From Pisolithus tinctorius (taxonomy: Eukaryota; Basidiomycota; Agaricomycetes; Boletales; Pisolithaceae), in contig JANFAH010000005.1 in NCBI GenBank assembly GCA_024663395.1, positions 3,162,001 to 3,226,000 of the forward strand: DNA of 64,000 bases, in the 5' to 3' direction. Within the stretch, counting starts at the first letter, position 1, and the number at the start of each line of letters is the position of its first letter. Shown here piece after piece: positions 1 through 64,000 of the stretch. The translations under genes were made by a program, and so were the position numbers. The notes beneath the pieces are model-generated. The model saw only the letters and a program-made list of their open reading frames with translations. It was not told where the DNA came from and made no database searches.

Positions 1-190
1 TTGCACGAGTTCAGAGGCATTATCAAGTTCGGTAGCAAGTACCCATGTAGTTTCTTCATCAGTCCCTTTGTAGCCAGTCCACTGGACTAAGTATTGAAGC
101 CAACACCAGCGATGCCAGTCGACCTTAGAGTTGCGGATTTCTGCTACCTTGAACTCTAGGTCACCATCGACTTTGACTGGTGGGGGTGGT
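1..190 (-). pseudogene. Gypsy-1 pol C-terminal chromodomain
   Basis: Translating the minus strand gives a chromodomain-like stretch after a proline run: it contains F-K-V-A-E-I, then L-Q-Y-L-V-Q-W-T-G-Y and E-E-T-T-W. This is the usual beta-strand plus aromatic-cage arrangement of retrotransposon chromodomains, which in this family bind histone marks and steer integration. It lies directly downstream of the integrase and runs off the window edge. Confidence 0.8.
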
Positions 191-1625
191 GGTTGAGTCT
201 GGTTTGGGATGGTATTAGGGATGGCCGGCTTGAGTTGGGACATGTGGAAGACTGGGTGGACTGCGTGCATAGAGTCCAGCAGGCACAGTGTGAATGAATG
301 AGTACTGGCCTGAGCTATGACTGGGTACAGCCCAAGGTTTTTCTCCAAGAGCTTCTTGGAAGGCTGGGTAGACTGGAAGTACTTGGCTTTGACATATACT
401 TGGTTGCTGACTTTGAAGTCCAGAGCCAGCATGCGTTTAGCATCGGCTGGTCCTTGATAGTGCTGCTGTGCTAAGGTCATTTCTTCCTGTAGGTATTGAT
501 GCAGTGAGTCTAAGTCGACTGCATAGTCACGAGCCTGAGTGGAAGTGAGGTCACACTCTGGGTACACCGAGATGTTAGGGTGGTATCCCTTATTAGCGAA
601 GAAAGGGGAAACACCAGTAGTAGTGCTAGGGGCATTATTGTAGGTGAACTCAGCCAGAGGTAGTAGCTCAGCCCAATTGTCCTGTTGGTAGTTACAATAG
701 ACTCAGAGGTATTGTTCGAGAGTCTGGTTAGTCTGCTCAGTCTGGCCATCACCTTTGGGGTGGTAGCCCGAGGTGAAATGTAAGCGCATGTCTAAGGCCT
801 TACCAAGTGACTGGAAGAAGTGAGACACGAACTCTGAGCCTTGGTCTGAGGTTACATGGGCCAGCACTCCATGCTTAGAAAAGACATGGAGTAAGAAGAG
901 TTTGGCAAGTTCTGGGGCCATGATAGTGTCGTGGGTAGGGATGAATATGGCCTGCTTGGAAAGCCAGTCAACTTCTACGAGGATGGCCATGAAGCCAGTT
1001 GAGGCCAGAAGCTGCTCGATGAAATCCATAGAGATGGAGTTCCATGGCTTCTCCAGCACTGGGAGTTGCTTGAGGAGGCCGTAAGGCCAATGGTGGGGAA
1101 CCTTAGCCCGAGCACAGGCCGTGCAAGACTGGACATAGTCTTTGACAAATGTCCTGAGGCCGGGCCAGGTATACTCACACTGAATAAGTTCTAGGGTTCA
1201 GTTCTGGCCAAAGTGGCCAGACAGGGGGTGGTCATGCTTAAGGTGCAAGACCCTGAGGCAGAGATCATTTGAGTCTGGCATGTAGATCCTTCCATCAAGC
1301 CAAAGGAAGCCAGTGTCATCTACTGACCACTGGGGATCAGACATGTTGGACAGACAGATTTGTGAGACCAGGTCATCCAGCAGCACAGTCAGGATGTCAT
1401 TATGAAGTTTCTTGACATCCATTAAGGCAACTGCTCATAAGACTGGGTACTCTAGGTAAGTTGCACGAAGGGAGACCACTAGTTGCTCTTGGGTGAAGAC
1501 CAGTCTCAGATTTTGCAGGTTCACTCGGGCATAGCCACTATCCCCCTCTTTGGGGTAGACATCCCATCGTCTAGTTAGGGCATCGGGCTTAGCCCCGAGC
1601 TTACTGGGCCTGAATCTGATGATCA
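190..1625 (-). pseudogene. Gypsy-1 integrase (HHCC, DDE core)
   Basis: The minus-strand translation shows an HHCC zinc-binding region (about 1422-1110, ending C-T-A-C) followed by the catalytic core, with D in M-D-F-I, D in T-S-D-Q-G and E in G-Q-T-E-Q. TGA stops interrupt it at about 703, 1197 and 1434; at each, arginine (CGA) would keep the reading frame in this family, so C-to-T change at CpG is the likely cause. The N-terminal part reads D-A-L-T-R-R, the tether after RNase H. It is not functional. Confidence 0.85.
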
Positions 1626-2862
1626 TATTGAATTGTGAAAGGAATTCTGACCAGTGAGCTTGGCAGTGGGTGAGTACTTTGGAGGTAGAGAAGTACTCAA
1701 GATTCTTGTGGTCAGTAACAACGTCGACCAGTGAGGCCGAGCCCTCAAGGTAGTGGCGCCAGGTTCAGAATGCTTCGAAAATAGCAAGCAATTCCTTATT
1801 GTGGGTATCATAATTCAACTCCGGGGTGGTTAGGGTTTGGGAGTAGAAGGTGACCAGATGAATCTGGCCATCGCCACAAGTGATAGAGAGGATGCCAGCG
1901 ATGGCATAGTCCGATGCATCGGTTTTGATGGTGATGGGGACCCTGGGGATGAAGTGAGTTAAGACCAGCACCATAGTGAAGGCAGCCTTGAGGTTGTTAA
2001 ATGACCAGTGGCACTCCTCAGAGAAGTTCCAAGGGGCACCCTTGCGGGTAAGCTGAGTCAGTGGTATGACAATGTCTGAGTAATTAAATATAAAATGGCA
2101 GTAAAAATTGGCAAAGCCAAGGAAGGATTGAATGTCCTTGACCTTGCGAGGCTCAGGCCAGTTGCAGATGGTCTGGACCTTTTCCTTTGACATTGTGAGG
2201 CCAGCAGGGGAAAGATGGAATCTGAGATATTCGACTGAGTCCAAGTGGAACTCACATTTCTCCAGCTTTGCATAAAGGCCATGAAGCCAAAGCCGGTGGA
2301 GGACTTCTTGGACATGCTGCTTGTGAGACTCCTTATCTCTGGAGTAGATCAAGATGTCATCTAAGTAGACGACTACACAGACATCCAACATATCTGCGAA
2401 AATGGTATTCACGAAGTGTTGGAAAGCGGCTGGGGCATTGGTGAGGCCAAAGGGCATCACTAACCACTCATAGGATCCATACCAAGTCCAAAAGGTGGTC
2501 TTCCATTCATCGCCCAGGGCAATCTGGACGAGATGGTAGGCATGCCGAAGCTCAATTTTAGTATAGATCTTGGCTCGGCTTGGTGAATCCAAGAGGTTGG
2601 AGATGAGCGGTAGTGGGTATTGGTCCTTCTTAGTGATTTTGTTCAGGCCGTGGAAATCTACGCAAAGCTGGAGGGAGCTGTCCTTCTTTTTGACAAAGAG
2701 GACCAGTGCAGCATAAGGGGAGGAAGTAGGCCAAATGAATCCGGTAGTAAGGTTTTTGTCAATGAAGGTCCAGAGAGCCTGCAGCTTGACCAGGGAAAGT
2801 GAGTAGATTGTGCCAAGAGGCGGGGTTGTTCCTTCTTCAAGCTCTATCTTTAGGTCATATTC
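1623..2862 (-). pseudogene. Gypsy-1 reverse transcriptase and RNase H
   Basis: The main open segment (2592-1765) carries the RT fingers and palm, including F-G-L-T-N-A-P and the catalytic V-Y-L-D-D box, then the RNase H start (T-D-A-S-D-Y-A-I) and E-L-N-Y. RNase H continues to about 1623 past a TGA at about 1765, where E-A-F-R is expected. The segment from 2862 to 2592 (L-E-E-G-T-T-P-P-L) is in the RT frame, so a one-base frameshift near 2860 separates it from the protease frame. Confidence 0.9.
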
Positions 2863-3673
2863 CAGTGTGGCGGGAGTGTCGAGGCCTTGGCTTTACTGAA
2901 GACATCAGCAAAGTCGTGATACTCTTCTGGGACATTGGGTAGGGCCAGAGGAGGTGAAGCTGAGGCTGATTGGGCTTGAGCTGAGTCCGAGGGGCGGAGC
3001 TGAAGTTGGAACTGGACAGACCCTTCTAGTTTGCAGGTGCGCACAAAAGTGGCTGCATTGATTAGGGAAACCAGAGGGGCCTTCAGAGGGGTGCAAGCCA
3101 GAAAGTCGGAGACCAGTACAGATGGTGTGAAGCTGGGTTGGTCACTAGGACCGGAGTCAGGAAGGCCGGTGGAAACCGGGCTTACAGGGGGTGTCGATGG
3201 GGTTGGCATTCCTTGTGCAGGAGTCTGGAATGTTAGACTGCCCAATACCCAATCAATCAATGGATTGTAGTGGGTGAGCCAGTCATGTCCGAGAACTATC
3301 TTACACTCAGAATCCAATGGGGCTAGATACAGGGTTACTGGTGTGACATCGCTGGACACGAAGCGGATGTTGACATCTACTGCTTGGGTTATAGTGAAGG
3401 TGGATGTTCCATTGAAGAGCCAGAGTTGGATTGGTGAGACCGAGTAAGGGGTAAAAGAGTGTTGATTAGCAAATTGGTTATCTATGAAACAGTGCGTGGA
3501 ACTGGAGTCCACTAAAGTACGAAGCCAAGGTATTTCTGGGTTTTCTAATGTGACATATGGGGTTAAAGAGTTCGGACTGGAAAGAGCAGATGTGTTGAGA
3601 CAAGCCTCCAAGTTTGCACAACCGGAGTCAACACAGCTCCCAGATTGTGCGGAGTCCTGGGAGCTGCTACCTA
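2850..3673 (-). pseudogene. Gypsy-1 retropepsin-like protease, start of pol
   Basis: This open segment begins in the -1 frame relative to gag and carries an aspartic-protease domain: L-V-D-S-S-S-T-H-C-F-I-D, then I-V-L-G-H-D-W-L, the usual second signature of this family. The active-site triad reads D-S-S where D-S-G or D-T-G is normal, so the catalytic loop glycine appears lost. The reading frame breaks near 2860, at the junction into RT. Confidence 0.8.
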
Positions 3674-3680
3674 TTTTTTT
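3674..3680 (-). promoter_or_regulatory. Candidate -1 ribosomal frameshift site at gag-pol junction
   Basis: On the minus strand gag ends ACA AAA AAA TAG. The seven A residues form the classic slippery heptamer A AAA AAA in the zero frame, immediately before the gag stop (3673-3671). A -1 slip reads ATA GGT AGC and continues open into the protease frame. The heptamer and frames are seen directly; use as a frameshift signal is inferred. Confidence 0.6.
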
Positions 3681-3740
3681 GTCTCGGGGGTAGAACCTGA
3701 GCCTGAGGCCAGTGCGGCCTCGGTGGTGGCCACAGCGCGA

Positions 3741-4163
3741 TGTAGGGAATAAGTACTCCCTACTGAGGTGATTTAATTATTTTATCTTTTCTATTGTGTT
3801 TTTGCTTTGATTTACATTAGTGATACTTAGCCTACCTTTGTGGCGCATTTTTGGTAGCTTAGTCAGCATTTTTTTGCGCACTAGTGTAGGTCTACAGTAC
3901 ACAACAAAGAGGAGAAACCAGACTGCAAGACAGTGAAAATAAAAGACTGCGAATGAAAGACTGCGACAAGCCCTCTCAGAGGCACCCCTAGACGACCCTA
4001 GACACAATCCTCCACTCTTTTCATCACTCCATTCCTTCTGACCAACTCCAGTCACTCATTTGACTCTTTTTCACTGATCCAAGCACAGAGCTCCTCTGGG
4101 TCGAACTAGACCCTTTCCATCAATCCCTAGGAGTCCCTAGGATCGCTAACTACCTAACTTACA
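3741..4163 (+). mobile_element. Solo LTR with 4-bp target duplication GCGA
   Basis: The insert runs from TGTAGGGAATAAG to CTAACTTACA and is flanked on both sides by GCGA (3737-3740, 4164-4167). Removing it restores the gag frame. Its first bases and the later CTTAGTCAGCA motif resemble the LTRs of the gag-only element at 46906-50052, so they are probably related families. Strand is arbitrary. Confidence 0.85.
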
Positions 4164-4792
4164 GCGAGCCTTGGCCTTTCTGGCTTTCTTGGGGCATTTG
4201 TCTGTGAAATGACCAGGGCCTCTGCAGAACATGCAGAGATTGCCCTCTATGCAACGCTTGCATTCCTCTGGGGTGAGCTTCCCATCCTTCCTGAGTTTGC
4301 TAGGCTTGGGCTTGGAGGAGTTGCTGTTATTGTTGTTGCCCAGCTTCGATGAAGCCAGCTTAGGGGTAGAACTGGTGTTGTTGTTGCTGCTGGTCTTGGA
4401 TTTATCTTGACTGGTCTTGGGCTGGTTGTTGTTGCTGGAGCCTCTGGACTTGTTGTTGTTGCTATTGGAGGAGCTCTGGTGCTTACTTGCCCGTTGGACC
4501 TCTTCCTTGCACTCCCAATAGTGCGGATCTATTTCTTGGGTGAGGTGGCAGAGCTCGTGAAGTGTCCAGGGTTTGCCAACTCGACAGAGCTCATCCTTGA
4601 TTCAGTCTGGGAGGCTGGAATAGAAATGGTGGTGCAGCGCACTGTCTCTGTAGCCTCAGACTTGTGAGGCAAGCTGATTAAAGTTGACTATGTATTTGTT
4701 GATGCACTGACTTTCCTTCATGTGCAAGTGGTTGAGTTGGCTCTCAGCGTCAGCAACTGGGTCGTGAGGGCTGAAGGTGGTTTGCAATTCTA

Positions 4793-5009
4793 CAGTGAGG
4801 GACAAAAGCGTTGCAATGTTTGTGACGTGTGAATTGTTGCTGATGTAGCTTGGGATATTCTGCACAGATAATCATGATACCTATACCATTGGAAAGGGAT
4901 GACTCTAAGCTTTCCAGAGCACTAAGGTTCAGTCAAAACAAAGCAATACATGCTGAGATACACCCTATTCTTTACAAAATGTGCATTGCAACGCTTTTGT
5001 CCCTGACTG
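4793..5009. repeat. Internal MITE-like unit of FB1, left arm
   Basis: The terminal motif recurs in inverted orientation inside the arm, ending CGCTTTTGTCCCTGACTG at 5009. This defines a 217-bp unit with about 26-bp terminal inverted repeats, and its mirror image is 6149-6365. FB1 may have grown from two such units in inverted orientation. Confidence 0.7.
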
Positions 5010-6148
5010 GTGAAATCATGAAATGTGACCTTTTGATGGGATTGATGGCATGGAGGATGGGAAAAAATGCTTACATAATAAACCACATGATCATCCAGAT
5101 GATTTGTCAGCATGTAAACAATGACAAACATTGGACTTGTACCATTAATCCTCCCTCTTTTACCACAACTCATGAAATCATCTCTCTAGCTCACATGGTC
5201 ATTTTCTCAAGGAATTCTTATCAAATACTGGTGGCCACCACAGTGCCATCAGTATAACATGCTCTCAGAACCATCAGTCCCTTAAAAAACCTGCTGTCAG
5301 TCATTGTCTGGACTGTTTCCCCTCCCATGCCTGATGTGTTCTGGGACTAATCAGTACTTGGAAGGCTGAAAATGTTATGGAGGTCAATCTGGCACTTCAG
5401 AACATGATGTACAAACCAGTCCCCTCTCAACCAATGCATTTCTGGCACAGGGACAGTGGTATGGAAGTTAGGGCAAGACAAAATCCTCTTTACCCATGGG
5501 TGTCATCAGAAGGATATGCTACTGAACTGCCATGGAGCAGAATCCTGTGCTTCCATCTGGCCCTGAATATTGCCTTTGGTCACATATGACCAAATAATCC
5601 TTCCCCAGTCATCTACAGTTCAGATCAGAGCAAGATCTAGTGAACCCTCTTATGGTGCTCAGAGCACAAGGAGGTTCTGTCTCACCCCAACTTCCATATC
5701 AGTGTCCCTGTGCCAGAAATGCATTGGTTGAGAGGGGACTGGTTTGTACATCATGTTCTGAAGTGCCAGATTGACCTCCATAACATTTTCAGCCTTCCAA
5801 GTACTGATTAGTCCCAGAACACATCAGGCATGGGAGGGGAAACAGTCCAGACAATGACTGACAGCAGGTTTTTTAAGGGACTGATGGTTCTGAGAGCATG
5901 TTATACTGATGGCACTGTGGTGGCCACCAGTATTTGATAAGAATTCCTTGAGAAAATGACCATGTGAGCTAGAGAGATGATTTCATGAGTTGTGGTAAAA
6001 GAGGGAGGATTAATGGTACAAGTCCAATGTTTGTCATTGTTTACATGCTGACAAATCATCTGGATGATCATGTGGTTTATTATGTAAGCATTTTTTCCCA
6101 TCCTCCATGCCATCAATCCCATCAAAAGGTCACATTTCATGATTTCAC

Positions 6149-6365
6149 CAGTCAGGGACAAAAGCGTTGCAATGCACATTTTGTAAAGAATAGGGTGTAT
6201 CTCAGCATGTATTGCTTTGTTTTGACTGAACCTTAGTGCTCTGGAAAGCTTAGAGTCATCCCTTTCCAATGGTATAGGTATCATGATTATCTGTGCAGAA
6301 TATCCCAAGCTACATCAGCAACAATTCACACGTCACAAACATTGCAACGCTTTTGTCCCTCACTG
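6149..6365. repeat. Internal MITE-like unit of FB1, right arm
   Basis: Exact mirror of 4793-5009: CAGTCAGGGACAAAAGCG starts at 6149 and the outer end is at 6365. The symmetry is to the base, so the two arms have no net indels over this part. Confidence 0.7.
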
Positions 6366-6766
6366 TAGGACGAACTCCCTCCAGGAGTCCATCCAGAGAG
6401 GCCAATCATTGGGGTCGTCGAGCCCGAGCAAGTCCAGCTCGAACCATTCTAAGGCCATGCCTTTGAGGTATGATTGGGTGAAGATGACCTTGGTGCAGTC
6501 GGTCCTAAAAGCCCAGGGTCAGTCTTGGAAGTTGAGCTCGCACTGGATAAAGAAAGTGTGAAGTTTCTTTGGGTCGGTGCCATTGAAAGTGTCGGGCTCG
6601 TGCAGCTTGGTCCTGCTTGAGGACTCAGGGCTAGTATGGGCATTACGAGCCAACAGTTTGATGGCTGATGCAAGGTTGTCCAAGACCGTAATGGCAGGCT
6701 CAGTGTCCAGATCTGGGAAGTCCAGTTCATCTGCCAGATCATTATCATCCAGATTATCATCACCGG

Positions 6767-7709
6767 TGTAGGGAGCCGTATACTCCCTGAGGCTGGAACA
6801 GGAATCTGTCACTAAATTCTGCAGGCCTCTACGACAAACCCGTTTCGGAATTTTTCCCACTCGTGTCCTCGTGTTCCCTCCCAACCCCTGTCACCTTCGG
6901 AGTTTCTACTGACCTTCCGCATGTTGCTCAGTCATCAAAACACTGATCCGGAGCCACGTCACCAGTCATCCGTGCCGCTTTCCTCTGAAAAACTCTGCTT
7001 TCCCCTGTCGCCCCAAATTCCGCAAGCTGGACTTCGTGCCAGTACACTACGCTCTGCCCCCCTGTGTCGCTCAGTTCCATCTTTCACTTGTACGCATACT
7101 CTCGTGCTGTTGGAAGATACCCCTTACTGTTGTCCTGCTCTTGCTCTCGTCTACTACCCACTGGTCTATTTCACATGCATCTGTATTTCGCTGACGTCTG
7201 ACGTCCCTTCCTTTATTTTCCGGTCTTTTAGTTTTCCCGCCCCACTTTACTCCGACTCGTACCTACTTTCCCTGTACTATATAATTCCGCCTTGATGTCG
7301 GAAATATGGCACCCACCTTTTGAGTCGCTATCTGTGTGTGTTCTGCAAGTTCGAGAGTTTCAAGAGTCTAAAGTGCGTATATAGAGTCTGCTGCGTCTTC
7401 AGTGTCCCCAGAGGTCTTCGTGTCTCCTGTGTCCTCCAGCCCTGCACACCTAATCCCGTGTCCCTTTTGCTTCGAATTCACTCCTCTTGACGCGTAGCGA
7501 CCCCTCGGAATTTCATATACCTGTCTTGCTGTTCCTCACGTGTCTACATCTGCCCAGAATTAAATTCTGCGACTCTCGCTTGAATTTCCCCACTGCTTCT
7601 AAGCCCATTCTCGACCTCTCCTTCCACACAGTACCCCTTGGGACGATCCTAGGGAATTCTCCCTTCTCCCTTCCTCTAGTCGCACGCTTCCCAGAAGTCG
7701 TGTCACACA
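6767..7709 (-). mobile_element. Solo LTR (943 bp) in gypsy-1 gag
   Basis: The plus-strand ends are TGTAGGGAGCC and GTGTCACACA. The flanks are CCGG (6763-6766) and CCAG (7710-7713), a 4-bp duplication differing by one G-to-A at CpG. A second copy of exactly the same length lies in inverted orientation at 40490-41432. Gag reads through on removal (D-N-G-P-G-D-D-N). It contains a TATA-like stretch near 7255. The strand given is arbitrary. Confidence 0.87.
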
Positions 7710-8037
7710 CCAGGACCATTATCATCAGGATCATTATCGTCTGGGTTGTTGTCATCATCATCGCCTGGCCCATCATCGCCAGGGTCACCCTCAGGTATGG
7801 GGGCAGTAGGGTGGCGTGGAGTGGGGGTATTGGATGTTTGGGCTGAAAAGCCCCTGAAAGGACTGACAGTGTCTGGGGAGCACCTAGTGGTGCCCAACGC
7901 AGCTAGAGCTGTTTTGTGGTGAGCCCCACTGGCTGAAGCAGAGTCAGGGTTAGTGGCAGAATGACCACAGGGAGGTTGAAAACAAGTCTTGGTTGCCATG
8001 ATGGTTTAGACCCACACAAGTGGCGAGTCTGAAATAC

Positions 8038-8562
8038 TGTCAAGTATGGGATGTCTGGGTTGAGGCCAGACCAGAGACTGAAGCGGGCACAAGGCCGAGG
8101 GGTCAGGATCAGGGAGACGAGGCAGAGGTGAAGGTGGTGGACTGTTTGGACTTAGTGACTGGAGATACAGCGCTATTCCCTTGTGTGGATCTCAGTCTGA
8201 GTCCGAGGCCAAAGCAGGGTTATCAGAGTTAACTTAGTTGATTTCAGACTGAGGGCTACAGGCTGAGTATCTACAAGCTTATATACTAGAGTAGCTATAG
8301 TACAGAGACCAGTAATGCCGGTCTTGCAAGGATTGCTAAGATGGTTGGTAAGACAAGGATTACTAATGTATGACTAAGGTAATGGAGACCGGGACAGAGT
8401 GGACCGGGGACAAGACCGGGCGAGGACTTAACCGAAATGACACGCACTGCAAAGCAGTGTTTACCATGCTAGACCAACTGGGGACATGGGGTTGGCAAGG
8501 CCGAGGCCGGACTAAGTGAGTGCGAGACCAAGTCCAGCCAGGGTCGAGACAAGGCTATGACA
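8038..8562 (-). mobile_element. Gypsy-1 5' LTR
   Basis: Plus-strand ends are TGTCAAGTATGGG and GGCTATGACA. A diverged copy is at 18089-18621 and a shorter relative at 33649-34001. It lies 38 bp upstream of the gag start of gypsy-1. The segment between, starting GTATTTCAGACTCGCCAC on the minus strand, occupies the primer-binding position. An inverted TATA-like box (TATATACTAGAG at 8280) would be its promoter. Confidence 0.8.
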
Positions 8563-8589
8563 CAGCACAGCATAGTGAGTCTTCCCTAA

Positions 8590-10250
8590 ACCACACACTG
8601 CCTTTATCTTGCATGATCAGCATGGAAAGATGGAATTATGGCCTTTGATCTCCAGGAACTTCTGGATTGTGAGGATGTCTCCCAGTTTGAAGATGATGTA
8701 CACATGTAGGTCAAACAAGACCCTCTTGCCAGTGTCAAATGTGGGAACTCTGTATGTAAGTTTGGCCAGCTCATCATTGAGAGGTGAGAGGAAAGACAAA
8801 AGCTCCTTCAGCTGCCTTGGTCCAGGAATGATCCCAACACAGATTAAATGTTCATGATGAGTGTGTTGAGTTGGTGGAATATTATAGTTTTGCAGTATAA
8901 CCAGTGTCACCATTGGTCTGCCTCAATTACTCTTGTACAACAGGTAGTTGTCAGTGCAGAGAGTGAGTGTGATGTCATGGTGATCACAAAAGTAATGATG
9001 TGAAAGCCTTTTACCATCCACTTCAATGTATTCCCCTACCAATTTCCTGTAATGAGTGCCATCAAAAACATCTGAGATACTGCCAGGGGTTGACTTGTAG
9101 CTTGCTCAATAGTCCATCAGGTGGATCATTTGAGGGTTCTGGAAGAGCCCTTGCAGTCATGGGACAAGAGGAAAATACATGAATTGACAGCAGGGTTTTT
9201 GATTAGGTTTGAACCATGGTTGATGACAATGTGGGCAAACAAGGAGCCATTGGTATTTCCCAGCATAGAGAATACATGATTCAGGGCAACAGTTGTACTT
9301 GATGGTGGTGATGGCTGCAAGGCATGTGACACATTGGAAGATAACATATTCAGAGTCAAGGTTGATTTTGTGATGGAATGCCCAATCTGCTTGAATGCGG
9401 TTTGTGTGATCCTCCCCCTCACAAGCAAATTGAATGCCCAGATATTGTCCCTGTTGCTGTCAGAGAGGATGTTGTTCCCTATCACAAAATTCAGTTACAA
9501 CAGTTTATGAACCAGACATTTTTTACTTGCAAATTTCAAAGAATTCCTCTGCAACCTTTTGTTTCTCAGCACACTCTAGTGTATCCATAAGCTCCTCCAT
9601 GCTCCAAAGCTCCTTGTCCAAGTCTTGGTCCTGAACCCAATCCAAGGGACCAAACTCCTCATCTTGCTCAACTGAGGGCTCCACATGTGAGCCTGAGCTT
9701 GTGGATCTATCATCATTGTCATCAGAGACATCTGGATTGGGACTTGATGAGTCTGAAATACTGTCACCATTGTCTGACAAAGATATCTGATCAGTTAGCT
9801 TGCAAGATGGTTAGGCAATTACAGGGACACAAACCTGAGATCTCAGGTGCAGTGGCATCATGCTCTGCATCCAAGTCTGATGGAATGCTCTCTAATGCTC
9901 ATATCTGCCCCACAAGGCCATTGTTTGCTAGGACCCTGTAATGCCAGTGGTGCTGCTTGAGGCTAAGTATTTTTCTGCACATTGGGAGACAATGACACTG
10001 TTTGCAATAGTGTTGACCAGGACAAGTCTTCACCCTGCACTTGTGCCACATCATGACAGCACCACAGCAGTTGTACCCACAGTTTAGAGACTTGAAGACT
10101 TAACAGAATTTTCACATCATCTGAGCACATGACTATGATGTGACCTACCTCATGAGTTGTTTCATGTCTTCCCTTTCCACCCCTAACAGTTGTTAATTCA
10201 TGATGGTCAAAGTGCCAAAACTGTATAATGCGAAGCAAGCACTGCAGCAA
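8590..10250 (-). pseudogene. Tnp2-type (CACTA-like) transposase relic
   Basis: Minus-strand fragments match the layout of Agaricomycete Tnp2 proteins: P-W-L-Q-G-L-F-Q-N-P, then S-I-S-D-V-F-D-G-T-H-Y-R, D-I-T-L-T-L-C-T-D-N, N-Y-N-I-P-P, C-V-G-I-I-P-G-P, and K-G-H-N-S-I-F-P-C near 8620. Further upstream an acidic N-terminal block (9780-9523) and a cysteine-rich part (about 10050-9900) remain. Several frameshifts and stops break it, and CpG is almost absent. Assignment rests on remembered family motifs. Confidence 0.72.
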
Positions 10251-11412
10251 TCAACCATCAGTCAAGTGATTGCATCACTACAAGAACAATTAGACTCATA
10301 TACTCATAAGACAGATCTTGTGCTGTGCACCATCTGAATGATTGATAGCATTTATCTTTGTATGTAGGAAACCAGCACACTGATGACTTGGACCATCGCA
10401 AAAAGAAGACTAATAAAGAATGGGACTCCTTGATAAATGGTAGCAGTCCAGATTTGATTCCCTGACCAAAGGGCTGCCCAGGATGAAGCAATGGAAAGGG
10501 CTACAGTATTGTCAAGGCAATGGGCCTCTTGAAGAAGAAGGAATTCTTTAATCACCTAAAGGTTTTTTTTTTTCATATGTGATGTTGATCTTGCTGATAA
10601 AAGTAGTGTGGTATTTGCAAACTCACAAACCAGAAACTCAATATGAGTCAAACAATAACACAGCAAAAAAACAAGCTACCCATTGAGAACATTGTTTTTC
10701 AGGTATGTTGCTGTCATATATATGCATATATGCATTATAATCTCCATGTAGGTGCAATTAGAATACAAGATATTCCAGAAATCCAAGAATGCATGGCCAG
10801 TGCAAGATCTATTGGTGCAATATCTGTGCAATAGTTCACAGTTAGAGAAGAAAGCTACCTCAAACCTTGAGGTGCATGATGCAATAAATGATTTCATTTG
10901 ATTCACCAGGACTCATTGCAGCTATATGAAACACAGTGCAGGATTGGGAAATGAAAAGCAGAAGAGATTTGTGGTGACAAAGAATCAAATTTTTGGGATG
11001 CTAATGAGGACATGTCTGTCATTGACTTTGATCATCTGTGCTCAGAAACAGATAGCCCAAGTGAAGCAAAGAACAATGACAGCAGTGAAGACCTATCAGA
11101 AGACAGGCACAACAGTGACAAAGACAAAGACAAAGACATGGCACCAGTCAAGAGAAAATCTACAAACCTACCAGCCTTGGAAGTACATAGCAAGACATCC
11201 AAGTCTGGTGCATGTGGATCATCAGGTGAGTAGCATAGATGATTTGATATGTACTAATCATCTACAGGCCATTGTAATAGATCATAATGAACATCCAAGT
11301 TGTCCTCAACACAAAGAAGAATCAGAAGATGAGCATGGCAATGAAAGTGACAAAGATGACAATCTTTTTGTAGGGTGATGAGCTGCAGGGTCGCATGATT
11401 CAGTCACTTGTA
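10251..11412. other. CpG-poor degenerate region, no assignable gene
   Basis: Only short frames are visible. The part at about 11140-11230 (plus strand, M-A-P-V-K-R-K-S-T then an S/D/K-rich stretch) has a diverged copy on the far side of the fold-back element, at about 15508-15590. This suggests that both belong to one duplicated or repeated transposon-associated sequence. Confidence 0.4.
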
Positions 11413-11489
11413 ACATGTACATTTTGTCCTGAAACTGGGACTAACCAACATCAGCTGGTGGTCCCTAGGGGTGGGTAGGCCAGACTGTG

Positions 11490-11780
11490 AAGGTGGGGTT
11501 GGCTGACCTGTTTGGAGGGTGGACCCACTGCCTGAAAGTGGGGTTGGCCAACCTGTTTGGAGGGTGGACCCACTGCCTGAAAGTGGGGTTGGCCAACCTG
11601 TTTGGAGGGTGGACCCACTGCCTGAAAGTGGGGTTGGCTGACCTGGCTGGAGGGCAGACCCACTGCCTGAAAGTGGGGTTGGCCGACCTGGCTGGAGGGC
11701 AGACCCACCTCCTGAAAGTGGGGTTGGCTGACATGACTGGAGGATGCACCCACCTCCTGGAAGTGGGGTTGGCTGACATG
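11490..11780 (+). repeat. 45-bp minisatellite, FB3 left arm, about 6.5 copies
   Basis: The unit starts TGGGGTTGGCTGACCTG and includes GGACCCACTGCCTGAAAG; copies vary by a few bases. The period is a multiple of three and lacks stops, so several frames on both strands are open here. Those frames are artefacts of the repeat. Confidence 0.9.
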
Positions 11781-11787
11781 ATTTTTT

Positions 11788-12190
11788 CATGACATCATTG
11801 TGGCTGTGTACCCCATGCCATCACTTTCCCACCATCAAAGCGGAGTTTGAATTTCTCATTGATGTGGCTGTGTTTATTATGTACACAGCTGTATTCAGCT
11901 CAACAAATGGCCCCTGATGGTATTAATATCAGTATGCTTATGTAATTAGTTGGGGCAGAGTTTCAATCTAATTTTGTCATGACATCATTGTGGCTGTGTA
12001 CCCCTTACCATTACTATCCCACCCTCAAAGTGGAGTTTGAATTTCTCATTGATGTGGCTGTGTTGACATATGCACAGCTGTATTCAGCTTCACAAATGGC
12101 CCCTGATGGTATTAATATCAGTATGCTTATGTAATTAGTTGTGGCAGGGTTTCATTACAAATTTGCCATGACATCATTGTAGCTGTGTTT
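11788..12190 (+). repeat. 190-bp direct repeat, just over two copies
   Basis: CATGACATCATTGTGGCTG occurs at 11788 and 11978, and a diverged start recurs at 12167. The copies run in parallel through AATGGCCCCTGATGG and TATGCTTATGTAATTAG. Nothing coding is seen. Confidence 0.85.
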
Positions 12191-12264
12191 TCATTACCAA
12201 TTAACTACTGGTCCACTTTTGTGATTACATAAAAGTAATGTTGTGCTGTGCAGTGTGCCATTGG

Positions 12265-12290
12265 CATGTCATGTGATGTCATGTGACATG
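12265..12290. repeat. MULE-type terminal motif relic
   Basis: CATGTCATGTGATGTCATG followed by TGACATG matches the palindromic block in the ends of the MULE at 18682-21978 and the motif at 32568-32625, in CpG-decayed form. Confidence 0.5.
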
Positions 12291-12539
12291 CTTCACTGCA
12301 CATGCTGTGACCAGTGGCTGATGACCAAACAGCAGCAAACAGAAAATTTTATAAAAGACACACTTTGACACACTGCTCTTCATCTTTCTCTTCCATGTTC
12401 CTCTTACCACTCCCTTGATGCTGGACTTCACCTATGTAGACTGCAGCTGCATGGGTTTAAGGTATGTCTTGTAGTATCCTGCTGTTGTCCTGCAGCCCAC
12501 TGTGTGCCTGGCCAGCACACTATGGGTGTGTAGGTTACT

Positions 12540-12755
12540 GATACTATCTTCCTGTGGGTTCTGGGGGTTTAGTCTGTGCCTGCTTTTGCAGGCCAGCTGG
12601 GGTTCTGGGGGTTACATAGTCTGTGCCTGCTAGTGCAGGCCAGCTTATGACTTTTTCATTGTGGGACCTGGGGGCTTAGTCTGTGCCTGCTAATGCAGGC
12701 CAGCTTTGTGGGTTCTGGGGGATTTATAGTCTGTGCCTGCCAGTGCAGGCCAGCT
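12540..12755 (+). repeat. Tandem hairpin repeats
   Basis: Four or five imperfect units share GGTTCTGGGGG and AGTCTGTGCCTGC-n4-GCAGGCCAGC. Each unit includes the short inverted repeat GCCTGC-n4-GCAGGC, so each can form a hairpin. Confidence 0.75.
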
Positions 12756-12904
12756 TCTGACTGACATCTGTATTATCTTTGTACTAGTCTTTTTAGATAC
12801 CTTTTTTTCTCTAGAGATCTCAGTGTCTTTCTGGGGAGGGGCCCCTCCAGGATGCCTGAGGTCTCAGTTCCACTTGGAACATTTGCTCTGTAACTTAGTC
12901 CTGT

Positions 12905-13085
12905 ATTTTTCTTGGCTGTGTATTTGGTTGGTCAATCCTGTATTTTCTTGGCTGTGTATTTGCTCAATCCTGTATTTTCTTGGCTGTGTATTTGGTTGGT
13001 CAATCCTGTATCTTCTTGGCTGTGTATTTGGTTGGTCAATCCTGCATCTTCTTGGCTGTGTATTTGGTTGGTCAATCCTTGTAGT
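12905..13085 (+). repeat. 36-bp minisatellite, about 5 copies
   Basis: The unit contains CTTGGCTGTGTATTTGGTTG followed by GTCAATCCTGTAT. One copy is shortened. Confidence 0.85.
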
Positions 13086-13140
13086 TGCTAGGCTGTGTAA
13101 CATGAATTGCCCCCATGCTGCTTGATTTTTTGAAGCTGTG

Positions 13141-13160
13141 TAACCCTAACCCTAACCCTA
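13141..13160 (-). repeat. Short interstitial telomere-type tract
   Basis: TAACCC repeated just over three times, that is TTAGGG on the minus strand, the telomere unit of most basidiomycetes. Twenty bases is too short to be a telomere. Confidence 0.7.
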
Positions 13161-14154
13161 GCAAAGGAGATGCACTGGGCAAAGTAGAAATCCCACCACC
13201 CTGGTGATTGAGTCAAAGGGTAAACCTGAGGGTCAGATAAGTGTGAAATCTAAGGGATCCATACCACATGGGGTGGTGTGAGGTTGTGTGTAAGTAGTAG
13301 GCAAATGGGTATGGCATAGGCCAAAGACTTGAGACCCAAGACCAAGGTAATTAATCCATTGGTCTAAGCTCATGTCCAATCTATTGGGTCTAACCTTTAC
13401 CATACTGGACCATACCTGTCAGTCTTTGGATTACTGGCACTTGGGATCTTTGTGTTGACTGTGCATACCTACATTGTAGCCTGCATTGCTTATTGGTAGT
13501 ACATACATATGTTGGTAACTCATGTGGTAGATACCTCAGTTTGAATATCAACTGTAATACCTCTACTAGGTCTTCTTTATCAGCCTTCTGTCAGGACTTG
13601 TACAAGGACACTGCTACATAACATGTCAACTACAGAGCAGGTCCACTTTGTGTTCAGTATCATTTGATCAACTTCATAACATCTCAGCTGTAATGTCCCA
13701 CCCTTGGTACTGCATTGGTACTTGTCAGTGAGCATCAGCAGATCCCTAGAGCTTTATACCCCCCTTGGGTGAGAGGATCAGTTTTAACCTGATAAGAGAC
13801 TTTAAAAGAAAACAAGCAGATAGACAACTAAGTGCAGAATGTTAGATTAGGATCAAACATGAAGAATGGAGACATGGAAAGAGACTGTCAAGATTGGTTG
13901 CTCCTAGGGACAAAGGGGGGGTTCCACAACACTTAGTGATGAATGCTGATGTGGTACTGGCTACTGGGGGTCACAACCAAAAGGTGCCTAGTGGTGAAGG
14001 GAGACCTGCTGAAAGGCCAAAAAGCAAGTAATGTGGAGGGGGCTTAATCTGTACATTTCCATGCTATCTTGCAATGCCCTCATACAAGTTTTGACAGAAA
14101 GCTGAAGGTACCAAAATTGAACCTCTTATTGGTGAGGGTATGTGCATCTCCCAG

Positions 14155-14367
14155 TGAGGTCAGCCAACTCCACTTGCAGGAGGTGGGTGCATCCTCCAAA
14201 CAGGTTGGCCAACCCCACTTCCAGGCAGTGGGTCTGCCCTCCAGCCAGGTCAGCTGACCCCACTTTCAGGCAGTGGGTCCACCCTCCAAACAGGTTGGCT
14301 GACCCCACTTCCAGGGACTGGGTGCATCCTCCAAACAGGTTGGCTGATCCCACTTCCAGGCACTGGG
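14155..14367 (-). repeat. 45-bp minisatellite, FB3 right arm, inner part
   Basis: Same unit as at 11490-11780 but inverted, about 4.7 copies, interrupted by a solo LTR after 14367 and resuming at 14763. Confidence 0.88.
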
Positions 14368-14762
14368 TGTTACGATATGTACTCTTTTCTTTTCGTTTCT
14401 TTCCTTTTCATCTTGTCTGATCTTTTCGTCTTATCTTATCTCTCGGACTCGGCCCGGACCCCGGTCTGGACCTCGCCTCGCCTTTACCTTGCTTCCTCCT
14501 TCTAGTACGTCCCGCTCCACTGTGATATCATTATGACATCACTATGATGTCATGGACCTCATGTACGCCTCACCGTTACCTCATGTACTGTAGTATAAGT
14601 ATCGCTGCTCAATCACCCAACTAGCTCTAAGCTAGTTCATTTGGGTCTTCGAGATCTAAAGTCGCCTGCTTCTAAAGCCGTCTCCTTTTCTTTCTCTCAC
14701 TCTTTCTCTGTTAGTTCTTGGTGCGAGCCTACAACAAATCCTGTTGTTTAGGTCTCGTCACA
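14368..14762 (+). mobile_element. Solo LTR (395 bp) with 5-bp target duplication CTGGG
   Basis: The insert starts TGTTACGATATG and ends GGTCTCGTCACA, with CTGGG on both sides (14363-14367, 14763-14767). It interrupts the 45-bp minisatellite, which continues in phase afterwards. It retains many CpG dinucleotides, unlike everything around it, so it is a recent arrival. A TATA-like AGTATAAGTATC lies near 14591. Strand is arbitrary. Confidence 0.9.
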
Positions 14763-15110
14763 CTGGGTGCACCCTCCAAAGGTTGGCCAACCCCACTTCC
14801 AGGCAGTGAGTGCATCCTCCAAACAGGTTGGCTGACCCCACTTCCAGGCACTGGGTGCACCCTCCAAACAGGTTGGCCAACCCCACTTCCAGGCACTGGG
14901 TGCACCCTCCAAACAGGTTGGCCAACCCCACTTCCAGGCACTGGGTGCACCCTCCAAACAGGTTGGCTGACCCCACTTCCAGGCACTGGGTGCATCCTCC
15001 AAACAGGTTGGCTGAACCCACTTCCAGGCAGTGGGTGCATCCTCCAAACAGGTCAGCTGAACCCACTTCCAGGCAGTGGGTCCACCCTCCAAACAGGTCA
15101 GCTGACCCCA
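14763..15110 (-). repeat. 45-bp minisatellite, FB3 right arm, outer part
   Basis: About eight inverted copies of the 45-bp unit (CACTTCCAGGCACTGGGTGC and related). Continuous with 14155-14367 before the LTR inserted. Open frames in several phases are a by-product of the period. Confidence 0.9.
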
Positions 15111-15191
15111 CTTCCACACACCAGCCTACCCACCTTTGGGCACCATTGGCCGACATTGGTTAGTCCCACTTCTAGGACAAAATGTACATGT

Positions 15192-17172
15192 CAGATGACC
15201 CACTTTCAGGCCTACAGGCAACTGATGGGTCTGGCAGGGTTGTCAAGTCCATAGGAAGGAATATACTCAGACTTCAAGTTGGTTGAAACTGCAATAATTA
15301 ACTACCTATAGGAAGGAATATACTATAGGTAGGTAAGTAAGTGTTCCAATATAATGAATGGAAGGAGTCTCACCTCAGACTTCAAGTTGGTTGAAGCTGA
15401 GGTGCAGTAAGAAAAAATAGACTGCTAAGGGTCCGCTTTTGGATTACATAATGCTGTGCTTGGTGAACCACAACTAAGGTAAAAGTGATAAACTCCAACA
15501 AATCTGGTGCCAGTCAAGAGAAAATCCATCACACTAGCCTCACCAGAACACACTAAACATAGCAAGATGTCCAAGCCCTCTGGGCAACTATTGGGTGAGC
15601 TTCACAGATCAGACCTCATCCATCACTAACTCTCTCATCTCACTAGATGATAGCAAACTTCATCCTCAGAAACAGCAGTGGGAGCAAGCCAACATTGCTG
15701 AAAAGCAAAAGACAGTAACAGCCAAGCCTGGCCCCAAGGCCAATGAGTATAGCAAGCTTGATGACAGTGTAGGAAGTATTACCTGATGTTCAGTCATACT
15801 CACCAAAGCAGAATGCTCAAGCAACAAAGGCACCCTCAAATTTGAAGGTATTCCATGTGGGCTAATGGCAAACCTGTATTGACACCAGCATTACAGACTG
15901 CTGTAGGATGCTCTATCAAGATCACAAATGCAAGATTGCCTCCAAACAAGGATGAGGACAAGGATGACACCAATTATTGTGAGCTTGCTGCTGCTGCTGC
16001 CAATGACAACAGTCCCATCACAAGTCACCAGCTGCCAAAGACATGTCCTGGAATGGACTGCAAAGAAGCAATCCCTGACAATATCTCTAACCAGCTCAAA
16101 ACTGCCTTGCCCACCTATGTCAGCCTCATCAAGGGAAGGAAGACCAATATTCATTTGGAGATGGATATCTGTATCTTAATCAAATGAGAGCAACATCAAC
16201 TTGAAGCCCTCAAGGTCACAGAGGCAAAAGGTTGGCCAGCCACAAAAATCAAGTTCAAAGATATCCCCTCTTGCATTCTGGAAATGTATGACAAACTCAA
16301 GAAACTCTTGTTTGATGCAGAAGCACATGAGAACCTCTGGCTCTGGACCTGTTTTGAAGCCAACCTCAAAGTGAATCATTATACAATAGTACAATTTGCT
16401 TGAATGCACATCCCTCCAATGTCTTCAGTGATATGGGAAAACTCATGCTGCAGATAGTAAGTAGTCTGCATTGTGTTCCTTGAGAACATTTAAAACTGAT
16501 GACATCATAGCTATGATTCAAAAGGCACTGCAATCATTATGCACACACTACTCCAGCTATTTCCACCAATGACATCCACTGACACTTTTCAGTCTCTCTC
16601 ACTTTTGCAGTACCTAACCTACTTCATAATTCCCCATGTCATCTGTCAGTTGATTGCTCAAGACTTTGGCCTTTTGTTGACCATGCCTGCACACAATATC
16701 ATGGTAGAAAGTAATGATGTTGGCAAACTGATTAATCCTGAGCACAATGATGATGAGCTCAATTGAGCTCAATCAGATCAAACATGCAATGACATTCACT
16801 CTTAAATGGAGAAACCTTGAGGGCCAAACAATCCATGATGCTGCTAAGGCACTGGTTGCACTTCAATATGCAAAGACAATTGATGTTCCAGGCATGAGTG
16901 GCATGCATCTTTTACTTTGATCTCATAGAGCTGAAAGCAATAGAATCAGTCAAACACTCACCCAAAACCATGTCTTGTGCTTCATCCACCAAAGGAGGGA
17001 GCTCCTTGCACATCTAGTGCTTCAGGTCAGCAAGAAACCATTCAGGTCTGTTGAAACATAGTGATCTGACCACAGAATTACTACACACCACATTTCAACC
17101 ATCCAGGTTGCCACAAGCATTAGTGGTGCTTGCATAAACACAACTACAAGTCATTCTCAAGTACTGGGGAAA
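15192..17172 (+). pseudogene. Degenerate repeat-associated coding relic
   Basis: The plus strand keeps broken frames between 15.50 and 16.45 kb. One has C-P-G-M-D-C-K-E-A-I-P followed by a helix-rich stretch with L-E-A-L-K-V-T-E-A-K-G-W-P, a pattern that recalls unannotated transposon-linked proteins of Agaricomycetes. Stops interrupt it at 16187 and about 16400. A repeated GGAAGGAATATACT motif lies near 15255 and 15310. No firm family assignment. Confidence 0.4.
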
Positions 17173-18055
17173 TGTCATATCCATGACTCTCAGGCTCAAT
17201 CCCAGTTCAGTCCAGACCCCTAGCCCCTATCTCTGGTCAAGTCTAGTCCTAGTCTGGCCTAGAAAACCTAACTCCAGCCCTAAGAAACCTAACTCTAGCC
17301 TAAATAACTCAAGTCTGGTCTTTTACCCCTATCTCCAGTCCACTCCAGCCTCCTGGCCTTGTGCTGCTCCACCCTGGTCCTCCTAGGTCCATGTCTGGGT
17401 CACCCGGACATAACTCTGGTCTGTTTTCCTTTGTTTGTACTTTATTTAGTCTGGTCCTTTTGTCTGACTCTGCTTACTGTACAAATCCTGTGTCTGACTC
17501 CAGTTATGCTGGTCACCTGGACTTTGGCTATTAGCCTTGGCACAGCCACTGTGGCTATCCTCACCTTGCTAATCATCTCACTAATAGCTTATTAAACAAG
17601 TCCAGCTTTATGTTCATTACCCCAGACTGGCCTCATGTATTTAGCCCCTGTACACACTTTGTAGCACCTCAGTCAGAATATCAACTAAGTATTACCCTCA
17701 AGTCTGTAATACCCCTTGAGTCTACTCTATAGCTAAGGCTGAGCCTTAAGCTATCCCCAGCCCCTGTCCCAGACCTCTCCCCAGCTTGCATAAGGGTACA
17801 GCACATAAGCTGAGACCAAGGGAGGTAGATCCAACCCCAGACTAGCTTCCCCCTGTGTGCACTCCAAGACTGGTCAGTTTCCCATGCTCCCAGCCTTAAG
17901 TCTGTTCCTCTGGACTTAACCCCTGACCTCCAGCCTCAACTCCAGTCCAACCAGACTTGGCCCCTGTCTCCTGGCCTTGACTCTGGCCACCTGGACTTAG
18001 CCCCTGTCACCTGGCCTTGAAGCCTGGTCACCCAAGGGTAAATGTGTACTTAACA
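17173..18055 (-). mobile_element. Solo LTR of the LARD family, target duplication GGAAA
   Basis: The sequence is a CpG-decayed inverted copy of the 943-bp LTRs at 44172-45114 and 52990-53932, from TGTCATATCCATGAC to GTGTACTTAACA. GGAAA flanks both sides (17168-17172, 18056-18060). It is 883 bp because of small deletions. Confidence 0.88.
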
Positions 18056-18088
18056 GGAAAAAGCCTGATGGCCAGTGAAGTAAGAAGG

Positions 18089-18621
18089 TGTCAAGTATGG
18101 GGTGTCTGGGTTGAGTCCAGACTGGAGACCAAAGTGGGCACGAGGCCGAAGGGTCAGGATCAAGAGGGGAGACAAGAGTACAGAAGATTGGACTGGTTGG
18201 ACTTAGCGACTGAGGGTACAGCGCTATTCCCTTGCGTGGGTCCCAGTCCGAGTCCGAGGCCGAGACAGAGTTATCAGAGGTAACTTAGTTGATTTCAGAC
18301 TGAGAGGTACAGGCCAAGTATCTATGAGTTTATATACTAGAGTATCTATAGTATGGAGACCAGTAATGCTGGTCTCACAAGATTGCTAAGGTGCTTGGTA
18401 AGACAGGTATTAGTAATATATGACAAAGACAACAGAGACTGGGACAGGTGGACCAGGGACAGGGCCAGGGACAGGACTTAACCGAAATGACAGACACTGC
18501 AAAGCAGTGTTCACCGCACTAAGCTATCTTGGGACAAGGGGACAAGGGGACAGACGAGGCCAAGGCTGGACTCAATGAGTGCGAGGCCGAGTCTGGCCAG
18601 GGTCGAGACATGGCTATGACA
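18089..18621 (-). mobile_element. Solo LTR of the gypsy-1 family, target duplication GAAGG
   Basis: Diverged copy of 8038-8562, from TGTCAAGTATGGGG to GGCTATGACA, with GAAGG on both sides (18084-18088, 18622-18626). It lies 33 bp from the previous solo LTR. It keeps more CpG than its surroundings. Confidence 0.9.
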
Positions 18622-18681
18622 GAAGGCCCCTGAGATGGTTGAACAGGATCCTCAGGCTGGGGACACCACAGAAGTTCCCTT

Positions 18682-21600
18682 GCTCAACCACCCCCTGACA
18701 TGTCATGTGATATCACATGACATCCCAATGGCATCTTTGAGGGTCTGACACATCACCCTATGTGTGTTTAATGAAACTTACATAATGACACCCTCATAAT
18801 GTTATCTTAGAAGACACAAGGGCCATCACAATGAGGCAATTAACCCATGGAGGTAGTACATACAAAAGAAGTACTGATGAGATTATTATGCATCATGTTC
18901 TGGAACTGGTGGGCAACTGTGGTAGAACAACACATTTGCAGTTGTTTGTTCCCATGTGGTAGGACTCCTTGCATGTGAAGAGTTCTCCCTTCACTCACAA
19001 TCCAAGCAATTCTTCATCAGCCATATGAACAATGCCCCTTCATGCTCAATGGTATTCAACATCCTGTGGTCACCAAACTGGATCTGGTACTCAAGACCAT
19101 CTGTAAAGTCTTGTAAGGTGGTGATAAGGTGGACAAAGCACTCTTCAAAGGTTTGTCAGTCTATCTTCTCTGCAGCTGCAGTATCAACAATGTGTCCACC
19201 AGGTTCTTCATCCTCTTCACTCTCACTTCTCTCTCCCCCCCCCAATGGACCCACTCTCTGTTACTCCATCTTCCAGGCTCAAATTCTCCAATAATAGTGA
19301 GCCAACCAGTGGAACAAGTGCTGCATGGGACCAGAAAGGTGTAGTCCAGTTTTGTTGAACCTCCAGGAAGAAAATGGGCTAACTGGGTGCATGGCTTGGA
19401 CCAGGTGTTTACAGAAGAGGAACTGGCTCTTGACAAATTGTGGACATGTGCACACCCACTTCTGGGTGTCTGGTCAGTATTTCAGGTTTAGGGGTAGTGT
19501 AATGGATGTTGTAGATGCCCATTGCCATTCATTTTTGAACTGCTTTCACCATGATGACAACTCATGGAACTGACCAGTGTCACTGAGTATGTGGTCCAGC
19601 TTATTGTGGTATGTCAGTGCAAGCTTCATAACTAATATCCATACCAACAGGTCAACCCATGGCTTCAAAAAATGGTACAGGTAGTCAACCTTTACATGCC
19701 ACCAGCTGCATGACTTGGTGAGCATTCTATTATACCAGTGGGTTGTAGTACACACTGGCTTTCCATTACCATTGTAGTTTTCAGTCTTGGAATTTTGCTT
19801 GGTGTCATTGATCATGCCCAGAGCTCCCACTGCCCCTGGCAGTACCAGTTCTCCCACAGGTATGCCCACAGTTCAGGTTGGTTGTTCTCTTCACAGAACT
19901 GATGCATTTGTTTGACAGCCCATTGATGAATACCTGCTGGACTTGGATAGCAGTAGCCTGGTATGAGTGGATGAGCACAGAAGTGCTGCTCAATCATCTG
20001 AATGATGCTATCATGGAGGTGAGTTGGACAGAAGACTTGTGATTGGGCAGTTGCTGATTCCTCATCAGGTCATTGGGTGATTGGAAGCTTGATCTTGATC
20101 ATAAGCAGCTTGTCTGTGCCATTGTCACTGCTGACAGGGATGGGCTTTGAAGGGGGCCTGCAGCAGCTTGTGATAAACTTGGTATCTGAATGGACAGTGA
20201 GGGAACTTCTTCATCATTGTATGGGACTGCTTCAAGAAGGGTGCCACCTTTGAACTCTGTTGAATCTGATGTACCCAGAGGACAGAACTTGGCATTGACA
20301 AAGGTAAACTCCTGGCTTGTATACCATGGTTTGTATGGTGTAGTTGTTAGCTTTGGCTTGGCCAACTGTTCTCAAACAGCTTTTTGCAAGTGCCACCAGC
20401 AGATCTGAATCTTCATGTCTGGCCAAACTGACTGTGACATGCTGATCTCTGCCATGTCCTTGTTGACATGAATAAACTGTGGAGTGAGGTGATATTTGTT
20501 TTGGAGGCAGGTTGCCCAATTCTGTAATGCTCTTGTCCATTTCCTGATTTCAATTGATGTCACAGTTGAAAGCAAACAGTATGACAATGGAAACCCAGCA
20601 TTATTGTATTCACCCAGTATACTGTATAGCTCAAGGTTTTTGGCATTCATATTATCTATTGATTGCTGTGAGCCCCCACAATGCATTCCAGGTTTTGTTG
20701 ACTTACATGTTGCATTGAGAGCAATCTCAACAACCTTCCCTGACAACTGGTGAGCTATGGCTGTCATTCCCCAGCAAAGTTGCTCAACACCATCAACAGT
20801 GATAACATCCAAAACCTCAACACCATGGCACTCTTCCAGCAGCATTCATGCAGAGGTAAGCTGGTTGGCATCCCTCTTCCATAGGATCTCACTCATCTTT
20901 GTCCATGTGAAATGGACTTGTGACACAGTGAGGTGTGGGTACAGAGCACAAATCTTCAGTACCAATGCACTTGGTGTGCACCACTCCAGGTCATCACAGA
21001 TGACTCGAATGGCATCTGATGGCATTGTGACATCATAATAAGGAATGTGGGCTTCGAGATGGTGAAGTTTAATTGCCACAGTGTGTTGATTAATTCTATT
21101 CCCTTGCTGATGGCAGCATGACACAGTCAGGCTGCTCATGCATGGAAACCTTTTCATTCCAACTGTGTCACAGTGTTTGACACCTTCTCTTTGACTGGGC
21201 CATGATTTTTGTTTCTTGTCTTTGTCCTGACAGCAGCAGTACAGAGTCTTGTGGCCTGTTTGCAGTGGGTAGTGGTGCAGGACTCTGTAGACATGGATGT
21301 AAGCCATTGCCATATCACATTTTGATGTAAACTAACCAAAAATGATATCTGGTTGTCCACCAAACCTCCAGTGCAGCTGACTGGACATGGTTCTTTTCAT
21401 TCATCATTGGATCAACAGGTATGACATAGGTTCCATGAAACTTGATATTGCCAGACATCTGAGCCATTTCTTGGAGTGACACAAACAGGCTCTGCACAGT
21501 TTCATACTACAATTCCTATCAGTGCCACCTCTGTGGAACTTACTAGGGCACACTTACCTGCTTCCCCCCAGCTTCACATTCATCCACTAACTCCAGGGAA

Positions 21601-21978
21601 CTCAGACTGTGATGTCCATTCATGGGTGTGGATCCTGATGAGAACCCAGGAGCAGGGGGACCAGCATGGTGAGGTTCTTCTTCCCACTTACACTTCCTAG
21701 CCTTGCTAAGCCTGTCTGCTTCTCAACACCTTGGGCAGGTCTTGTTTGAGTCATCTGGTGGGACTTCTCTTGTGCATTTTGACTTCAAGCATATGCAGTG
21801 GTTTGATGGGGTGGCTGCATTCATATTCACTAACATGGCATATGTAGTGTATCACCATGCAGTACTGTAGTTTTTTTTACTACCTCATCCATGCTCAAAT
21901 GATCATGTGATATCCCTAATTTAGAATACTGCCAGCATGTCACATGATGTCACATGACATGTTGGAGGGTGGTTGAGC
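18682..21978 (-). mobile_element. Mutator-like element (MULE) with palindromic ends
   Basis: The ends are inverted copies: GCTCAACCACCCCCTGACAT at 18682 and its counterpart ending GGTTGAGC at 21978. Just inside each lies a self-complementary block of the TCAYGTGATRTSACATGA type. A degenerate MULE transposase fills the interior on the minus strand. The exact outer limits and a 9-bp target duplication could not be established. Confidence 0.7.
19160..21497 (-). pseudogene. MULE transposase relic with SWIM zinc finger
   Basis: Reading the minus strand from 21497 leftwards, an N-terminal Cys/His-rich DNA-binding region (about 21310-21070) is followed by a conserved linker (W-T-K-M-S-E-I-L-W-K-R). 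The catalytic region starts V-D-G-V-E-Q-L-C-W-G-M, then E-L-Y-S-I-L-G-E-Y and I-C-W-W-H-L. Next come F-C-A-H-P-L-I-P-G-Y and A-Y-L-W-E-N-W-Y, and at about 19480-19400 a SWIM finger W-V-C-T-C-P with F-L-F-C-K-H. Frames change several times, so it is dead. Family assignment is from remembered fungal MULE proteins. Confidence 0.8.
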
Positions 21979-22872
21979 TGGGACAGTTGACACCACAGTG
22001 GCAGTGAACTCACTCTCTTATCTCTTGGTTGGCTTGCTAACAAGGTTGATCCTGACATAATCCAGACACAGGCTCAACATACACCTTGAAGTGCACAATC
22101 AAAATGTTAGGTCCACATCCAAATCCTCCTCCCTCACACATTTTCAATCACTGCTGCTTAACCACTCTCATTTGGCTGTTGTTGCACTGCTGGCTGCTCC
22201 TCCTCAAATTTTGATTGCTTTTGCTGGACTGTTTTCATTTCTATCACTACTGTGTCGCTCAGTCTTGTTAGCTCCTGCTGGACTTGTGATGGATTACTGA
22301 CACTTTTGTGGAATACCCTGTTATATGACTGTGCTGTAGGTGTCTCTGTAACCTCAGGTAGTGTTTGAAATTGCAATTTTGTGATTTGCCTGGTTATTTC
22401 CATGACAAGTGGGACGTATGTAGGCAAGCATGAAAACCTGTGCTATTGAAGCAGAAAATGAGTGCTCGCATCAACTTATTACAGTGTTGCAATGTGGAAA
22501 AACAACTACAAGGCAGTGTTATTCAGTACTTATGACATTTTTTTTCAGTGACAAAGACACTATTTTTTAATAGACTGGATGGGCACTTTAGTGTCACATT
22601 ATGACACTGAAATTCAATGACAGACACTGATCTTCAGCTGTTCCAACACGTAATAGAAGTGATTTGGACATTTATTTTTAGTGATTTTACTTTCTACAGT
22701 GTCTTCCAGGCTGGCACTTCGGGTACTCCCCAAAGTAATTTAATCAACATATGCACAATCTGCTCATTGACCTGTGTGGTTCAAGGGCATGCAGAGTTCT
22801 TTCCACAACATTCACAATGTCCCATGCTTAAGTAGTGGATCAATCTGAACTACATATTCGAGTTGTAGAATG
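21979..22872. other. Intergenic, no gene recognised
   Basis: AT-rich and CpG-poor sequence between the MULE and the O-methyltransferase cluster. The last 150 bp (about 22720-22872) resemble the 3' flank of the third methyltransferase copy (25240-25392), so the duplicated unit extends past the stop codon. Confidence 0.5.
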
Positions 22873-23797
22873 TTACAGTTTAATCGCATACAAGAAGCCA
22901 TCATAACCCTTTTTATCGGCTGTTGCGATTGTTGTCGCGTCCACTTCCTTGTCCTCTTTCAACATTCTTAACAGTGTACGAACGCCCTCGACAGCGGAGT
23001 CATCGGCATATATGTCCTTGGAAGGGTTTGGACGGCGAGCAAAGCTCTCATCAGCAACCCGGCCTTTCCGCACGACATTGTCCATGATCTAACAACCAAT
23101 TATGTGGTATGAGTGGTGGAAGAAATCAATTAAAGATTCATGAGATACTCACGATGACACCATGCTTCCGAACTAAGCGTTTCGCCTCGAGAAAGTAATT
23201 AGGGTAGCTTTGCTTGTCAGCGTCGATGAAAACCAAGTCAAATGGCTCCTCTGCTGGAAGCCCCCTAAGGCTTTCGTTGGCGTCTCCAACCACTACTCTG
23301 GCGTTTCGTATTCCTGCTTTAGCTAAATTCTCGCGGGCAACCTGTGTTCATGCCACCAGATCAGTTGATGCATGCGTGCAGAGGCATACTGTAGGACGTT
23401 ACCTTGGCGTGGGCTTCTGATATCTCGAGCGTGATCAGTTCGCCGTCCTCTGGGAGCCCCTGGGCCATATGAATAGTCGAATATCTGGGGTGCCAGATAA
23501 AGCGAAGTGAATGATTGGCCCTGTTTCGGCCGAGTGAAGGTGAGGGAGGCAAAACACTCACCCACCGAGTGTTCCCATTTCGAGCACTCTCTTCGCACCC
23601 ATAGTAAGTGCCACGAGTTTCAGGAATTTGCCCTGGGAGCCTGAAACTGCAATATCTGGAAGTCCATTCTCCGCGCTATGTTTCAAGGCATGCTCCAATC
23701 CCCCGTCCGGATGAAGCAAGAAGGAGTTGTGATATTCTTCCGATCTGGCGAAAGTCTCTAGGATTTCTTGTGGTATCTCGACAATTGTCGGCGCCAT
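22873..23797 (-). CDS. Cation-dependent O-methyltransferase, copy A
   Basis: Transfers a methyl group from S-adenosylmethionine to a hydroxyl of a small aromatic or phenolic substrate, probably in the cytosol; the substrate is unknown. Four exons (23797-23562, 23484-23403, 23341-23153, 23088-22873) splice to about 240 residues, normal for the caffeoyl-CoA-type family. Visible are S-Q-G-K-F-L, the SAM motif V-L-E-M-G-T-L-G-G-Y-S-T (about 68-79), L-I-T-L-E-I, the metal and SAM site F-I-D-A-D-K (about 145) and M-D-N-V-V near 173. Introns have GTGAGT, GTAACG or GTGAGT donors and AG acceptors. First of three tandem copies; the start is the first ATG after a conserved TATA block. Confidence 0.9.
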
Positions 23798-23860
23798 TGC
23801 TGAGCGCTGAGGTACAACTAGTTGGGTCGCCTACTTGCTGCGGCCAGCCATATCCTCGAA

Positions 23861-23870
23861 GTTTTATAGG
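23861..23870 (-). promoter_or_regulatory. TATA box of O-methyltransferase copy A
   Basis: CCTATAAAAC on the minus strand, about 65 bp upstream of the ATG. It sits in a block (TAGCGCCCAACATCTCC just upstream) that is conserved before all three copies, while the surrounding sequence differs. Confidence 0.65.
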
Positions 23871-24099
23871 AGATGTTGGGCGCTATGGTATCCAAATAAT
23901 CCCAGGACGCGGAGCAGTCCTGGTCTGTTTTCAGCTTCTGTTGCACACGATCATGACGGTCCGAGCTTCGAGTGACCGTGGGAGGGCGCAACGGTCTATT
24001 ACTTTCAAGGCTCCTGCCTTTGAAATCCGAGTTGTGAATGTTTTCAACGTGACGAGTATGTAACGTCATCTGCTTGCAAATATCGCAGTTCGTAGGATA

Positions 24100-25022
24100 T
24101 TACAGTTTAATCGCATACATGAAGCCGTCGTAACCCTTCTCATCGGCTGTTGCGATTGTTGTCGCTTCCACTTCCTTGTCCTCTTTCAACATTCTCAACA
24201 GTGTACGAACGCCCTCGACACTGGAATCATCGGGATATACGACCTTGGAGGGGTTTGGACGGCAAGAAAAGCTCTCATCAGCAACCCGACCTTTCTGCAC
24301 GACATTGTCGATGATCTAACGACCCGTTTAAGCGGTATGAGTATTAATTAGATAAGAATACGTGAGATACCCACGATGACGCCGCGCTTCCGGACCAGGC
24401 GTTTCGCTTCGAGAAAGTAATGAGGGTAGCTTTTCTTGTCAGCGTCTACGAAAATCAAGTCAAATGGCTCCTCTGTTGGAAGTCCCCTAAGGCTTTCGTT
24501 GGCGTCTCCAACCACTACTCTGGCGTTGCGAATTCCCGCTTTAACTAAATTCTCGCGAGCAACCTGTGTCCGCGCCACCGGATCAGTTGTTGATAGATGC
24601 GTGCGGAGGCATGTTTAGAAATGCTGTAGAACGTTACCTTGGCATGAGCTTCTGATATCTCGAGCGTGATCACTTCACCGTCCTCCGGGAGCCCCTGGGC
24701 CAAGCAAATAGTCGAATATCTGGGGTGACAGATAAATGATTAGTCCTGTTTCGGCCGAGTGGAAGTGGGGGAAGCAAAACACTCACCCACCGAGTGTTCC
24801 CACTTCGAGCACTCTCTTTGCACCCATAGTAAGTGCAACGAGTTTCAATAATTTGCCCTGGGAGCCTGAAACTGCAATAGGTGGAAGTCCATTCTCTGCA
24901 CTATGTTTCAAGGCCTGCTCCGATCCCCCGTCCGGATGGAGCAAGAAGGAGTTGTGGTATTCTTCCGATCTGGCGAAAGTCTCTAGGACTGCTTGTGGTA
25001 TCTCGACAATTGTTGACGCCAT
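24100..25022 (-). CDS. Cation-dependent O-methyltransferase, copy B
   Basis: Same family and exon plan as its neighbours: 25022-24787, 24719-24638, 24563-24375, 24315-24100, giving about 240 residues. Motifs include V-L-E-V-G-T-L-G-G, F-V-D-A-D-K-K-S-Y, I-I-D-N-V-V-Q-K-G-R-V and the shared C-terminus G-Y-D-G-F-M-Y-A-I-K-L. All splice sites keep GT and AG and the joined frame is open, so it looks functional. It is closest to copy A. About 300 bp separate it from A and 370 bp from C. Confidence 0.9.
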
Positions 25023-25080
25023 TTCTGAGGTACAACTAGTTGGGTCGCGTACTTACTGCTGATAGCCATAACTTCGAAGT

Positions 25081-25088
25081 CTTATAGG
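25081..25088 (-). promoter_or_regulatory. TATA-like box of O-methyltransferase copy B
   Basis: CCTATAAG on the minus strand, about 60 bp before the ATG, in the same conserved block (GTAGCGCCCAGCATATCC) as in the other copies. It has TATAAG where A and C have TATAAAA. Confidence 0.55.
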
Positions 25089-25392
25089 ATATGCTGGGCG
25101 CTACGGTATCTGAATATTATGGCTCTACTGACCCCATGTTACTGTTTAGTCATGAGTTAGTCATGAATATCATTCCATCAACTGCGCATTGTTGGTGATT
25201 ATACATACAGTCATTAATTCGCACTTATTCTGGTTATTTTCAGTACCAAGTGCGGGGCCAAATACTGTAACCTGAGTCATTCCTACTGGAATGCAGTGGT
25301 TCGATGGCGTACAAGCTTCTTTGCACAATAATCACACTGCCTCATGCTCAAGTAATGACTCATTCTGAACCATATATTCGAGTTGTAAGATA

Positions 25393-26312
25393 CTACAGTT
25401 TGATTGCATACAAGAAGCCGTCGTAACCCTTCTCGTTGGCTGTTGCGATCGTTGTCGCTTCCACTTCCTTGTCCTCTTTCAACAACTTCAACAGTGTACG
25501 AACGCCGTCGACAGTGGAGTCATTGGGATATACGCCGATGGCGGGAGGGCGCGCAAAGCTCCCATCAGCAACCCGGCCTTTCTGCACGACATTGTCGATG
25601 ATCTAATAACGACCCGTTTAAGTGGTATGAGCGTTAATCAGATAAGGACACGTGAGGTACCCACGATGACGCCATGCTTCCGGACTAAGCGTTTCGCTTC
25701 GAGGAAGTAGTTGGGGTAGCTTTGCTTGTCAGCGTCTACGAAAATCAAATCAAATGGCTCCTCTGTTGGAAGACCCGCGAGGGTTTCGTTGGCGTTTCCG
25801 ACCAGCACTCTGGCATTGCGGATTCCCGCTTTAGCTAAATTCTCGCGGGCAACCTGTGTTTGTGTCACCGAATCAGTCGCTTGTGGAGTCATTTATAGAG
25901 ATACTGTAGTAGAACTTTATTACCTTGGCATTGACTTCCGATATCTCGAGTGTGATCAGTTCCCCGTCTTCTGGGAGCCCCTGACCTATCCAGATTGTCG
26001 AGTATCTGAGGGGTCGGAACCCACAGTTAGAGCTGTTCTGGCAGTGGGAAGTTAGTAAAAGTAAAAAACGCACCCTCCGAGTGTTCCCACTTCGAGCACT
26101 CTCTTCGCCCCGATAGCGAGCACCACGAGTTTCAAGAACTCGCCCTGGGAAGCTGGAACTGACATATGATGCATAAGTCCATTCTCTTTAATGTGCTCCG
26201 ATGCATACTCCAGTCCCTCGTCTGGACGGAGCAAGAAGGAATTATGATATTCATCTGATCTAGCGAAAGTCTCTAGAACTTCTCGTGGGATCTCGGCAAT
26301 GGTCGACGCCAT
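25393..26312 (-). CDS. Cation-dependent O-methyltransferase, copy C
   Basis: Exons 26312-26074, 26005-25924, 25853-25665 and 25602-25393 give about 239 residues. The most diverged of the three: the region before the SAM motif reads H-H-M-S-V-P-A-S-Q-G-E-F-L, the SAM motif is V-L-E-V-G-T-L-G-G-Y-S-T, and the segment before the C-terminus is shortened (R-P-P-A-I-G-V). The metal site F-V-D-A-D-K-Q-S-Y and I-I-D-N are intact. All splice sites are canonical. Probably the founder or an early duplicate. Confidence 0.9.
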
Positions 26313-26370
26313 TTCTTTGCGGTACGGTGGTTGAGTTGGGTTGCTTACTGTCGACGACCATGCGTTAGAT

Positions 26371-26380
26371 GTTTTATAGG
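26371..26380 (-). promoter_or_regulatory. TATA box of O-methyltransferase copy C
   Basis: CCTATAAAAC on the minus strand, about 62 bp before the ATG, preceded by GTAGCGTCTAGCATATCC, matching the block at copies A and B. Confidence 0.65.
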
Positions 26381-26389
26381 ATATGCTAG

Positions 26390-27565
26390 ACGCTACGTAT
26401 CCAATTTATCCAGATGAAATTTTGGGCCGAGTTCGAACGGTTGGCAGATTGTCCAACCAATGTCATACCTTGGGTGGGTTTCAAGTTACCGAGCCGTTGG
26501 GCCATGCTAAATTTGGACGTACTTGCACTGATGGAACTCCCTCCATCACGCCCCTCTCGATCTAGCCCCAGCACTGTACTTGAACAACCTTGACTTGTAA
26601 GTTGTCTGCTCCCTTGGCGTGAATAGTATCAGATAAAGTTCAGTTCTACAACGCGTGCTCCTAGCACTAGTGCTGTGATAACACAGCCGTCGTGGCGTTA
26701 CTATCTTGAACACGGTGAATATAGCAAAGTTGGCCGGCTGGCGAGGCCCATCGATGAACGTGGACATCATCGCCGTTCATGCACATGGTGTATTCTGTTG
26801 CCAACAAAACACGGGCGCAGTTGCTTCGGGGCGGATGCATTAAACCGTCCTCCAGGCACCAACAACTTTAGAGTATTATTTTGGGCCACTGGTGACAGGT
26901 AATATGGGCACTGCTAACGGCTCCGGTGCCGCAGGGCGTCTGAATTAACGGCCTCGGGCTTGTGTCATCTCGTCGTGCCGAGGGGGCTATCAAACGCCAC
27001 TATCGGGAAAAGTGTGAATGCGCTGCATCGTTGTGACTCGTGATAGCTGTAGCCTGGAGGTGCCACACGCCAGGGCGCAAACCCACGGTGCTTGGCATTA
27101 TCCTGGTCAGAAATTTGCTTTGCTTCGATTTTCATCTGCGCCGCGCGCGTCCGAATTACGCCTTCGATTGTTGGTAATTGGGGAAAATTGCATCCCGACG
27201 AGTACGCAATGCGAGTGACCTGTGTCAGGGACCATATGGTGGCGCGCGACGGGGATCATAGAAGGTTGGTTCGGAACTGAATATCTATGGACGTGCTAGG
27301 ACGCATGATATATTATGGTCTTTTTTCTCCCCCGAATTTTCCGACCACTACGGTACACTTGCTGGAAGCCGGAAGCTCAAAAATGGAATGGTCTGGTGTT
27401 CTGAATAGACTTTTCAGTGAAGCAAAGGAAGACTAGCCTCAATGCGCAGCCTCGGCGTGCGATGGTTGCGTTCCTTGACTGATGTTCCATCACCCATGAG
27501 ACGGAGCAGAGCGAACGTGAGTATTAAGGACTGTAGAATAGGTCTAGCGTCTCAAAAGGCGTGAA
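26390..27565. other. Intergenic, no gene recognised
   Basis: CpG-rich unique sequence between the 5' end of O-methyltransferase C and the 3' end of SUV3. Short open frames occur on both strands, but none shows a family motif or credible splice structure. Confidence 0.5.
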
Positions 27566-29995
27566 TTACCCGTCACGCTTAGAGGCGCGGCGCGCAGCAG
27601 CGACGACTTCAGCAAAAATCACTCCTTTTCTTACCTCCGCATCCCTCGTATCCTTTGTCCTTCGTTTTTGGTGGTACTCAAGCTCATCGGCAGCTTTTTC
27701 CTCTTTTGCTTTCTGCAATGCCTCGCCATCGTGCTGCCCAGACACCTGTCGAAGACACCAGTCCAATGCACTCTCGACGCGTCCTTTCAGGGCATGTGCT
27801 TCTTCTGTCTGGTGGAATGCCATGTAGTTCCGGAAACCGAGCCATAGATAGAGAACCAGCGTCTTGTGCATGTCCTCGAGGACCCGTAGCGCATTTGTGA
27901 GTTCCCGAGGAGTAGGAACAACACCCTTGCTCATCCGCTTCTCGACACCTTCAAGCGTTTTCATCAATGGTGCAACGGCGAGAACGGCGTCGAGGTCAAC
28001 TTGAACTTCACGTTTGTACAGGCGGGTAATTTGTGAGAGAATATCTCGCGCGCTTGGATCTCGCCAACTCGTTGGACAGTTCTTTAGCATGAGTTTATCG
28101 GCTAGAAGCATGTCCCGGGCGCGCGAATCTATGAACTTGACCATATCCTCTAGTTTACTAGGAAGAGCGGCCCTGAATGGCGGACGGACTTTAGAGACAT
28201 ACGACGGGACCTCGAAAAGTGCCTGGATAGATGATTGGGGATGAAGAATTTGGGCAATGTCCTCCATCCAGCTTTCCGTGGGGTCGATAATGGCATATGT
28301 TAGTGCCTCCGGAGGAGAGGAAAGTGCCGACTTGAGTCGCGGGAGATCCTCCGGATACAATGTGGTCACGAAACCACCCGGGTCACCATGTAGACCATAA
28401 CGCCCAGCTCGGCCAGCTATTTGTTTGATTTGCGACACAGATAACGAGCGTTCAACGTAGCCGTCGAATTTGTTCAAAACCTCGAAGACCACGCGCTTGA
28501 TCTTCCTTGAGAAGAAGTGAGGCGCGCGGTAGCGAGGAGAGGATGTTAGTGTCACTTACAAATTCAATCCCATTCCAATGGCGTCGCTTGCTACAATGAC
28601 ATCGTAGCCACTTTTGGGATCATTGAAAAGTGCGGCTTGCTCAGACCGAATTTCAGGGGGGAGTTTCCCATAAGCGACAGCGCACAGTAGTCCGGTACTT
28701 TCCTCCACCCGCTTTTTCAGTGCGAAGATGTTGTTGCGAGAAAAGGTGACGAGACAATCACCCTTCTGAATGCGCGACAGGTCACCACGAAGGGACTCGC
28801 TTTGAACGACCAACGGCGTGAGCCGTTCGTATCGATTAACGACGAGTTCATCGCCCGTGTGCTTCAAGATTTGTTCAACGACAGGTACGGCGGCTTCCTC
28901 GCCACACAGGTGCAATTCGCGCGCGGCGATGCCCAGTACGGCCATCGTCCATGCCGATCCTCGCGCAGGATCTGCGATCATCTGTATTTCGTCCACGACA
29001 GCCACGTCTAGTTGCGTATCCAACGCCGCCATCTCCACTGTACAACTAAGCAACGACGCCGAATCCGACACGACCCTGAATTCCTCGCCCGTGCGGAGAT
29101 TGCATTGTCTGATATATTTGGTGTTCCCCTGCTTCCGTAGCGTAGGCCTAGTACCGGTCTCCTCGACGATGTCCGAATTGATAGAGGTGTCGGGTTCGGC
29201 CTCCTCTTCTGGAGACATACCCAGTGGGACTATCTGTCCTTTGTTTAGCCGCTCCCAGATTTCATGTGCGAGTAGACGTAGTGGGCCTGCGTACAGACCT
29301 GACTGTGCAGCTGCGAGTGCGCGCAGAGCCATATGTGTTTTTCCGCTGTTGGTAGGGCCCACATGCATGATAATCTTCCGTCGCATGGAACGTGCGACGG
29401 GGAAGAGGTCAGCGGGAAAGGAGAGATCGGCGATCCTGTATAGCCGGGAGATAATGTTCAATGTGGACATGGGTACGCGTTCCCGGAGAGCAGCTTGCGT
29501 AGCTGGGTGGGATGCCCATGAGAAGAAGAGTTGGGTGATGACCTGATCGACACGCTGTCCCGAGGACGTCTCTGCAGGTGTTAAAATGAAGCTGCCAAAG
29601 TCCAAATCTGCAAGGCGTTTCTCATCCGAAAGCATCCCGTCGTGGATATCATCTAGGAAAGATCCAAGCAATTCTTCGATGTCTACCCTTGGAATTCCGA
29701 ATGAGAACAAGCGGCGGTGGACGTGTGGAAGGAGGGCCCATTGATCAACTTTGGCCTCGATGGTCAGGATGGCATCATTGGCGTTGCTGACCGCGACGTC
29801 GTCCAATTCATGTGGTTTCTTTCCTATGAAAGTCGTCTTTCGCGGTCGAGAAAAGTCGGCTCGAGAACGCTGGCGGGTCTCGTAAGGGCTGGAGCGGAAC
29901 CGTCGAAAGTACGCCTGGCTAGCCTCCAACCAGCTCCCAGTCGATGACGACAAGACTGCACGGGACAACGAAAGACGACATCGGGCAAAAAACAT
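27566..29995 (-). CDS. SUV3: Mitochondrial ATP-dependent RNA helicase SUV3
   Basis: NTP-dependent RNA helicase of the mitochondrial degradosome, unwinding RNA for decay in the matrix. Exons 29995-28560 and 28505-27566, joined over a 54-nt intron (donor GTAAGTG, acceptor CTCAAG), give 791 residues, close to human SUV3. The N-terminus is rich in Arg and Ser and lacks acidic residues at first, as expected of a targeting peptide. Motif I is H-V-G-P-T-N-S-G-K-T, motif II V-D-E-I-Q-M, then G-M-G-L-N-L across the splice junction, and motif VI Q-I-A-G-R-A-G-R-Y-G. A SUV3 C-terminal domain follows and the end is basic. Nothing looks broken. Confidence 0.95.
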
Positions 29996-30067
29996 GTGGT
30001 CTGACTACAAACAGAGTCTAATTACGGGTGATCCAACACAAGTGTTTGGTTTTGTTGCAAGTCCATC
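29996..30067. promoter_or_regulatory. 72-bp divergent promoter between SUV3 and mS33
   Basis: Two genes for mitochondrial proteins start back to back with only 72 bp between their ATG codons. No TATA box is evident. The spacing implies overlapping 5' regions and probably a shared bidirectional promoter; that is inference. Confidence 0.6.
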
Positions 30068-30439
30068 ATGGCAGCGAGCATCACCCCAAGTCGACTGGCC
30101 GCACTGGTCAAAACTCGCTGTCAAATATTCCAGACGGCGTACAACCCGACGTCTGCACGAACAGGTGCAAAATACCTCCGTGCTCGTCTACGCGGACCGT
30201 CAATGGTCAAGTACTACCCGCCAGTGGCCAACATCGCTGAACTGGCCAGGACATACAAGAACGCTGGTGTGGTGGACTTTGCGGAGGCACAGAGATTGAA
30301 AGACGTCGAAGATAAGAAACGGAGAGGCAAAGGTGCACCGGCCAAAGCCAAGGACAAAGGTACGCCCTTTCCCTTGCAAAATAACTGCCAGTTGACGTCG
30401 AATGCAGGACAAAGTCGCAGAACGGCCAGGAGACGGTAG
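30068..30439 (+). CDS. RSM27: Mitochondrial small ribosomal subunit protein mS33
   Basis: Component of the mitoribosomal small subunit (yeast Rsm27, human MRPS33). The sequence has L-V-K-T-R-C-Q-I-F-Q-T-A-Y-N-P, T-G-A-K-Y-L-R-A-R-L-R-G-P and Y-Y-P, the family core, then a basic tail. Exons 30068-30359 and 30408-30439 give 107 residues, close to yeast (110). The 48-nt intron (GTACGC to AATGCAG) is a multiple of three and lacks a stop, so retention would give 123 residues. The start is the ATG giving the family N-terminus. Convergent with the next gene. Confidence 0.9.
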   Translation: MAASITPSRLAALVKTRCQIFQTAYNPTSARTGAKYLRARLRGPSMVKYYPPVANIAELARTYKNAGVVDFAEAQRLKDVEDKKRRGKGAPAKAKDKGTPFPLQNNCQLTSNAGQSRRTARRR

Positions 30440-30487
30440 AGGAGGCGGTTTCTTGTCTACATATATCCTACAGTATACTTCGTGTTG

Positions 30488-31207
30488 TCAATCCGTCTCC
30501 ATCACAGCCGGAGTGTTGTCTGGAGGCCCGGCGAAATTCCCCATCTCAGCCAGTGTGTTTGCGAACAAGTCATTGAACTCCTGAAAGAGACCTTCTCGCT
30601 CCAACTGCAACTCATAGTCCTCGCCATTTGGAGCTGACCCAGCCAACCACTCTTCTAAGCCAGCCGTGCCAGTCAGGAGCAAGCTTCGCAACCTCGTCCT
30701 TTCTGTTTGGCTTACTGGCGTTGATTGGATGGTTGTGTTTCCAAATTGCATCAGGTCGACAGGGACAATTAAGTCGACACCTTCACCCTTGGTTGGATCC
30801 CAAATCTGAGAACGGAGCACGGCTACCCATGCCTGGTCGAGGTCATCCATGAAATCCAGCAACTGCCGGAAGTCAGCCATGTCAGGGGGATAACCCGTCA
30901 CCGAGTTCATGATATCGCCAGTCAGTCGAAGTAAGAACGTTGTCCGTAGAGGCGTTGAAGGGTCGACGGGTGGTATTCGTAGAATGAATGCCAGCAAGGT
31001 TTGCATGGCATTGAGATAGGAGGACAGTGTGGGCAGCCTCGTCATTGAAGGCTCCGAGCTTTGGTTGCTGTCAGACTGCTGTCCGCTTCAGATGCAATGA
31101 CGAGCTCACCGTTTCTTGAACGAACTGGTGATGTCCAGGAAAGTGTCCTCAACATATTGAACCGCCTTGCGCTCCTGTGTTTTCGAAAGCGGAGTGGTGA
31201 CATTCAT
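30488..31207 (-). CDS. Conserved-looking protein of unknown function, two exons
   Basis: I do not recognise the family with certainty; it recalls uncharacterised Agaricomycete proteins. Exon 1 (31207-31110) encodes a short start with Q-E-R-K-A-V-Q-Y-V-E-D-T-F-L-D-I; exon 2 ends at 30488. Two in-frame acceptors are possible, at 31059 (51-nt intron with a CTGAC branch-like site at a good distance) or 31068 (42 nt), giving 222 or 225 residues. The middle is helix-rich (L-L-A-F-I-L-R-I-P-P, L-L-R-L-T-G-D-I-M-N), with an acidic C-terminus. No signal peptide or membrane segment. Its 3' end lies 48 bp from that of mS33. Confidence 0.7.
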
Positions 31208-32075
31208 TGAGGGGGTGTAATGATATGCCGGGCGCTATCACTGCCAGTCACTAACGTTCCAACCAACTACGTCACACCATCAGGCCGCCATTACTACCTG
31301 GCATCTCAAATCCGACACTCTCAAACAAGGGTCCTGGGCCACCAAAGCAGCCCCTCGACCTTGCGTGCGACGACATTCTCTACTGGCTCTCTTATCTCTC
31401 GGCTGACACGCTGTGCCCGACACGGATCTAGATATCATCGTACGGTCGAACTACTGCAATTCCGATACTGGCATCATCCCGGTGTCTACCTGTCCCCTGG
31501 ATGCTGTGATCTGGATAGCTCTTCAAGGGGAACGTGCATGACGTCTGTCAACCGCTGTCGGCGATGAGGCTTCTATCAAATTGTACGGTCGAATTTCCGA
31601 TGGAGGACTTCCAAGGCTGTGGCCTGGACAACCATATTAATGAAGAACTTGAAGTGTGGATACTATCGGCTAGACCAACGTGTCCGATGCTGGCGGCGTT
31701 CCGAGGTACCAGTAGCGAGCACAGAACGTGCTTTTTGCTCGACTCGGAGCTGTCTCACACTGAATATCCTTGTCCCCGAGTTACTGGATTCAATCAGATT
31801 CCGCTCAGTCGTCTGAAATCGGTGACGTACTGCATTCGCACAACCTTGATTGCTGCAGTCATGCGCAATCCGAGCTCAGGTAGGGTGGACATCCCGAAAG
31901 TGTAGTAGACATCTTCCAACTGCGTCATTCATACACATAAGCAGGGATATCAGACGTTACTCATATTTATGCAGAATGGCTGGACTAGTAAGGCTTTGGC
32001 TAGTGATTATTTGGTGTCGCTGGTGTAGGGGCTATTTTCTTGTTTTGGCTTCTCATTTATGTTTTGTCCACGACG
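31208..32075. other. Divergent intergenic region, no gene recognised
   Basis: CpG-normal sequence between two divergently oriented genes. Open frames up to about 123 codons (31534-31905, plus) have no recognisable motif; a small unassigned exon cannot be excluded. Confidence 0.4.
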
Positions 32076-32513
32076 ATGTCTGCTATTAGAAGGGTGGCTT
32101 CGGAGCGTGCAACGAGGCTGTCAGCCAAGTCGAGTCCATATCATGCCGCGGTCGCACTCTTCGACGCGCAGGACACCCCGGGACCATCTACGATGCGTCG
32201 TCAGGCTCGCCGTGTCAAACGGGAAAATGTGGAGCTCAATGACCAAGAAGGTTCAGACGATGCGCTCCCGGCAGCAGTCAAAAAGAGGAAGGGGAAGGTC
32301 GTGAAGACAGCAACATCAGTGGCAACGACAGAGACGAAGTCCAGGTCACCCAAGAAACCGAAAGCGATACCCCAGGGTTTAGACGTACCTCATCCAGCCC
32401 CGGAGCGATGGAAAGAGGCATAGGATGCAATCAAGGAAATGCGCTCAAGGATAACTGCTCCAGTGGATACGATGGGTTGTGACCAGGCACAATGGAAAGA
32501 ACAAGACCCAAAG
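32076..32513 (+). pseudogene. Endonuclease III (NTH1) 5' fragment, truncated
   Basis: The plus strand starts M-S-A-I-R-R-V-A-S-E-R, has a basic K/R-rich region, then the segment typical of fungal endonuclease III: V-P-H-P-A-P-E-R-W-K-E, D-A-I-K-E-M-R-S-R-I-T-A-P-V-D, T-M-G-C-D-Q-A-Q-W-K-E. An exon end with a GTACGT donor follows at 32514. A TAG at 32421-32423 replaces the expected tyrosine codon. Downstream exons, with the helix-hairpin-helix and FeS-cluster domain, are absent; the intron runs into a DNA-transposon end within about 50 bp. The intact enzyme repairs oxidised pyrimidines. The identification is from memory of fungal NTH1 proteins. Confidence 0.72.
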
Positions 32514-32567
32514 GTACGTCCGTTCATCACGTCCCGGCTGTCCAGCGACTGCGTGAACAGCAAACCC

Positions 32568-32625
32568 AGCTCAACCAACCCCCGACACATCACGTGATGT
32601 GACATGCCGGCGGCTTCCCTACATG
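32568..32625. repeat. MULE-type terminal repeat in the NTH1 intron
   Basis: CAGCTCAACCAACCCCCGAC followed by ACATCACGTGATGTGACATG matches the MULE end at 18682 (GCTCAACCACCCCCTGACAT and its palindromic block) but keeps its CpG, including CACGTG. It marks where host gene sequence gives way to repeats. Confidence 0.65.
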
Positions 32626-32639
32626 GAAATGTAAGCGAC

Positions 32640-33648
32640 TCGAGTGAGGAAGTGGATGAAAAAAAAACTACTACGTACAGCTGTTGCAGTGTGAGGTGTG
32701 AGGACTCAGATTTTCATCTCGTCTTTTGTTTTCTAATTTATTGTCTCGCTTTTTAGATATATTTCCCTTTTGTTCTAGTCTTTCCCAGGTGCTTTTAGAT
32801 CTAGTTACAGTATGTGTTTCTTCCCCCCTCTCAGGTCATGCACTGTGTCTCGCTCATTTTCACACACACACACACTCTTTTTGGCATGTTGATACTCCTT
32901 GACAATAGCTCCCTGTTAATACCTGTTTCGTCTAAATGTGCTCAGTGATTCAAGAGATTTTCCATGTTTTGTAAGAAGGGCCACCCTTGAGGCCATGTCA
33001 TCATATCTCATGCATCTCTGTGCCAGGTCTCCCGTGTGTGCCATCACACATTCCCCCCACCGACCCCTCTCTGGGGACATCTCGTTTGTTGAATCCCGCA
33101 CAGCAGTTGTCGAGATATGCCCATTTCTGTGTTCAGAAGGGCTATGAGGTGTTTTGGCACATAATTCATGATTGGGTAGTCTGATCATTATAATTTCTTT
33201 TTTCTGTGTGTGTCTAGGTGTTCCCTACAGCCCTCTGGAGTTTCATGCTGGTTTCCCAAGTCATTGATGCTCAGGGGACTCCCCTCTGCCCCCAAGTATA
33301 CCTTGTGAAATTGCAAGTTTTGTATCTCATCCATTTTGTCACCAGCCCTCTTTCTTTTGGTGGGGTGTGGTACTACTCATTGAGGGCTTTTGAATGGTAT
33401 ATTGGACATTGTGCTTGCTGCTGTGGATCTGGAGATACATATCTTCTTTAGGGCATACTCATCCAGTTGTGTTGGGAGGTTGGATGAAACCATGGTGTCC
33501 AGATTGAAAGTGGGGGGTGGTTTCAGGGAGTTGCTGAGGGAGGAACTCCAGGCCAATGGCTGGTGGTTGTGCCAGCAGGCACAGTGGTTCTTCCAGTGGA
33601 TTTCCCTGGTTTCCTTCTGGCTATGGCTGGTTCTCTGGTTGGGGTTCT
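32640..33648. other. No gene recognised
   Basis: T-rich sequence with a short CA repeat (about 32862-32877) and pyrimidine runs. Short plus-strand frames are seen, one of 77 codons at 33218-33451, but none with a family motif. CpG falls off to the right as the repeat region begins. Confidence 0.45.
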
Positions 33649-34001
33649 TGTCATGACTGTACCTTGACCCTGGCTGGACTTGGCCTCATGATCATCCAGT
33701 CCAGCCTCAGCCTTGACAGCCCTCTACCCCCAGTAGGTTTAGCACAGTAGGCACTGCTTTGCAGTGCATGTCATTTTGGTTGAGCCTTGCCTGGTCTTGT
33801 TCCCAGTCCACCCTGTCCCAGTCTCTGTCACCTTAGTCATACATTACTGATACTGTTCTCACCAATCACCTTAGCAATCTTTGCAAGACCAGCATTACTG
33901 GTCTCCATACTATAGTTACTTCCAGTATATAAACCCATAGATACTTGGCCTGTATTTGTTATGCTTGACTGAGGTTGAGATGTAGGTTGAGCTCTGTCAC
34001 A
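33649..34001 (+). mobile_element. LTR remnant related to gypsy-1 LTR
   Basis: Starts TGTCATGACTG and follows the inverted sequence of 8038-8562 through TTTGCAGTGCATGTCATTTT and a TATA stretch (AGTATATAAACCC near 33937), then a different end with GAGCTCTGTCACA. It is 353 bp and CpG-decayed; no target duplication found. It may be a related subfamily with a different U5. Confidence 0.65.
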
Positions 34002-34986
34002 GACTAATGGTTTCTACTGAGCAATGGCTGCAGTAACCTCTGTAAATGACAGAGGATTTAGGCAATGCCAGTAAGAGTGGTCCTGATTAGGGACACTGAG
34101 GGCAAAGTTCTGAGAAAAACTGCATATAATTGAGCAGCTCAAGTCTGAGGTCTTCAGGACTTGAGCTGGCAAACTAAATACTACAAGGAAATGGACCATG
34201 AGGCACCTGCATGTAACAAGCTATCTACACCATTGGTTGAACAACAATGACACATGCCTAAAGCACGTAAGGAAACAGTAACACCAACGGTGGAAATAGG
34301 GAGCCATTGGATCAGAGAGAAGATGGGTCAAAAAGAAGAAAAGGGTCCAATGGAAGCAAACACAAGGTAAACATAAGGTGGAAACAAGGAAAACAAAGGT
34401 GAAACATAACATTACCCTCCTCTTAAGCATTGAAGTCCCTGACTTCAACTACTCTCCATAAGGTTCTCCAGTCATGTTACTGATGGTGGAGTCATCAAAA
34501 TCATTATCATATAAATCATTATCCTTGCTCCCAATGAGGGTACAATCATCTACCAAAGCAGGGGTAGAGATTTTTTTCTTGTAAAGGTCAACAAGGATGT
34601 ATGGATGGACACTGGGCTTGAGTATGCCCAGGGTGGGTGGTTCAGCAAAGTGGACATTCATAGAGGCCACAATCAACCCTAAGGTGTCTGAGATGGCAAC
34701 AGAGATAACACATTTGACAGTAGCATGGATTGGATGGGGGATGGGGTAAGAGGATGATCAGCCTTGGCAAGTTCATTTAGAACAGAGTCAGGGGGTAATT
34801 GGGCAAGAGTTTCAACCCAACTCATAGTTAAAGCAAGTTCTGTGTCAGAGACACTGAAAGCGACCATAGGGTTGATGACTGATGGGGACAACAAGCCATG
34901 GGACTCACAGGTGGTGGGTTGGGGCCTGATAGACGACAGGCATGAGGTCTGTCTGCCCTTTGAAGGGAAGTAGATGAATGAGAGGA
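34002..34986. other. CpG-poor sequence, unassigned coding relic possible
   Basis: Minus-strand frames at 35047-34679 and 34676-34449 are adjacent and might be one broken coding region (acidic end D-N-D-L-Y-D-N-D-F-D-D), but no domain is recognised. Confidence 0.35.
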
Positions 34987-35194
34987 CCACTTCAGCCACC
35001 CCCCCAGGAGACCTATTAGGTTCATATATTCTTATAGATGTATCCACCTAATAGGTGTTGACCACCTGGGTATTCCCAGTGACTGCTGGAGATTTGCCAG
35101 GCCCTGGAGATTCTCCAGAGCAAGGTGTCAGACATGGACTTTCTCCAGGATTATTACATCTATAACAGATTGCCTGGGGTCCAAATGGGGCTTT

Positions 35195-35695
35195 CCCCAG
35201 TGGATTCTCCAACTCACTCTGGGGATTCTCCAGGCAATGCTGGGGATTCTCCAAACCACCCTGGGGAATCACCAGGCAATGGTGGAGATTCTCCCACCCA
35301 CTCTGGGGATTCTCCAGGTCATGCTGGGAATTCTCCAACTCACTCTGGGGAATCTCCAGGCAATGTTAGGGAATCTCCAACCCACTCTGGGGAATCTCCA
35401 GGCAATGCTGGGGATTCTCCCACCCACTCTGGGGCTTCTCCAGGCAATGCTGGGGATTCTCCAACTCACTTTGGGGATTCTGCAGACAATGTTGGGGAAT
35501 CTCCAACCCACTCTGGGGACTCTCCAGGCCATGCTGGGGATTCTCCAGGCAATGTTAGGGAATCTCCAACCCACTCTGGGGATTCTCCAGGCAATGCTGG
35601 GGATTCTCCCACCTACTCTGGGGATTCTCCAAGGAATGTTGCAGATTCTCCAGGCAATGCTGGGGACTCTTCAAGGAATGCTGGAGATTCTCCAG
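35195..35695 (+). repeat. 21-bp minisatellite, FB2 left arm
   Basis: Units of 21 bp alternate between GATTCTCCAACCCACTCTGG and GATTCTCCAGGCAATGCTGG types. The period is a multiple of three and lacks stops, so a 257-codon frame (D-S-P-T-H-S-G / D-S-P-G-N-A-G) and other frames stay open; this is not evidence of a protein. Confidence 0.9.
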
Positions 35696-35799
35696 TCACA
35701 TATCAAAAACATTTCATTGTTCACTCCCCAGTGGGGCAATGGCTACCAGAATTGAGGTGTGGCATGGGGGGCATGCCCAATGCTACTGGCACCATGTGC

Positions 35800-37657
35800 T
35801 GTCACACACCAAAGGTGTTGTGGACATGGTTACAGCTGACTCTGCCTAACTTGTCAACAAGTTGCACACAATGCCCATGCCATGCAGATGAAGACTAAAG
35901 CCCTCATGTGTAGACAGACTGCTAGATGTGAACAGTCATCCTTCACACAAGAACAAGTTGTCAGTGCTAAAGAGAAAAAGAGGAAGCAAGTTAAGCATGC
36001 ATTAAAGGTTTTTAGTGCCCATGTACAGCATTCCAGTTTTTGTCATATCTCCACCATTTCCAGGGGTGTCAACTCCATTCTCACAATCACTTAAAGTGCT
36101 CAGCCATGTGATTCTGCCTTCCAAATTTAGAGAGGATCCTTGCACCCTATGCATTTCTACAGCACTCCATCCATCAGACACTCATTTCACTAAGTCCATC
36201 AATCATGGCCACCTCTTTGTCAATTGTCTTGCTTGTCTCATTTTCCAGAGACAGTGGCTATGTATATCTGCCAGGCATTCCCACCAGCTTCCATCCTGAA
36301 GCCCCCTGGTTCATCCCATCATTGTCAGCCTCATCTCATCCCATGCAGCTTGGTCAGCATGTTCTCCTTGTCAGTATGACTTCCAGAAGGACATTCTTTG
36401 GTTGCCTCAGGTCTGTCACTTGGTTAGAAAGGTCTTATGTGGTTGTTTCAGTCTCCCCAGTTGATGAAGCATATGGATGGTTCCTCCCTGCTCCCTGCAC
36501 CATCTTTATTCCAATCTCATCCATCATTCTTCCTGCATTGTGACAGCTGCAGCATAATCTACTGTTCTCCAGTCTCCCTGATTGCATCCATGATGAGTAT
36601 GACATGCATCTTGCCTTCTTACTGCAAGATCCAGCAGAAGACATCCCCCCTTCTCCTCCTCCTCCATCAGAGCCCTGTTCATGAAGTTTTTGTTAACTTT
36701 GCTGAGAGGATGAAAGGGTGGGAGATGTGATCACATATGCTCCCATTGCCCCACAGACCCCCAACACCCTAGCCCCCTTTGATGCCTGACTCATGCCCTT
36801 CAATTCTGGAATTAATACTTCCCTATCTGGAAACACTGTCCATCTGTCATGCCATCTCTGGATCTAGAGATGTCTCCACTGAGATCTGACTTGCATTGCC
36901 ACCCCCTAATGTGATATCAGTGTGCTTACTCAGTTTCTGGCTCTATTTGACTCTGTGATATTTTGACTGTCCTTGACTCATTTATTGCCAATACTTACCA
37001 ATCTTCTTTGCCTGCTTACTTTTTATTTCTTGCTTACTCATCATGATTACTCAGTCCTTACTCATTACTTACCAAGTGTTTGTGCCTTGTTTGTCACAAG
37101 CTGCACTCCCCCCACAGTATATAAACCCCCATGTACTTAGCTACACCCCAAGCAATCCACAAGTGAACCAGAAGTCACTCAGCAGTCAGTTTAGTGCATA
37201 CCTCATCATCAACAGTTGAGGCTCATTTGGAAGAGTCTAACTGTCCCCATTCATCATCCTAGGTAGTTGAGGCTCCATCAAGGGTCTATCTACCTTCATT
37301 CATTATCTGAAGTATCATCTGTGCTTTGTCAGTACACCTGCTTAGTCATCCATCCACTCCTGCATAACTCAACATCAACTTGTGTCAGGAGCACATTTTA
37401 TCAAAGTCCATCATTCCAGAGGTCCTTTTGGCTGAACACCTTCACTCTGTTCAGCATTCCCTGTCCAGTCATTGCTTGCTTGTCTACTCCTGTGTAACTT
37501 GTTGATGACTTGTGCCAGGAGCAATTGCCATTGAACTCCCCCCCATATTAGATTCTTCTGCACTCCAGGTTCCACAGAGGCAAACCACCACTCACTCTTA
37601 TTTGTCTTTTGTGTTGGATTTGTTTGGTTTTCACCAGCTTTCCACACTTGACTCACA
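35800..37657 (+). mobile_element. LTR-B copy 1, solo LTR of 1858 bp
   Basis: From TGTCACACACCAAAGGTG to CACACTTGACTCACA. The flanks are GTGC (35796-35799) and GCAC (37658-37661), explained by an ancestral GCGC duplication decaying at CpG on opposite strands. The uninterrupted right arm of FB2 shows the target once (CATGTGCCTTGC). A TATA box (GTATATAAACCCCC near 37118) puts the presumed transcript start about 1.3 kb into the LTR, so U3 is unusually long. U3 holds an ORF. Confidence 0.85.
36205..36684 (+). pseudogene. ORF in U3 of LTR-B, copy 1
   Basis: An ATG frame of 159 codons matches the same frame in three other LTR-B copies: G-Y-V-Y-L-P-G-I-P-T-S-F, V-S-M-T-S-R-R-T-F-F-G and L-E-R-S-Y-V-V-V-S-V-S-P-V-D are shared. 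Codon 113 (36541) is TGA, where copy 3 has CGA. It lies upstream of the LTR's own TATA box. No known domain recognised. Confidence 0.55.
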
Positions 37658-37924
37658 GCACCTTGCAGTAGCATCCACTCAAAGTGACAGAAATGTGAAA
37701 TGGTCCAATGTACACTTTCTAGTGATCATCACAAAGCTATAAATCACTAGTAGACTTGATGATCAGGTGTACCCATTCACATTTCTGATGCTCTGAGTTG
37801 ATGCTACTGCAAGGCACATGGTCCCAGTAGCATTAGGCATGCCCCCCCCATGCCACACCTCAATTCTGGTAGTCATTGCCCCACTGGGGAGTGAGCAATG
37901 AAATGTGTTTGATATGTGACTGGA

Positions 37925-38760
37925 GCTCCAGCATTCCTTGAAAAGTCCCCAGCATTGCCTGGAGAATCTGCAACATTCCTTGGAGAATCCCCAGAGTAGG
38001 TGGGAGAATCCCCAGCATTGCCTGGAGAATCCCCAGAGTGGGTTGGAGATTCCCTAACATTGCTTGGAGAATCCCCAGCATGGCCTGGAGAGTCACCAGA
38101 GTGGGTTGGAGATTCCCCAACATTGTCTGCAGAATCCCCAGAGTGGGTTGGAGATTCCCTGACATTGCCCAGAGAATCCCCAGAGAGAGTTGGAGAATCC
38201 CCAGCATGGCCTGGAGAGTCCCCAGAGTGGGTTGGAGATTCCCCAACATTGTCTGCAGAATCCCCAAAGTGAGTTGGAGAATCCCCAGCATGGCCTGGAG
38301 AAGCCCCAGAGTGGGTGGGAGAATCCCCAGCATTGCCTGGAGATTCCCCAGAGTGGGTTGGAGATTCCCTAACATTTCCTGGAGATTCCCCAGAGTGAGT
38401 TGGAGAATCCCCAGCATGGCCTGGAGAACCCCCAGAGTGGGTGGGAGAATCCCTAGAGTGGGTTGGAGATTCCCCAGAGTGGGTGGGAGAATCTCCAGCA
38501 TTGCCTGGAGAATCCCCAGAGTGACTTGGAGAATGACCTGGAAAATGTCCAGGGTGGGTTGGAGAATCCCCAGAGTGAGTTGGACAATCCCCAGCATGAC
38601 CTGGAGAATCCCCAGAGTGATTTGGAGAATCCCCAGGGTGGTTTGGAGAATCCCCAACATTGCCTGCAGAATCCCCAGAGTGGGTTGGAGAATCCACAGC
38701 ATGGCCTGCAGAATCCCCAGCATTCCTTGGAGAATCCCCAGAGTGGGTGGGAGATTCCCC
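37925..38760 (-). repeat. 21-bp minisatellite, FB2 right arm
   Basis: Inverted counterpart of 35195-35695, longer (about 40 units), with variants such as TTGGAGAATCCCCAGAGTG. It keeps several frames open, including one of 303 codons on the minus strand, as a consequence of the 21-bp period. Confidence 0.9.
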
Positions 38761-39000
38761 AGGATGCCCAGGAAACAGGTCCATTTAGGCTGGGGAATCC
38801 CCCAGGATGCACTGGGAACAGGCCCATTTAGGTTGAGCAATCCTCAGCATGCACTGTAAACAGGTCCATTTAGCCTGGGGAATCCCCCAGGATGACCTGG
38901 GAACAGGTCCATTTAGGCTGGAGAATCCCCCAGGATGCACTGGGACAGGTCCATTTAGGCTGGGCAATCCCCCAGGATGCCCAGGAAATAGGTCTATTAA
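38760..39000 (+). repeat. Tandem repeat of about 57-60 bp
   Basis: About four imperfect copies of a unit with AACAGGTCCATTTAGGCTGG and GGAATCCCCCAGGATGC, between the 21-bp array and the right end of FB2. There is no counterpart in the left arm. Confidence 0.75.
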
Positions 39001-39222
39001 TCCACTGGGGAAAGCCCCATTGGGACCCCAGGCACTCTGTTATATGTAGATGTAATAATCCTGGAGAAAGTCCATGTCTGACACCTTGCTCTGAAGAATC
39101 TCCAGGGCCTGGCAAATCTCCAGCAGTCACTGGGAATACCCAGGTGGTCAACACCTATTAGGTGGATACATCTATAAGAATATATGAACCTAATAGGTCC
39201 CCTGGGGGGGTGACTGAAGTGG

Positions 39223-40489
39223 GATTGGGAAATTATTTTGGATTAGCAATAAAGGCACCCTCACTGGGGTGAAGACAGTGAGTCCATGCTCATGGCCATG
39301 CTCCTAAGAGTGCTGGAGACATCCAGCAGGCCAGATGACTCTGACACAGAGGTAGATCCCCTCTCTCTGCACAATGTCCAGGGATTCCTCCTCTATGAGC
39401 AGCTGGTGCCAGTTCCCCAGAGCCATAGGGCTCAAAATGTCTGGATGCATGAGTTGGCTTGCCTACTCACAGTAAGAGGACAATACCAGTCCCTCCTTAA
39501 CTGGGCAGAAGTCACCCCAGTCAAAGGTGCATTGCATCCCTGGGATGGCAAGTTCACCACCTCAGCCAACAGGGCTGCAATCACAGCATATCTCACTGCT
39601 AATGGGGTCAGCATTTATGACACTGACAACACACTGTAATGGGCTCAACAAACAGGCCAAGAATATATCAATGGCATCATGGAGGGGAAAATAACCATCA
39701 GGTAATGGCCAAGATTGAGCCCCTGAGGACGGCTCTCACTGAACCCTGCTGTGAAGTATGGTGTAGGAAAAGTCCAAGTAGCTGTATAATACGAGCTAGA
39801 TGGCTTAGATAACAACAACAAAACAATGAAGGGAACGAATTGTTCATCCCAAGGGATTCTGGACTGTCAGGACTAGAAGGTGAGACCCAGTGCTTTGTAG
39901 TGGTAGTGATTCATGATGTGTGCGGTGTGGCTTGCAGAGTAGTACTGGTGATGCGAGCAGTGCAAGCAGTATATGTAGTTCGTGCATGGCAGTATGCGAG
40001 AAGCACAGTGTGGAAAAAGTGGAAAAGAAACTCGTGGTGACCTTCCAAGTGCCAAAAAGGTATCATTCTGTACCTAAGTACAGGGCTTTATAGTCCGGGC
40101 AAACCCGGAACCTAAGTAAGACAGGGCACAGTAAAGGAAAGCCATGCGACAGCACATACACAGAAGACAGGCCAAAACAGAGGCTGAGGGTATACTACAA
40201 GCACTAAAGGAATAGAGACCATGATAAGAGAAAGAGTCCGAGGAAAAACAACAACTGGAGCACAGTGGCCACAGGTATAGCACTGCACAAGAGGGAGCAA
40301 GGGCATGGGAAGGTAGTGTGTGAACGATGGTGAATGTGAGAGGGGAGCAGATGTAACAGTAGTCACGGAATGGTTAATGATAGGGGCTTACACATCCAGG
40401 GAATGCGGATTCTTCACACCTGCAGGGGACTTAGATGCTGACTGTCCCTGGTCAGCCACATGGCATGGAGGATGTAAATAGCTTGCCGC
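39223..40489. other. Unassigned CpG-poor region containing repeat A
   Basis: A plus-strand frame at 39286-39639 (117 codons, with P-W-D-G-K-F-T-T-S-A-N-R) has no recognised family. From about 40145 the sequence (repeat A) matches 56800-57134. Repeat A is interrupted at 40490 by a solo LTR and resumes at 41433 for about 80 bp. Its own limits are unclear; it may be an LTR. Confidence 0.5.
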
Positions 40490-41432
40490 TGTGTGACATG
40501 ACTTCTGGGAAGCATGCAACTAGAGGAAGGGTGAAGGGAGAATTCCCTAGGATCGTCCCAAGGGGTGCTGTGTGGAAGGAGAAGTCGAGAAAGGGCTCAG
40601 AAACAGTGGGGAAATTTGAGCAAGAGCCATGGAATTTAATTCTGGGCAGATGTAGACACATGAGGAACAGTGAGATGGGTATACAAAATTCCGAGAGGTT
40701 GCTACATGTCAAGAGGAGCGAATTCGAAGCGAAAGAGATATGGGATTAGGTGTGCAGGGCTGGAGGACGCAGGAGACATGAAGACCTCTGGGGACTCTGA
40801 AGGCACTGTAGACTCTATATATGCACTTAGACTCTAGAAACTCTTGAACCTGCAGAACACACACAGATAGCGACTCCAAAGGTGGGTGGGTATATTTCCG
40901 ACATCATGGTGGAATTATATAGTACAGGGAAAGTAGGTACGAGTCAGAGTAAGGTGGGGTGGGAAAACTAAAAGACTGGAAAATAAAGGAAGGGATGTCA
41001 GATGTCAGCAAAACACAGATGCACGTGAAACAGTCCAGTGGGTAGTAGACGAGAGTAAGAGCGGGACAATGGTAAGGGGTATCTTCCAACAGAACAAGAG
41101 TATGCATACAAGTGGGAGATGGAACTGAGTGACACAGGAGGGCAGAGTGTAGTGTACTGGCACAAAACCCAGTTTGCAGAATTTGGGGCAACAGGGGAAA
41201 GCATAGTTTTTCAGAGGAAAGCGGCACAGATGACTGGTGATGTGGCTCCAGATCAGTGTTTTGATGACTGAGCAACATGCAGAAGGTCAGTAGAAACTCC
41301 GAGGGCGACAGGGGTTGGGAGGGAACATGAGGACACGAGCGGGAAAAATTCCAAAACGGGTTTGTTGTAGAGGCCTGTGGAATTTAGTGACAGATTCCTG
41401 TTCCAGCCTCAGGGAGTATATGGCTCCCTACA
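40490..41432 (+). mobile_element. Solo LTR (943 bp) inside repeat A
   Basis: Inverted copy of 6767-7709, from TGTGTGACATGACTTC to ATGGCTCCCTACA, the same length to the base. Repeat A at about 57134 shows the empty site. Flanks CCGC and CCAT, and the empty CTTGCTGTGTGG, all derive from CTTGCCGCGTGG by CpG deamination, giving a CCGC duplication. Confidence 0.88.
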
Positions 41433-41675
41433 CCATGTGGTGATGGCAACGGTGTGGTGCTGAGGGTTTGAGAACACCGGCAAGTTCCACATGGAAGCAA
41501 AGGAAGCATAGAGCCGAGGGATGCAAGAAGGCTGTTGAATGCCGCATACAGGCGTCCAGACCGATGACATAAGCACCTCATGGCCACTAAGTATATATTT
41601 GTTAGTGTGCGGCTCAAACCTTCACATCGATTTGATTCTCCCCCCCCATCATCAACTGCCTCTCTCACTCTAGTC

Positions 41676-42789
41676 ATGTCTGCTAACCATGCCCCTCATC
41701 TGTCGCAACTCATATGTGCAGCCACTCCCGACCTGATCGAAGCAGAGAAGGCCTTGCTGAGGGAGAAGTTCATTGCTGCCTCTGCGGCTCTGGTCACTGA
41801 GGCCAAGTGCCTCCCAGATGACAAGGAGGAATTGTGGGAGGAGAAAGTGATGTGGATGTGCAGATGGGAGCAGAGGACAGTAAGTGTCCAATGCCTTTCA
41901 GGCTCACAGTACTGACTGTTTTCCAGGGAGAAGTGTTCCCCCTCATCGAGTGTGGGCGAGTGTTGGGAATCGACACCAAAATAGACATGGTGGATGGTCC
42001 CATGGTAGCAGAGGCCAACAAGGCCTATGAGAGGTGGGTGTCTGAGGAGATCATGCAGGGGAGAGCAGACGAAGACATGAGGATGGAGGAGGAGGCTTTG
42101 CAGGTTGTCAAAGAACAAGGTGTGAGTCTCATGGCACCCGTGGCGACGGAGAAGATGTTGCACATTGAAGTGGTGTCCTGGCCGGTTCGCAAGGTAAGTG
42201 CACATTTGTAATGGTGCAGTAGCGGCTAACACCTGGATCAAAAGCAGTCGTGGAAAACCATCATGGAGAGCAAAGACGAGGATGAGCCCAAGATCGTCAT
42301 CCTGCCTGGTTCAATTCTCCACAAGGTGCCCTGTGCACGCTGCATGGTCAAGAACACCATGTGCACAGGTCCAGTTGGGCGCACATGCAATGGCTGCATG
42401 GAGATGAAGCAGGGGTGTGAAAAGTCAACGAAGGCTGTGGGAAAGAAGGTGCAGGCAGGCGCATCCGTCAGTGAGTGGCAACTTTACTTCAGGAGGGTTG
42501 CAGCTGACATCAAGTAGTGCAGTCCTCAAAGGCTGTGAAGGCTGACCCCTCCAAGAGGGCCACAGATGATGATGACAATGACGACGAGGTGGAAGTGGTT
42601 GAGAGCCACACGCATGCAAAGGGGAAGGCACCAGTGTGCAGTCGGTTCAATCCCAAGGTCACAGCCAACCTCTCACAGTCATTGAGGCTGTTGTGCACAG
42701 AGGCTGTGGAGTCACATGCTGCCTACCTTCGACTTCAGGTACACATGGATCAGCTCGCCAAGGCACTGGAGAAAATTGGGGTGGAGTAG
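41676..42789 (+). CDS. Zn2Cys6-like zinc-cluster protein, four exons
   Basis: Exons 41676-41879, 41927-42193, about 42248-42470 and about 42518-42789, with GTAAGT or GTGAGT donors, give about 320 residues. The N-terminal half is charged and probably coiled (A-E-K-A-L-L-R-E-K-F, then a Glu-rich helix). The third exon holds cysteines spaced C-x2-C-x6-C-x7-C-x2-C-x6-C, exactly the GAL4-type binuclear cluster. The C-terminal part has an acidic D/E run and a leucine-rich helix ending A-L-E-K-I-G-V-E. The family seems repeated in Boletales-like genomes (recollection). It could be a DNA-binding regulator or a repeat-borne gene; it lies between repeats. The second and third introns are approximate by a few bases. 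Confidence 0.65.
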
Positions 42790-43669
42790 AAATGTCTGTA
42801 GTTAGTTTAGACTCATTGCATTGCCCAACCTGCATGTCAGCGCGCATCGCACTGAATATACTGCTTTTCTTGCTTCTGTGCGAAGTTGCAAATGACTCAA
42901 AGTGCTTGAAGATGTTCTGTGGGACAGTGCGGCCACAGTAGGATATGATGCATGGGGTACCACCTGACTTGTCTTCTTTGTGTGGCTTTCAACTTCTCTC
43001 GACAGTAAGTCCTCGTGAAATGATCTTGATGGTAGGATGTGATGGAATGGTGGAGAGAGAGTGGAGGGACTGTTTATTGGGTAACTGTGACGGTCTTTGG
43101 GTATTAATTGTAAGGAAACAGAGAACAAACTGAAAGGAAAAAAGACCAAGGGGTGCACACTGACTGCACATTCAAAGAAGAAATGTGCGGGGTGGTTGCA
43201 AGTATCCATGGTATAGAGCGGCTGAAGATGGTATCAGTGAGTCTAGTAAGAGAGATAGGAGAGATGTTGTTTTAGCTATATACTTATTCAGTGTTTTGTT
43301 ATTTTTCTGGGCAGTTCTTGACTTTTTGTTAGCGGTTTTTATGTTTTTGGTGTAAGGACTAGTTATCATTAGAATCACCGGACGAAACCCAGGGTGGAAC
43401 AGAGGTCTCCAGACAAAACCCAGGGTAAAACAGATAAAAGGAAACAAACTATGTCTGGTATTGGGTGGAACAAGTGGTATGCTGGTCACTCCTGTGGGGG
43501 ACTTTGAACGCTGACTGTCCCCAGTCAGTATGGGAGAAGGAACAGGGGTAATGGAAGAAGCCATGGGAAGGCAGGTGCAGCCATGGAAGGAGGTATGGGT
43601 ATTGTGGGAGACGAGGGTATGGGGGAATAGCGCGATGGAGAGACTGTGGATACTGGAAAGGACAGATAG
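42790..43669. other. No gene recognised; may include gypsy-2 3' LTR
   Basis: AT-rich stretches and short frames only. GGGACTTTGAACGCTGACTG near 43500 resembles repeat A (GGGGACTTAGATGCTGACTG near 40425), which would fit an LTR edge next to the end of gypsy-2 pol, but I cannot define ends. Confidence 0.35.
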
Positions 43670-44171
43670 TCAGCTGTCCACAGCAAAAGCCTCGACATCA
43701 TCATCAGTGGGGTCATCCTCAGCCTCTTCAAGAAGGCAGTCTAGTTCTTCATCATCCAACCCAGTAATGTGAGTCATGGTTGTGTGGGTTTGAGACCGCA
43801 GGTGGTAGGGAAGTAATTGGAATGCAGCAAAGTGGAGTTTGGAGATGGAGCCATCCAACTCAGCCAGCAGGTACAAGCCCCCAGTGGTCTGATGAAGGAT
43901 GACCATGGGACTGGTGTACTGCGGCTTTGTCTTCCAGTTCAGTTCTTTCTCTACACGGGAGTTGCAAACAAGCATGAGGGTGCTGGGAGCAAAGTTATGG
44001 TCTTTAATGCGATGCTGAAAGGCAGTTTTGAACTGCTGGATAGACTGAAAGTGTGTGCAGAGGACATTGCCATGGACCTGGTCTAGGTCATCCTGATGCT
44101 TCTGTAGCTGGCACACACGCCAAGCAATCAGTTCTGTGGTAGTCAGTGGTGTTGCATCATCACAGGATAGG
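43670..44171 (-). pseudogene. Gypsy-2 integrase C-terminal part
   Basis: Continues the integrase of 53933-54648 once the 9.76-kb insert is removed. It has T-E-L-I-A-W-R-V-C-Q-L-Q-K, F-Q-H-R-I-K-D-H-N-F-A-P, then K-T-K-P-Q-Y-T-S-P-M-V-I-L-H, the SH3-like C-terminal domain of Ty3/gypsy integrases. It ends in an acidic tail before a stop at 43670. Confidence 0.85.
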
Positions 44172-45114
44172 TGTGAAGTACGGGTTTACCCTTGGGTGAC
44201 CAGGCTTCAAGACTGGGTGACAGGGGCTAGTCCAGGTGGCCAGAGTCAAGGCCGGAAGACAGGGCTTAAGTCCGAGTGGCCAAAGTTGAGGCTGGGAGAC
44301 AGGGGCCAAGTCTGGTTGGACCGGAGTCAAGGCCGGAGGTCAGGGGCTAAGTCTGGAGGACCGGACTTAAGGCCGGGAGCGTGGGAATAAGACCGGTAGC
44401 GTGGGAAACCGACCGGTCTTGGGGTGCGCACAGGGGGAAGCTGGTCCAGGGTTGGATCTACCTCCCTTGGTCTCAGCTTATGTGCTGTACCCTTATGCAA
44501 GCTGGGGAGAGGTCCGGGACAGGGGTCGGGGATAGCTTAAGGCTTGGCCTTAGCTATAGAGTAGTCTTGAGGGGTAGTACAGAGCTGAGGGTAATACTTA
44601 ATTGATATTCTGACTGAGGGTGCTACGAAGTATGTACAGGGGTTAAATACATGAGGCTGGTCCGGGATAATGAACATAGAGCCGGACTTGTTAATAAGCT
44701 ATTAGCAAGAAGATTAGCAAGAGAATGGATAGCCACAGTGGCTGTTCTGAGGCTAATAGCCAAAGTCCGGGTGACCGGCATACCGGGGTCAGACACAGGA
44801 TTTGTACAGTAAGCGAAAGTCAGATGAATGGGCTAGACTAAATATAGTACAAACAAAGGGAAACAGACCGGAGTTATGTCCGGGTGACCCGGACATGGAC
44901 CTAGGAGGACCGGGGTGGAGCAGTGCAAGGCCAGGAGGCCGAAATGGACCGGAGATAGGGGTAAAACACCGGACTTGAGTTATGCAGGCCGGAGTTGAGT
45001 TATCTAGGGCCGGGATTGGGTTGTCTAGGCTGGACCAGGACCGGAGTTGACCGGAGTTAGGGGCTAGGGGTCTGGACTGGGCTGAGTCCGAGTCCAAGAG
45101 TCATGGATATGACA
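44172..45114 (-). repeat. LARD 3' LTR (left)
   Basis: TGTGAAGTACGGGTTTACCC to TCATGGATATGACA on the plus strand. Adjacent to the polypurine tract at 45115-45135, so it is the 3' LTR of a minus-oriented element. Confidence 0.9.
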
Positions 45115-46905
45115 GTATCCCCCTCTTAGGAACCAAACCCTTGAGGTTCCATAGGGAAATATGCTCAGAGGGTTATGCAGTGAGGTTGCATGACTTGGAG
45201 TGAGTCCGAGTGCACACACAGTGCCAAGGGAGAGCCCGAGGGCTGGGAAACAGGACAGTGATGACCGGAGGTCCAGTAGTTTGGACCAGAATGGCATAGG
45301 CTGGGTTTGGGGTCAAGGGTCAAGTCCGAGGAGTGTTCTGGGAACCCGAGACCAGAGAAGCAACAACAAGGAGGGCCGGAGACCGGTCTAGGAGGCTGCC
45401 AGATGGTTCTGCAGGCTGGGACAGGGCAAAGCCGAGTCTGGGAGTGACTATACCAGCTGGACAGGGGTTTTCAGAGATAGCGAAAGCTGAGGCCGACATC
45501 TCAGAGGGCCGGAGTTGCACTTCGGAGCTGGGTTAAGGCAAACCGAAGGCTGGGAATGACCAGGTAAGGCCTAGGGGTGTGCTTCAGGGCCAGGTCAGGG
45601 AAAGCCAGAGACCGAAGATGTGCAGGGGACCAGTAATGTCCAACTAATGTACCAGGAGTGTGCCACTAGGGCCAGAGGTGTGCTTCAAAGCCGGTTCAGG
45701 GCAACATGGAGACTGAGAGGGTCCAGAGAGGTCCAGAGATGACCATAAGATGGTCCAGGGGTGTAGCAGGTGCTGCTGAGTGACAACAGAATGACACAAA
45801 GGCTGGGTGCAGGAAAGGCCAGGAAAACCGGTCTAGGAATGTACTGGTTGGACTGGGAGTATGCTGCAGGGGTACAGAGGGTCATGAGAAGTGCTGAGAA
45901 GGCCGGGTTGGGTCCAAGGTCTGCTCCAGGGGGTCATGGGGTCTGAGAGTGTGTATCTACAGAAAAAGAAAACGGATAACAGGAAACCAAGAAAACATAT
46001 AACAAGGAAACAGGAAACCGAAGCCAGAGACAGGGGTCAAAGCCGAAGGCTGAGACCGAGGGTGGCTTAGGCCAGGAGTGGCCAAAGCTGGAGACCGAGA
46101 CCGAGGGCAGCTGAAGCCTGTTGTGCTAAAGTGAGTGGTCTGGCAAAAACAGCAAGACCGAAGACCGGTCAAGGGAACAGAAGGCCTGGAAGGCCGGGAA
46201 CCGGTCTGAGGGTCAGAGAGGACCGGAAGGGGCAGCTGGAGACCGGTCTAATGGTCAGGGAGGGTTAGAAAAGCCAGGTGGGGTCCAGTTGGGAGCCAGT
46301 GAGGACTGAGAGGGTTAGAAAGGCCATGGGAGACCAGTCTTGACCTGGATGGGGCTGTAAGGCTGGAAATCCAAAGAGAGACCGGTCTGGAGTTGGGCCA
46401 GGCCGGAGCAACCAGCTGAAGGCTGGTCTGAAGGAGTCGGAGGGGTTTGGGGTGGCTAGAGGTGACCTGAGGTGCCTTCTAGCTGGTGGGCTGACGACCG
46501 GAGGCCAAAACAGTGTAGGCTGACGGGCTAACACTGAGACCGGGGTAACCAGGGGTAGCAGGGTGTAAACCCGAGGCCGGAAGTGGCAAGCCCAAGTGCC
46601 GAGCACCTTGGAACAGGCCGGATGGGCTTCTGGAGGACAGTGAGGGACCGGGGAGGCTGTCTAGGACAGCGAGAGTTGAGTTTGCACAAAGACTGGAGGG
46701 CTGGACATAGCTAGGCATGAACCAGGGACCAGCAGGTCATGAGACCGGTTCAATGAAGGCCTAGGGATCTCAGCAGGAGGGGAGTCTGGGTGTTGAGTCC
46801 GGTTTAGGGGTGTCCGGAGTTGGTTGGAAGTGGGTTTTCTGGTGGTGAGAAGCCTGAAGGCCAAAAGGGCCACTGGAGGACCGGTTCAGGGGGTCTGGAG
46901 ACCGG

Positions 46906-47256
46906 TGTAGGGAATGTAATTTCCCTACTAGGGGAATTGTTTTATTTTGTTCATTTTATTCAGTTTTGATTCTAGGTGTTTTTTCTGCTAGTGGTACTTA
47001 GAGTTTCGCATTTTGGTCGCTTAGTCAGCACTACCTAGTACTGGATGTAGTTAGTTTTTTTTAAAAACAATAGACGAGTTACCCCGAGACGAGAGACGAG
47101 TTCGAGCAGGTCGTTTCCCTGCACCCAGACAGCCTCAGAAGCCTTCAGACGACTACCAGGATCTTGCTAGGCTATAGAAGCCCCTTTTGGCCTACTCATT
47201 CCCCTCAGATCTCATCATTCCCCTCACTCATCCTCTTTAAATCTCATTTTCCTACA
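46906..47256 (+). repeat. 5' LTR of the gag-only element
   Basis: TGTAGGGAATGTAATTTCCC to CCTACA, 351 bp. The first ~165 bp differ clearly from the 3' LTR, while the last ~185 bp (from GAGTTACCCCGAGACGAG) are identical. Confidence 0.9.
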
Positions 47257-47257
47257 A

Positions 47258-47275
47258 CTGGAGCCCACCGCGAGG
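47258..47275 (+). promoter_or_regulatory. Primer-binding site of the gag-only element
   Basis: CTGGAGCCCACCGCGAGG directly follows the 5' LTR; TGG pairs with a tRNA CCA end. The matching tRNA cannot be named without a search. Confidence 0.55.
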
Positions 47276-47482
47276 GGCTTCTGTCTTAGCCTGGCACCCA
47301 TCCCAACCTTCCCAGATTCATTTTTGCAGTCTCCAGCTTCGTTTTAGCAATTTCCAGGCTCGTTTTAACAGATTTTCGCCTCTCGGCCTCATTTTTGCAG
47401 TCACTTCGCTCGCATTTTCGTGTTTTCCCACTCGCGCGCACTCACTTATCAAGCATTCACACTCGTATAAACTCCCGAAGTC

Positions 47483-48844
47483 ATGTTCGGCCTCAAGATT
47501 CCGTGTCGAGGCTCGCCCGAAGCACCGAGCTTCTCTGGGCGCCCCGAGGACCTTCGAAGCTATTTTGATGACATAATCGACTTCTGTGATGGATTCGGCC
47601 TCTCAGACGGGCTCGCACGCATCAAATTCGCACTCAAGTATGCGCCTGTTGAGATGGTGGACCTCTGGTCCCACTTGGCAGATACCAGGAATGGAGATTG
47701 GAGTTATTTTACCTCAGAAGTGGTCCGGCTGTACCCAGAGCTGGAGGAGTCCTGCAGGAACCAATTTTTTAGACTGAAAAGTGCACTCGCAAGCTCGGAC
47801 ACCATCTCGGTATCTTCCCTGGGCGAGTATTTCCGCAGCTTTTGTCGTTTTTCGCTGTCTCTCGAAAAGCAGAAAGAGTCGACATCTCATCTACCTGTTG
47901 TGTTTTTTTATGGATTCCCGCCCAAATTCAGATGCAAGCTGCTCGAGTTTCTTGACTCGCCAGATCAAGAGCTTACTGTGTCTAGTCTTATGATTGCAGC
48001 TAAACGGATTCTCGCACTGAGCAGCGGCCTCTGGAAGAGCTGCAAGGTCGACAGTTCGCGCGCGCAGCCACCACAAGCCTCGGACAGCCGTACACCCCGC
48101 CGTTTGTATTCGTTCTGCTTCTTCTGCGGACTTTCAGGCCATATTCGGGCAGGTTGCCATTCATTCAAGTCGTATTTAGCTTCGGGAAAGTGTCTACTCA
48201 TAAACGGCCGCGTTGTTCTACCTACAGGACTGGAAATACCGCGCGAAGTTGCCGGACGAACTCTACGAGACCGTCTCGACAACTGGTCTTCGTTGACAAG
48301 CCAGTTCGAGACTTGTAGGGGCTCGTCGCTTGCTCGCTCACTTTCACCCATGGCCGCACCCTCTCGAAGCGTGTTCGACACACCATCGCGTGTACCTGCT
48401 CGAATGAGCGTCGTGTCTACTCGGTCCCTACCTACTCTCCAGCCCAAGCCAGTGGTACCTGAACCACCAGCCATTCAGTCTCGTCGCTCGTCAGCTGAGC
48501 GCTCTCGTAGCTCACCACATGCACAGCCACATACCCAGGGTGAATCGCCCTCGCGTCGTCATTCACATTCACGCTCGCAGACTCGAAAGGGTTCGTACAT
48601 ACATTTGAAAGATGAATTCATACCGGTCCAGTCGTATTCCCGCAGCTTGAAGCAGCGTCACGCTCGAAGGCGCTCATGTTCATATTCGACTAGTGGCTCA
48701 CCCCCTTCTTCCTTGTCGTCGTCATCATCCTCACGCTCGTGCTCTCGTTCACGTTTGAGGAAGGCGTATTCATACATCCGTTCCAAACCGAAGCGGTCGC
48801 GCAGCCGCAGTCGCACGCCCCGGCGCTCTCGAAGAGCGCGTTGA
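47483..48844 (+). CDS. Gag-like protein with zinc knuckle and SR-rich tail
   Basis: A 453-residue uninterrupted frame. Residues 1-190 look like a retrotransposon capsid domain (F-S-G-R-P-E-D-L-R-S-Y-F near the start, V-V-R-L-Y-P-E-L, S-L-G-E-Y-F-R-S-F). A CCHC knuckle C-F-F-C-x4-H-x4-C is at 212-225. From about 330 the protein is extremely rich in Ser and Arg with S-R and R-S dipeptides and ends R-T-P-R-R-S-R-R-A-R; such tails bind RNA or splicing factors. It should bind and package the element's RNA. The only ORF of its element; start chosen as the first ATG after the leader. Confidence 0.85.
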   Translation: MFGLKIPCRGSPEAPSFSGRPEDLRSYFDDIIDFCDGFGLSDGLARIKFALKYAPVEMVDLWSHLADTRNGDWSYFTSEVVRLYPELEESCRNQFFRLKSALASSDTISVSSLGEYFRSFCRFSLSLEKQKESTSHLPVVFFYGFPPKFRCKLLEFLDSPDQELTVSSLMIAAKRILALSSGLWKSCKVDSSRAQPPQASDSRTPRRLYSFCFFCGLSGHIRAGCHSFKSYLASGKCLLINGRVVLPTGLEIPREVAGRTLRDRLDNWSSLTSQFETCRGSSLARSLSPMAAPSRSVFDTPSRVPARMSVVSTRSLPTLQPKPVVPEPPAIQSRRSSAERSRSSPHAQPHTQGESPSRRHSHSRSQTRKGSYIHLKDEFIPVQSYSRSLKQRHARRRSCSYSTSGSPPSSLSSSSSSRSCSRSRLRKAYSYIRSKPKRSRSRSRTPRRSRRAR

Positions 48845-49699
48845 TGCTGCATGTCGCACAAATTCCATTATGTTGTTTTTACTTCCTTTGCTTATGGATC
48901 TTACAGTATCTAGTATGGATCTACCTGCGTCGTAATGCGGAATTTTTGGTACATTAGATATGTTTGAATTTTCTTGTTTTGCCCTTCGTCTTTTACCCCC
49001 CAGGCTCGAGTTCCCCGCAGAACACTGAGTAGCATTGCACCTAGCACCTCCCCGCGCTCTACACGACACCTCCCATCCGCGGATACAGTTCTGACGAAAT
49101 TACTGCCGACACCGCTCGTCGCTTGTCAAGACAAATGCTACCTCCCTCGTACCGAGCACATACCGAGCGTGTATCTCGCTCGTTATCACGCCGTGCCTCT
49201 CGCTTTTTGGCAGGCTCGTTCTACTCGACGTTAGCTCTCTGTTGGTACCAAGATCGCTTGCAGGCGCCCAGCCGTTGAGGAGATATTCGCGTTTTTTTTT
49301 TGTGGATAGGTCCATTCTCAGGGTCCTGTAGTCGTATCTCGCCCGTTTCTCGACCGGATCTCTCGCTTTTCGGGATCCTGATGCTACTATTCGACAGCTT
49401 CAGAATGGTAGCTTTTCCGTCGTCGTCGCTGCAGAACTTGTGGCTACATTTGGTTTTTGGTGGATGAGGGTACCCTTGGGCAGTTTTGTGGATATCTCAG
49501 GATCGGGCGCACAGGTTCTCTGTGCTCATTTTGTGGGGTAGTCGCTGCATTCCATTCTGCCGCCATGTCTCGTTTCGCACCGTTCAGAGCACCTGTTTTT
49601 CGTCGATGAGTCATTCTCTTGCCCCCTCTGTCGTGACTTCGGATTCTTAGCCACCTTCGGGTTGACTGGGGATAGTCAAGATCTCGAGTACCCCTGGGA

Positions 49700-50052
49700 T
49701 GTAGGGAATGCAATTTCCCTACCGGGGGAATTGCCTTATTTTGCTTGTTTTACTTCATTTTCATTCTAGATACTTTTTTCTTTGAGTTGCACTTAGATTT
49801 CGCATTTTTGGTTGCTTAGTCAGCAGTAGTGCTACTTGTGTATGGTTTTTTTCCTTTAGAAAAAAATAGATGAGTTACCCCGAGACGAGAGACGAGTTCG
49901 AGCAGGTCGTTTCCCTGCACCCAGACAGCCTCAGAAGCCTTCAGACGACTACCAGGATCTTGCTAGGCTATAGAAGCCCCTTTTGGCCTACTCATTCCCC
50001 TCAGATCTCATCATTCCCCTCACTCATCCTCTTTAAATCTCATTTTCCTACA
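49700..50052 (+). repeat. 3' LTR of the gag-only element
   Basis: 353 bp, TGTAGGGAATGCAATTTCCC to CCTACA. Identical to the 5' LTR in its second half only. Confidence 0.9.
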
Positions 50053-51469
50053 CCGGGTGAGGCCTAGGGGTGTTCCAGCTGAAAGGCTGACAACAGGAGG
50101 CCAAGACTGGTGAGACCAGTGAACACACAATCACCAAGGCCGAGGACCACCGAGACAGTGAGACTGGAGTACCAACACAAATGTCAGGGGCTGGGAGCAA
50201 CCCAGGGCAGGTGGTTCGGGAGTGCTTCAGTATGCAAGGACCGGGCCAAGGAACTGGGAACCGGTGTGCAGGGACCAAGTGGGGCTGTGCTGAGGGCACC
50301 GGAGTGGTAGCGGACAGGAGTTTGGAAGAGAGTAGGTCACTAGCAAGGTCCCTTATCCCCCTCTTAGGGTAGACTTCCCAAGTCTACAGGGGTACAAGGT
50401 ATGGGCTAGGAACACCAAGAGGAGTACTGGACAGGTAGTAGGAGTACTACCACTGGAGTTGCAAGTCCGAGTACTGAGAATGCTGAGACCAGCTTAACAG
50501 GTGTCAAGACCGGTTTTGGGAAGCTTTTTCAAGGCCGGAAAAGCTTTAAAAGCGGAGATACAAGGCTGGCAGAGCAGGCCAGACTGGTATGGGGATAGTA
50601 AAGAGTGTTGGAGTCACAGGTGAGGGTATGAAGGCCAGAACCAGAGCCTGAGAGGAAACCAGAAGGCCGGTGAAGACCAGTAGGCCAAAAGACAACCGGT
50701 AAGACCAGAGTTGGGAGAGTGGGTAGGACCAGGGTTCCAGAGTCGATGGTGGGGTGACAGTGGCAATGGATAGGGGAAGGTGAGGGTCAGCTGGTACCCG
50801 AAGGGGCCTCGTGAACATACAAGTTCCGGGGCGAGTGGGTGAGCTGGGAAACAGACCGGCAGAGTCAGGGGGTTGTCAGATGGGCCAAAGCCCGGGGTGT
50901 CTTGCAAGAAAATTCATGCTCCAAGGCGGGGTTGACATCAGGGGGGTTAGCAAACTTTAGTATTAGGCAGGGATAGGTGACTGCACTACACTCAGCCACC
51001 AACGGGTGCCTATTGAGTGGGCTAGTCAGTTCCCTACAACCAAGATACTTCAGTTCCTAACAGGTTGACAAGGCTGGTTAAAACAGGGGTCGGAGACCGA
51101 GAGAGAACCAAGGCTGGGTCCACCAAGGACCGGAAAGAGGTGCTAGGTCAAGACCATAGCACCGGGGTAGAGGACAGGGGTAGTTCCAGGAGGAGGGAGA
51201 GGCCCAAAGGCCAAATGAGTGACAGAGGGAGTAGCATAGAGCTACCCAAGGGGTATCAGAGTCCGAAGCAGGCCAGAGATGGGAGACCAGCCAAAAGAAA
51301 CGAGTCCGGAGTGAGCAAGGCCGGTCAGGGGCTCTAAGGAAGTCCGGAGACCACAGGCCGGACAAAGGGTGACAAGGCCTAGTGAGGGAAGGAAGACCGG
51401 AACTCAGGAGAGTGGTCATAAAGGAGTCCAGAGGTGGAAAAAGCGGACACAAATAGGGGGACCGGAGTG

Positions 51470-51660
51470 TAGCACTAATTGATTTGTCTCTACCAAGACC
51501 ACCAGTTTCAGCTTCTGGTGTACCAGAGTACCAACTTGTTGACCCAGTTAGGATCCTGGGGTAGACTCTAATTGTTTTGTCTCAACCAAGACCACCGGTT
51601 TTGGCTTCCAGAGTACAAAGTTACCAACTTGTTAACCCAGTTAGGATCCCGGGGTGGACA
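51470..51660 (+). repeat. Direct repeat of about 105 bp within LARD
   Basis: Two copies of a unit with TTTGTCTCTACCAAGACCAC, then ACCAACTTGTTGACCCAGTT, in the internal region of the LARD-like element. Confidence 0.75.
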
Positions 51661-52989
51661 GAGGACAGGGAAAGGACCGGAAATGAGGTCAGGGACCGGG
51701 ATAGGGGCCGGAGGACCAGCAGACCGGTCCTAGACTGAAGACCAGGGCCAGGAGCAAGTCCGAAGGACTAGCATGCCCAGGGGGTGCCTTCAAGTGAAAA
51801 GAGAGGCCAGAAGAGAGGTCAGGGACTGGGCTAAGGCCCAGAGGGGTGGCAGACTGGTCCTAGACCGAAACAGAGGTGTCATGCACTAGCTAAGACTACT
51901 GGAGCTGAGGCCTGGTACAAGTCCAAAGGACAAGCACCATCCCGAGGCCGAGGTGACTAGTGCAGCACTGGGACAATGGACAGGAGACCCAGGAGGGGTC
52001 TGTAAGGAACAGAAAAGGTCTGAGGAGAGCCAGGACCGGTCCAAACCTAGTAACAGGTCTAGACAAGTCCGGGTGAGGTGGCTGAATCAAACCGGGGCCG
52101 AGAGGGCCAGTAACAAAGGGCAGGAGGCTGAGGGAAGTGGCAAACTGGCTTCAGACAAGTCTGAGTGAGTGTGGACAAGCCAACCCAGGGCTGGACAGGC
52201 TGGTGACAGACAGTTCTGGAGACTGGAAAGGGGGTCCAGGGCTCCAAGGCCAGTGTAGCAAAGGCCAAGGGTGGAGACCGGACCCAAAACTGCTGAAGCC
52301 GAGTGCCGATGGGGAACCAGGGAAGGTGTTGAGGGCCGGGACTGGCTAAGTCCAGGCCTGTGGGCTGCACCGGAGGTGCACAGATGTCCGAAGACCAATA
52401 TCAGGGAGTCAGGAGGTCAAATGAGTGATGAGACCCCAGTGTTCAATACAGTAGAACTGGACGAAGACAGCTGGGCTAGAGTGCTGGGATGACTGAGGTA
52501 AGGACTGTGGTGAAGACCAGGGTGACCAGCCAGGGGTCTGAGGTAGCTCAGGGGAGCTAACAGAAGTGAGTCCGGTTGATGAGGCCGGCTCAGGGGCAAG
52601 TCCGGAGGGTAACTCCGACCTGGAAGTGGGCTCAGGTGTGAACCCAGGTTGGTGGTGAGTCCAGATGGTGAGTCCGACTCAGGGGCTGACATGGCCGGTC
52701 CGGAGTCAGGAGAAAATGAGTGGCAGGCAGGGCTCAGGAGCAAGGGAATGGATGCATTAAGTTTTGACTACTAAGGACCATAGTGTCAGGGGTAATGCAA
52801 CCTGGGGGTGTGCAGAGTGCTGAGGGGTGCCGGGTTACCTCTCTGCTTTAGCAGAGATCTCCAGGTTGGGCTCCGGAGTCAGAGGAGAGGTATCCCAATG
52901 AGTCCCAATGGGCAAGGCCATGGGTAGGGGCTCTAGAGCAGGACCTAGACATGATGAAGTGACTTGCACAAGTGTGAGTCAGAATATAC

Positions 52990-53932
52990 TGTGAAGTACG
53001 GGTTTACCCTCGGGTGACTGGGCTTCAAGACTGGGTGACAGGGGCTAGTCCAGGTGGCCAGAGTCAAGGCTGGAAGACAGGGCTTAAGTCTGAGTGGCCA
53101 AAGTTGAGGCTGGGAGACAGGGGCCAAGTCTGGTTGGACCGGAGTCAAGGCCGGAGGTCAGGGGCTAAGTCCGGAGGACCGGACTTAAGGCCGGGAGCGC
53201 GGGAATAAGACCGGTAGCATGGGAAACCGACCGGTCTTGGGGTGCGCACAGGGGGAAGCTGGTCCGGGGTTGGATCTACTTCCCTTGGTCTCAGCTTATG
53301 TGCTGTACCCTTATGCAAGCTGGGGAGAGGTCCGGGACAGGGGTCGGGGATAGCTTAAGGCTCGGCCTTAGCTATAGAATAGTCTCGAGGGGTAGTACGG
53401 AGTTGAGGGTAATACTTAATTGATATTCTGACTGAGGGTGCTACAAAGTATGTACAGGGGTTAAATACATGAGGCCAGTCCGGGATAATGAACATAGAGC
53501 TGGACTTGTTAATAAGCTATTAGCAAGAAAATTAGCAAGAGAATGGATAGCCACAGTGGCTGTTCCGAGGCTAATAGCCAAAGTCCGGGTGACCGGCATA
53601 CTGGGGTCAGACACAGGATTTGTACAGTAAGCGAAAGTCAGATGAATGGGCTAGACTAAATATAGTACAAACAAAGGGAAACAGACCGGAGTTATGTCTG
53701 GGTGACCCAGACATGGACCTAGGAGGACCGGGGTGGAGCAGCGCAAGGCCAGGAGGCCGAAATGAACCGGAGATAGGGGTAAAACGCTGGACTTGAGTTA
53801 TGCAGGCTGGAGTTGAGTTATCTAGGGCCGGGATTGGGTTGTCTAGGCTGGACCAGGACCGGAGTTGACCGGAGTTAGGGGCTAGGGGTCTGGACTGGGC
53901 TGAGTCCGAGTCCGAGAGTCATGGATATGACA
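52990..53932 (-). repeat. LARD 5' LTR (right)
   Basis: Same ends and length as 44172-45114. On the minus strand it is followed by GTATATTCTGACTCACACTT, similar to the segment after the gypsy-1 5' LTR, in the primer-binding position. Confidence 0.9.
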
Positions 53933-54648
53933 ATAGGGGTAAGAGGAAGGTAGCCTCAGCAAGATCAAATGGAAACAGCAGCTTGACACCATGTACCATT
54001 AAGTAAGGGGATAAACCCATGGATTTCAAGATGGTGACCCACTTGGCCCAGAACATGGAGTGCACAATGGTGTGCCAGCAGCGGTTGTTGTTTTCGCAGC
54101 TCTTCATGATCGCCTCGCAAACATCATAGTGGCAATGCTCTACAATGCCATTAGCCTGAGAGTTGTAAGGAGAGATATGGATGTGACAGATATGATATTG
54201 CACAGCTAGGGCATCTAAGGCTTGGACGAACATGGGACCATTGTCAGTGACAATTTCAGAAAGCAGACCCCAGCGACATAGAATGTCCTCGAAGATGAAG
54301 GATGCAAGTGCGGTACTATTTTCTGTGCACAACATGCACCATTTGGGATATGAGGTGAGTGCACAATGAGCCTGTACTATGTAGTGGTAGCTGCTGGCTT
54401 TGGGCATTAGCATCATGTCAATGTGAGCTTTATGAAACAGGCCCCCTATCATGGGTACAGTGGGGGGGATATGAAGCTTCTGCATCTGGTGGATCTGGCA
54501 TTTGTGACAAGTGTGGACATACCACTTCACATCCTCGACAAGAAGAGGCCACTAGAAGCGAAGGAGAAGGTGCGTGCAGACTGTGAAGACACCCTTGTGT
54601 CCGAGGTCGTCATGTGCCTCTTTGATGAGATGATACCACTTGGATTTG
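53933..54648 (-). pseudogene. Gypsy-2 integrase N-terminal zinc and core domains
   Basis: Minus-strand frame (54530-53937) with C-H-K-C-Q-I-H, then the DDE core: I-D-M-M, V-T-D-N-G-P-M-F and a glutamate in G-I-V-E-H. The protein breaks at the ATAGG duplication, where the LARD-like element is inserted, and resumes at 44171. Many CpG-type replacements are likely. Confidence 0.87.
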
Positions 54649-56802
54649 TCAATGACTAGCTGGTGCTGTCTGTGGTTCTCTATGCCATAGATTTCCATCT
54701 AGGAGGAAGAAGCAGCTAGCCAAATTGAAGAAGGATGAGTACTGTGCATCAGTAAGGTCAGGAGGTTGCTCGCAGGTCGCAAGGAATGCATGGATCATTT
54801 CTATCTTCACTTTGCATGCCCGGGCTTTCATGGACCGCAGGATGGCAGGGTCATCAGGGGTATTGGAAGGGTTATTAGCATCAGCAGTTGCAGCAAACAT
54901 GAGATAAAAGGATGCAGGCAGCGGGAGGCTTGCCCAATGATAAGCGGGTGGCAGTAAGGAATGGTGATCTTGACTGGAAAGCAACATAGGAGGCAGGTGG
55001 TCATTGACAACCTGTGTAGAGAAAGAATAAAAACGGTCTAGCCAATCCTCATGGTCGTCATCCTCAGGTGGGTCGAGCTCTGACTGCAGACGGCAGGATA
55101 AGCCATCAGGGCCGGCATGCCTGTCTGCAGGGATGTGCATGAGTTTGAATGAGAAGAGGAGGACACCAGTGATCCAGCGATTGATCATTGCATTAGGCTG
55201 CAGATCTGGGTTATTTATCATGCCCTTAATATACTTCGCATCTACCTCCACAGTGAAGTTAGTGAGACCGAAGATGTATATGCATACTGCATGCAACACA
55301 CAGAAAAGACCATACAACTCAAGTTTGGCCTGGGAGTAGTGGCTTTCCACTTTGTTGAGGGTGATGGATCTGAAGCAACTTGGGTGCCACCTGCCATCTT
55401 CACCGAGCTGGTAGAGGATATAGCCAACTGTGATGACTGAGGTGTCGACTGCTAGAATTACTTCACGACTGCACTCGTAGTCAATTCTTCAGAGTGTGGG
55501 GGACTTTACAATTTCGTCCTTGAGTCATTGCATGGCAGTGCATTGTGGTTCATCCCATGTGAATGGTACGTCTTTCCACATGAGCATGACTAGTGGCCAT
55601 GCAATCTTGGCGAAGTCTTTGATGAAGATGCATAGCACACTGCAGACACCGAGGAACCATGAACCTGTGTCAGGTTGCAGCACTCAGGTTAGTTGCAGAT
55701 CTTCTGCACTTTGCTCTCTTCTGGAATGCGACCTTCAAAGGTGCACTTGTGGCCGACGATCACAGCAGATGGAGCGGCTAGCATGAACTTCTTTGCCAAG
55801 ATGGTGGCTCCAATGTTCTGCAAACGCTGAAGGATATGGTTAACAACTATACAGTGATTCCAGATAAATTTCTGAATCCCAGGATTCTCCAGGATAGTCT
55901 CATAGGACCCATCTGCACACTGATAGTGGGTGGTCTCGGATTTTACAGGGACATCATCTATGAAGGGCAGGGTATGATGTGGGATCTCATCCTGGAGAAC
56001 AAATGCAGTATCTCCCTGGTATACCTGGACTGCATTCACATGACCTTGTGGCAGGGTAGTAAGCCAGTGCGGTCCGAGCAGGGTACCGAAAGTGGTGAGG
56101 TTGCAGGAATCCACATGAAGTGCGTGCTGGTCATACCCAGAGTAGAGGTCCATCATCGCATATACCATGTACCTGGCAAAGGATTCTGCGAGATGTTCTA
56201 TGAAGGGCAGAATGGATGCATTGTGGATGGTCACTGCATTCAGGGGCTGTAAGTCATGCACAAGGCGAAGAGACTTTCTGTCTTTCTTTACTATGCAGAA
56301 CCAGCAGGAGTGGTAAGCCACTGTAGAAGGTTTGTACATGCCAGACTTGATGCGATCTTTAATCATGTCTATGACTTGGGCATGTATTGCATTTGGAATA
56401 GGGATATTGCATTGGACCCAAGGTGTGTGTGGAATCATAGGGATCTTTACAGGTGGGAAGTAACATTCGTCTAGGTGTCCATGCTCTGTAATGTCCCATG
56501 TGAATGCAGGCTTGTGGACTGAGATGAGCCAAGTCATGAGCTTAAGTTCTTCTGGCCAAAGCCAATCTGTGGGATCAAGGTCAAGTTCCGTGGTCCATTT
56601 GGCAGTGAAGTGGATGCCTGGAGCAAAATCTGGTGGGTGGGTCAGAAGTGGTTGGAGACCAGCAAGCAGATCATCTGGCAGGCTGCGCACAATGTGGTAT
56701 TCTTCCACCATCAGGGCAGGTACTGTCCGAACCTTCTTGGCAACTGGCTTGTAAACGAGAGTGCAAACCGCGGGATCTAGTTGATAAACACTGCCGAGAG
56801 CA
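54649..56802 (-). pseudogene. Gypsy-2 reverse transcriptase and RNase H
   Basis: The RT frame (about 56790-55689) starts at a linker Y-K-P-V-A-K-K-V-R-T, then W-L-W-P-E-E-L-K-L, V-H-D-L-Q-P-L-N-A-V-T-I, D-L-Y-S-G-Y-D, the catalytic F-I-D-D and H-K-C-T-F-E-G. RNase H (about 55500-54649) has A-V-D-T-S, Y-S-Q-A-K-L-E-L-Y-G-L and V-E-V-D-A-K-Y-I-K-G-M. Stops lie near 55686, 55530 and 55490. Gag and protease are missing on its 5' side, where repeat A begins. Confidence 0.87.
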
Positions 56803-57225
56803 CTTACACAGAAGACAGGCCAAAACAGAGGCCAAGGGTATACTACAAGCACTAAGGAATAGAGACCATGATAAGAGAAAGAGTCCGAGGGAAAAAGCGA
56901 CTGGAGCACAGTGGCCATGGGTATAGCACTGCGCGAGAGGGAGTGAGGGCATGGGAAGGTAGCGCATGAACAATGGTGAATGTGAGAGGGGAGCAGACAT
57001 AACAGTATCCACAGAATGGTTAATAATAGGGGCTCACACATCTAGGGAATGCAGATTCCTTACACCTGCAGGGGACTTAGGTGCTGACCATCCCTGGTCA
57101 GCCACATGGTGTGGAAGACATAAATAGCTTGCTGTGTGGTGATGGCAACAGTGTGGTGCCGAGGGTTTGAGAACACTGGTGAGTTCCACATAGAAGCGAA
57201 GGAAGCATAGAGCTGAGGAACACGA
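56803..57225. repeat. Repeat A, second copy
   Basis: Matches 40145-40489 plus 41433-41515 with numerous CpG-type differences and lacks the 943-bp LTR found at 40490, giving the empty site near 57134. It abuts gypsy-2 pol on one side and LTR-B on the other, and might be the gypsy-2 5' LTR. Confidence 0.65.
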
Positions 57226-58224
57226 TGTCACACACCAAAGGTGTTGTGGACATGGTTACAGCTGACTCTGCCTAACTCATTGACGAGTTGCACACAATGC
57301 CCAAGCATGCAGATGAAGACTAAAGGCCTCATGCGTAGAAAGACTGTTGGACATGAACAGTCATCCTTCGCACAAGATCGAGTCATCAGTGCTAAAGAGA
57401 AAAGAGGAAGCGAGTTAAGCGCGCATTAAAGGTTTTTAGCACCCGTGTACGGCATTCCGGTTTTCATTGTATCTCCACCGTTTCCAAAGATATCGACTCC
57501 ATTCCCATGCTCGCTTAAAGTGCTCAGCCCCACGATTCTTCCTTCCAAATTTGGAGAGGATCCTCGCACCCTGCGCGTTTCTACAGCACTCCATCCATCA
57601 GATGCTCATTTTGCTAAGTCCATCAATCATGGCCACCTCTTCGTCGATCATCTCGCTTGTCTCATTTGCCAGAGACGGTGGCTATGTATATCTGCCAGGC
57701 ATTCCCACCAGCTTCTGTCCTGAAGCCCCCTGGTTCATCCCGTCGTTGTCAGCCCCGTCTTGTCCCATGCAGCTTGGTCAGCGTGTTCTCCTTGTCAGTA
57801 TGACTTCCAGAAGGACATTCTTTGGTTGCCTCAGGTCTGTCACTCGGTTAGAAAGGTCTTATGTGGTCGTTTCAGTCTCCCCGGTTGATGAAGCATATGG
57901 ATCGTTCCTCCCTGCTCCCTGCACCATCTTTATTCCAGTCTCGTCCATCATTCTTCCTGCATTGCGACAGCTGCAGTATAATCTACTGTCCTCCAGCCTC
58001 CCTGATCGCATTCATGACGAGTATGACGTGCAACTTGCCTTCCTACTGCAAGATCCAGCAGAAGATGTCCCCCCCTTCTCCTCCTCCTCCATCAGAACCC
58101 TGTTCATGAAGTTTTTGTTAACTTCGCTGAGAGGATGGAAGGGTGGGAGATGCGATCGCATATGCTCTCATTGCCCCACAGACCCCCAACACCCTAGCCC
58201 CCTTTGACACCTGACTCATGCCCC
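57226..58224 (+). mobile_element. LTR-B copy 3, 3'-truncated
   Basis: Starts TGTCACACACCAAAGGTG with left flank ACGA; homologous to 35800-36790 and then stops at CATGCCCC where LINE sequence begins. It keeps many CpG sites that are TpG or CpA in copy 1, for example CTTCGCACAAGATCGAG against CTTCACACAAGAACAAG. Confidence 0.85.
57629..58108 (+). CDS. ORF in U3 of LTR-B, best-preserved copy
   Basis: Starts M-A-T-S-S-S-I-I-S-L-V-S-F-A-R-D and keeps CGA at codon 113, where copies 1 and 2 have TGA. An extra C in a C-run near 58068 shifts the last few codons, so the frame here runs on to 58207 instead of ending P-P-S-P-P-P-P-S-E-P. The core is rich in beta-type stretches (Q-R-V-L-L-V-S-M-T, R-S-Y-V-V-V-S-V). 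No signal peptide, known domain or zinc site recognised. Conservation against the copy at 63742 is mostly synonymous. Confidence 0.55.
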
Positions 58225-58225
58225 A

Positions 58226-58980
58226 ACCTGCAACTCAGACCAATAGCACAACTATGCAACAACAGAATACTCCTTGAATTCAACAACCAAGAAGCCATAG
58301 CATGGATCAGAGAACCAGCTAACAAAATGACCTTCCTTGCGAAATTGGGAGGCAAAGTAGTGATCAAGGATAGGCACTACAATATAGTAATCCCCTTCCT
58401 ACCCATTTCGACCGAAACTGACAACCCAGGTGCCCTCCACAACATGGAAACTGAAAACAACATTCCACAGGGCTCAATCACCAAGATCAAGTGGATAAAA
58501 GACCCAGCCAAACACACCCCAAGCCAACGAGTAGCCCACGCACTCGCATCCATCACCTCTCCAGAGATTGCTAACCAACTTATCAGAGATGGCCTCTACT
58601 GGGGCCTCAATAGACTATGCCCACACAAAGACAAGAAGGAACCAGTTCACTGCCTCAGATGTCAATGCATAGGCCACCTTGCAAGAGAATGTAAAGAATC
58701 CATGGACACCTGCAGTATCTGTGCCCAGCCACACCACACCCAGGAATGCAACACCTCCTCTCCCACCCCCTTCTGTGTCAACTGCCAGAACAACACTCAC
58801 ACCAGCAGAGACAGAAATTGCCCAGATCTCATCAGAAGACACAATGCAATGGATGAATGCACTCCAGAAAACCACATGCCCTACTTCCCCATGTCAGAGG
58901 AGTGGACGCACATCGAGCTTCTGGCCTGCACAACCAACCCCATTGTTGTAGTAGGGGAGCAGGGGGAGAGGCGAGGATGA
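58226..58980 (+). pseudogene. LINE (Tad1-like) ORF1 fragment with three zinc knuckles
   Basis: The frame enters without its own N-terminus and has A-W-I-R-E-P-A-N-K, I-K-D-R-H-Y-N-I-V, then three CCHC-type knuckles (C-L-R-C, C-S-I-C, C-V-N-C) and ends P-E-N-H-M-P-Y-F-P-M, E-E-W-T-H, the usual ORF1 end of basidiomycete Tad1-like LINEs. ORF1 proteins bind the element RNA. ORF2 with endonuclease and RT is absent, and the 5' side is fused to LTR-B. Confidence 0.85.
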
Positions 58981-59306
58981 GTCAGCCTTAGTCAGCAGAG
59001 GCAGACAGAGAGAGATGCAATGTACAGTAGATGGAACAGGTCAACGAAGGAAGGAGGGCTTCTCCTATCTCATCATGGTGACAAGAGGGCACTTGAACCC
59101 ACAAAAAGAACTGCAGAAACCTGCACCAAGACCCACATAGATGCTGAGCACAGATATAGCAGTGATACACACATAAAACCTGCAGACCCATATCAACCTG
59201 TATCGACCCGATATACAAGACTTAAGAAAACAGCAATGCACCATAACAACCACACGCAATCCTGCCACCCAAATGAGGACAACCAAGGGATGAACAGGGT
59301 CGGTTC
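58981..59306 (+). other. Leader of gypsy-3 or junction sequence
   Basis: No motif recognised. It lies between the LINE fragment and the gypsy-3 gag frame and could be the gag leader. Confidence 0.35.
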
Positions 59307-60851
59307 ATGGCACATGTAATGCCCAACACAACATCCAGAATGTCATCACCACTGGACACACCACTAACAGAAAGTGACATCGTGCTAGAGCTGGTGTCAG
59401 ACTCACCACCAGAGTATGCATCCACAAGAGGGCTACCACCATCCAGACAATTAAGCCCAATGTCCAATGAGCAGCCACAGGACAACACAGCAGCAATACA
59501 CTGGTCACTGCAGTATGTGGGACCCAGTCGAACCACCCAAGCAATAACACAACAACTAGTACCACACGAAACCAGTACACTACCCGAGTACATCTCAGCA
59601 CCACCACCCACCACAGCAGGAAATTGACAGACAGCAAACACTACGCCTGTGGCCACAAGATCAGCACAGAGGACAGACCCAGCACGAGTCGCAATGATGA
59701 CAGATCTGAAACCATTCAGGGGGGATGAGGATGAAACACAGGATCCACAGACCTTCTTACACATGTTCAAGCATATCATGTGAATGGCAGCAGTGACAGA
59801 TGAAATGGAGAAAATCGAGGCCCTACAAGACTACCTTGCACTGCACTCAGAAGCACAAAGGTGGTACAATGGCCTGAGCAGCTCCCAGAAGGTGATATGG
59901 ACAGAGCTAGAGAAGGTGTTCAATGAGCAATGGGAACCACTACCAGCAGCAGTGAAGACACAGGAGGCATACCAAGAAGAACTAACCATGCTAACACTGA
60001 AAGATGAGGAGGTAGGAACCAGAAAGGAGGTGGGAGGCATGAAGGTGTGGGCGCACATAGTATGGGCAAAGGAAGTACTACACCTGGCTAAGGCAGCAGG
60101 AGCGGAGAGAGACATAGGCCTCATTCACATCGTACACAAACAACTTCCCAAGGTCATCCGAAAATTAACAAAGAAGAAGTACACATCCTTCGAAGACTTG
60201 GCATTGGAAGTTTGGGGACTGGACGTAGAGGAGATACAGAGGGAGAAGGAGGAACTGGATGAGAGGAAAAAGGAAGAGGACAAGAGAGAGAGGCGACTCG
60301 CACAACAGCAGAAGGCATCATTGGCAGACTTCACAGCAAGGCTACAGTGCCTTACAATCACACCTACAAACATCACAGCACCAGCAATGACAGTGCCAAA
60401 ACCAGCTTCAACAAGCTCCCACTTCACGATCCAGCAAGGGAGACAAGCACCAGCACCACTCACCGACACGCAGAAGGAAATCATCTGCAATAATGTCAAT
60501 AAACTCACACACCATGTGGCAGACCCAGGAGGATGGAGAGTGTATGAAGCACAACTCACTGCCTGGATGCAGACATACGGCGAGGCCACAAGAGTGGCTG
60601 AGCACACCCTGTTCCCACTGCGACCAGGAACAGCAGCAGTTTGCTCAGGTGAGTGCTATAAGTGCAGAACACACGGCCACACAAGCCACAACTGCCCAAT
60701 ACCACCCAGAGATAGGATGCATTTGGACCCTAGAGAAACTGCATGGAGGGTGATGTGCAATCAGGCATTAGGGCCCATCAATAGAGCAATGGTGACAGAT
60801 ATCAGGTTAGTCATCGAAGATGAGCAGGGAAAAGAGGACGGGTCACCATAA
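59307..60851 (+). pseudogene. Gypsy-3 gag
   Basis: One reading frame from about 59307 to the stop at 60851, broken by two TGA codons (about 59625 and 59781) where CGA would keep it open. It has F-R-G-D-E-D-E, W-Y-N-G-L-S-S-S-Q-K (capsid), a Lys/Glu-rich helical region, P-L-R-P-G-T-A and the knuckle C-Y-K-C-x4-H-x4-C near 60655. The same lineage as gypsy-2 by its motifs, but on the opposite strand. The intact part from 59784 encodes 355 residues. Confidence 0.85.
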
Positions 60852-61269
60852 TGGATGGAACAACAACCCCAGTAGCTCACAGATCACAAGTACAATACAT
60901 GGGCCTGCATGTATTGAACAATGCAATCGACGAAACAGTCGACATATACACAGCAAGCACACAAGCAGACGATGCAGATTCCAAGAGCAACAAAACTGTC
61001 CCATTCGTACAAAACATAACAATAGACAATGTAAACAGGGAATGAATATGAGTACAGGCCCTATTCAACGACAGTGCAATGATAAACACGATGTGTACAA
61101 CAGTCTTCGAAACAGTCAAACACAAGCTAAAAGGGTGGATCACCTGCTCACAACCACTGAGGATGGTGAATGGCACAGTCATACCAGCAGTAGCACAATG
61201 GACAGGAACGATACGAGCAGGAGATGTCAAGACACAAGGCACATTTGTGGTATTTAATAGCAGAGGCGG

Positions 61270-63129
61270 TGTGAGTCAAAGTGTGGAAAGGTGGTGAAAA
61301 CCAACCAAAACCAACACAAAAGACAAATGTAAAGTGAGTGGTGGTGTGCCTCCACGGGACCTGGAGTGCAGAAACCTAAGAGGGGGAAACTTCAATGGCA
61401 GGTGCTCCTAGTGCAAGTTGACAACGAGTTGCACAGGAGTAGATAAGCAAGTGATGATTGGATGGGGGATGCTGAATGGAGTGAAGGTGTTCAGCTGAAA
61501 GGACTTCTGGAATGATGGACTTTGATACAACGTGCTCCTGGCACAAGTCAATGACGAGTTACGCAGGAGTTGGATGGATGACTAAGCAAGAGTGCTGACT
61601 AAGTGTGGATAAGACTGCAGATGATGGATGGTGGCAGATAGACCCCTTCATGGAGCCTCAACTACCAATGATATGAATGGAGACAGATAGACTCTTCTGA
61701 ATGAGCCTCAACTGTCAACAATGAGTTATGCACTGAAGAACTGACTGACTGCTGAGTGAATGGCTTCTGATTGCCCTTTTTTGTAGCTAAGTACATGGGG
61801 GTTTATATACTGAGGGGGGAGTACAGCTTGTGACAAACAAGGCACAAACACTTGGTAAGTAATGAGTAAGGACTGAGTAATCATGATGAGTAAGCGAGAA
61901 ATGAAAAGTAAGCAAGCAAAGAAGATTGGTAAGTATTGGCAATGAATGAGTCAAGGATAGTCAAAATATCACAGAATGAGTCAAATAGAATCAGAAACTG
62001 AGTAAGCGCACTGATATCACATTAGGGGGTGGCGATGCAAGTTAGATCTCGGCAGAGACATCTCTAGATCCAAAGACGGCATGACAGATGGACAGTGTTT
62101 CCAGACAGGGAAGTATTAATTCCAGAATTGAAGGGCATGAGTCAGGTGTCAAAGGGGGTTAGGGCATTGGGGGTCTGTGGGGCAATGAGAGCATATGCGA
62201 TCGCATCTCCCACCCTTCCATCCTCTCAGAAAAGTTAACAAAAGCTTCATGAATGGGGTTCTGATGGAGGAGGAGGAGAAGGGGGGACGTCTTCTGCTGG
62301 ATCCTGCAGTAAGAAGGCAAGATGCATGTCATACTTGTCATGAATGCGATCAGGGAGGCTGGAGGACAGTAGATTATACTGCAGCTGTCACAATGTGGGA
62401 AGAATGATGGATGAGACTGGAACAAAGATGGTGCAGGGAGCAGGGAGGAACCATCCATATGCTTCATCAACTGGGGAGACTGAAATGACCACATAAGACC
62501 TTTCTAACCAAGTGACAGAGCTGAGGCGACCAAAGAATGTCCTTCTGGAAGTCATACTGACAAGGAGAACACGCTGACCAAGCTGCATGGGACGAGATGG
62601 GGCTGACAATGATGGGATGAACCAGGGGGCTTCAGGATGGAAGCTGGTGGGAACACCTGGCAGATATACGTAGCCACTGTCTCTGGCAAATGAGACAAGT
62701 GAGATGATCGATGAAGAGGTGGCCATGATTGATGGACTTAGCAAAATGAGCATCTGATGGATGGAGTGCTGTAGAAATGCGCAGGGTGCGAGGATCCTCT
62801 CCAAATTTGGAAGGAAGAATCGTGGGGCTGAGCACTTTAAGCAAGTGTGGGAACAGAGTCGATATCTTTGGAAATGGTGGAGATACGATGAAAACCGGAA
62901 TGCCATACATGGGCACTAAAAACCTTTAATGTGCGCTTAACTCACTTCCTCTTTTCTCTTTAGCACTGACGACTCGTTCTTGTGTGAAGGATGACTGTTA
63001 ACGTCCAACAGTCTTTCTACACATGAGGCCTTTAGTCTTCATCTGCATGCTTGGGCATTGTGTGCAACTCGTCGACAAGTTAGGCAGAGTCAGCTGTAAC
63101 CATGTCCACAACACCTTTGGTGTGTGACA
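61270..63129 (-). mobile_element. LTR-B copy 2, solo LTR of 1860 bp, duplication GCGG
   Basis: Inverted full-length copy: plus-strand ends TGTGAGTCAAAGTGTGG and GGTGTGTGACA, with GCGG on both sides (61266-61269, 63130-63133). It defines the LTR precisely. A TATA box on the minus strand (TATATAAACCCCC near 61806) matches copy 1. Confidence 0.92.
62247..62726 (-). pseudogene. ORF in U3 of LTR-B, copy 2
   Basis: Same 159-codon frame and length as copy 1 without indels, ending P-P-S-P-P-P-P-S-E-P-H-S. Codon 113 is TGA (62390-62388), as in copy 1, where copy 3 has CGA. Most other residues agree with copy 3. Confidence 0.55.
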
Positions 63130-63369
63130 GCGGATGGGCATTCCTGGTAGGAAAGCCACTACTAATTGCATTCAAGGTGCAACATGACTACAATACAGAC
63201 CAGGTAACAGTGTCAGACAGAGAACACATGCTAATGCTACACAACAGATATCACGACCAAACCCATGAACAAGTCATGGGTAATAAACACAGGACCCTGG
63301 ACATCAAGCAATGCGACACCAATAAACAAACCATGGCAAGCGAAGGCCCAAGTACAAAACCCTGTGCGG

Positions 63370-64000
63370 TGTCACACACCAAAGGTGTTTGGTGAGGTGG
63401 ACATGGATGTAGCTGATGAATGGAGATGAAGACCATAGCCCTCATGCGAAGAAGGACGGCCAGAAATGTTGGCAGTCATCCCTCACACAAGAACGAGTTG
63501 TCAATGCCAAAGAAAAAGGAGGAAGCGAGTTAAGCACCAATAAAGTTCTTAAGTGCCTGTGTACGGCATTCCGGTTTTCGACATATCTCCGCCAATTCTG
63601 CAGACACCGAAACCATTCCCACACTCGCTTGTAGTGCTCAGCCACGCGATCCCACCTTCCAAAATTGGAAAGGATTTGCGCACTCCACACGTTTCTACAG
63701 CACTCCCTCCAAAAGACGCTCATTTCGCTAATTCTTCTGATATGGCCGCCTCCACATCAATCATTTCGCTTGTCCCCTTTGCTAGGGACCATGGCTATGT
63801 ATATCTACCAGGAGTTCCTACTAGCTTCCGTCCTGAAGCATCCTGGTACATCCCACCCTCGTCTGCCCCCTCTCAGCCCATCCAGCTTGGACAGCGTGTT
63901 CTTTTTGTCAGTATGACCTCTAGGAGGACATTCTTTGGTCGCCTCAGGTCTGTCATTCGCTTGGAAAGGTCTTATGTGGTCGTTTCAGTCTCTCCAGTCC
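63370..64000 (+). mobile_element. LTR-B-like copy 4, runs off window
   Basis: Starts TGTCACACACCAAAGGTG after GCGG, with clear divergence from the other copies, so it represents a different subfamily. Only the first 631 bp are in the window. Confidence 0.85.
63742..64000 (+). CDS. ORF in U3 of LTR-B, diverged copy 4 (partial)
   Basis: The frame starts M-A-A-S-T-S-I-I-S-L-V-P-F-A-R-D and stays open to the window end (86 codons). In my codon-by-codon comparison with 57629, 38 codons differ, 23 of them synonymously and 15 not; two of the 15 are CpG-type Arg-to-Cys changes in the other copy. This is the pattern expected of a protein under selection. Function unknown. Confidence 0.55.
   Translation, partial: MAASTSIISLVPFARDHGYVYLPGVPTSFRPEASWYIPPSSAPSQPIQLGQRVLFVSMTSRRTFFGRLRSVIRLERSYVVVSVSPV

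Follow-up and report, generated by a model that had tools for sequence, protein, structure and literature searches.

CpG at the centre of the 4-bp target duplications of four LTR families in the fungus Pisolithus tinctorius

LTR insertions of the window and their machinery

The window, that is, the whole stretch of 64,000 nucleotides analysed from contig JANFAH010000005.1 of P. tinctorius, carries eight LTR insertions with 4-bp duplications (table 1). They represent four LTR families (A, A′, B, and C) with a common primer site, and all eight are present in the sequence at the positions given by the earlier note. The duplications reported as exact on both sides were verified at 3741, 46906, and 61270, the last being a minus-strand member of the family found at 35800, 57226, and 63370. 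The insertions at 57226 and 63370 have a single readable flank each, as the first ends at 58223 and the second leaves the window. Three mismatched duplications had been attributed to CpG decay. Those at 6767 and 35800 fit a CG ancestor, and that at 40490 is the weakest case because its last base requires one further change. The target at 35800 also has an inverted duplicate near 37800, in which the empty site is GTGC. Among the 5-bp duplications named for comparison, ATAGG, GGAAA, and GAAGG were located, and CTGGG could be tied to no single element.

Table 1. LTR insertions, element parts, and control elements of the window
Feature	Position	With duplications or flanks	Strand	Duplication or remark
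Family A solo LTR	3741-4163	3737..4167	+	GCGA at 3737-3740 and 4164-4167
Family B solo LTR	6767-7709	6763..7713	+	CCGG / CCAG
5-bp duplication	17173-18055			GGAAA
Solo LTR, control	18089..18621		+	5-bp duplication GAAGG
Family C solo LTR, 1.86 kb	35800-37657	35796..37661	+	GTGC / GCAC
Family B solo LTR	40490-41432	40486..41436	-	CCGC / CCAT, one extra mismatch
LTR element, control	44172..53932		+	5-bp duplication ATAGG
Family A′ full-length non-autonomous element	46906-50052	46902..50056	+	CCGG at 46902-46905 and 50053-50056
LTRs of the A′ element	46906-47256 and 49700-50052			5′ LTR followed by primer-binding site TGGAGCCC
gag-like open frame within the A′ element	47471..48844		+	homologue of the family B gag
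Decayed pol of a relative	53919..57041		-	integrase piece resembles family B integrase
Family C LTR, 5′ part only	57226-58223	57222..58223	+	ACGA upstream
Family C solo LTR	61270-63129	61266..63133	-	GCGG at 61266-61269 and 63130-63133
Diverged family C LTR	63366..64000, ended by the window edge		+	GCGG upstream

Families A, A′, and B have LTR pairs with TG..CA ends, a purine-rich stretch before the 3′ LTR and the primer-site core TGGAGCCC in common. In family B, whose pol is of Ty3/Gypsy type, the LTRs and primer site are accompanied by the order protease, reverse transcriptase, RNase H, and integrase, with the protease match located within the gag frame. The C-terminal domain of the B integrase contains the motif LGPM of a GPY/F-type module. 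The chromodomain, which is the criterion for chromoviruses, was found neither in the B pol (Pfam, E up to 0.1) nor in five relatives. The gag-like frame of the A′ element shows 31% identity to the B gag over 321 aa (E 1e-37), and the integrase piece of the decayed pol in the window is 52% identical to the B integrase over 206 aa.

For family C, the evidence covers the 5′ side of the element, namely the LTR end and the primer site. In 78 of the 79 pattern matches, the C end motif is followed by TC and TGGAGCCC, and all eight sampled places of this kind end in a C LTR (65-73 of 72-75 bases identical). The idea that family C is a DNA transposon devoid of LTRs, which arose because the first 30 C copies were all solo, was rejected since the end motif is joined to the primer site at these 78 places. 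A comparison by eye of pol matches with the places of the 79 pattern matches gave no regular pairing for family C. Hairpins at the 5′ LTR end were also considered as a common mark of the 4-bp families and discarded, as their folding z-scores (-1.7, -2.6, -0.2, -1.6, and -0.1) fail to separate from those of two 5-bp controls (-1.3 and -0.4).

The primer site, the target rule common to all four families and, for A′ alone, the gag homology suggest that families A, A′, and C may be mobilised by B-type machinery or its close kin. In our assessment, the four families very probably are one kind of fungal Ty3/Gypsy element, whose integrase makes a 4-bp stagger centred on CpG in a palindromic V-CG-B context.

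Centre of the target across the genome

The four families were traced through the 92.5-Mb genome to which the window belongs. Copies were chosen by LTR similarity alone, both flanks were read mechanically, and the sample comprises the best-scoring matches of each LTR query, window copies included, as a part of the full complement. The matches read were 39 of 40 listed for A, 30 of 41 for A′, 36 of 40 for B, and 30 of 47 for C. The 40 scored matches listed for the family A query, which was taken from the window, include the query copy itself. Before counting, 11 of 123 entries were removed, their flank being identical to that of another entry; these are assembly or segmental duplicates or one element taken twice, and their removal costs one further CG flank. 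Seven A′ LTR pairs were merged, each representing one insertion.

This left 105 distinct insertions with 195 readable flanks among the best-scoring copies. Every one of these flanks has CG, CA, or TG at the centre (109, 44, and 42, respectively), and neither TA nor any other dinucleotide occurs. In the nearby background, CG accounts for 2.9% of dinucleotides, the three together for about 20%, and TA for 3.9%. The probability of this rule arising by chance is approximately 1e-73, counting one flank per insertion and assuming independence, and a chance origin is excluded. CG is either observed or forced by a CA/TG mismatch of the two copies in 88 of the 105 insertions, and in 17 it is not proven by their own flanks alone.

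The 90 two-sided insertions consist of 33 CG/CG, 33 CG with CA or TG, 12 CA/TG, 6 CA/CA, and 6 TG/TG, so that half of them (33 + 12 = 45) show the kind of mismatch predicted from a CG ancestor. The duplications are identical over exactly 4 bp in 42 of the 90 cases and over 5 bp in none. An outer base differs in nine, for which recombination, wrong pairing, or mutation may be responsible, and the centres still are CG, CA, or TG in all nine. These counts show that the original centre was CG in nearly all insertions, with a stagger of 4 bp and an exact register. The earlier note had named a genome-wide lack of central CG enrichment as its refutation, and on the best-scoring copies this test came out in favour of the note.

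The earlier reader had allowed for decay in three of eight duplications, and a by-eye choice of duplications, or a survival bias, could in principle create such a rule. Copies picked by LTR similarity with mechanically read flanks speak against this, as do two LTR families with 5-bp duplications, which under the same reading gave one CG in 38 flanks and no CpG rule; we regard an artefact as negligibly probable.

The motif VCGB fits 90 of the 105 targets. Relative to background, GCGC is enriched 3.1-fold, CCGG 2.6-fold, CCGT/ACGG 2.4-fold, and CCGC/GCGG 2.0-fold, and TCGA is absent where 11 cases were expected. Beyond the four bases there is almost no compositional preference, apart from a slight bias at the first one or two neighbouring positions. 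LTR elements usually pick regions by tethering, and a factor such as a methyl-CpG reader or a heterochromatin protein might bring a sequence-indifferent intasome near CpGs. Such proximity would spread the CpG over different positions of the cut, whereas it always occupies the same place and its neighbours are almost flat, which makes tethering as the source of the rule very improbable.

Decay of the target CpG and the question of methylation

After insertion, the two CpG copies would decay independently to TG or CA. In the 81 two-sided insertions with equal outer bases, CA/CA and TG/TG together were observed 10 times against 7.7 expected under independent decay. In family C (0.33 vs. 0.31) and family A′ (28/37 = 0.76 vs. 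0.75), the duplications have kept practically the same share of their CpGs as the LTRs. Retention is lower for family A (26/45 = 0.58 vs. 0.72, the latter based on only 9 LTR sites), where a minority of targets may have been non-CG. The per-copy Spearman correlation between duplication and LTR retention was 0.74 for A′, 0.58 for A, and 0.33 for C (P 0.08).

Uninterrupted paralogues were sought in 0.35 Mb of sequence for 45 insertion sites (5 of the window and 40 elsewhere) and were found for 18. Their centres are CG, CA, or TG in 210 of 215 alleles, a sample to which five sites contribute 178, and in 138 of 138 alleles with at least 85% identity. The five exceptions (GG or CT) are all below 85%. 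Decay as the source of the mismatched duplications, as proposed earlier, agrees with these three tests (copy independence, LTR retention, and uninterrupted paralogues); the observation that all eight insertions of the window lie inside other repeats was checked in part, through the 18 of these 45 sites that have such relatives.

Integrases with a 4-bp cut are known for a flexible pyrimidine-purine centre (PMC4422553, PMC4176367), and the frequent CA and TG centres (86 of 195 flanks) would agree with an integrase of the foamy-virus kind, to which CG, CA, TG, and TA are all acceptable and CG is not special. TA, however, which makes up 3.9% of nearby dinucleotides, occurs in 0 of 195 flanks. The discordant half of the two-sided insertions is explained by a CG ancestor, and the match of duplication and LTR retention in C and A′, though not in A, also counts against a merely flexible centre, which we therefore consider highly unlikely.

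The surroundings of the insertions are CpG-poor. The mean CpG o/e is 0.31 around 28 C insertions and 0.48 around 13 solo A/A′ insertions, compared with 0.68 around the average CpG of the window, although the latter value comes from a single window, which represents the genome poorly. An o/e of at least 0.8 was reached by none of 56 flanks of 1.49 kb in C and by 1 of 26 in A/A′, against 45% of the window CpGs. The CpG-poor sequence around the sites is probably methylated. Target and LTR CpGs decay like methylated ones, a pattern that would be expected in silenced repeats, and CpG methylation reportedly affects retroviral integration in vitro, going by the title of a 1992 study by Kitamura and colleagues. 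All this would suit an integrase that prefers or needs methylated CpG and so aims at already silenced repeats. The same surroundings, however, are also given by selection against insertions in genes together with CpG decay in the flanks after insertion, and CpG is scarcer still in the flanks of the 5-bp families (7 of 792 dinucleotides, 12 insertions). A search for methylase domains returned three exon-level matches and is little informative. Of the earlier proposal, the CpG-preferring integrase is supported, and its methylated or silenced target stays a rival reading that we hold to be rather unlikely. If it were true, the silencing mark of the host would be the address of the element, and new copies would be steered into silenced sequence.

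Related systems and meaning of the CpG rule

CpG targeting is already known from moss and animals, and the fungal case is a very strict variant. The moss (Physcomitrella) Phygy clade, Ty3/Gypsy non-chromoviruses, has an insertion preference for NCGN (Neumann et al. 2019, PMC6317226) and mostly 4-bp duplications (PMC6911290). It resembles the fungal families in being a non-chromoviral LTR retrotransposon with this duplication length and target; it differs in its host, and the comparison is by description. The Ginger1 DNA transposons are described with duplications of CCGG (75%) or CCGT/ACGG (24%) (Bao, Kapitonov and Jurka 2010, PMC2836005). Their Gypsy-type integrase, TGT termini, and 4-bp duplications that form a subset of VCGB recall the fungal families. 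By the same description they are animal DNA transposons with terminal inverted repeats and a single transposase, mostly with an OTU or Ulp1 tail, whereas the fungal elements have LTRs, reverse transcriptase, and RNase H, and a much wider target motif, since only 40 of the 105 insertions are in CCGG, CCGT, or ACGG. The YPYY motif reported before the zinc finger of Ginger1 was not found there in the B integrase.

Plant LTR elements with 4-bp duplications are described as having GC-rich central dinucleotides and AT-rich outer bases, and in plant 5-bp duplications T is rare at the left edge and A at the right (PMC6911290). This edge bias resembles the V and B of VCGB. It is a statistical tendency across many families, and a strict CpG is absent from that description. 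Drosophila errantiviruses such as ZAM, with targets TATA, CGCG, or ATAT (PMC5408687), likewise have Ty3/Gypsy integrases and short palindromic targets; they are insect elements, and their rule is not followed here. Crapaud (PMC10787394) and the TET/JBP transposons (PMC12730594) were checked as precedents and, by their descriptions, are not ones.

The foamy virus (PFV) integrase, to which the B integrase aligns with E 2e-21, is the nearest solved one by sequence and also by the fold of a relative. It makes a 4-bp cut with a pyrimidine-purine centre in general (PMC4176367), whereas the fungal clade takes CG. In the structure model of this relative (599 aa, mean pLDDT 65), a zinc-binding and a catalytic domain can be recognised, and the C-terminal domain is poorly modelled. 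The model matches foamy-virus and Ty3 integrases with a poor global superposition, and no CpG-reading residue is indicated by it. The integrase itself would recognise the CpG at the step of strand transfer, possibly through a stringent version of the preference for a pyrimidine-purine centre known from retroviral integrases with 4-bp duplications.

LTR integrases are usually held to have weak sequence preference. The fungal clade, with a practically absolute requirement for two bases at a fixed register, joins Phygy and Ginger1. Since CpG is the site of methylation, these elements select as targets the very mark by which they are silenced, and two CpG copies with a readable decay remain from every insertion. 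They offer a clean system for how an intasome reads the central bases of its target, and for whether methylated and plain CpG are distinguished.

Target duplications of four LTR families

The window spans C5:3162001-3226000 of the genome (92.5 Mb, 221 contigs), in which copies of the four LTR families with 4-bp target duplications (A, A', B and C; see table) were sought. The best-scoring copies by LTR similarity were chosen and their flanks were read at the LTR ends. After the exclusion of internal flanks (primer site or polypurine tract), the removal of 11 duplicates among 123 entries and the merging of seven LTR pairs, 105 insertions were counted (31 C, 29 A, 23 B and 22 A').

The earlier note had described N-CG-N duplications at eight insertions of the window and had proposed a check for genome-wide CG enrichment. 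All eight are present in the sequence, the weakest being that at 40490 with one mismatch beyond CpG decay. At 35800, an inverted duplicate of the target without the insertion exists in the window and has GTGC at that site. Genome-wide, the centre of the 4-bp target is CG in 109, CA in 44, TG in 42 and any other dinucleotide in none of 195 flanks from the 105 insertions, against a background in nearby flanks (3510 dinucleotides) of 2.9% CG, 8.6% CA, 8.5% TG and 3.9% TA. The observation of CpG targets is confirmed, much more strongly than eight sites could show. An exact 4-bp match is found in 42 of the 90 two-sided insertions and a 5-bp match in none.

LTR families and other features of the window, with genomic matches to the cytosine-5 methylase domain
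Feature	Size	Location	Remarks
Family A	LTR ~420 bp	3741	
Family A'	LTR ~350 bp	46906-50052	full element
Family B	LTR ~945 bp	6767; 40490	
Family C	LTR 1.86 kb	35800; 57226; 61270 (minus strand); 63370	
Inverted repeat	~702 bp	arms 4790-5491 and 5668-6368	98.9% identical; 176 bp between arms
Long minisatellites	~21-bp unit	35118-35761; 37833-39003	open in more than one frame
Long minisatellites	45-bp unit	11443-11802; 14097-15172	
Cytosine-5 methylase domain (contigs C6, C3, C59)		C6:1580932; C3:3395720; C59:292638	two of three alike

The same reading was applied to the LTR families at 44172 and 18089, which have 5-bp duplications (20 further end pairs and three window copies). Among 21 distinct cases, 14 have an exact 5-bp duplication and one has a 6-bp match. 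The remaining six show no match, in five of them because one end is internal. Their central dinucleotides are mixed, with CG once in 38 flanks.

There is also a preference at the outer target bases. Relative to the NCGN background, GCGC, CCGG, CCGT/ACGG and CCGC/GCGG are used 2-3 times more, GCGA/TCGC and ACGA/TCGT 4-6 times less, and TCGA is never seen (11 expected). V-CG-B fits 90 of 105 targets; this preferred motif is palindromic, in line with the two-fold symmetry expected of an intasome. Outside the four bases there is a slight bias at the next one or two positions only. A hairpin is possible just inside the LTR start in all four families (3741, 6767, 46906 and 63370); by folding scores, it is not distinguishable from those of the 5-bp families.

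In two places, a family C LTR starts right after the CpG duplication of another element, so that one insertion's duplication was the target of the next. At C25:581610-581679 (stretch L129), the duplication is that of a B element (CTGG-TGTGAG). At C15:288237-291538 (L065), it is that of an A' element, judged by its first letters (CCGG-TGTCAC).

CpG decay at the targets and in their surroundings

When the window is read in 4-kb steps, CpG observed/expected is 0.03-0.69 in most of them and rises to ~1.0 at 24-32 kb, where a SUV3-like helicase gene lies; CpG decay outside genes has this characteristic profile. Despite this massive decay, the genome has only three matches to the cytosine-5 methylase domain above the curated cut-off, all at exon level.

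The two-sided insertions comprise 33 CG/CG, 33 CG with CA or TG, 12 CA with TG, 6 CA/CA and 6 TG/TG, and the mixed classes indicate a CG ancestor. CA/CA and TG/TG together number 10, against 7.7 expected under independent decay in the 81 insertions with equal outer bases. CpG retention is similar in LTRs and duplications, at 0.31 and 0.33 in family C (82 sites, 29 copies) and 0.75 and 0.76 in A'. Family A duplications have lost more of their CpGs (0.58 kept, vs 0.72 in the LTR), a gap that may be noise given the nine LTR sites; a few non-CG targets are conceivable here. Per copy, the two retentions correlate, with Spearman coefficients of 0.74 for A', 0.58 for A and 0.33 (P 0.08) for C.

Uninterrupted relatives of the target, sought for 45 insertions in 0.35 Mb of sequence, were found for 18. 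They have CG, CA or TG in 210 of 215 alleles. Five sites supply 178 of the 215, and at least two of these sites (L011, L053) lie within C LTRs. At ≥85% identity the proportion is 138/138; the five alleles of the 215 with another centre, GG or CT, all belong to more distant relatives.

The earlier note had also considered methylated CpG as the target. CpG observed/expected is 0.31 around 28 C insertions and 0.48 around 13 solo A/A' insertions, compared with 0.40 for positions drawn at random from the window and 0.68 for the surroundings of its average CpG; only 1 of 82 single flanks reaches at least 0.8, vs 45% of window CpGs in such surroundings. Such CpG-poor surroundings would fit a taste for methylated repeats, but selective loss of insertions in genes explains them equally well. 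The 5-bp families' flanks are even poorer (7 of 792 dinucleotides, 12 insertions), so this feature is not peculiar to CpG-targeting families, which speaks against taking it as proof of a methylation preference. We regard such a preference as an attractive idea of rather low probability.

Coding content and kinship of the elements

Family B carries a gag-protease frame and a pol frame. Its domains include reverse transcriptase, RNase H and an integrase of the H2C2 zinc-binding type; a chromodomain was not found in it. Among solved structures, this integrase aligns best with that of foamy virus (E 2e-21) and much more weakly with Ty3 (1e-7), and a predicted structure of a relative, of moderate quality, again ranked foamy-virus integrase first. 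Among 120 listed of 1199 integrase relatives, a protein of Pisolithus microcarpus is the most similar (84% identical over 67% of the query); the other organisms named in the list, Leucocoprinus, Candolleomyces, Pleurotus and Rhodofomes, are also mushroom-forming fungi, which points to an agaricomycete host. The only coding content of A' is a gag-like frame with homology to the gag of family B. As the primer-site core TGGAGCCC is also common to all four families, A' is a non-autonomous relative; we infer that A and C are kin to B as well.

The genome has a large family of integrases (150 scored of 1394 candidates) that are mostly 80-88% identical to a decayed pol fragment of the window, at 53922-54551. 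Long antisense frames occupy the 3' part of a B element (L089 1-1847, plus strand), one with a cysteine pattern resembling, by eye, a zinc-cluster protein. The four frames tested have no Pfam match; they are possibly a captured or antisense gene.

Target recognition and its precedents

The CpG-preferring integrase suggested in the earlier note is the best explanation of the pattern, with 195/195 CG, CA or TG centres at a fixed register. Such a register implies reading of the target base pairs within the intasome itself, beyond simple proximity. Among retroviral integrases, those that cut with a 4-bp stagger favour a flexible central YR step (PMC4422553, PMC4176367). Families A, A', B and C use only one of the four YR steps, so flexibility alone is insufficient, and the integrase would have to contact the C and G themselves, or a methyl group carried by the C.

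Plant 4-bp duplications generally have GC-rich centres, and in Phygy elements 4 bp is the commonest duplication length (PMC6911290); in contrast to other plant LTR elements, these moss elements prefer NCGN (Neumann et al., PMC6317226). Ginger1 DNA transposons, with a Gypsy-like integrase, target CCGG or CCGT/ACGG (PMC2836005). Errantiviruses have palindromic targets too, but different ones (PMC5408687). For fungal LTR elements, the listings of a search confined to the literature, with few subscription journals among it, showed no report of CpG-centred targets, a weak negative. Targeting of this kind has precedents in moss and in animals, whereas its strictness and its presence in a fungal clade seem to be new.
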